From positions 1 to 27,808 of the IMG/VR virus record IMGVR_UViG_3300006750_001966: DNA of 27,808 nt, one strand, 5' to 3'. Positions within the stretch are counted from its first letter, which is position 1. The number at the start of each line of letters is the position of its first letter. The notes under the pieces were generated by a model, which was given only the letters and a program-made list of their open reading frames with translations, was not told where the DNA came from and made no database searches. The DNA comes from a virus. This document shows positions 1 to 27,808 of this stretch, piece after piece. The translations under genes were made by a program, and so were the position numbers.

Positions 1-551
1 AGTTTGGAATACCTAGAGATGCCTTTGTGTTTGGTCGTATAGGTCGTGATAGTGCCGATATATACCACCCAATCAACTTGGAGGCGTATGCCAAGGTGGA
101 GACACCCAACACATACTTCGTCGCTGTGAATCCATCTGAGCGGTCCATAGCTGACGTAAAGAGATTGGGAATCAAAAACTTCAAGGTCGTAGAGAGAACC
201 ACCAGCGAGCATAGACTATCAGCTTTCTACAACACCATAGATGTGTTGGCTCACAGTAGAACAGATGGCGAGTGTAATCCTGCAAATATTTTTGAAAGTT
301 TCGGTCATCGTAACCCTGTAATCTCTCATTATGGTTTTCCTTTCAATGGACATATTGAGTGTATCAGCGATGCAGGTTTCGTGTTGTATGAAAACAATGT
401 AGATGAATATGCAAGAATAATGCAGAAGTTCATTGACAGTGAGGTGGATTATGAATATCTTTCTGAAAATGCTTTAAAGCAATGGAATATGATGGCTAAC
501 CCTAAAGATCGTGCTCAAGAGCAAATGAATATATATAAGGGTTTACTTTAG
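1..551 (+). CDS. Glycosyltransferase, GT-B fold, GT4-like (5' end outside window)
   Basis: The reading frame is open from the left edge (codons start at base 3), so the first methionine or GTG inside the window is not the true start; only the C-terminal half is present. The visible part begins with FGIPRDAFVFGRIGR, the linker into the C-terminal Rossmann domain of GT4-type enzymes, and contains ECNPANIFESFGHRNPVIS, which matches the donor-binding E-x7-E region of that family. Such enzymes move a sugar from a nucleotide-sugar donor to an acceptor; the acceptor cannot be told. It stands just before a nucleotide-sugar epimerase, a GHMP kinase and a SIS isomerase, so it probably uses a sugar made or modified by them (inference). 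The 56-base gap to the next gene holds no recognisable signal beyond that gene's AGAGG ribosome site. Confidence 0.8.
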   Translation, partial: FGIPRDAFVFGRIGRDSADIYHPINLEAYAKVETPNTYFVAVNPSERSIADVKRLGIKNFKVVERTTSEHRLSAFYNTIDVLAHSRTDGECNPANIFESFGHRNPVISHYGFPFNGHIECISDAGFVLYENNVDEYARIMQKFIDSEVDYEYLSENALKQWNMMANPKDRAQEQMNIYKGLL

Positions 552-606
552 TCTTACATTTTCTTATATGAGATAGTAAAAAAATCATTGGATATAAGAG
601 GTTGTT

Positions 607-1638
607 ATGAAGGAAGGTGTAATCGTTACCGGGGCAGCAGGTTTTATTGGTTCATATTTGGTTAAACGTTTGTTGAGAGATACAGACTATTTTGTCTACG
701 GTGTAGATAACTTGTCTTGTGGTTTTATGGAAAACGTTAATGACATTCTCGCCAACCCTAACTTTTGTTTTGCTTTACGAGACATAAGAAATCTAACCAA
801 TGGTAAGATTGTCGAGAATGATAGAAATCCATTAGATGTTTACGATAAGGTAGATTGGAAATACATCTTTCACTTTGCTGCCCGCGGCGAGGTATACTGG
901 TGTAAGGATAATCCAAACGAAGCTGTTGATATTAATGTTGGTGGAACCGTAACGATGTTGGAGTTAGCTAAGGAACTTGAGATTGACCATTTCTTTTTTG
1001 CAGACACTTCAGCAGAGTATGACTCCCTTACAGAAAAAATGCATTTCCCATCGACAGAACTAATGGCTCCGAACATTACTACACCGATGGGATTTTATCC
1101 TATCACAAAAATGGCTGCATCACAGTTCGTAAGAAGTTATGGTAAGAAGAATAAGTTTGGAACCACACTGTTTAGATACACAAATGTCTACGGTCCAAGT
1201 ATGAATCTTGAACGTGACATCCCACCTGTGGTTGGTTCGTTCACCAACAAGATGTTGTTTAAGAACGAAAAGGCTATCATCTACGGTGATGGTTCAAAGA
1301 GAAGAGACTTCCTACACATCGACGACCTTACAGACTTTCATATGAAGGTGCTTGAGAAGCGTGGTAAAAATAAAGACACAGAAACATACAACGCCGCTTC
1401 TGGTAAGAACTGGTCTATCAAAGAGATTCACGAACTGGTGTATGATGCTTGTAGTAGTATAGTTGACACCGTGCCTTCAGAAATCGAATACCGACCGAAC
1501 CAACTTGACGAAGCAAAAGACACATTGGCCGATATCAGCAAGGCAACAAAAGAACTGAACTGGTCACCAACGATTTCAATCAAACATGGCATTGAAGATA
1601 CTGTAGGACAACTGTATACTAAGCATCTTCAACCTTAA
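607..1638 (+). CDS. NAD-dependent nucleotide-sugar epimerase/dehydratase (extended SDR)
   Basis: 343 residues, the usual length for UDP-glucose 4-epimerase and GDP-mannose dehydratase relatives. The NAD(P)-binding glycine motif TGAAGFIG lies at residues 8-15 and the catalytic YxxxK at Tyr164-Lys168 (YPITK). RYTNVYGP and a later RRDFLHIDD segment are typical of the substrate half of extended short-chain dehydrogenases. A TSAEY segment stands where the family has its catalytic Ser/Thr. It acts in the cytoplasm on a nucleotide-activated sugar; which epimerisation or dehydration it performs is not readable from the sequence. The ATG at 607 follows an AGAGG Shine-Dalgarno. The heptose-type kinase and isomerase genes directly downstream suggest a GDP- or ADP-heptose or derived deoxyheptose substrate (inference). 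Confidence 0.88.
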   Translation: MKEGVIVTGAAGFIGSYLVKRLLRDTDYFVYGVDNLSCGFMENVNDILANPNFCFALRDIRNLTNGKIVENDRNPLDVYDKVDWKYIFHFAARGEVYWCKDNPNEAVDINVGGTVTMLELAKELEIDHFFFADTSAEYDSLTEKMHFPSTELMAPNITTPMGFYPITKMAASQFVRSYGKKNKFGTTLFRYTNVYGPSMNLERDIPPVVGSFTNKMLFKNEKAIIYGDGSKRRDFLHIDDLTDFHMKVLEKRGKNKDTETYNAASGKNWSIKEIHELVYDACSSIVDTVPSEIEYRPNQLDEAKDTLADISKATKELNWSPTISIKHGIEDTVGQLYTKHLQP

Positions 1639-1653
1639 ATGGAGATATATTAA

Positions 1654-2664
1654 GTGATCATACAGCGCACACCACTCAGAATTACGTTCACAGGCGGCGG
1701 ATCAGATATACCTTCTTTCTTCTACAAGTCTGAGGGTCACTGTATCAATGCTACAATTGATAAGTATGTATATGTGTTGGTGAAGAAACGTTTTGATGAC
1801 AAAATATATCTGAAGTATTCAGAGAACGAAGTTGTTGATTGTATTGATGATATCAAACATGACTTCATTAGAGAAACGTTGAAGTTTATGAAGATTGACT
1901 ACGGTCTGGAGATTATTAACTGGGCAGATATCCCTACAAAGGGAACAGGATTAGGTAGTAGTTCAAGTTTTCTAGTTGGTTTACTAAATGCTCTTCATAC
2001 ATTAAATGGTGACAAGCCAACAAAAGAACAAGTGGCGAAAGAGGCTTGTCACATCGAAGTTACGAAGTGTGGCAAACCCATTGGATACCAAGACCAATTT
2101 GCTGCAGCACACGGTGGTGTCAACCAAATGATATTCAAACAGGATGTTAAAAGTGGTGACCGTAGAGATGTCCAGAAGTTTTGTTTTTCTGACCATGAGT
2201 TAAGTGATATCTCCAACAGACTTATGTTGTTCTACACTGGCATCACAAGAGAGAGCGATGCAGTTCTCACTGACCAGAATAAAAATATGGAGTCTGACGA
2301 ATCTGTTTTTTTTGCTATGAAGGAAAATGTTACAACGTCTGAGTGGTTGGCTGAAGAGTTAATGAACAAACGGTTCTTCTCTATTAGTGAAGGTTTGAAA
2401 AAGAATTGGGAACTCAAGAAAAGATTTAGTTCAAAGATGACGAACAAAAAGATTGATGAGTTGTATCATTTAGGGATTGTTAACGGCGCTCAGTCTGGTA
2501 AAATTCTTGGTGCTGGTGGAGGTGGTTTTGTTATGTTTTATGTTGACCCTCTCAATAGACACAAGTTGTTCAACGCACTTTCAAACAGTTACAAACATAT
2601 GCCTTTTACTATAGACCCATACGGCTCACGGGTGTTGTTAAACACAGAGGAAAAAAGCTGGTAA
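1654..2664 (+). CDS. hddA: GHMP kinase, heptose-7-phosphate 1-kinase-like (HddA-type)
   Basis: 336 residues, close to the roughly 340 of D-glycero-alpha-D-manno-heptose 7-phosphate kinases. The N-terminus RTPLRITFTGGGSDIPSF matches the HddA signature, GTGLGSSSSFLVG (core at residues 99-105) is the GHMP ATP-binding motif, and GAGGGGFVMFY near residue 290 is GHMP motif 3. The family phosphorylates the anomeric carbon of heptose 7-phosphate to give the 1,7-bisphosphate on the way to GDP-heptose; galactokinase-like or fucokinase-like specificity is possible. The start codon is GTG at 1654, preceded by GGAGA; no better ATG lies nearby. Its stop shares one base with the next start, and that next gene is the isomerase that would make its substrate, which supports the heptose reading. 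Confidence 0.82.
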   Translation: MIIQRTPLRITFTGGGSDIPSFFYKSEGHCINATIDKYVYVLVKKRFDDKIYLKYSENEVVDCIDDIKHDFIRETLKFMKIDYGLEIINWADIPTKGTGLGSSSSFLVGLLNALHTLNGDKPTKEQVAKEACHIEVTKCGKPIGYQDQFAAAHGGVNQMIFKQDVKSGDRRDVQKFCFSDHELSDISNRLMLFYTGITRESDAVLTDQNKNMESDESVFFAMKENVTTSEWLAEELMNKRFFSISEGLKKNWELKKRFSSKMTNKKIDELYHLGIVNGAQSGKILGAGGGGFVMFYVDPLNRHKLFNALSNSYKHMPFTIDPYGSRVLLNTEEKSW

Positions 2665-3191
2665 TGGAAAAACATCTTGAGAAGTTTCATAAAAATATTC
2701 GTAGAGTGTTAGAAGAGATACCAGACAAAACTATAGAAAGTCTCTACACCACAATTGGTTTGTCAGACAGAATATTTTTCATTGGTAATGGTGGTAGTCA
2801 AGCAGTTTGTAGTCATATGACAACAGATTTTTTTAAGAGATTGAATGTTGAGGCACACTCATTAAATTCTGATGGGATGATTACGTGTTTGGCAAATGAC
2901 TATGGCTTTGATAAGTTGTATGAAGAGTGGTTGAAGAGATTTGAATTAACCCAATTCGATCTTGTTGTTGGAATATCATCTAGCGGTAAGTCACCAGATA
3001 TTCTTCATGGTTTGAATTTTGCTTATGAACGTGGGGCTAGGACAAGTTTGATATATGGATTTGATGAAAAGGAACATTTTTATGATGTGAATATATTTCT
3101 TGATTCATATAATTATGGAGTAGTAGAATTGTCCACAGAAATTATTTTACATCATATTGTTGAAAGGTTGGTAGAAGAAAATGAGCGATAA
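2664..3191 (+). CDS. gmhA: SIS-domain phosphoheptose isomerase-like protein (GmhA-type)
   Basis: 175 residues, a single SIS domain, slightly shorter than bacterial GmhA (about 190). GNGGSQAVCSHMTTDFFKR near residues 42-60 matches the GmhA phosphate-binding loop (GNGGSAADAQH in bacteria), and ISSSGKSPDILHGLNFA is the second SIS phosphate-binding segment. GmhA converts sedoheptulose 7-phosphate to D-glycero-D-manno-heptose 7-phosphate, the first step of heptose activation. The next expected step, the 1-kinase, is encoded immediately upstream with a one-base overlap (TAATG), so the two are probably co-translated. A nucleotidyltransferase (HddC-type) and a bisphosphate phosphatase are not seen here and may come from the host or from outside the window. 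Confidence 0.82.
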   Translation: MEKHLEKFHKNIRRVLEEIPDKTIESLYTTIGLSDRIFFIGNGGSQAVCSHMTTDFFKRLNVEAHSLNSDGMITCLANDYGFDKLYEEWLKRFELTQFDLVVGISSSGKSPDILHGLNFAYERGARTSLIYGFDEKEHFYDVNIFLDSYNYGVVELSTEIILHHIVERLVEENER

Positions 3192-3444
3192 GACGATTCC
3201 GTTTCCAACAAAAGAAGATGAAGAATTGCCCCCACCAGAGGAATTTTGGGAGTGTGGTGCTTGTGGCACCAGAGTCGATGATGACAGTGCACAGAAGGTT
3301 TTGCCCATTAATTTAGGTGGTAATCCGCAGACCGGCCAAGCCGGCCCGACATTTTATGTTTGTCCCAACTGCCATGTGTTGTCGATGCCTAAGGAAATAT
3401 TCGACGAAATCCATCGTCGTATGAACTCTAGGATTATAACATGA
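3181..3444 (+). CDS. Small zinc-ribbon protein
   Basis: 87 residues with two CxxC knuckles (Cys25/Cys28 and Cys61/Cys64), a classic zinc-ribbon arrangement with a 32-residue gap. The N-terminus is acidic and proline-rich (EELPPPEEFWE). The role is unknown; small phage zinc ribbons often bind nucleic acid or modify host RNA polymerase, but nothing here proves that. The start at 3181 overlaps the isomerase gene by 11 bases, and the end overlaps the next gene by an ATGA, so it belongs to the same transcription unit. Confidence 0.75.
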   Translation: MSDKTIPFPTKEDEELPPPEEFWECGACGTRVDDDSAQKVLPINLGGNPQTGQAGPTFYVCPNCHVLSMPKEIFDEIHRRMNSRIIT

Positions 3445-3650
3445 CAGAAAGTAAGAGTTTTGAACAACAACTAGGTCAATACTTCAAGGAAGATAATGTT
3501 GAAGTAAAGAACGACACGATTGAAGATATGTTGTTACGTAAAGAATCCGCGGTCTCGGCTAAACGTAAGAATAAAATCAACAAAAAGTTTAAGAACAAAA
3601 GAAAGAAACGCAATAAGATTGCTCGAGCTTCACGTAAAAAGAATAGATAA
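3441..3650 (+). CDS. Small lysine/arginine-rich hypothetical protein
   Basis: 69 residues. The first half is mildly acidic and soluble; the second half (from about residue 37) is almost all Lys, Arg and Asn, with segments such as KRKNKINKKFKNKRKKR. That charge suggests nucleic acid contact, but no family is recognised. It starts in an ATGA overlap with the zinc-ribbon gene and ends two bases before the methyltransferase start, which supports it as a translated member of the operon. Confidence 0.65.
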   Translation: MTESKSFEQQLGQYFKEDNVEVKNDTIEDMLLRKESAVSAKRKNKINKKFKNKRKKRNKIARASRKKNR

Positions 3651-3652
3651 CA

Positions 3653-4306
3653 ATGACTTTCCGAGTTGAAACAGAATATCCAGTAGCGTTTGATTCACCA
3701 GACCACCTACATCCGTGGGGAACAAAGAGTGATAATAGCACAAACGAAGACTTTGTGCAAGAAATCATTTCTAGATTTATATCTCACGGAAAACTTCATG
3801 TGATGGACTTAGGTTGTAGTGGTGGTGGTTTGATTAAGAGTTGGTTGAATCACACTGAGTATGCTGTTGGTTTGGAAGGTAGTGACTACTCCGCTGTTCA
3901 CGACCGTGCTGAATGGCCTGACCTACACAACAAGAATCTGTTTACGTGTGATGTTAGTAGGCCATATCAAGTTATGTGTGATGACGAACCATACAAAGCC
4001 AACATCATTACTGCTTGGGAACTGATTGAACATATCGAACCATCTAGAGTCGAAGACTTCTTTAAGATGATAGACAGACATTTGGTTGTTGATGGTGTCT
4101 TCGTAGGTAGTGGAACAAACACTTCAGATGCTCCTGAAGGTGTTGAGTTACATTTGTCTCGACATGAGAAATCATTTTGGGATGACCACGCCACAAAACT
4201 ATATTACGAAAACATACCTTACCCTTTTGGTCATGTGGTTAGGGATGGAACATATTATTTCTGTTACAAGAAAGTGAATCCAAACGAACTGAAAGCATTA
4301 TTCTAA
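3653..4306 (+). CDS. Class I SAM-dependent methyltransferase
   Basis: 217 residues. VMDLGCSGGGLIKSW (from about residue 50) is motif I of Rossmann-fold methyltransferases, GLEGSDYS supplies the acidic residue after strand 2, and AWELIEHIEP followed by HLVVDGVFVGSG gives motifs II-III as in Methyltransf_11/25-like small-molecule and sugar methyltransferases. It would transfer a methyl group from S-adenosylmethionine, with the target unknown. Lying between sugar-activation genes and a glycosyltransferase, a sugar or glycan O-methylation role is plausible (inference). It joins the following glycosyltransferase through a one-base TAATG overlap. Confidence 0.82.
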   Translation: MTFRVETEYPVAFDSPDHLHPWGTKSDNSTNEDFVQEIISRFISHGKLHVMDLGCSGGGLIKSWLNHTEYAVGLEGSDYSAVHDRAEWPDLHNKNLFTCDVSRPYQVMCDDEPYKANIITAWELIEHIEPSRVEDFFKMIDRHLVVDGVFVGSGTNTSDAPEGVELHLSRHEKSFWDDHATKLYYENIPYPFGHVVRDGTYYFCYKKVNPNELKALF

Positions 4307-5274
4307 TGAGCAAAAAAATCTTATTTATAAACAACCCTCACTACAATCATTCTTCTGCTACCTTGTTAGAAGGCCTTATTGAAAACAAAGAAGAGTATGA
4401 TTTAGAACTTTACTGTACAACTCCATACAACTATGCGATGATTAAAGATAGGTGGGATTACGTTGTCTACTCAAAAGAGTCTGTAGAAAAACTGGTTGAT
4501 GTATGTGATGTTGTTGTATTGGTCAATGATGGATATTCCCCAAAAGCCGAGGTACCATTTGCGGTTAGGAAAGAGAAGGGTGTATATCTAGATAGTAACG
4601 ATCATGCAGAGTATTTAGATTCACCTATCAACTATAAGTTTTATCTCAAACGTGAAATGAGAATAGATATGGAACATCTTGAAAACGTGTTTCCATTTTG
4701 GTTTGCGGCTGAGAATAGATACTTTTACCGTGGTAGAGATTTTGAAGAAATTTGGAACAACAAGAAAACTCCACTAGCCTGTATGATGGGTATAGACGAA
4801 ATGAAGCCGTGGAGAAAAGAGATTAGTGAAATCCTCAAGTGGACCTTTGAACATAGGACAGATTTTATTTTAGATCCTGTCTATGGAGGTAATGATGACA
4901 GTGCACTCGACACATCAGGCCGTAGCCACTCAGCTTTCTTTGATGCTCTGGTAGACTCAAGGGTATCTATTGACTCCTATGGTGCTGGTTTAGCAAACAA
5001 CACTGGTAGATTCTTTGAGAGTATTGCTTGTGGGTGCGCTCTATTCTATCAACCTATCACAACTCATCTAGCTAATCCATTTACAAATGATGAAAATATT
5101 GTGATTTATGATTCTACTGCCAGATTGGTAGAGAAAATTAATGGCATTATTGATGATGATGAAAAGCTAAAAGAAATAGCATATGCTGGTTTTAATCATG
5201 TGTTGAGTTATCATACTACAAAACGCCGTGGATATGAGTTTTTAGAACTTTGTAAAGGATTCAATTTAATCTGA
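4306..5274 (+). CDS. Glycosyltransferase, CgeB-like / GT-B family
   Basis: 322 residues. The C-terminal part carries GRFFESIACGCALFYQ and, after that, a segment running to EKLKEIAYAGFNHVLSYHT, the pattern of the C-terminal donor-binding domain of CgeB-like glycosyltransferases (Glyco_trans_1_2 type). The N-terminal half has the alternating strand-helix pattern of a first Rossmann domain but is divergent. The role is transfer of an activated sugar to a cytoplasmic acceptor; the acceptor could be a virion protein, phage DNA or host glycan. It closes the sugar block: the next gene is preceded by its own promoter, starting 9 bases after this stop codon. Confidence 0.78.
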   Translation: MSKKILFINNPHYNHSSATLLEGLIENKEEYDLELYCTTPYNYAMIKDRWDYVVYSKESVEKLVDVCDVVVLVNDGYSPKAEVPFAVRKEKGVYLDSNDHAEYLDSPINYKFYLKREMRIDMEHLENVFPFWFAAENRYFYRGRDFEEIWNNKKTPLACMMGIDEMKPWRKEISEILKWTFEHRTDFILDPVYGGNDDSALDTSGRSHSAFFDALVDSRVSIDSYGAGLANNTGRFFESIACGCALFYQPITTHLANPFTNDENIVIYDSTARLVEKINGIIDDDEKLKEIAYAGFNHVLSYHTTKRRGYEFLELCKGFNLI

Positions 5275-5282
5275 AATAACGC

Positions 5283-5311
5283 TTGACAAATGACCCAAAA
5301 TGTTGTATATT
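5283..5311 (+). promoter_or_regulatory. Promoter P1, housekeeping-sigma type, with conserved spacer
   Basis: TTGACA (5283-5288), a 17-base spacer AATGACCCAAAATGTTG, and TATATT (5306-5311). The -35 box is a perfect sigma-70 consensus. The spacer shares CC and AAATGT with three other promoters in this window (9346, 18687, 25449), so this is a repeated phage promoter module, not a chance match. The expected transcription start is at or next to the ATG at 5318, seven bases past the -10 box. Confidence 0.88.
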
Positions 5312-5317
5312 ATATGT

Positions 5318-5599
5318 ATGGTTGAAAAGAAAGAAAAAGTTTCTGATCCGATACAAGAAGTATTTGAAGAAGTTCAGAACTTCAAGAAAAGAGGGATCGC
5401 CACGATCCTGTTAACTATTCCACAAATCGAAGAGATATTGGACGCTGCTGGCTATTCTGCCACAGACCCTATAATGATAGACTATCTTGCAAGGTCCGCG
5501 CATGAAGCGGAGAATAAGGGGTCTAATCTCCGTATGAAAACCCAAGAAAATCTTGATAAAAATAAGAAGAAACTTCTTAAAAAGGGTAAACAAGTATGA
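5318..5599 (+). CDS. Hypothetical protein, first gene after promoter P1
   Basis: About 93 residues if started at the ATG at 5318 (MVEKKEKVSD); an in-frame ATG at 5300 lies inside the promoter spacer and is very unlikely to be transcribed. The protein is helical and charged with a lysine-rich tail (NKKKLLKKGK). No family is recognised. Because the start codon is about seven bases after the -10 box, the mRNA would be leaderless or nearly so, which is unusual. Its position directly after a strong promoter suggests early expression, a common setting for host-takeover proteins (inference). Confidence 0.68.
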   Translation: MVEKKEKVSDPIQEVFEEVQNFKKRGIATILLTIPQIEEILDAAGYSATDPIMIDYLARSAHEAENKGSNLRMKTQENLDKNKKKLLKKGKQV

Positions 5600-5674
5600 G
5601 TTGAAAGATATTTATATTGTGGTTTAAAGTCACATGATTAATGGTTATATTAGATACAATTAGGAGAACAAAAG

Positions 5675-5860
5675 ATGACATTGCCGTCACGAACACGACG
5701 ACGTAAAAGTAGTGATCAAGTATTAAACGATAAGGAAGGCCGCCGAAGAAGCGGTTCAAAGAAGTCAAATCGTAATTCAAATAAGGCTAATATTCGTCAA
5801 CTAGATTATGACAATATCAACGGTCTTGAAGTCGATGACGACTTATATGACATGGACTAA
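5675..5860 (+). CDS. Small basic/acidic hypothetical protein
   Basis: 61 residues: a strongly basic N-terminal half (TRRRKSSDQ, GRRRSGSKKSNR) and an acidic tail (DYDNINGLEVDDDLYDMD). The composition suggests a disordered nucleic acid-contacting protein; no family is recognised. The start is well set by an AGGAG Shine-Dalgarno about eight bases upstream. The 75 bases before it hold no gene. The end overlaps the next gene in another frame. Confidence 0.62.
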   Translation: MTLPSRTRRRKSSDQVLNDKEGRRRSGSKKSNRNSNKANIRQLDYDNINGLEVDDDLYDMD

Positions 5861-6296
5861 AGTCGCGAAGCCAAAAAATATTGTATGTGAATATCCACTC
5901 CGACATGGATGGGCAAAATTCTATACAGTAGACGATGATTTAGAAGATGTAACTCATAAACAATTAGTAACTAATTCGTTAGAGAAGATTTCACCATACA
6001 CACAATTTCGTATATCAGAACATGGATATCTTTCAGCCTTTGATGAAGAAAAAAGATTCCCACAACTCTTGACAGAGTATAGTGGTGATGTTATATTCTA
6101 TGTCGAAGGTAGTGAATATCTCACTTTTATAGCGAAGGTTAAGAATGGAAAAGTGTTAGGAATTTTTCACTTCCCAACACTCAATCATTGGGAGATAGAT
6201 TTAAGTGAAACGCCGGATTTTGACATCGAAGCGCTTGATAATAATGACATTAGGAGCGATCCTGGCGATACTGTTATCGAAGGTAATAACCAATAG
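5847..6296 (+). CDS. Hypothetical protein
   Basis: About 149 residues from the ATG at 5847; ATGs at 5835 and 5808 are also in frame but enlarge the overlap with the preceding gene, and none has a clear Shine-Dalgarno, so the start is uncertain. The sequence is mixed alpha/beta, soluble, with an acidic C-terminal tail (IEALDNNDIRSDPGD). No motif or family was recognised. It lies two genes before the single-strand DNA-binding protein and could be a replication accessory protein, but nothing in the sequence shows this. Confidence 0.65.
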   Translation: MTWTKVAKPKNIVCEYPLRHGWAKFYTVDDDLEDVTHKQLVTNSLEKISPYTQFRISEHGYLSAFDEEKRFPQLLTEYSGDVIFYVEGSEYLTFIAKVKNGKVLGIFHFPTLNHWEIDLSETPDFDIEALDNNDIRSDPGDTVIEGNNQ

Positions 6297-6375
6297 GAGA
6301 GAAAGAAGTCTCATTTTAGAAAAAGTCGATGACCTATTAGGGGCAGAGGCTTCGGTTTATACAAACAACTCATAG
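6244..6375 (+). CDS. Possible 43-residue membrane protein overlapping the upstream gene
   Basis: An ATG at 6244 opens a 43-codon frame that runs through the end of the preceding gene (53-base overlap) and fills most of the otherwise empty gap before the gp32-like gene, ending 9 bases before its start. The N-terminus GAILAILLSKVI is hydrophobic enough for one membrane helix, followed by a basic NRRER and an amphipathic helix (LILEKVDDLLG). Against it: no clear ribosome site. Its stop (TAG) sits at the Shine-Dalgarno of the next gene, which would allow translational coupling. Confidence 0.4.
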   Translation: MTLGAILAILLSKVITNRRERSLILEKVDDLLGAEASVYTNNS

Positions 6376-6384
6376 GAGAGTAGA

Positions 6385-7230
6385 ATGGCTATTAATTTAG
6401 ACAAAATCAATGCAGCATTGGATCGTCTTGATCCAGAAAAGAAAAGTCAAAGTAACAACAACAACGATGATACTGTTAAGTTGCCTGAAGGTCAGACCAC
6501 AATTAGACTCGTGCCATATAAACATGACCTTGAAATGCCGTTTCGGGAATTTCATTTCCATTATAGTGTTGCTGGTAAGACGTTTCTGTGTCCCAACCGT
6601 ATGAAACAGGAACCTTGTGAGATTTGTGAACTTGCTACGGGTATGTGGCGTAAGTATGAATCATCACAGGATGAAACGTATAAGGATGCCTTTAAGAAGC
6701 TGGTCGCTACGCTACGTGTGTTCATTCCTATCGTAGTACGTGGGGAAGAAGATAAGGGTGTTCGCTGGTGGGGTGTGAATCCACGGTCTACGTATAAGGA
6801 GATTCTTACAGCCATTAAAAATGCCGCACAGCAAGGTATTGATATTCTCGATCCAGAGTCTGGTAGAGATTTGGTTATCACTGTTGAAAAGGGTTGGAAT
6901 GATTATTTGATTCCCAAATCTGTTCAGCCAGCATTTGCTGATTCCAAGTTGGCAAAGACAAAGAAGGCCATTGAAGATCTTCTTGAAACAGTCTCAAATA
7001 TTGATGAGAAGTATACGTATCGTACTACTGAAGAAATGTCAGCTGCTTTGAGTGGATTCTTCGCAACTAGTGACGTTAAGGAAGGTACTGAAACTGGTAC
7101 CCAAAAGAATTATTCCAAGAACGGTTCAAAAGAACTTGACGAAGAAGATTTGATTGACTTCGGCGGCAAGAATGAATCCTCAGTAGAGGAAAGTGTATCT
7201 GATAAGTTTGATAAAGTCGTCAATAACTGA
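6385..7230 (+). CDS. 32: T4 gp32-like single-stranded DNA-binding protein
   Basis: 281 residues (T4 gp32 has 301). A zinc-binding cluster His57/His59-Cys69-Cys78-Cys81 (CPNRMKQEPCEIC) has nearly the spacing of the T4 gp32 His-Cys3 zinc subdomain. The N-terminus is a short helical arm suited to cooperative self-binding, and the C-terminus is acidic and flexible (ELDEEDLIDFGG), as in gp32, where the tail contacts polymerase, helicase loader and recombinase. It coats single-stranded DNA in replication and recombination. Start: ATG with AGGAGAG seven bases upstream. Its stop overlaps the recombinase start by one base (TGATG), so the two partners are probably made in a fixed ratio. Confidence 0.9.
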   Translation: MAINLDKINAALDRLDPEKKSQSNNNNDDTVKLPEGQTTIRLVPYKHDLEMPFREFHFHYSVAGKTFLCPNRMKQEPCEICELATGMWRKYESSQDETYKDAFKKLVATLRVFIPIVVRGEEDKGVRWWGVNPRSTYKEILTAIKNAAQQGIDILDPESGRDLVITVEKGWNDYLIPKSVQPAFADSKLAKTKKAIEDLLETVSNIDEKYTYRTTEEMSAALSGFFATSDVKEGTETGTQKNYSKNGSKELDEEDLIDFGGKNESSVEESVSDKFDKVVNN

Positions 7231-8387
7231 TGGCAAAGAAAAAGGTCGTTAGCAAAGCAACGGTTGATTATGATGGAGAAGGGAGTGTCTTAAATGACAT
7301 TTCCCTTCCCCACCAACAATTAGTAGACGAGCTAAATAAAACTCTTGGTGATGTAGCCACGATCATCGGAGTTGGTGAGTCCCCAGCCGAAGTAAAAGAA
7401 TGGCTCTCCACTGGTAGTACTGTTTTGGATATGGTTATCTGTAATAAGACAGATGTTGCTGGTGGTATTCCTGTTGGTAAGTTGGTAGAGATTAGTGGCG
7501 AGGCCGCAACTGGTAAGTCTCTTATTTCGTATATGATTTTGAGAGATTGTTTAGAACGTGGTGGTATTCCTGTATTGATTGATACGGAAAGTTCATGCAA
7601 TTTTGATTTCCTAAGAATGCTTGGTTTGGAACCGGATAAGAATTTGATATACATCCAACCAGATAGTATTGAAGATGTTTTCAAAACAATTGAAACAGTA
7701 ATCAAAAATATCCGTGAACAAAACAAGGATCAATTATGTTGTATCGTTTGGGATAGTATTGCTGCTACGTCAGCAGATATCGAACTACAGAAGGATACTG
7801 GCGATTCTCTAGTTGGTGTTCACGCTCGTTTGATTGGACAGGGATTGAGAAAGGTAATCAGATTGATTGCCAGACAACGTATCTCATTGGTGTTTTTGAA
7901 TCAGTTGAGAACCAAGATCGGTGTAGTATTTGGTGACCCTGACACAACGCCAGGTGGACGAGCTGTCCCGTTTATGGCATCTGTTAGACTTAAGTTGTAT
8001 AGTGCTGGTAAGGTGAAGGCTGGTGAAGATGTAATCGGTGTTGGCATCAAAGCCAAGGTGGCAAAGAATAGAATGGGCCCACCTCATCGCGAAGCAATCT
8101 TGCAGGTATACTTTACTAGAGGTTTGATTGATGAAGAGAGTTGGTTACCTATTCTTTTAGCACATGGTGTTGCCGTTAAAAAGACTGCCCAGTTATCAAC
8201 TATAGAATACGATGGCAAGACACATCAGTTTAAAAATACAAAGTTTGCGACCTATCTTGGTGAACATGAAGAATTAAGAATATATTTACAGAGTAAGGTC
8301 AAAGAAGTTTTGTATGTTGAACCAGACCCACATCGTAGAACAGAAAAAATCGTGTTGGAAGAATTAGCTCCCGGCGAAGACATATAA
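7230..8387 (+). CDS. uvsX: UvsX/RecA-like recombinase
   Basis: 385 residues, matching T4 UvsX (about 390). Walker A GEAATGKS at residues 90-97; Walker B region LCCIVWDSIAAT; then SLVFLNQLRTKIGVVFGDPD and TPGGRAVPFMASVRLKL, the RecA/UvsX L2-like and core strand segments. The C-terminal part after about residue 290 is divergent. It forms filaments on single-stranded DNA, carries out strand exchange and would drive recombination-dependent replication with the gp32-like protein encoded immediately upstream. An N-terminal segment of about 55 residues precedes the core. Confidence 0.92.
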   Translation: MAKKKVVSKATVDYDGEGSVLNDISLPHQQLVDELNKTLGDVATIIGVGESPAEVKEWLSTGSTVLDMVICNKTDVAGGIPVGKLVEISGEAATGKSLISYMILRDCLERGGIPVLIDTESSCNFDFLRMLGLEPDKNLIYIQPDSIEDVFKTIETVIKNIREQNKDQLCCIVWDSIAATSADIELQKDTGDSLVGVHARLIGQGLRKVIRLIARQRISLVFLNQLRTKIGVVFGDPDTTPGGRAVPFMASVRLKLYSAGKVKAGEDVIGVGIKAKVAKNRMGPPHREAILQVYFTRGLIDEESWLPILLAHGVAVKKTAQLSTIEYDGKTHQFKNTKFATYLGEHEELRIYLQSKVKEVLYVEPDPHRRTEKIVLEELAPGEDI

Positions 8388-8402
8388 CAAAAGGAAATAA
8401 TT

Positions 8403-8588
8403 ATGGGACTTAAAGCGAAGTTGAAATCAGCATTTTTAAGAGATAAGATCGACACATCAACCTTTGTGGTAAGTGTTGGTTTGTTAGTTGCAGGGACTCA
8501 AGGCTGCATTGATATTACTCAGTGGTTTGCTGGTTTTCTTGTATTAAGTATCGTTGGTTTCTTTGGACGTAATTTTAGAGATCAATAA
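8403..8588 (+). CDS. Small membrane protein
   Basis: 61 residues. A short basic N-terminus (MGLKAKLKSAFLRDK) is followed by hydrophobic stretches FVVSVGLLVAG and FAGFLVLSIVGFF, giving one long or two short membrane helices, and a charged tail (GRNFRDQ). The start is set by AAGGA upstream. No family is recognised; small phage inner-membrane proteins of this sort can affect lysis timing or superinfection, but there is no direct support here. It is the last gene before the structured region at 8592-8762. Confidence 0.7.
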   Translation: MGLKAKLKSAFLRDKIDTSTFVVSVGLLVAGTQGCIDITQWFAGFLVLSIVGFFGRNFRDQ

Positions 8589-8591
8589 TAA

Positions 8592-8762
8592 ATCTGGTGT
8601 AGTCCTTTGGTCGCATTAGGACGAGGGAAGCGTATCGGATACGACAATGTTGTCATTCTCACTGACGGGACAATGGCAACACCTTCCAGCTGAAGGCTAA
8701 TTGATTACGGCCGACAAACCGCGTCAGGGACCGGTAACGTAGATTAGTAACAGCTCATTGAA
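8592..8762 (+). ncRNA. Candidate structured RNA or structured 5' leader
   Basis: A 171-base gap with no convincing gene, about 49% G+C (84 of 170 bases from 8591), clearly richer than its AT-rich surroundings. It contains several hairpins: GTCCT/AGGAC (8602-8606 with 8618-8622), CGTAT/ATACG (8631-8643), TGTTGTCATT with AATGGCAACA (8648-8657 with 8672-8681, ten pairs including one wobble), and CCTTC/GAAGG (8682-8686 with 8692-8696). GACAA occurs twice (8643-8647 and 8669-8673), each able to pair with TTGTC at 8650-8654, so alternative folds are possible. It could be a stable RNA or a leader controlling the HTH/HAD genes. I do not recognise a known RNA family. Confidence 0.45.
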
Positions 8763-8942
8763 ATGGAAGGAAGTCAGCGACATTCGATTGTGGAGCGCTT
8801 GAAGGGAATTATTACTGATATTGTAGATGATGATTTAGTAGTTATGAGAAAACAAGGTAAAAGTTGGAGAGAGATAGGACGTATCACAAATATTCCATTC
8901 ACGACAGTGAGAAGAAGAGTTAATGAAAAGATTTGTATTTGA
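8763..8942 (+). CDS. Small helix-turn-helix protein overlapping the HAD gene
   Basis: A 59-residue frame. Its C-terminal half reads GKSWREIGRITNIPFTTVR, a good helix-turn-helix (helix, tight turn, recognition helix) of the resolvase/sigma-like type. The first 28 residues are helical and acidic. It overlaps the start of the HAD gene by 20 bases in another frame. No strong Shine-Dalgarno precedes the ATG at 8763; an internal ATG at 8842 would give a minimal HTH peptide. A very similar mini-HTH frame lies before the polymerase gene at 18727, which raises confidence that both are real. It may be a DNA-binding regulator. Confidence 0.5.
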   Translation: MEGSQRHSIVERLKGIITDIVDDDLVVMRKQGKSWREIGRITNIPFTTVRRRVNEKICI

Positions 8943-9255
8943 CCTTGATGGGACTTTGGTGAAAACAATGGGTAATGATTACAGAAGCTCAGTACCAATT
9001 TGGAAAGCTATTGCTAAGGTGAATGCTCTTTTCGATGCTGGTCATTGGATTATTATTGATACTGCCCGTGGTGGTACTTCCGGTATTAATTGGAAAGAGT
9101 TTACTGCCAAACAATTAGAAGAGTTTGGAATACAGTATCACGAATTGATCGTTGGTTCTAAACTATCCGCTGATTACTTTATTGACGATAAAGGTATCAA
9201 CGTTCAAGATTGGTTGGAAAACGAAGAAGAAGCATTAGCAAAAGTAGTTACGTAA
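8923..9255 (+). CDS. Small HAD-superfamily phosphatase
   Basis: 110 residues, a minimal HAD fold without a large cap domain. Motif I is FDLDGT (Asp7 nucleophile, Asp9 acid/base), motif II is the Thr in IIDTARGG, and motif III/IV is a Lys near residue 80 followed by YFIDDKG (acidic pair binding magnesium). It would dephosphorylate a small molecule, possibly a sugar phosphate or nucleotide, or a nucleic acid end. A link to the missing heptose-bisphosphate phosphatase step of the left block is conceivable but not shown. The start at 8923 lies inside the preceding HTH frame. Confidence 0.82.
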   Translation: MKRFVFDLDGTLVKTMGNDYRSSVPIWKAIAKVNALFDAGHWIIIDTARGGTSGINWKEFTAKQLEEFGIQYHELIVGSKLSADYFIDDKGINVQDWLENEEEALAKVVT

Positions 9256-9260
9256 CGACA

Positions 9261-9334
9261 GCGGATGAAACTTATTTGGTAAAGCACTTGATTTTCAATC
9301 AAGATTCTTATGGGTTCGATTCCTATTATCCACT
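9261..9334 (+). tRNA. tRNA-Glu-like gene, anticodon TTC
   Basis: A cloverleaf can be drawn. The anticodon arm is CTTGA-TTTTCAA-TCAAG (9287-9303) with anticodon TTC. The T arm is ATGGG-TTCGATT-CCTAT (9310-9326). The D loop ATTTGGTA has the conserved GG and sits on CTT/AAG. The acceptor is GCGGATG with TATCCAC (9261-9267 with 9327-9333). Irregularities: a C-A mismatch in the acceptor, an A-C at the first D-stem pair, A in place of the near-universal T8, a six-base variable loop, and no encoded CCA. So it may be a degenerate or unusual tRNA. The downstream promoter starts 12 bases later. Confidence 0.55.
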
Positions 9335-9345
9335 CTATTTAATGC

Positions 9346-9374
9346 TTGACAAACCCCCTTAAATGTGGTATATT
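9346..9374 (+). promoter_or_regulatory. Promoter P2, same family as P1
   Basis: TTGACA (9346-9351), spacer AACCCCCTTAAATGTGG (17 bases), TATATT (9369-9374). It shares the upstream GC, the CC and AAATGT spacer positions and the downstream ATA with the other three copies. The expected start of transcription coincides with the ATG at 9381. Confidence 0.88.
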
Positions 9375-9380
9375 ATATAT

Positions 9381-9479
9381 ATGAAACAACACAACTCTGA
9401 CCACTACAAGATGATACTTATCGGCACGATTTTGTTTTATATGTGCCTTGCCATAGGTGTCAACCTAATCATTCAGTGA
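9381..9479 (+). CDS. 32-residue membrane peptide directly after promoter P2
   Basis: A 32-codon frame beginning seven bases after the -10 box, so the mRNA would be leaderless. It has a polar N-terminus (MKQHNSDHYK) and one hydrophobic helix (MILIGTILFYMCLAIGVNLI). It ends inside the Shine-Dalgarno area of the next gene (TGAGGAAG), consistent with coupling. No family is recognised. The membrane-like composition and the tight fit between promoter and next gene support a real gene, but it is very short. Confidence 0.5.
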   Translation: MKQHNSDHYKMILIGTILFYMCLAIGVNLIIQ

Positions 9480-9486
9480 GGAAGTA

Positions 9487-9978
9487 ATGCCCCGCGAAAA
9501 GGTTTCAACTCGTAAGAAAACAACACCCCGCAAGAAAGCTGCACCCCGCATTAAAACTCAAGAAACTTTTGAGGAACAGGTAAAGGGAGAATTACAATCT
9601 ACTTCTGGTACACCTGTAGCATCTAGACTTAAAAGGAAGAACAAGAAAGACACTTCTCTTCTTGATGATCCACCTAAAAAAATCAAACCGAAGAAGAAGG
9701 AACCGGCACTACCACGGCCCGAACATTTCTCAAGAGTTTCAGAACTAGATGAAATCAAGTTTGATGAAAAGAAGTTTGTTCTACGGGAATTGTCAAAGAC
9801 ATTGAAGAAGGGTGGCAATGGTGCTTACATTGCTTCGATCTTATATCGTAACATGATTGACTATCTCAAACGTGAACATTTCTATTTGGGTAATGTAGAA
9901 GGTGCTGATAAGACCAAGATCAAGCAAGCACTACAAAAAGATCTAGCTTATGTTAAGACATTGTTGAGGTCTGTCTAA
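9487..9978 (+). CDS. Basic-tailed hypothetical protein
   Basis: 163 residues. The first 80 are low-complexity and very basic with TRKK, TPRKK and KKIKPKKKEP repeats interrupted by a short acidic stretch; the last 80 form a compact helical region (FVLRELSKTLKKGGNGAYIA to VKTLLRSV). The tail is histone-like and probably binds DNA or RNA; no family is recognised. The start is fixed by AGGAAG just upstream. Its stop overlaps the next start by one base. Confidence 0.68.
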   Translation: MPREKVSTRKKTTPRKKAAPRIKTQETFEEQVKGELQSTSGTPVASRLKRKNKKDTSLLDDPPKKIKPKKKEPALPRPEHFSRVSELDEIKFDEKKFVLRELSKTLKKGGNGAYIASILYRNMIDYLKREHFYLGNVEGADKTKIKQALQKDLAYVKTLLRSV

Positions 9979-10265
9979 TGGAATATGATTTAGAATCTAA
10001 TCTTAATCCTGAGTTTACTGATGCGATGAAAATCAAAATCGAAACGGTAAGAGGGTGTATTGAAGTTATTGAGAGTGAATGTAAAATAAAGTTACAGGCA
10101 TTAGAATTAATGAAAGAAGATAGCGATGTAAGAGAGTTGACATTGATACATTATAAAGATGCTATTGAGGCATATTCAAAATCATTGACCACTCTTCTAC
10201 AGAAAGTAATTGACGATTATTCGGACCCAAAAAATGACGACACTCCGCCGGATTTAACGATTTGA
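9978..10265 (+). CDS. Hypothetical helical protein
   Basis: 95 residues, almost wholly predicted helix with regular hydrophobic spacing (IETVRGCIEVIESECKIKL and following), probably a coiled-coil or four-helix oligomer. The C-terminal tail is acidic and proline-containing (DPKNDDTPPD). No family is recognised. It shares an A with the preceding stop (TAATG), placing it in the same translation unit. The 55 bases after it hold only a weak lead to the next gene. Confidence 0.62.
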   Translation: MEYDLESNLNPEFTDAMKIKIETVRGCIEVIESECKIKLQALELMKEDSDVRELTLIHYKDAIEAYSKSLTTLLQKVIDDYSDPKNDDTPPDLTI

Positions 10266-10320
10266 AATATATATTCCCAACAGTGTTTTTTGGAATTGAT
10301 AGGGTCATATTTAGATTACG

Positions 10321-10923
10321 ATGACAAGAATGACAACCAAGAATTATCTTCATAGAATACTATATTTTTTCTCAAGACAAGCTAAAAACTTCTTAGTATT
10401 GTGTCTTGTTATGTTGTGTTTACATCTGTATCATAAAGACATTGTTAGCAAAAGAAGTTGGGGTAATTGCACTAAATCGGCTAGTGGAATGTTTTATGAA
10501 CTTGTTATGGAAATGAATACTACAACAATTTTGAGATTAGAGGTTGAGCGACTTAAGAAACGGTTAGAACTATTAACAGCGACAAGAGTCAAGGTCACGA
10601 TGTATCACCCTGTTTCTAAACAGACCGACAGCACACCAAACATTACAGCTGACGGCACGATCATAAAGATAGATCAGGCAAGTTCATATAGGTATGTAGC
10701 AGTCAGTAGAGATTTGTTGAAGTCGAACGGTGGACATTTGAACTACGGTGACTACGTTGTGTTACAAGGGACTGGCAAGAAAGATGGTTTGTATCAAGTG
10801 AGAGACACAATGGCTCCACGATGGACAAATCGAATTGATATATTAGAGTCTCCATCTGTAGCACCATATAAATTTGAGGAAGCAATGTTGGTGTATGTAA
10901 ATGATATAGTAACTGAAAATTAA
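10321..10923 (+). CDS. Membrane-anchored 3D-domain (double-psi barrel) protein
   Basis: 200 residues. Residues about 22-38 (AKNFLVLCLVMLCLHLY) form a membrane helix after a basic N-terminus, a type II signal anchor. A helical stalk (ILRLEVERLKKRLELL) follows. The C-terminal 110 residues fit the 3D domain found in MltA-like lytic transglycosylases and cell-wall proteins: VTMYHP, NITADGT, VAVSRDLL, YGDYVVLQGTGKKDG and WTNRIDI, including the conserved Asp residues. The domain would face the periplasm and could cleave or bind peptidoglycan. That suits lysis or envelope remodelling, although the gene sits among replication genes. The start is either 10321 or 10330; neither has a strong ribosome site. 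Confidence 0.72.
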   Translation: MTRMTTKNYLHRILYFFSRQAKNFLVLCLVMLCLHLYHKDIVSKRSWGNCTKSASGMFYELVMEMNTTTILRLEVERLKKRLELLTATRVKVTMYHPVSKQTDSTPNITADGTIIKIDQASSYRYVAVSRDLLKSNGGHLNYGDYVVLQGTGKKDGLYQVRDTMAPRWTNRIDILESPSVAPYKFEEAMLVYVNDIVTEN

Positions 10924-10938
10924 ATAGGATAAAGGTTT

Positions 10939-11943
10939 ATGAAAGAAACTGTTTTAATAATTGACATGTTGAATATGTATGTTAGAAACTTCTCGGCCTT
11001 TGCCATTACAAATGACAATGGCGATTTGGTTTCTGGTATCTATGGGAGTCTAGCGTCGATTAGATCATCTATAGAAAAGCACAAGCCTGACCATGTAGTT
11101 ATTGCGTGGGAAGGTGAACAATCCGCAGAACGTCGTCGTAAGACACTATCGTCGTACAAAGAGGGTCGCAAGTTTACTGGTCTAAACAGAAAGTATTTTG
11201 AATACTCTGAAGAAGATGAGAGGGATAGTTTTATACGACAACTGTTGCTTCTTAAAGATTGTTTGGACAACCTACCAGTAACTCAATTAGCAATCAAGTA
11301 TTTAGAAGCTGATGATGTGATTGCCTATCTATGTAAGAAGGTTTTGAAAGATAAGTATGAAAAAATTATCGTTTCAAATGATAAGGATTACTACCAACTA
11401 GTAGACAAGACCACCACCATTTTTAGACCCGTTAAGACAAAAGAGAATCCAACGGGCGAGTATGTTAACTATGAATGGATGATGCAAAATGAGAAGTGTT
11501 ACCCACACAATTATATTCTTGTGAAGGCATTGGTTGGTTGTACGTCCGATAAGATTTTAGGTATTAGTGGTGTTGGTGAGAAGAGTGTTAAGAGAGACTT
11601 CCCTTTCCTGCACGAAGAGACTGAATACGATGTAGATTCAGTCATTGATTTCTCAAAGAAGAATGTCAAGAAGAATAAGAAGTACCAAAAGTATATCGAC
11701 CATGAATCCCTACTCAGAGATAATCAAACTCTCGTCCAACTAGTGGCCCCCGATATAAGTTTGAAGTCGGTAGATACAATTTATAATATCGTAGCAAAAG
11801 GAGAACCAAAGTTTAATCCATACAAGTTTCGTCTTAAGTTAATGTCCGAAGGAATCTCACCCTCTAACATAGACAACTGGATTGGATCGTTTGCAACAAT
11901 TAAACAAACAAGGATGTTACTAAGTGACGGAGAACAAGCATGA
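10939..11943 (+). CDS. rnh: T4 RNase H-like 5'-3' exonuclease (FEN/PIN family)
   Basis: 334 residues; T4 RNase H has 305. LIIDMLNMYVRNF near the N-terminus carries the first metal-binding Asp. ERRRKTLSSYKEGR is the positively charged arch-type segment, YLEADDVIAYLC and VSNDKDYYQLV hold the central acidic cluster, and GISGVGEKSVKR is the helix-3-turn DNA-binding motif after the last Asp (TSDKI). It would remove RNA primers and 5' flaps during lagging-strand synthesis. It overlaps the replicative helicase gene by four bases (ATGA), a sensible pairing. Start: ATG with AAAGG upstream. Confidence 0.88.
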   Translation: MKETVLIIDMLNMYVRNFSAFAITNDNGDLVSGIYGSLASIRSSIEKHKPDHVVIAWEGEQSAERRRKTLSSYKEGRKFTGLNRKYFEYSEEDERDSFIRQLLLLKDCLDNLPVTQLAIKYLEADDVIAYLCKKVLKDKYEKIIVSNDKDYYQLVDKTTTIFRPVKTKENPTGEYVNYEWMMQNEKCYPHNYILVKALVGCTSDKILGISGVGEKSVKRDFPFLHEETEYDVDSVIDFSKKNVKKNKKYQKYIDHESLLRDNQTLVQLVAPDISLKSVDTIYNIVAKGEPKFNPYKFRLKLMSEGISPSNIDNWIGSFATIKQTRMLLSDGEQA

Positions 11944-13301
11944 CGAATGCTGATAATTTTAGTGTTTTTGGATCGAAGGAATTTCAAAATCGAGTTTTGC
12001 AAGGAACGATAACCGATAAGATTTTCTTTGAAAAGATTTTTGAAATTTTGAAAGAAGATTACTTCGTATCCGATGCACATAAGGTTTTGTGGATAGAGAT
12101 AAGGAAACTCTTTAACAAGTATGATTCGCCTCCAACATATGAAATGTTGAGGTTAGAGATTTCCCACTATCCAGAGAGTGACCAGAAAGATGCTACTATT
12201 GAGGTCTTAAAAGATATTGAAAAGAAAGTCAATCGAACAGAAATCGAACACGCTAAGGAAACAGCGTTTGAGTTTTGTAAGAATCAATCAATGAAGAATG
12301 CCATTCTTAAGTCAGTCGAATTGCTTAAGGATGGAAAGTTTGAAGAAATCCAAAAGACCATTGAGGATTCTTTGAAGATCACTACGGAACAAGATATTGG
12401 TCATAAGTATTTTGAGTCTCTAAAATCTAGATCTACAGCAAACCATAGACCTAATGCTTGTCCCACAGGATTTGATGCTCTTGATCATCTTGATGTATTG
12501 GATGGTGGGCTAGCTGGTGGCGAGTTAGGTGTTGTAATGGCTCCCACGGGCGTTGGTAAGAGTTTCCTGTTGGTTAACTTTGGTTATGGTGCTCTTGCCG
12601 CTGGTAAGAATGTGATTCATTATACGTTTGAGTTAAGTGAGAATAATATTGGCACACGTTATGATAGTCGTATCACGAAGGTACCGATCAAACAGGTCGT
12701 TTCCAGACTAGGAGAAGTAGAGAAAAAGTTAGCTTCATTCAGTGGCGGAAAACTTATTATCAAAGAGTATCCAACGAAGATCGCAACGGTGAACACTATC
12801 AAGTTTCATATGGGTAGACTTATTTCTTCGGGGTTTGAACCAGACCTAATCATCATTGACTATGGTGATCTTATGAGAAGTCGTAAGGGTTATGAACAAA
12901 AGAGATATGAACTTGAAAGTATCTATGAAGATTTGCGTGGTTTCGCTATGGAAACACGTTTGCCTATCTGGACTGCTACACAGTCTAACAGAGAAGGTTT
13001 CAACGACGATATTATCACAATTGATAAGGTGGGTGAGGCAATTAGTAAGGTTCACGTATCTGACTTCTTCGCTACATTCTCACAAAGGAAGTTTCATATT
13101 GGTAAGAACCGTGCCGGTAAAGCTGGTGTCAACTTTGACATTGATATTGATTATGCTAGAAGTATGATTACTTTGGAACAAGGTAATGCCACACACGGTG
13201 GTATATCTGTCGGAAGCCGCGTCGATCAAATTTTGAATGCACCAGATAAGTTGAGAAATGTTTATGACGAATACAGAGATAAGAAGGATTATGTAACATG
13301 A
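11940..13301 (+). CDS. 41: gp41/DnaB-family replicative helicase
   Basis: 453 residues, close to T4 gp41 (475). The N-terminal 170 residues are helical, as in the DnaB primase-binding domain. The RecA-like core has Walker A APTGVGKS at residues 201-208, HYTFELSENNIGTR (the conserved 'E' helix), Walker B LIIIDYGDL, LPIWTATQSNREGF (sensor), and GEAISKVHVSDFF near the arginine finger. It forms a hexamer that unwinds DNA 5' to 3' on the lagging strand. No separate primase or helicase loader gene was recognised in the window. It follows the exonuclease and precedes small unknown genes, all coupled by ATGA/TAATG overlaps. Confidence 0.92.
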   Translation: MTNADNFSVFGSKEFQNRVLQGTITDKIFFEKIFEILKEDYFVSDAHKVLWIEIRKLFNKYDSPPTYEMLRLEISHYPESDQKDATIEVLKDIEKKVNRTEIEHAKETAFEFCKNQSMKNAILKSVELLKDGKFEEIQKTIEDSLKITTEQDIGHKYFESLKSRSTANHRPNACPTGFDALDHLDVLDGGLAGGELGVVMAPTGVGKSFLLVNFGYGALAAGKNVIHYTFELSENNIGTRYDSRITKVPIKQVVSRLGEVEKKLASFSGGKLIIKEYPTKIATVNTIKFHMGRLISSGFEPDLIIIDYGDLMRSRKGYEQKRYELESIYEDLRGFAMETRLPIWTATQSNREGFNDDIITIDKVGEAISKVHVSDFFATFSQRKFHIGKNRAGKAGVNFDIDIDYARSMITLEQGNATHGGISVGSRVDQILNAPDKLRNVYDEYRDKKDYVT

Positions 13302-13546
13302 TAGAAAAATTTACGATTATGAGAACCCGTCGATGGGGTAACTCTCATACAGAAGTTTCAACAGCAATGGTTTTGATGAGAAACAAACACTCAGCAGATG
13401 ATGCCAGAATCATGGCAAACAGAATGCTTGAGCAAGAAGTGATGGGAACAAATGTTGAGATTGAGTTTGAAGTTTTACACGCTAAAGAAAACGGTAACGT
13501 TGATGTGATCCATCATGCTGAGAGAAAAGGTACGAAGAGTCTGTAA
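13298..13546 (+). CDS. Hypothetical protein
   Basis: 82 residues, soluble, with a likely beta strand (KFTIMRTRRWG), an Ala/Met-rich helix (SADDARIMANRMLEQEV) and a second strand (VEIEFEVLHA). No family is recognised. It begins within the ATGA overlap at the helicase stop and ends by sharing a base with the next start, so it is embedded in the replication operon. Confidence 0.65.
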   Translation: MIEKFTIMRTRRWGNSHTEVSTAMVLMRNKHSADDARIMANRMLEQEVMGTNVEIEFEVLHAKENGNVDVIHHAERKGTKSL

Positions 13547-13788
13547 TGCCAACGTACACTTTTAGTTGTGCGACATGTGAAAATGGTTTTGACCAAGCAC
13601 TCACCTTTAAGGAATATGATAGATTTAAGAATGAGGGTGAGGATCAATTGAAAGTTAAGTGCCCTAAGTGTCGTGAGTATTATGCTGTTGTAAGAACGTA
13701 TGAAAGCGCTCCCGGTGTTCACTTCGGCAAAGGTTTTTTCAAAGACGGTTATGAATCCGCTAAAAACGTAATAAAGAAAGAAGAGTAA
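13546..13788 (+). CDS. FmdB-like zinc-ribbon protein
   Basis: 80 residues. The MPTYTFSCATC start and CPKC (Cys8, Cys11, Cys39, Cys42) match the FmdB/CxxC_CxxC_SSSS zinc-ribbon family, whose members begin MPxYxYxCxxC and end with a GxGFY-like segment; here that segment is FGKGFFKDGYES. Bacterial members are named as putative regulators, but their function is poorly known. It starts in a one-base overlap with the preceding gene. Confidence 0.78.
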   Translation: MPTYTFSCATCENGFDQALTFKEYDRFKNEGEDQLKVKCPKCREYYAVVRTYESAPGVHFGKGFFKDGYESAKNVIKKEE

Positions 13789-14180
13789 TGGTTATTCAAG
13801 AATGGAAGTTTAATCAAGACGAGTTTGAAACCCAGCTACACGTATCTTATAATGTGTGTTTAGAAAAACTTTTAAATGATGACATTATAGATCAGTATCA
13901 ATTTGAAGAGGCATATCGTTATGCTCCTAGAGTTTTGGTTGCTGATACTCTTGTCGGTTGGTTGAAGAAGAAGTTGTTTCCTGAAGAAAATACTGCTGGC
14001 AAAGGTAAACATATCTGTGTTAGGTTGTATGATACATATGAAGAAGATGTTGAGGATGAAGGTGACGCAGCAATCCACGACGGCCCAGAAGAAGATTTTG
14101 TATCTCTCTTCAGAGAAGAAAACCTTAGTGGTGATATTAAGTTGGGTGAAACAAATAATGAAAATAGTTCTGGCATTTAA
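13788..14180 (+). CDS. Hypothetical acidic protein
   Basis: 130 residues. Residues 1-65 look like a compact helical domain (YNVCLEKLLNDDIIDQY and DTLVGWLKKKLFP). From about residue 80 the chain is strongly acidic (YEEDVEDEGDAA, GPEEDF) and probably disordered. No motif is recognised. Overlaps of one base on each side bind it to the FmdB-like and FkbM genes. Confidence 0.65.
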   Translation: MVIQEWKFNQDEFETQLHVSYNVCLEKLLNDDIIDQYQFEEAYRYAPRVLVADTLVGWLKKKLFPEENTAGKGKHICVRLYDTYEEDVEDEGDAAIHDGPEEDFVSLFREENLSGDIKLGETNNENSSGI

Positions 14181-14977
14181 TGATCTACGAAGTCCAAAAC
14201 AAAGTTAAGTTAGATCTACCACCTGAACACGAAGGTATTATCACAGCATATAATACTGAGTGGGATGATAAGAATGGTCAAGGGTGGGAGATAAAAAACT
14301 TTATCGACTTGACCGAAAATAAAAAGTGTTTGTTTGATGTGGGAGGAAACGTTGGTTTCTTCTCACATGTTTTTGTTAACAACAATGCTGAAGAAACCGA
14401 TAAGATATCTTTTTGTTTTGAGCCGTCACCGTGGGGAACAAATATTTGTTTTGAGATTTTGAATCACAACGGTCAACACGATAGAATCAAAGTGTTTCCT
14501 CATTTTGTTGGTGACACAAATGGTGAAGCAGGTGTTCTTCTAGAAGAGAAGTCTCATACTTTTGTCGTCGAATATGAAAAGGAAATTCCTAACTTTGTCG
14601 TTAGTAAAACTGGTGACCAACAAAAGACAACACTCGTAACCCTTGATGCCTTTTCAGATTTTGTCGATAGAGAAGCTGGTTTAGAATTAGATACAATCAA
14701 AATTGATGTAGAAGGATATGAGTATAAAGTGTTAGTAGGGTCTATCAAAACGATTATGAAATATAGGCCCTTGATTTTTTTGGAGGTTCATAGTTATATG
14801 TTGAATCTGTATAATGCTACAACACTAGATATATATCAACATATGGCCGGATTGAATTATCAAGTGTTTGATATTCATATGAATGAAATAGTAACCGATG
14901 AACAATACTTAGACTTATTTGAAAACATTTTAGAGGCACGATTCGTATGTAGCCCAAGGGAGAAGAAACTTGTCTAA
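14180..14977 (+). CDS. FkbM-family SAM methyltransferase
   Basis: 265 residues. FDVGGNVGFFSHVF is the SAM-binding motif I, FCFEPSPWG is the FkbM strand-2 motif with the acidic residue, VTLDAFSDF and IKIDVEGYEYKVLVG are the diagnostic FkbM core (D-x-E-G-x-E), and PLIFLEVHSY follows. FkbM enzymes O-methylate sugars, glycans and secondary metabolites. Its place inside the nucleotide/replication operon, far from the sugar block at 1-5274, is unexpected; it may still act on the same glycan. Its end overlaps the reductase start by 8 bases. Confidence 0.85.
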   Translation: MIYEVQNKVKLDLPPEHEGIITAYNTEWDDKNGQGWEIKNFIDLTENKKCLFDVGGNVGFFSHVFVNNNAEETDKISFCFEPSPWGTNICFEILNHNGQHDRIKVFPHFVGDTNGEAGVLLEEKSHTFVVEYEKEIPNFVVSKTGDQQKTTLVTLDAFSDFVDREAGLELDTIKIDVEGYEYKVLVGSIKTIMKYRPLIFLEVHSYMLNLYNATTLDIYQHMAGLNYQVFDIHMNEIVTDEQYLDLFENILEARFVCSPREKKLV

Positions 14978-17261
14978 CAAGATTGAACAATTAACAGAAT
15001 ATTATGGTGGTGATAATTTGGCAGCTAGTGTTTTGGCTGACAAATATTTGCTTGATGGTGAAAACACACCGGAAGAAATGTGGCAACGTATAGCTGTCGC
15101 TGCAGGTGATATTGATACTGAGTCAAAGGTGTGGAGCCAAAAGTTTTATGATCTATTATCAGACTTCAAATTCATTCCCGGTGGCCGTATCATGTATGCC
15201 CTTGGTAGAGAAGAAAAGGTTAGCAATACAAATTGTTATGTGATTCCCCACAAGGAAGATTCCATTGAAGGCATCTACGATTGGATGAAGGAATCTGCTC
15301 TTACGTATCGTTCAACAGGTGGAGTAGGTACGGACATATCTATTCTCCGTCCGAAAGGAACTCCTGTAAAGAACTCTGGCGGTGTCTCTCCCGGTGCTTG
15401 TTCATTCATGGACCTCATGTCCAACAGTACTAACACAGTCCACCAGAAGTTACGTAGAGGCGCTCTGATGATAACGATCAACGTACATCACCCCGATGTA
15501 TTAGATTTTATCAATATCAAGAAGATTCTTGGTGAGATACAGTATTTAGAAGGAGAGGGTGACGGACACAACAATCTATATAAGATGGTTGAACACGCCA
15601 ACATTTCAGTACAAATTACTGATGAGTTTCTAGAAGCATTAGAAAGTGGTAAGAATTATGAACAACGCTGGCCCGTTGATGGTACACCTTCTGTAAAGAA
15701 GAAAGTTTCCGCCAAGAAAATATGGGATGCAATTATTAAGAATGCACACGAGCACGCTGAGCCGGGAATATTCTTCATAGACAACCATAGAAAAAATGAT
15801 GCACTTCATTATGTGAATCCAGCTATTACTACGAATCCTTGTGGTGAACAATTTCTAGGAGCGTATGCTAACTGTTTGTTGGGTCATATGAATTTGGATA
15901 GATATGCTCGAATTGAATCAAACAGTAATGAAGTAACGTTTGATTTTGGTGATTTTGCAAACGATATCAAAACAGCGGTAAGGTTTCTCGACAACTGTAT
16001 AGACTGGAATAAGGGGAAACATGCTCTGCCGCAACAAGAAGAAACTGCACTTAATGAAAGACGTATTGGATTGGGAATCACTGGTTTGGCTGATTGTCTT
16101 ATTAGACTTGGTATCAAATATGATTCTGAAAAAGCTCTTGAGTTAGTAGAAAAAGTTATGAAAGTTTATCGTGACTCTGCTTATGAAACATCTGTTGAGT
16201 TAGCTGAAGAAAAGGGTGCGTTTCCTTGGTGGGAAGTTGCTAATTGGAAGAGTGAGTTTATAACAAATTGGATGGGTGGAGTGTCTGCACAGACTGTAGA
16301 CAAGTGTCATAAGAGCGGCATCCGCAATTCATTCCTACTCACAGTCGCTCCCGTAGGTAGTGGTAGCATCATTGGTCAGGTATCGTCAGGTATCGAACCT
16401 ATCTTTGCTACGTCCTATACTAGACGAGTTAGACAACAGGATGGCAAGGCGTTCAAGGAGTTTAAAACGTATCCAAAAATCATTAATGAAATGTTCACGG
16501 ATGATAGTGCCCTTCCAAAGCATGTTGTCACCGCCCACGATGTTGATCCTTACTTCAGAGTCAAACTACAAGCAGTCATTCAAAAGTATGTAGACAACAG
16601 TATTTCATCTACTGTTAATCTGCCCAACGAAACCAAACCAGAAACCATTGCTGACATTTATGTTAATGCTTGGAAACTGGGCCTTAAGAGTATTACGGTA
16701 TATAGAGAAGGAAGCCGTGAAGGTGTTTTAATTACAGAACCTAAGAAGTCTCCACTCCCTGAACCTAAACAAAGACCAAAACGACCAATCGTTATTCAGG
16801 GTAAGACTTTTAAGATTCCATCTGGCCCCGATGAGAAACTATACATAACAATTAATCCGTTTCCAGACAATCCAGAAATGCCTTATGAGATATTTATTTC
16901 CAGCTATGGAGCAGACAACCCTGAGATCCAGACGATCACTGTGTTGCTTTCTGCTCTTATGAAAAATGTAGATGATATTTCGTTTGTAATCGAACATTTA
17001 AAGAAGATTGAATCTTCTGCTGCTCCTGTATGGTGGCATGATGTAGATGCTGGTAGGAGACATACAATAACATCACGAGCACAAGCAGTTGCTATTGCTC
17101 TTGAGAAGTTTGTTATGAATGGAGAATATGCTAACTCTAATCCGTTGAAAGAGGAAGATGTGTCAAAGTTAGAGAAGTGTCCTAAGTGTGCTCAACAAAC
17201 ATGGAAGAATGAGAATGGGTGTGGTTCGTGTATAGAATGTGGTCATGCAAGGTGTAATTAG
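14970..17261 (+). CDS. nrdJ: Class II (adenosylcobalamin-dependent) ribonucleotide reductase
   Basis: 763 residues, TTG start at 14970 with GGGAG upstream; no suitable ATG is near. Catalytic NPCGEQ at residues 289-294 gives Asn289, Cys291 (thiyl radical) and Glu293; the redox pair is Cys89 (NTNCYV) and Cys302 (YANCLLGHMN). VAPVGSGSIIGQVSSGIEP and SITVYREGSREGVL match NrdJ. After that comes a TSCPD-like domain (LYITINPFPDNPEMPYEIFI) and a Cys-rich tail (Cys737, 740, 751, 754, 757, 762) that probably relays electrons. There is no N-terminal ATP cone and no paired tyrosines of class I. It makes deoxynucleotides without oxygen and depends on host B12. Confidence 0.9.
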   Translation: MSNKIEQLTEYYGGDNLAASVLADKYLLDGENTPEEMWQRIAVAAGDIDTESKVWSQKFYDLLSDFKFIPGGRIMYALGREEKVSNTNCYVIPHKEDSIEGIYDWMKESALTYRSTGGVGTDISILRPKGTPVKNSGGVSPGACSFMDLMSNSTNTVHQKLRRGALMITINVHHPDVLDFINIKKILGEIQYLEGEGDGHNNLYKMVEHANISVQITDEFLEALESGKNYEQRWPVDGTPSVKKKVSAKKIWDAIIKNAHEHAEPGIFFIDNHRKNDALHYVNPAITTNPCGEQFLGAYANCLLGHMNLDRYARIESNSNEVTFDFGDFANDIKTAVRFLDNCIDWNKGKHALPQQEETALNERRIGLGITGLADCLIRLGIKYDSEKALELVEKVMKVYRDSAYETSVELAEEKGAFPWWEVANWKSEFITNWMGGVSAQTVDKCHKSGIRNSFLLTVAPVGSGSIIGQVSSGIEPIFATSYTRRVRQQDGKAFKEFKTYPKIINEMFTDDSALPKHVVTAHDVDPYFRVKLQAVIQKYVDNSISSTVNLPNETKPETIADIYVNAWKLGLKSITVYREGSREGVLITEPKKSPLPEPKQRPKRPIVIQGKTFKIPSGPDEKLYITINPFPDNPEMPYEIFISSYGADNPEIQTITVLLSALMKNVDDISFVIEHLKKIESSAAPVWWHDVDAGRRHTITSRAQAVAIALEKFVMNGEYANSNPLKEEDVSKLEKCPKCAQQTWKNENGCGSCIECGHARCN

Positions 17262-17272
17262 AGAGGAATCCT

Positions 17273-17692
17273 ATGTCTAAGACTAGAGGTGTCATCACCG
17301 GCATTAACAGACGTATAAGACAAGAAGAACATGAAAATGAACTCAAAGAAAAACAGACAGAAAAAATGAAAGCATATGCAACTCAATACGAAGAAGAAAG
17401 ATACAAAACGGAGGCAACGAAACAACATGAACGTCATCGTAGAAACCAAAAACGAAAGGCTTACTCTGTGAATATACCAATCCAGCCCGCAAAGAAGTAT
17501 GTGGTTAAACCAGGCACATACTTTTATGGCACTTTGCGCAAGCTGGCCGAGGATTTTAAAACAATAGAAGAAATGAGTAAGTATTTTACATCTGGTCAAC
17601 TGATAAAGTATGAAGAACGAAATGGAAAGTTGTGGAACAACAAAACTGAAAAGATGGTTTATGATCCTACAACTGGAGAATGTAACGAATAA
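17273..17692 (+). CDS. Hypothetical basic coiled-coil protein
   Basis: 139 residues. Residues 15-65 form a highly charged helix (RIRQEEHENELKEKQTEKM and on), likely a coiled coil or single helix. The C-terminal 65 residues are a small mixed domain (GTYFYGTLRKLAEDFKTIE, LIKYEERNGKLWNN). No family is recognised. Start: ATG with AGAGGAAT upstream. One-base overlap with the next gene. Confidence 0.65.
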   Translation: MSKTRGVITGINRRIRQEEHENELKEKQTEKMKAYATQYEEERYKTEATKQHERHRRNQKRKAYSVNIPIQPAKKYVVKPGTYFYGTLRKLAEDFKTIEEMSKYFTSGQLIKYEERNGKLWNNKTEKMVYDPTTGECNE

Positions 17693-18033
17693 TGAAAGTG
17701 ATTATAGCTGGCGGCCGTAACTTTCACACATATAGTGTTGTTAAGAAAGCTATAGAAGAGTCTGGTTATCCAATAACAGAGGTTGTTTGTGGTTGTGCCG
17801 ATGGAGTTGATTCATTAGGAGAACTCTGGGCAAAGCAAAACAATATACCAATCTCTAGATTTCCTGCTGACTGGAATAAATTTGGTCGTGGCGCCGGCCC
17901 TATTAGAAATCAACAAATGGCTGAATATGCTGAAGGGTTGATTGCTGTATGGAACGGTAAGAGTAGGGGGACAGGAGATATGGTTACACGTGCAAATAAT
18001 GAAAAGTTGAGTCTATTCATTCAGCGTGTTTAA
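17692..18033 (+). CDS. SLOG-domain protein (YspA/DUF2493-like)
   Basis: 113 residues, a single Rossmann-like SLOG domain. IIAGGRNF at the start, VVCGCADGVDSLGELWA (phosphate/nucleotide loop), FPADWNKFGRGAGPIRNQQM and AVWNGKSRGTGDM are the successive signatures of the YspA/DUF2493 group. The wider SLOG superfamily binds nucleotides or nucleotide-derived ligands; related families act in signalling, cytokinin release and DNA uptake. In phages this group is common but of unknown role; sensing or removing a nucleotide signal during infection is a reasonable guess, not shown. One-base overlap with the preceding gene. Confidence 0.82.
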   Translation: MKVIIAGGRNFHTYSVVKKAIEESGYPITEVVCGCADGVDSLGELWAKQNNIPISRFPADWNKFGRGAGPIRNQQMAEYAEGLIAVWNGKSRGTGDMVTRANNEKLSLFIQRV

Positions 18034-18047
18034 CTTGAGGAAAATCA

Positions 18048-18263
18048 ATGGGCGTTAAAATAAAAAGAGTATGTGACAGATGCTTGATAGAAGAAAAAGA
18101 AGAATTTTTTATTAACAGAGAAGATATCAAAGGTGCAAGGAAATGCATTGAAATCGGATACATGGTTGATTGGTTGTGTCTCATCTGCAAGAAGAACAAA
18201 AAATTGTTGGGAGAATCTGTAGACCCAACGATAGAAGGCGAAACAGAAAATGGAGTGGAGTGA
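18048..18263 (+). CDS. Small zinc-ribbon protein
   Basis: 71 residues with two CxxC pairs, Cys9/Cys12 (RVCDRCLIEE) and Cys44/Cys47 (WLCLICKKN), forming a probable zinc ribbon. The tail is acidic. No function can be assigned. Start: ATG with GAGGAAA upstream. It overlaps the dCMP deaminase gene by 14 bases. This is the third small zinc-ribbon gene in the window (others at 3181 and 13546). Confidence 0.72.
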   Translation: MGVKIKRVCDRCLIEEKEEFFINREDIKGARKCIEIGYMVDWLCLICKKNKKLLGESVDPTIEGETENGVE

Positions 18264-18690
18264 TTACTTCATACGTATAGCAAATCAAGTAAAGTTTAAA
18301 TCAAAAGATAGAAACACTCAGATAGGTGTGGTGTTGGTAGGTGAAGATAATGAGATTGTTTCTACCGGTTATAATTCCTTCCCTAGAGGTATAATAGATG
18401 GTATACCAGAAAGACAAAAAAGACCTGAGAAATATTATTGGTTCGCTCACGCTGAACTTAACAGCATCGTCAATGCCGCACGTATTGGTGTATCCACAAA
18501 AAACACAGTAATGTATATGACCTGTAGTATTCCGTGTTGTGATTGTGCTCAAGCAATCATAAATGCTGGTATCAAGAAGGTGATTTGCAATTCAGTTTCT
18601 TCCACTAAAGGAGATCAGTGGGAAGAGAAAATGAAACGTAGCATTCAAATGTTTGAAGAAGCAGGAGTGGAAGTAGTATATTATGCTTGA
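18250..18690 (+). CDS. cd: dCMP (deoxycytidylate) deaminase
   Basis: 146 residues. The zinc-binding and catalytic motif HAE is at residues 67-69 and the PCxxC motif (PCCDC, Cys96/Cys99) follows at the correct distance; early segments DRNTQIGVVLV and STGYNSFPRG match the dCMP deaminase family. It converts dCMP to dUMP, feeding thymidylate synthesis; no thymidylate synthase is seen in the window. With the ribonucleotide reductase it makes a precursor-supply pair. The next promoter starts inside its last codon region (TTGACA at 18687 overlaps the TGA stop). Confidence 0.9.
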   Translation: MEWSDYFIRIANQVKFKSKDRNTQIGVVLVGEDNEIVSTGYNSFPRGIIDGIPERQKRPEKYYWFAHAELNSIVNAARIGVSTKNTVMYMTCSIPCCDCAQAIINAGIKKVICNSVSSTKGDQWEEKMKRSIQMFEEAGVEVVYYA

Positions 18691-18715
18691 CAAACACCCC
18701 AAAATGTCGTATATT
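18687..18715 (+). promoter_or_regulatory. Promoter P3 before the polymerase gene
   Basis: TTGACA (18687-18692), spacer AACACCCCAAAATGTCG (17 bases), TATATT (18710-18715). The -35 box overlaps the stop codon of the dCMP deaminase gene (TGA within TTGACA). It shares the CC and AAATGT spacer elements with P1, P2 and P4, and gives the polymerase gene its own transcription start. Confidence 0.88.
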
Positions 18716-18726
18716 ATATAGAAGGA

Positions 18727-18804
18727 ATGTCACTCCGATCAATTGCAAAACATTTTAAGGTAGCTAGAAACACAATAACAGGTAGGTTGAAAAAATATGT
18801 ATGA
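18727..18804 (+). CDS. 25-residue helix-turn-helix mini-ORF overlapping the polymerase gene
   Basis: The frame from ATG 18727 encodes 25 residues containing SLRSIAKHFKVARNTITGRL, a near-ideal helix-turn-helix with Ala at the helix-2 position and a recognition helix of RNTITGRL type. It begins 12 bases after the -10 box, with AAGGA almost touching the ATG, and its TGA overlaps the first codons of the polymerase gene by 8 bases, so translation could be coupled. It closely resembles the C-terminal half of the 59-residue frame at 8763. It could be a truncated relic of a larger DNA-binding protein or a real micro-regulator. Confidence 0.45.
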   Translation: MSLRSIAKHFKVARNTITGRLKKYV

Positions 18805-21800
18805 TTACAGTAAGCCAGTGACAACTTTTACGCACACGCATTGTCATTCGTCATATAGTTTACTAGATGGAATCGGCAAGCCATCTCAGAACGCTAAGAG
18901 AGCTGCTGAAATTGGAATGCAAAGTTTAGCAATTTCAGACCACGGGACATGTGCTGGTCATTATGAGTTTCAGACTGCTTGCGACAAGTATGGTATTAAA
19001 CCAATACTCGGTGCAGAGTTTTATTTCGTTGAGGATAGACACGTCAAATCTCTCACCGACGAAGAAAAAGAGGGAATGACGAAGGAAGAACGTCTTGCCG
19101 AAACGAGAAAGAGGCAAGCAAATCCACATCTAATTTTGCTTGCTGAAAATGATACCGGCTTAAAAAATATTTATCACCTTAATTATCTTGCCGCTAAAGA
19201 AGGTTTCTATGGCAAGCCACGTATTGATCTAGAATTGCTTCGTAAGTATAACGAAGGCATCATTGCCACAACTACGTGTATCATTTCTCCGTGGGCTAAG
19301 TATTATTTCCGTGGTGAAATAGATAAGATGAAAAGTTTGTTTGAAGAAATGTATGATATCTTTGGTAAGGATAGATTCTTCATCGAACTACATCCACACG
19401 AAAAGTTTTCGTATCGCGCTAGCGATAACTCAGACCAACACGCTCAACGTGAATATAATTTCACCATGATTGAGTTGTTCAGGAAACAGTATGACATTCG
19501 TTGCACATTAGCTAACGATGCTCACTACCCTGAGAAGAAACACTCTGGTGTCCACAAATTTATGTTTGCGGTCAATACAAACGGTAAGTATGATGAAACG
19601 TCTTGTAACAATCTCTACATTGCTTCTGAAGAAGATATGAGGGGGTTCTGGCACGACAACGGACATAGTGCTGATATACCGGACGAATACCTAGACGAAG
19701 CGATTGAGACTACCAAAGAGATCGCCTCACGGTGTAATGCCAGAATTGATGTTGACTCTCTGAAGGAACCACAGTTTGAAGTCCCACAGGGATATCTGTC
19801 GAACAAAGAGTATATCCATAAGTTGTTGAAGGATGGTTTGACTGAAAAGATTGATACTGGTCAAATCATTATGGATGATGTTGATATCTATATTGACCGT
19901 ATCAATACAGAGTTGTCTCTGATAGCTGACAAGGGATACGTTGACTACTTCCTTTTGACTAGAGACTTCTGTAACTGGGCGTATGAAGAAAAGATTCTTC
20001 AATCCCCCGGTAGAGGTAGTGCTGCGGGTAGTTTGATTTGTTGGTTGTTAGGAATCACTAGGGTTAATCCTATCAAGTATGATCTATTCTTTGAGAGGTT
20101 TATGAATCCTGAGCGTATCAAGGAACCAGATATTGATAATGACTTTCAGGACAGCGAACGTCAACGTGTGAAGGATTACATTGCTGACCGCTGGGGTAGC
20201 TCAAATATTGCGTCGTGTGCTGCCTATAGTCGATACACAGCAAACACATTGTTTAGAGAAGTGTGTAAACAGTTTGGTGTGGAGTTTTCTCAAGTGAATA
20301 AGATTGCTAAGACAATTAGTGGTCACACATCTTTGAACAAAGACGTTGCATCATTCACAGACATTATGGATAAGAACTCTGACATTAAAGAATTTGTTCA
20401 AGCATTACCAGAGGATGAAGCCAAAGAGTTTGTAAACATTATCGACACCATCATTGGTAATGTTAGGAATGTTACAATCGCAGGTGGAGGTACGATTATT
20501 AGTAGTCAACCTCTACATGAAATGATGCCCCTTCGAGCAAGCAAAGATGAAGGTATCATTACAGAGTGGCAAGTAGATGAGTTAACCAAGATGAAGTTTC
20601 TCAAGATTGATATCTTGGGTATCTCTACGTTGTCGATTATCAAACAGATTATGGATCAAGTAGATATGACGGTCGATGATTTGTATGATATGCCAGTCGA
20701 TAGAGAAGAGTTATCGGAAGATGAACAGGTACACTACGACAGAGCATACGAATTGCTCCAACAAGGTGAGACTCAAGGAATCTTTCAGTTTGGTGGTAGT
20801 AACATTACTAGATGTCTACAGAAGATGATTCCAACAACCTTGGAACACATCGCTGCTGTAAATGCTATCTATCGTCCCGGTGTTATCAAGTCGGGTGCTA
20901 TGGAAGCATTCCTTCGTCGTAGAAACGGTGAAGAGAAAAGTGTGAATGACTACCATCCTATCTTCGATGAGATTTTAGCATCTACTGAAAACATTATGAT
21001 TTATCAAGAGCAATTCATTCAAATGTTTAACAAGTTGGGAATGGATTTTGGTAAGTCAGACATTCTTCGTCGTATCGCTGAGACAGGTGATAAAGATGCT
21101 TGCTACAAGTATCTTGATGACAATCTGTATTGTAATCCTGACGACATGGCTTTGACCGAAAAGCAAACACACGATATTGCCAGTAAGGTAATCGAAGCTG
21201 CTGGTTATCTATTCAACAAGTCTCATGCTATTTCATATTCGTTGTTGGCTTATTGGACTGCCTATATGAAAGCTAAGTATCCTGACAAGTTTATTGAAGT
21301 GATGTTCAATCACCATCATGGTGACCATGACAATCAAGCTATCAATTTGAATATGGCTAAGAAACTATTGGATGAGCCTGAAGTTTCGATAGGGGATATC
21401 AATACGTTCACGAAAGATTATAAGGTGGATGGGAACACTATCAACATTGGTGTGAAGAGCATCAACGGTGTTGGCAACTCTGTGATCAAACGAATCGAAA
21501 CCAATAGACCCACAGGCGGTTGGATAACATTCAGTGAGTTCCATGAGGATAATCATTACAAGAAAATAATCTCATACAAGAACTTACAGATCCTTGTTAA
21601 GCTAGGAATGTTTGATTCAATGTTGATCAATGGTAGTGGAGTTAAGTTGTCAAGAAAAGCATTGTGTGATGTTGTAGAAGTACTTGGTAAACTATCTACG
21701 TTGACGAAAAAGAAACTCAATACTTTCCTTGATACATTGTATGATGGTAAGGTTACTGATAAGAATGTTATAGATGTGCTCAATGCTGAACATCTTACAC

Positions 21801-22249
21801 TCTTGTTAGACGAGTTTGGAATCAACGATGATGAGTTTGAAGAAGATGAACTGCTCGGTTTTGAGATTGATTACTTAGGATTCCGATTGAATGAAGATGT
21901 AGAGAAGAATAACATGCTCAAGAAAATGACTGATGAAATGGGCATCACTCACATTAGTGATTTGGATGAAGAGGGTGGGACTGTTGGTCACCATTGGACA
22001 ATCATTCGGTCAATAGAAAAACTGAAAACCAAGAATGGGAAACCATATGCCAACGTTAGAACAGACGATGGCAGTAGTTTTAGAGTGTGGTGGAACAAAC
22101 TTCAGTATATAGACAACTACCTTGTGCCAGGGAAATTGGTAGTGGTACAACTGAATTCAGATACCTTTGGCAGATCATTAGCTCATGGTAGAATGAGTTT
22201 TATGAATGAGAAAGAAATCATAAAGCTTTACGATCAAGTGAGTGAGTGA
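18797..22249 (+). CDS. dnaE: DNA polymerase III alpha subunit-like polymerase (C family)
   Basis: 1150 residues, almost the length of bacterial DnaE (1160). An N-terminal PHP domain (FTHTHCHSSYSLLDG, AISDHGT, GAEFYF, ANDAHYPEKKHSGVH) appears to keep its metal-binding His and acidic residues, so proofreading by PHP is possible. The palm has PGRGSAAGSL (about 426-435) and the catalytic acids Asp445 and Asp447 (PDIDNDFQ) with Asp605 in KIDILG. QGIFQFGG, YRPGVI and LFNKSHAISYSLLAYWTAY are further DnaE signatures. A C-terminal OB-fold region (GHHWTIIRSIEKLKTKNG) follows. This is the likely phage replicase, in place of the T4-type family B enzyme. Confidence 0.95.
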   Translation: MYDYSKPVTTFTHTHCHSSYSLLDGIGKPSQNAKRAAEIGMQSLAISDHGTCAGHYEFQTACDKYGIKPILGAEFYFVEDRHVKSLTDEEKEGMTKEERLAETRKRQANPHLILLAENDTGLKNIYHLNYLAAKEGFYGKPRIDLELLRKYNEGIIATTTCIISPWAKYYFRGEIDKMKSLFEEMYDIFGKDRFFIELHPHEKFSYRASDNSDQHAQREYNFTMIELFRKQYDIRCTLANDAHYPEKKHSGVHKFMFAVNTNGKYDETSCNNLYIASEEDMRGFWHDNGHSADIPDEYLDEAIETTKEIASRCNARIDVDSLKEPQFEVPQGYLSNKEYIHKLLKDGLTEKIDTGQIIMDDVDIYIDRINTELSLIADKGYVDYFLLTRDFCNWAYEEKILQSPGRGSAAGSLICWLLGITRVNPIKYDLFFERFMNPERIKEPDIDNDFQDSERQRVKDYIADRWGSSNIASCAAYSRYTANTLFREVCKQFGVEFSQVNKIAKTISGHTSLNKDVASFTDIMDKNSDIKEFVQALPEDEAKEFVNIIDTIIGNVRNVTIAGGGTIISSQPLHEMMPLRASKDEGIITEWQVDELTKMKFLKIDILGISTLSIIKQIMDQVDMTVDDLYDMPVDREELSEDEQVHYDRAYELLQQGETQGIFQFGGSNITRCLQKMIPTTLEHIAAVNAIYRPGVIKSGAMEAFLRRRNGEEKSVNDYHPIFDEILASTENIMIYQEQFIQMFNKLGMDFGKSDILRRIAETGDKDACYKYLDDNLYCNPDDMALTEKQTHDIASKVIEAAGYLFNKSHAISYSLLAYWTAYMKAKYPDKFIEVMFNHHHGDHDNQAINLNMAKKLLDEPEVSIGDINTFTKDYKVDGNTINIGVKSINGVGNSVIKRIETNRPTGGWITFSEFHEDNHYKKIISYKNLQILVKLGMFDSMLINGSGVKLSRKALCDVVEVLGKLSTLTKKKLNTFLDTLYDGKVTDKNVIDVLNAEHLTLLLDEFGINDDEFEEDELLGFEIDYLGFRLNEDVEKNNMLKKMTDEMGITHISDLDEEGGTVGHHWTIIRSIEKLKTKNGKPYANVRTDDGSSFRVWWNKLQYIDNYLVPGKLVVVQLNSDTFGRSLAHGRMSFMNEKEIIKLYDQVSE

Positions 22250-22257
22250 TATTTATT

Positions 22258-22473
22258 ATGATCGTTGCTAAAGTTTATGACTATATTCAAAGACAACATT
22301 TGTATTTAAGAAATGTTGAACGTATAGGTGATTACTATATAGAAGGTGGATTCTGTTTCTTTTTATTAGATGGTGTGGAGTACTGTACATCTGTTGAACG
22401 TAGTAATATGAGAAGAATATTTGAACTTGCCCCACAGGCCAAACAGAATTTACAATTGGAAGAGAACGTATGA
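22258..22473 (+). CDS. Small hypothetical protein
   Basis: About 71 residues from ATG 22258; a GTG at 22246 overlapping the polymerase stop is also in frame, and neither has a good ribosome site. The sequence is mixed alpha/beta (AKVYDYIQRQHLYLRNVE, GGFCFFLLDGVEYC). No family is recognised. It ends in an ATGA overlap with the next gene and lies in the polymerase operon. Confidence 0.6.
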   Translation: MIVAKVYDYIQRQHLYLRNVERIGDYYIEGGFCFFLLDGVEYCTSVERSNMRRIFELAPQAKQNLQLEENV

Positions 22474-23060
22474 GCGAATTACAACGTGATAATAATAAAA
22501 TATCTAGGGAAGATATTATCAAAAGTCCCGGTACGATCTCTGCCAAAATTGTATACAACACTATGTATGACAATGATTTTGAATTGTATTACATAGGTGG
22601 AGTGATGGGCAATGTGTTATATACAGTTCAATTGAACAACAAGGAAAAAGCTCTTGTAGCTTTTACCACAGCTGAATTGTTGCAGAGTTATATTAACAGA
22701 GATCAGATGAAACCAAAGATTAGAAAGTCGTTTGGTAACAAATTGGCTTGTGTTAAGATTGGTATAGATGTGGTGAACAAACTTATAAAACAAACTGCAA
22801 TGAAGGCTGCTCATGGGATAATTCCCGAATTACCGGGGCCGCCACTAGATACAGTAATTATTAATCCAAACATGAAGGACAAGTTTATACCTATTAGTAT
22901 TTCATACACAACATCTTTGTTGACTACTGTGCAGGATGAAGATGACCCATTAGAATTTGGGACATTGAGAATTAGTATGGAAGATGTGGACATTTTGGAG
23001 TACGATAAAGAAGATAAAGTATATTTATTTATAGAGGAAGATGGAGATATGATAGGCTAG
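22470..23060 (+). CDS. Hypothetical protein
   Basis: 196 residues, mixed alpha/beta, with no recognised motif. The C-terminal 50 residues are rich in Asp and Glu and alternate strands (LGFG-like turns absent; DILEYDKEDKVYLFIEEDG). A Shine-Dalgarno GGAAGAG precedes the ATG, and the start overlaps the preceding stop. Its TAG stop lies inside the left arm of a 13-base-pair inverted repeat (23051-23063), so mRNA structure begins within the coding end. Confidence 0.65.
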   Translation: MSELQRDNNKISREDIIKSPGTISAKIVYNTMYDNDFELYYIGGVMGNVLYTVQLNNKEKALVAFTTAELLQSYINRDQMKPKIRKSFGNKLACVKIGIDVVNKLIKQTAMKAAHGIIPELPGPPLDTVIINPNMKDKFIPISISYTTSLLTTVQDEDDPLEFGTLRISMEDVDILEYDKEDKVYLFIEEDGDMIG

Positions 23061-23140
23061 TTATTTATAATGAGGGTTGGTGATTCTCCCGAATAGGTTT
23101 TAGTCCAACAACATTCTTTATTATATTTAACTAGCCTGTC
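23051..23140 (+). other. Long inverted repeat forming a stem-loop between genes
   Basis: GATAGGCTAGTTA (23051-23063) can pair with TAACTAGCCTGTC (23128-23140): 13 base pairs, one of them a T-G wobble. They enclose 64 bases, which contain a smaller GTTGG/CCAAC pairing (23076-23080 with 23105-23109). The structure spans almost the entire 103-base gap between genes and includes the upstream stop codon. There is no T-run after it, so it is not a simple terminator; it could be an RNase processing site, an mRNA stability element or a stable small RNA. Confidence 0.55.
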
Positions 23141-23163
23141 ATACCTCTTACGAAAGGTTACAT

Positions 23164-23541
23164 ATGACAAACGATACACAAGAAATACCTGAAGAGTTGC
23201 AAGAGATATTAGACATTGAAGATGATATTTTAGAAGTTAGAATGATCTTTATTCAACAACAATTGAAGGATCATTCGATTGGTTTAAGACGAAAGTTAGA
23301 CGCAACCAAACCAACGAAAGAGTTAATTGAAGAAGAAGATTTTAAGAAGTGGTATATTGCCGCTGAAGTTTTGAAACAATCTTATGCTAACAGCGATACG
23401 TTTAATCGGCTATTGTATTATATGTTTGAACAGTGTCATAAAAATTTAGAAACATTGTTATCCTTCTATGACTTAGAATTTGAGAAGGATGAAGTTAGTG
23501 GAGAGATTAAGAGTGTAACGCTGGTAATGCTGGAGGAATGA
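23164..23541 (+). CDS. Hypothetical helical protein
   Basis: 125 residues, largely helical and acidic (EIPEELQEILDIEDDILE at the start; LYYMFEQCHKNLETLLSF near the end). No family is recognised. Start: ATG 23164 with AAAGG upstream. It is the first gene after the stem-loop region and is followed by two more helical proteins, perhaps parts of one complex (inference from order only). Confidence 0.65.
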   Translation: MTNDTQEIPEELQEILDIEDDILEVRMIFIQQQLKDHSIGLRRKLDATKPTKELIEEEDFKKWYIAAEVLKQSYANSDTFNRLLYYMFEQCHKNLETLLSFYDLEFEKDEVSGEIKSVTLVMLEE

Positions 23542-23543
23542 TG

Positions 23544-23963
23544 ATGAAAGATGACGACCTACATTCAATTCAGTCTGTATTGTCTGTGCTGGGCGAAGTA
23601 CACCTGTTGGAAACATATTTTGAGGGATTTGATAAGACATTATCTATCCTGCTGGCCGGCGAGGATGTGACTCAGATAACCGATGCCACAAAAATATTTA
23701 ATCTACATAGTGATGTAGAGTGTGTTAAGAGTGATATACATAGTATTACGAAGAAGTTGTTGATTATAGCTTCTGAATTAAGTGCTATGAAAATAGATGA
23801 AACAAGGAAAGAGACACAACCCACCGCAAGTATCAAGATCAAAAAAATGAACCCACAACCAGAACCTGACCCTGAACAACCAAGAAATGTTTGGTTACAA
23901 AACGCATCTGAATACATATCTAAGAAGTATGAAAACATCGAAACCGACGACGACGGAGAATGA
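23544..23963 (+). CDS. Hypothetical protein
   Basis: 139 residues if started at the third of three consecutive ATGs (23538, 23541, 23544); only 23544 is properly spaced (7 bases) from GGAGG at 23532-23536. The first 85 residues are helical (VLGEVHLLETYFEGFDKTL), followed by a linker rich in Pro and Glu (NPQPEPDPEQPRN) and a short C-terminal helix. No family is recognised. It overlaps the next gene by four bases. Confidence 0.62.
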   Translation: MKDDDLHSIQSVLSVLGEVHLLETYFEGFDKTLSILLAGEDVTQITDATKIFNLHSDVECVKSDIHSITKKLLIIASELSAMKIDETRKETQPTASIKIKKMNPQPEPDPEQPRNVWLQNASEYISKKYENIETDDDGE

Positions 23964-24244
23964 TCTTGAGCGCTATTGTAACCCCTCAACAGATACAAAA
24001 TGCCCTTGATGCGGAACCCGCTGAGATTTTGAGAGCGGTTCATAAGAGAATCGTAGACACAGAAAAGTTGATGACAGAATATAGAAACTTTGCGATGAAC
24101 CAACAAACAGATATTGAAATGCTACAAGAACGAGTTACAGAGTTGATAGAAGATATGAAAAACATAAAAGAAAAACTATTGCCGTTAGAGGTCAAACACG
24201 ATCTTCAATTGGAAATGTTTGATTTAAGTACGGAACAAGTATGA
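23960..24244 (+). CDS. Hypothetical coiled-coil protein
   Basis: 94 residues or slightly fewer: ATG at 23960 lies only 2 bases from GGAGA, while an in-frame TTG at 23966 is better spaced and gives MSAIVTPQQ. The chain from about residue 20 to 85 is a continuous heptad-like helix (TEKLMTEYRNFAMNQQ, MLQERVTELIEDMKNIKEKL), so a coiled coil is likely. No family is recognised. Confidence 0.62.
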   Translation: MILSAIVTPQQIQNALDAEPAEILRAVHKRIVDTEKLMTEYRNFAMNQQTDIEMLQERVTELIEDMKNIKEKLLPLEVKHDLQLEMFDLSTEQV

Positions 24245-24263
24245 TGCCAACGGTGATTAAAAT

Positions 24264-24749
24264 GTGAATAGGAAGAAACGGCTTGTCACTAAAGACAAGG
24301 TAAGACGACTGAAGAAAAAGTTGTCTGATGCAAAACCTGTTAAGCCAAGAATATCTCGTAAGAATAGAAAACGAACTTGGTGTGAACAAGCTGTACAAGA
24401 CCTATTAGAAGATATGGGTATTTCTTTTGACATTGAAATCCCATTACCGTTCAAGCTCAGTTGGAAACATTACGACATAGGACTTGAGGAATATCCTATC
24501 CTCATAGAAGTAGACGGTGATTACTGGCACGGTAACAAGAAAGTAATGACTGAAGAACAAAAGATTAACTGGATGCAAATGAAGAACAAGCAAAACGATC
24601 TGCTGAAAGATTGGGTTGCAAAGAACAAAGGTTACAAACTCATTCGTATATGGGAAAGTGATATCAAAGACGATCTGCCGGCAGTTAGGGCAAAGATTCG
24701 TAAAACGATTAGAGAAGTGAAGAGTTTAAAAGAAGGTGAAGAAGTATAA
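24264..24749 (+). CDS. Vsr/PD-(D/E)XK-like endonuclease
   Basis: 161 residues from a GTG at 24264; a stop codon just upstream rules out a longer form. A basic N-terminal region (about 1-38) precedes the core: EQAVQDLLEDMGISFD (N-terminal helix with Glu), HYDIGLEEYPILIEVDGDYW (Asp and Glu of the restriction-like active site, IEVDG), a Lys/Asn-rich helix (NKQNDLLKDWVAKNKGY) and LIRIWESDI. That order is typical of very-short-patch-repair-like and group I homing endonucleases of this fold. It would nick or cut DNA. Which role applies (repair, homing, host DNA breakdown) is not decided by the sequence. Confidence 0.75.
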   Translation: MNRKKRLVTKDKVRRLKKKLSDAKPVKPRISRKNRKRTWCEQAVQDLLEDMGISFDIEIPLPFKLSWKHYDIGLEEYPILIEVDGDYWHGNKKVMTEEQKINWMQMKNKQNDLLKDWVAKNKGYKLIRIWESDIKDDLPAVRAKIRKTIREVKSLKEGEEV

Positions 24750-24781
24750 AGGCATCTGCCACAGTATAGAAAGAAGGAAGT

Positions 24782-24964
24782 ATGGCACGAGCAGAACGAT
24801 TACCAGTACCAGGCGGTGAAGTAGAAAGAGATATAGGGTTTTATACATTCCGTGAAGGAGAGAAGGGATTCCCTTTGAATATTAAAGCTGGTGTAGCTTT
24901 ATGGGAAATGGCTGAAACAATTCAACGTCTGAAAAAAGAATTAGAAAATACTGAGAATCATTAA
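24782..24964 (+). CDS. Small hypothetical protein
   Basis: 60 residues. The N-terminal half contains LPVPGGEVERDIGFYTFREG, the C-terminal half a helix (GVALWEMAETIQRLKKELEN). No family is recognised. Start: ATG with GAAGGAAG immediately upstream, a strong ribosome site. It is followed by a 62-base gap containing a stem-loop. Confidence 0.62.
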   Translation: MARAERLPVPGGEVERDIGFYTFREGEKGFPLNIKAGVALWEMAETIQRLKKELENTENH

Positions 24965-24971
24965 GACTATT

Positions 24972-25005
24972 TATAGAGAGGGTGACATTAGTTGCTCTCT
25001 CTATA
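24972..25005 (+). repeat. Inverted repeat (9-base-pair stem) between genes
   Basis: TATAGAGAG (24972-24980) and CTCTCTATA (24997-25005) are perfect complements around a 16-base loop. The stem is AT/GA-rich and has no following T-run, so it does not look like a Rho-independent terminator. It lies 8 bases after one stop codon and about 20 before the next start; mRNA processing or stability is a possible role. Confidence 0.45.
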
Positions 25006-25026
25006 TCTCTTTAATGGAGTTATCAT

Positions 25027-25341
25027 ATGAGCAAAACCAAAAAGAATCGTGGACGTAAGTTTAAGAATAAGAATGTCAAAAATTTAATCAAATTCTTGAA
25101 ACGTATGAACAAAAGAGAAGATGCCCTTATAGAACATGTCCGCGACTTAGAGTTTTATATGGCAACACTAGAAGAAGTTTTCTTTGAGGATTCAGAATCC
25201 GATGGTGATCTCATGGTTGGTTCAGGAATGGTAGAAGAAATAGAAGAGGAAATACCACCACTTTTTACTATGGATCAGGTATTGGAAGAACTAAAGACCC
25301 CGAAGAAAAAGAAGAAGAAGAAGAAAAATGAAGAAAGGTGA
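25027..25341 (+). CDS. Hypothetical protein with poly-lysine tail
   Basis: 104 residues: a basic N-terminus (MSKTKKNRGRKFKNKNVK), a central helical stretch (REDALIEHVRDLEFYMATLE), an acidic region (SDGDLM, VEEIEEEIPP) and a C-terminal run of lysines (TPKKKKKKKKNEER). The lysine run is encoded by a pure-purine GAA/AAG repeat, a possible slippage site. No family is recognised. Start: ATG with GGAG upstream. Confidence 0.62.
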   Translation: MSKTKKNRGRKFKNKNVKNLIKFLKRMNKREDALIEHVRDLEFYMATLEEVFFEDSESDGDLMVGSGMVEEIEEEIPPLFTMDQVLEELKTPKKKKKKKKNEER

Positions 25342-25420
25342 TTTTGTTTTAACGAATTTTTGGTTGGTAACACGGATTCGTAAGATTGATAAGAAAACCA
25401 AACTGCTTCAAGGAAGGTAA
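25328..25420 (+). CDS. Possible 30-residue protein
   Basis: A 30-codon frame (MKKGDFVLTNFWLVTRIRK and a basic end) that starts 14 bases before the preceding stop codon, in another frame, and fills most of the gap before promoter P4. GA-rich sequence before the ATG could serve as a ribosome site but is not specific. It resembles the first strands of a small SH3-like protein and may be a truncated gene. Weak support. Confidence 0.3.
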   Translation: MKKGDFVLTNFWLVTRIRKIDKKTKLLQGR

Positions 25421-25448
25421 AAAAACCTCAAAAAATCGACGAAATAGC

Positions 25449-25477
25449 TTGACATTTCTCCTAAAATGTGTTATATT
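25449..25477 (+). promoter_or_regulatory. Promoter P4 before the DNA methyltransferase gene
   Basis: TTGACA (25449-25454), spacer TTTCTCCTAAAATGTGT (17 bases), TATATT (25472-25477). It shares upstream GC, spacer CC and AAATGT with P1-P3. Seven bases after the -10 box there is an ATG (25484) that is closed after two codons (ATG ATT TAA); the real gene starts at 25505 with TGGAGA upstream. Confidence 0.88.
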
Positions 25478-25504
25478 ATAGGTATGATTTAATGGAGAAA
25501 TTCT

Positions 25505-27274
25505 ATGTCAAAACCGTTCTACATAAAAAGCAATATCGTCAATTTTGAATCCAACGTGATGTACGACGACCTTATCGGAATGACCGATGAGGAAGTCGAT
25601 AGTTGGATTGATTTGTTGCGCGGCGAAGTTATTACCCAATGGGATAACGAAGAGTCACCAACACCGCCTACGATTGGTAAGTTGGAAGAGGGAATCGTGA
25701 AAGCGTTTTCATCATTACGTTCATACGATACCAGTGGATTCTTTTCTGAAGATCCAGATGACGAACATTCATATGGGCTGGTCGCCAACTTTTCTAAGAA
25801 CTCTGGCACTGTCAACCAGTTCTTCCCGACGATGTTAAAGACCCGTATCACTACCGGTGTCAACGTCGAAGGTGCTAAGTCAATCTATGACTACTTCTCT
25901 AAGGATGAGCTACGTGATGCCTTCAAGCACACGATGATTCGAGCACTCATTAAAGATTCGATGTGTAGTTATACGAAGTCATTACACCACACTAAGAATG
26001 ATGAAATTGATTGGGCTGATTCTGATGGTACAACCTTCTTTGAGAAGTATGGTAATGATCCAGACATTGGTGTTTTCATTCGTCCGTATATGGATAAGAA
26101 CTTAGATAAGATTACAAACAAATATAAGAAACAGGGATACGTTGTTTATCATCCTGCAGCTATAGTAGAACTATATAACAGAGGATTGATTACAGACCAA
26201 ATGCTTCGTTACTGTGGTGGTATCGAAGGTGTGACAGAGTATGAGTTGTCAGACCGTAAAGAGATCAAACAGAAGAAGAAAGAGACAGACGAAGAGTTTG
26301 TCGAACGTCAGCGGTTAGATGAGATTGACAGACGACAGTATCATATGTATCTCGTTCGTTACTACCCAAGAAAGTTCAAGATTTTCCCCAAGGCACTTCA
26401 AACGTTTAGGTTGAGTCTTGGACAACCAGCAGTTAACTATCCTGCTCTTACAGCACGTTGGTTGTATGAACACTTTACGAGTCACATTAACACGAACGAA
26501 AAGGTAAACATTTATGATCCTTCTGCTGGTTGGGGTGGTCGTATACTTGGGGCTATGGCTGCTGAGCGTGCCGTACATTATATCGGAACAGACCCGAACA
26601 CAAATAACCATAATGTCACAGCTGAGATAGACGGCGAAGAGAAAACACAGTCACGATACGAGTGGGTAGCTGACTTTTACAACAACAAATGTCTTCCATT
26701 GGCTGAACCACCTGAGTTTGGCAATATGTATAAGAGGGAGTTGAAGAAACTACCCGAAGATTACGTGGAAGGTGTGCGACATAGCTATCGTAGAGAGAAT
26801 ACACATCATATTTTTGATGTTGGGTCTGAACATATCGGAAATCACCCTGACTTCCAGCAATACAAGGGAAAGTTGGACTTCGTATTCACTAGTCCCCCAT
26901 ATTTCCATCGCGAGCAATATTCTCAGGACGATACACAAAGTTTCAAGGCATATGCACCGTATGAAGTGTGGAGAGACAAGTTTTTGCAGCCAACATTGGA
27001 GAATGCAGCGGAATCTTTGAGGTCCGACCGTTATTTGGCTTTCAATATTGCGAATATCAAAGTAAACAAGACGAAAAAGTATCCGACAGGGTATCTACCA
27101 CTAGAAGATGATAGCATTTCGATTCTTGAGTCGTGTGGAATGGTATACAAGGGAAAGCTCAAGCAATTGATGACACAGATGCAGGGGTTGGACGTAGGTG
27201 AACTAGAAAACTCTTGTATGTATCAAGGCAAGCCGCATAAATATGAGCCGATCTTGGTGTTTTTAAAACATTAA
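25505..27274 (+). CDS. Large DNA methyltransferase (N4-cytosine/N6-adenine type) with unknown N-terminal domain
   Basis: 589 residues. The SAM-binding motif IYDPSAGWGGR has Asp338 and the catalytic motif is TSPPYF (Ser463-Pro-Pro-Tyr466); SPPY is the form usual in N4-cytosine enzymes but also occurs in N6-adenine ones. About 120 residues lie between the motifs and may include target recognition. The first 330 residues are not recognised: they hold a helical region, a charged stretch (KEIKQKKKETDEEFVERQR) and a segment FPKALQTFRLSLGQPAVNYP just before the SAM motif. No cognate restriction enzyme gene adjoins it, so it is probably an orphan modifying phage DNA. It has its own promoter (P4). Confidence 0.82.
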   Translation: MSKPFYIKSNIVNFESNVMYDDLIGMTDEEVDSWIDLLRGEVITQWDNEESPTPPTIGKLEEGIVKAFSSLRSYDTSGFFSEDPDDEHSYGLVANFSKNSGTVNQFFPTMLKTRITTGVNVEGAKSIYDYFSKDELRDAFKHTMIRALIKDSMCSYTKSLHHTKNDEIDWADSDGTTFFEKYGNDPDIGVFIRPYMDKNLDKITNKYKKQGYVVYHPAAIVELYNRGLITDQMLRYCGGIEGVTEYELSDRKEIKQKKKETDEEFVERQRLDEIDRRQYHMYLVRYYPRKFKIFPKALQTFRLSLGQPAVNYPALTARWLYEHFTSHINTNEKVNIYDPSAGWGGRILGAMAAERAVHYIGTDPNTNNHNVTAEIDGEEKTQSRYEWVADFYNNKCLPLAEPPEFGNMYKRELKKLPEDYVEGVRHSYRRENTHHIFDVGSEHIGNHPDFQQYKGKLDFVFTSPPYFHREQYSQDDTQSFKAYAPYEVWRDKFLQPTLENAAESLRSDRYLAFNIANIKVNKTKKYPTGYLPLEDDSISILESCGMVYKGKLKQLMTQMQGLDVGELENSCMYQGKPHKYEPILVFLKH

Positions 27275-27381
27275 TGAAGTTGTTTAAGGTGTTGGCGATC
27301 TTGGCTGGGGAATTTAAGTTATGGATGTGCTGGTTTGTGGTAGCCATTATTTGTACGGTACTTGCTGTGGTTCTTGATTAG
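27274..27381 (+). CDS. 35-residue membrane protein
   Basis: Starts on the A shared with the methyltransferase stop (TAATG). It has a short amphipathic N-terminus (MKLFKVLAILAGEFKLW) and one membrane helix (WFVVAIICTVLAVVL) ending in Asp. No family is recognised, but the pattern E-F-K-L-W-x-x-W-F is repeated in the next frame (27388), which indicates a tandem pair and supports both as genes. Confidence 0.55.
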   Translation: MKLFKVLAILAGEFKLWMCWFVVAIICTVLAVVLD

Positions 27382-27387
27382 GTACAG

Positions 27388-27538
27388 ATGGAACAGGTTA
27401 AGTGGTTCAAGGAATCAGCTACTTTCGTTGAGGAAATTAGGTTATGGAAATGGTGGTTTGGGTATAGCGACTGTTATGCTGATCCTCGGTTTTATATATG
27501 AGTGGTATGTAATGAAGGATAAAAATGAAAACTCTTGA
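27388..27538 (+). pseudogene. Second small membrane protein with an apparent frameshift
   Basis: From ATG 27388 the frame reads MEQVKWFKESATFVEEIRL then WKWWFG, closely matching the pattern of the preceding small protein, but then turns into a non-hydrophobic end (YSDCYADPRFYI) and stops at 27501. In the +1 frame the expected membrane helix continues at once (IATVMLILGFIYEWYVMKD) and ends at 27538, overlapping the next gene by 14 bases as its neighbours do. Removing one G from the GGG after TTT joins the two parts into about 49 residues. This may be a real mutation, a sequencing error or, less likely, programmed frameshifting. Confidence 0.5.
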
Positions 27539-27722
27539 AGAGATTAGACAGTATCAAAAAGATTTTGGTAAGCAAACACCGTGGCCGTGTCATTGGCAAA
27601 ACGACCTTATTGATAATGTTGAAAAGGTTGTTAAAGAAATGGAAAGTCAAGTAGAGTTTGGTGAAGATGTTGAATGGGAAACCCGTGCTGAATGGATTAA
27701 GACATTGAGAGGAACAGAATGA
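27525..27722 (+). CDS. Small soluble hypothetical protein
   Basis: 65 residues, acidic and aromatic-rich (MKTLEEIRQYQKDFGKQTPW, CHWQNDLIDNVEKVV, DVEWETRAEWIKTLRG), mostly helical. No family is recognised. Start: ATG with AAGGATAAA upstream. It ends in an ATGA overlap with the next gene. Confidence 0.65.
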   Translation: MKTLEEIRQYQKDFGKQTPWPCHWQNDLIDNVEKVVKEMESQVEFGEDVEWETRAEWIKTLRGTE

Positions 27723-27808
27723 AGATAGGTTACTATTTTGGATTAGCATTTAAGTATGCAGCGGTTGTGAGTTTAGTGTATATGGCTGTTGACGTTGCCG
27801 GTACATCA
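27719..27808 (+). CDS. Small membrane protein, cut by window end
   Basis: Begins in the ATGA overlap of the preceding stop and stays open for 30 codons to the window edge. The visible part (KIGYYFGLAFKYAAVVSLVY) is a hydrophobic helix, so it continues the series of small membrane proteins in this region. Its full length and role are not visible. Confidence 0.5.
   Translation, partial: MKIGYYFGLAFKYAAVVSLVYMAVDVAGTS

Follow-up and report, generated by a model that had tools for sequence, protein, structure and literature searches.

The window analysed here is an entire IMG/VR virus record of 27,808 bases with a GC content of 38%. A DNA search of phage records gave no near match to it. The virus is probably a marine phage, judged from related contigs and gene content rather than from a statement in any record. 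The coding share is 95%, and the assigned genes all lie on the + strand. Sugar genes (glycosyltransferases, an epimerase, a GHMP kinase and a SIS-domain gene) are followed by those of replication and recombination, comprising ssb, a uvsX-like recombinase, an exonuclease, DnaB helicase, ribonucleotide reductase and DNA polymerase III alpha. The epimerase, kinase and SIS-domain genes are consecutive and appear to form a phage-borne nucleotide-sugar pathway of the heptose type. A DNA-methyltransferase-like protein of 589 amino acids has a weak Pfam match that falls below the cut-off. One inter-ORF gap of 174 bases gave no match in Rfam and has moderate structure (z -1.8).

Four sites on the + strand, with -35 boxes beginning at 5283, 9346, 18687 and 25449, share the pattern GC-TTGACA-N5-CC-N2-AAATGT-N2-TATATT-ATA. 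The coordinates and all the shared features listed for them in the earlier note are exact in every copy. The -35 box agrees with the sigma70/sigmaA consensus at six of six positions and the -10 box (TATATT) at five of six, and the spacer is 17 bases long in all four. The features are collected in Table 1.

Table 1. Positions of the promoters, their spacer hexamers and other features of the window.
Feature	Position	Strand	Remarks
Promoter 1	5281..5314	+	GC TTGACA aatgaccca AAATGT tg TATATT ATA
Promoter 2	9344..9377	+	GC TTGACA aaccccctt AAATGT gg TATATT ATA
Promoter 3	18685..18718	+	GC TTGACA aacacccca AAATGT cg TATATT ATA
Promoter 4	25447..25480	+	GC TTGACA tttctccta AAATGT gt TATATT ATA
AAATGT of promoter 1	5298..5303	+	-20 to -15
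AAATGT of promoter 2	9361..9366	+	G next, hence TGTG at -17 to -14
AAATGT of promoter 3	18702..18707	+
AAATGT of promoter 4	25464..25469	+	G next, hence TGTG at -17 to -14
Fifth TTGACA-17-TATATT	6069..6097	+	Wholly within orf5808; without GC, without AAATGT
Terminator-like hairpin	24972..25005	+	15-bp stem, T-rich tail, between two ORFs, z -5.1
Hairpin within gene	14337-14368	+	14-bp hairpin, T-rich tail, z -6.0, inside FkbM methyltransferase gene
tRNA gene	9261-9334	+	Rfam 47.5 bits (gathering 29); missed by ARAGORN
25-aa ORF	18727-18804	+	Helix-turn-helix-fragment-like; ribosome-binding site
Second small HTH-like ORF	8763-8942
Epimerase, GHMP kinase and SIS-domain genes	607-3191	+	Consecutive
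Inter-ORF gap	8589-8762	+	174 bases

All four promoters are located at gene boundaries, in gaps or at a stop codon, for which the chance with four random placements is ~1.7e-6. Promoter 1 starts 8 bases past the end of a glycosyltransferase gene, and downstream of it are orf5318, two small ORFs, ssb and uvsX. Promoter 2 is directly 3′ of a tRNA gene and is followed by a 32-aa ORF, orf9487, and the genes for the exonuclease, DnaB helicase and ribonucleotide reductase. Promoter 3 overlaps the last codon of the dCMP deaminase gene, with a 25-aa HTH-like ORF and DNA polymerase III alpha downstream, while promoter 4 precedes the gene of the 589-aa DNA-methyltransferase-like protein. It is plausible from this arrangement that the promoters head separate transcription units, giving a likely operon map. 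The one convincing intergenic terminator-like hairpin in the window could be a boundary of the unit that starts at promoter 3; another hairpin lies within a gene (Table 1).

Some local features accompany the promoters. The tRNA gene ends 11 bases 5′ of the -35 box of promoter 2, and its anticodon loop UUUUCAA suggests tRNA-Glu (UUC). An ATG is found exactly 6 bases past the -10 boxes of promoters 1 and 2, at 5318 (93 aa) and 9381 (32 aa). These start codons are at the expected start of transcription with no room for a ribosome-binding site, so that both are candidate leaderless genes. The 25-aa ORF directly behind promoter 3 (MSLRSIAKHFKVARNTITGRLKKYV) overlaps the start of DNA polymerase III alpha.

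The plain pattern TTGACA-N17-TATATT occurs five times in the window where 0.03 are expected. The fifth occurrence, at 6069, is probably a chance in-gene match. AAATGT combined with both hexamers, allowing up to three mismatches, is found at exactly the four sites (0.08 expected), with no weaker copies elsewhere in the window, and none of 100 shuffles reached the observed counts of core or motif. A generic scan for the hexamers is at the level of chance (41 and 48 found, 42 and 43 expected), so only the near-consensus sites stand out.

The spacer hexamer is widespread. TTGACA-N9-AAATGT-N2-TATATT is present in at least 119 stretches of IMG/VR, compared with 27 when AAATGT is shifted by one base and one when the scrambled hexamer TGTAAA is placed in the same register. 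The pattern, with 20 bases specified, was also found in 53 stretches of bacterial genomes belonging to Bacillota, Chloroflexota, Zixibacteria, Bacteroidota, Pseudomonadota, Patescibacteria and other phyla. Thus AAATGT is enriched in viruses and across many phyla, in register with the -10 box. The Zixibacteria genomes were left out as an unbiased host sample, as many of their matches are repeated elements or apparently due to chance.

A similar preference emerges in promoters chosen blind to the spacer. A viral sample selected for GC-TTGACA-N17-TATATT-ATA alone contains 104 distinct spacers, whose consensus at -20 to -13 is AAATRTGT, with frequencies A.50 A.49 A.61 T.61 A.40/G.27 T.51 G.52 T.41. 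Multiplied together, these site frequencies predict AAATGT in 1.3% and TGTAAA in 0.012% of spacers, a difference of nearly 100-fold that agrees with the scan counts and so accounts for the result with the scrambled hexamer. The profile is similar in 112 promoters of other phages (from 30 virus records and the relatives), where T at -17 has a frequency of.71.

Related phages have promoters with the same core ahead of some of the corresponding genes. In the relatives identified by UvsX (49–58% identity) and in a 27-kb record with much the same gene order (G058; methyltransferase-like protein 66%, polymerase 53% identical), TTGACA-17-TATATT precedes both ssb and polymerase III, and in other relatives it lies shortly before exo. 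These promoters keep the core, and mostly also the GC flank and ATA, but AAATGT is replaced by TAATTG, CAATTG, AAGTTG, TCATTT, TAATTT, AATTTT, AAATTA and other hexamers. T at -17 is retained more often than G at -16 or T at -15. The hexamer therefore drifts at the same genes, unlike a required operator of a conserved regulator. The earlier note had called for a search beyond the four copies; this gave matches in many phages, but none further in the window, and the promoters ahead of ssb and DNA polymerase in syntenic relatives are without AAATGT. Conservation upstream of the methyltransferase-like gene was considered and rejected. Four loci carry the hexamer there (L007, L011, L035 and L119), but these had been found by the motif itself. 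Among 80 homologues found by protein it is present in two distinct promoters only, one of which is from a record near-identical to the window, and most of the 80 have no strong promoter at the gene.

The best explanation, to which we would give a probability of about 75%, is that these are four strong host promoters of the sigma70/sigmaA type, and that AAATGT is the phage's own spelling of a stretch contacted by the polymerase. The main RNA polymerase of the host would read all four, each of them placed ahead of a set of early or replication genes, and the hexamer at -20 to -15 would form part of the recognition surface of the polymerase itself. In the structure of the RNA polymerase holoenzyme the beta-prime zipper and sigma make contacts at -17 to -13 (PMC4593229), and a zipper-binding (‘Z’) element at -17/-18 has been reviewed (PMC5101437). 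AT-tracts of the spacer at -17 to -23 act via R451 of sigma70 (PMC7229825), while TGTG at spacer positions 13–16 increases the affinity of the polymerase (PMC8695583). In the host of this phage the beta-prime zipper and sigma region 3.0 would touch the backbone over the A-rich -20 to -18 and the T at -17, which suit such contacts. All four promoters have TGT at -17 to -15, which may act as an extended -10 element of the TRTG (tandem TG) kind, complete or partial; two of them add G at -14. Together with the near-consensus -35 box, 17-base spacer and -10 box, the spacer element should give tight binding without an activator. One spelling would be fixed in this phage, with its relatives spelling the same element otherwise. 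Given the known contacts at -17 to -13 and the generic enrichment, RNA polymerase is a sufficient reader and an extra regulator is unneeded. The reading of the four as near-consensus sigma70-type promoters, each leading a gene block, stands, and the motif does recur in many other phages. The premise of the earlier note that sigma70 contacts leave the spacer free does not stand, in view of the enrichment in the same register and the holoenzyme structure (PMC4593229).

The window's promoters share features with several known classes. Like extended -10 promoters, all four have T at -17, G (a purine) at -16 and T at -15. Promoters 2 and 4 add G at -14, which 1 and 3 lack, and thereby contain TGTG at spacer positions 13–16, described by Klein et al. 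2021 as the tandem TG element (PMC8695583). A weak -35 box is frequent among extended -10 promoters, whereas here all four boxes are perfect. The ‘Z’ element, where the beta-prime zipper and R451 and H455 of sigma meet the backbone, coincides with the A-rich bases at -20 to -18 and the T at -17. The spacer AT-tract of Warman et al. 2020 (PMC7229825) extends from -23 to -17; here the A/T run is shorter, beginning at about -22 or -20 and ending at -17, with C at -23 in all four promoters and a further C in two.

The early promoters of T4-like phages offer a precedent for a within-genome spelling, since phage-specific early-promoter consensus sequences have been described for them (PMC1524935). 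There too a single phage has many near-identical promoters read by host sigma70, and the consensus shifts between relatives, including a GT-rich stretch 5′ of -12 (PMC1524935). The -35 of T4 early promoters is GTTTAC-like, and theirs is another phage group; that of the window is TTGACA, and the window has no sign of a modified alpha subunit. A middle promoter of the MotA type was considered, as GCTT precedes the spacer and has a likeness to the Mot box GCTTGACA (consensus from PMC1524935). A Mot box lies 11–13 bases from the -10 box and replaces the -35; here GCTTGA is 19 bases from the -10 box, the -35 matches the consensus, and the candidate was rejected.

Three properties sit less comfortably with the generic profile. 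Four identical hexamers have a probability of ~1.5e-7 under it. CC at spacer positions 6–7, a pair chosen post hoc, is found in all four promoters and is absent from the profile, although its frequency elsewhere (2/88 and 5/104) rules it out as a general element. G at -14, the best understood base of the extended -10 element, is present in two of the four only. The finding is largely ordinary, though the profile alone does not account for the uniformity within this genome.

That uniformity could be caused by the host. A refinement compatible with polymerase contact, which we regard as possible rather than probable, is that the uniform spelling follows a preference of the host polymerase through a lineage-specific sigma or beta-prime surface. 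Similarity of spacer positions 10–17 within genomes exceeds that with shuffled labels (z 7.5; 0/2000 shuffles), and is strongest in the window, G035, G033 and G039. This test is exploratory; the records were partly selected for AAATGT, with one copy per record removed. Differences in composition between genomes contribute, as spacer positions 1–9 also give z 4.6, and phages with one AAATGT promoter reuse the hexamer in only 7 of their 93 remaining promoters, four of these in one record. A rather more tentative idea is that phages keep a genome-specific ‘dialect’ at -20 to -13, either read by a phage factor or tuned to the host, forming a private class of sigma70 promoters. In the window the dialect would be AAATGT with its accompanying CC. 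Another genome-specific spacer element is found in the IMG/VR record G034 (locus L061), which has five promoters within 3 kb (111461-114118). In four of the five, GGTGC closes the spacer before the -10 box, and CCAAAGGTGC is common to three of the four.

The earlier note had suggested that AAATGT may be a separate binding site. A phage or host regulator would bind it, perhaps together with CC, and switch the four promoters as one time class. We consider this unlikely. The complete uniformity of both elements in the window, with no weaker copies, would suit such a regulator, as would uniform spacer elements in other phages (AAATGT in five of seven promoters of the 101-kb G035, and AAATATCT-like elements in G039) and the two small HTH-like ORFs of the window. 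However, the hexamer is common in the same register among unrelated phages and bacteria, it is missing from promoters at these genes in relatives, the contact region of the polymerase suffices to explain it, and no regulator is tied to the four sites. Nor is dyad symmetry above chance. Pairing between spacer positions 1–3 and 10–12 shows no excess in the 104 viral promoters (a value as high arises in 843 of 2000 shuffles), and the dyad operator ACATTT-N6-AAATGT fits promoter 4 alone. Literature searches found nothing relevant on AAATGT as a named phage element.

Recent copying of one promoter cassette across the genome, also suggested earlier, is improbable. The 33–34 bp units, identical in core and spacer element, speak for it, but beyond these the copies are no or only slightly more alike than random sequence. 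The flanks are 21–38% identical between copies, where random pairs give 27%, and the first nine spacer bases 33–67%, which largely refutes copying. In relatives, moreover, some of these gene positions are occupied by promoters whose spacers differ, and the sites there are therefore old. Coincidence within AT-rich promoter-like sequence, for which the low GC content and the chance-level generic scan might speak, is refuted by the expected counts, the shuffles and the intergenic placement of all four, and can be given almost no weight.

The four sites provide a clean set of promoters of the host-polymerase type in a virus without a near match in the phage database searched. An A-rich spacer with TRTG is common to strong promoters across viruses, and a shared spacer motif should not be taken for a regulator site without a generic baseline. 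If dialects within genomes are real, they could serve to link phage contigs to one another or to their hosts.

Follow-up and report, generated by a model that had tools for sequence, protein, structure and literature searches.

Short helix-turn-helix-like frames ahead of the HAD phosphatase and DNA polymerase III genes of a virus may be remnants of mobile genes

The DNA analysed here (the window) comes from IMG/VR and is a 27.8 kb fragment of a marine phage. The two ATG frames described for it in the first-pass annotation, of 59 and 25 amino acids, were both present, and each overlaps the start of the next enzyme gene, HAD phosphatase (start at 8923) by 20 nt and DNA polymerase III alpha (Pol III; start at 18797) by 8 nt. 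The features of the two junctions are listed in Table 1. No match to the window was obtained among phage records with Megablast, and the nearest named phage in protein searches was Microcystis phage Mel-JY01, with about 40% identity over RecA and DnaB. Relatives were found by DnaB profiles and then by RecA and Pol III profiles; they showed 50-75% identity, the closest about 72%, and had the gene order ssb-recA-exo-dnaB-(rnr)-o139-dcd-pol in common. Contigs of the same virus (L002, L003 and L004/L008) were more than 99.8% identical to the window. The frames are not assembly errors, because they were present and free of SNPs in the covering contigs (one for the 59-aa frame and two for the 25-aa frame), a result that is uninformative on selection.

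Table 1. Features at the two junctions, with positions in the window.
Feature	Position	Strand	Evidence and remarks
Conserved structured RNA, without an Rfam family	8596..8826	+	covariance model; covariation; 3' strand overlaps first ~20 codons of the 59-codon frame
59-codon frame	8763..8942	+	ATG without Shine-Dalgarno; 5' third within the RNA
HTH-coding stretch LVVMRKQGKSWREIGRITNIPFTTVRRR	8838..8921	+	PF13384 E 3.6e-4; Pfam HTH_SB 5.5e-4; three-helix AF2 model, pLDDT 78.6
HAD phosphatase gene	8923..9255	+	phrog_1238 2.9e-21; missing at the junction in relatives
tRNA gene	9261..9334	+	Rfam RF00005 47.5 bits; anticodon loop UUUUCAA; within the same inserted stretch
Promoter P2	9346..9374	+	TTGACA-17-TATATT
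Promoter P3 of Pol III	18687..18715	+	TTGACA-17-TATATT; position kept in many relatives
Putative lineage-specific insertion/replacement in the Pol III leader, bearing the candidate HTH remnant	18721..18796	+	relatives: ~30-nt leader with GGGAG or GGAG
25-codon frame MSLRSIAKHFKVARNTITGRLKKYV	18727..18804	+	PF13384 E 4.1e-4; PF13936 E 2.7e-5; HTH similarity spans 18715-18798
DNA polymerase III alpha (phage DnaE type)	18797..22249	+	phrog_405 1.1e-240

The structured RNA is located between the small membrane (TM) gene of the recA operon and o163, and is conserved in relatives, with copies at L018:5965-6126, L020:2667-2846, L023:7834-8010, L073:1641-1802 and L092:4722-4898. A covariance model built from five relatives, with the window left out, recovered the window copy at 8596-8845 with 54.8 bits (E 5.8e-9). 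The structure comprised three stems and a GUCGC/GCGAC pseudoknot; 98% of cells paired in this hand-defined structure, two-sided changes were found in 7 of the 19 pairs, and none of 500 shuffles matched the score. Slid controls collapsed, although part of this contrast follows from having derived the structure from these same sequences. The loop domain of the window was larger than those of the relatives. Rfam searches of the structured region from the window and two relatives revealed nothing credible, and a match to the RNA core in a genome contig (L214) was rejected, as it was positioned within a gene read as fliP-like. The RNA is probably a new phage RNA family and probably of greater interest than the HTH frames. 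Codons 5-21 of the 59-codon frame coincide with its final strands (about 8775-8826), so that the HTH coding proposed for this frame applies to about 8838-8921 but not to codons 1 to ~20, which lie inside the RNA.

In the relatives, the o163 promoter directly followed the RNA in the order recA-TM gene-RNA-promoter-o163, with no HTH stretch, HAD gene or tRNA, whereas the window contained an inserted block of all three in between. A tblastn search of the relatives found no HAD gene. The tRNA gene was missed by ARAGORN, and by our own reading of its anticodon loop it is a putative tRNA-Glu (UUC).

Where the start of Pol III could be read in relatives, the gene was in most cases preceded by TTGACA-17-TATATT and, after it, a leader of some 30 nt that includes GGAG or GGGAG. 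The window tracked this promoter consensus up to TATATTATATA and diverged at 18721 into the HTH stretch. No HTH frame was found downstream of the Pol III promoter in the 16 distinct upstream regions of relatives, most of which had the promoter. Both HTH stretches of the window thus begin at the end of a conserved element and run across the start of the next gene. Conservation of the peptides in related phages had been proposed as a check, and both stretches were found to be absent at the orthologous junctions. Judged from this comparison, both frames are lineage-specific insertions, because neither the HTH stretches nor HAD occur in the relatives, although these retain RNA, promoter and polymerase.

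A different HTH frame was present in one relative, IMGVR_UViG_3300025133_000545 (L203/G014), where 71 codons at L203:1444-1659 lie beside the Pol III promoter. Like the window frame, it is a short HTH-like frame inserted at the dcd-to-pol junction, and it was absent in the close kin L182; in contrast, it is located upstream of the promoter, whereas that of the window is downstream, and homology of the two sequences is not clear. HTH scraps probably reached this junction more than once, because this relative has a different HTH frame there that is missing in L182. The insertion in L203, between dcd and the Pol III promoter, consisted of a pyrimidine dimer glycosylase-like gene and the HTH frame, both lacking in L182, and was flanked by the near repeat AAGAAAAGC. 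We also observed that the TGA stop of the dCMP deaminase gene sits inside the -35 box of the next promoter (gctTGAca, window 18682-18692), as it does at the dcd end in L182 and L203.

Four promoters with the virus-specific spacer AAATGTnG were observed in the window, at 5281-5320 (P1), 9344-9383 (P2), 18685-18729 (P3) and 25447-25486 (P4). The promoter and Shine-Dalgarno rules used throughout were of the E. coli type, which is an assumption here. In P1, P2 and P4, an ATG was positioned exactly 7 nt past the -10 box (5318, 9381 and 25484), at the expected transcription start, and this placement suggests that the three mRNAs are leaderless. The frame opened by the P4 ATG runs for two codons and then stops, and a 32-aa membrane-type peptide, MKQHNSDHYKMILIGTILFYMCLAIGVNLIIQ (window 9381-9479), starts at the predicted transcription start of P2.

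The two frames had been described as matching peptides with a shared motif beginning G-x-S-x-R. Both places carry the pattern, but it is incomplete in the 25-codon frame, where the G is encoded by GGA at 18724-18726. Because this codon precedes the ATG at 18727, the HTH of the 25-codon frame is cut at the front, and its profile match likewise starts upstream of the ATG, at 18715. The two peptides are of a common HTH type, but only 6 of 24 residues were alike and the DNA identity was 39%; the match therefore reflects a shared HTH type and not a demonstrated kinship. On the residue count, a duplicated HTH was rejected as the origin of both frames.

The HTH likeness itself was better than chance. 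It is real at both places, because an unbiased six-frame search with HTH_23 (PF13384) of 32 records (the window and 31 relatives, 843 kb) returned just the two reported places in the 28 kb window, as against one match in 815 kb of relatives. With HTH_38 (PF13936) and HTH_28 (PF13518), searched in the window and 49 relatives, both frames were again the sole window matches, and the 49 relatives yielded one and three matches, respectively. The E values of HTH_23 and HTH_28 ranged from 6e-5 to 4e-4 at both places, and that of HTH_38 was 0.005 at the place not listed for it in Table 1. Matches of the 59-mer in L005/L006 were rejected, as these are unrelated phages with a generic HTH.

An AAGGA Shine-Dalgarno is present at a gap of 0 nt before the ATG at 18727, and none was found at the starts 8763 and 8844. 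The codon score of the 25-mer was random-like, with 43% of random frames as good, and the 59-mer scored weakly over its HTH part (11% as good); the score of HAD exceeded 1000 of 1000 random frames. The ribosome-binding site and codon bias expected of a functional small regulator gene were not seen in the frames.

We consider it somewhat probable (roughly 55%) that both stretches are remnants of HTH-bearing genes, that the 25-codon frame stems from the HTH at the C-terminus of a mobile gene, and that they now serve mainly as leader. This reading fits best because the stretches are absent at the junctions of relatives, the front of one HTH is missing, and convincing starts and coding bias are lacking. 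The first-pass annotation offered relics of a mobile HTH gene and micro-regulators as alternatives; the former fits best and the latter gained no positive support. Leftovers are likelier than tiny working regulators because related phages lack both stretches.

We infer a mobile nuclease origin, a loss of the 5' part and a present leader role. The parent of the 25-codon frame would plausibly have been a homing endonuclease with an HNH domain and a C-terminal HTH. The HTH ends may have been left behind after loss of the parent gene or of its 5' part, one between the structured RNA and the acquired HAD gene and the other between Pol III and its promoter, and they would now serve mostly as 5' leader that is translated barely or not at all. 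Before HAD (AGAAGAAGAG) and Pol III (AGGTAGG), the only ribosome-binding-like sequence would then come from the purine-rich Arg/Lys codons in the last helix.

Among phage proteins, the 25-mer was best matched by the far C-terminal end of an HNH endonuclease (SLRSIARYF...RLSK...stop). This HNH homing endonuclease of Enterococcus phage EH93P1 (WAX15793.1, annotated as I-HmuI-like) has a C-terminal HTH and ends in SLRSIARYFQCSRQLVTNRLSK...stop, and the 25-codon frame ends in SLRSIAKHFKVARNTITGRLKKYV-stop; the identity was 50% over 26 aa, at E 0.2. The HTH_38 type is common to both, but an HNH domain is missing from the window, which contains no more than the last ~28 codons, and the similarity is weak. 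HNH homing genes next to phage DNA polymerase genes have been reported (PMC10448857). No HNH nuclease motif (PF13392) and no other mobile-gene piece was found in the window. This absence stands against the relic reading, as do several other observations: the HNH similarity covers 26 residues at that E value, and the HTH is a generic motif; neither frame contains a stop and each ends exactly over the next start codon, as translational coupling could also bring about; and the HTH stretch of the 59-codon frame was modelled from its single sequence as a plausible three-helix domain. A search of viral contigs for the parent gene of the 25-mer returned only the same virus and revealed no intermediate genome that still has the complete parent gene.

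Coupling by leader peptides, in which low-level translation of the frames hands ribosomes on to Pol III (overlap ATGTATGA) and to HAD (20-nt overlap) and the HTH origin is now irrelevant, is the alternative that we regard as possible but unlikely. It is consistent with the overlap of each stop with the next start, with a P3 near consensus whose predicted transcription start lies about 5 nt before the ATG at 18727, and with the overlap-type translational coupling known for T4 homing genes (PMC2988022). Against it are the zero-gap Shine-Dalgarno at 18727, the lack of one at 8763, and the AGGTAGG that Pol III itself possesses 9 nt ahead of its start.

That the short open frames resemble an HTH merely by chance is improbable. 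No match reached the Pfam gathering score, the best being 21.7 bits against 27 (HTH_38) and 20.1 against 43 (HTH_SB), and promoter-encoded residues supply part of the extended match of the 25-mer. The exact pattern of the first-pass annotation occurred in none of 150 shuffled windows and nowhere in 1.68 Mb (redundant) of other loci, but it was composed after the fact from these very peptides. In contrast, each of three HTH families picked out both places, with hardly any further match in 0.8-1 Mb.

To an even lesser degree do we favour functional micro-HTH regulators, that is, translated peptides that bind the AAATGTnG spacer. The spacer is common to P1-P4 and was not found in the promoters of relatives, so that spacer and HTH frames are alike confined to this lineage; the HTH likeness is above chance, and repression of its own promoter is known for the homing endonuclease I-TevI (PMC2988022). 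Small viral HTH proteins also exist: SIRV1 ORF55 (PDB 2x48), a tiny viral HTH protein, was among the fold matches and resembled the single-sequence AlphaFold model of the 59-aa peptide in size and three-helix HTH arrangement (TM 0.61). It differs in being a solved protein in its own right, and the match is to a generic fold at a Foldseek E of 2.0; Foldseek returned only generic HTH proteins for the model, all at E above 1. Against this reading, the 25-mer lacks its own first helix and is probably too short for an HTH fold, and its 37-aa extension was modelled from the single sequence as one short and one long helix with no HTH. No Shine-Dalgarno stands at a proper distance, the codon bias is absent or weak, the 59-mer is partly an RNA gene, and conservation among relatives is absent. 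It is highly unlikely that the virus has a private circuit whose two tiny HTH peptides, one of them made from a near-leaderless mRNA of the Pol III promoter, recognise the AAATGTnG common only to its own four promoters.

If both stretches are remnants of HTH-bearing genes, fragments of such genes can persist as leader sequence ahead of essential phage genes, and micro-proteins can be wrongly predicted from such scraps, and from structured RNA, when genes are called by motif alone. The comparison also revealed a conserved structured RNA and promoters with an ATG at the predicted transcription start, which are worth separate study.
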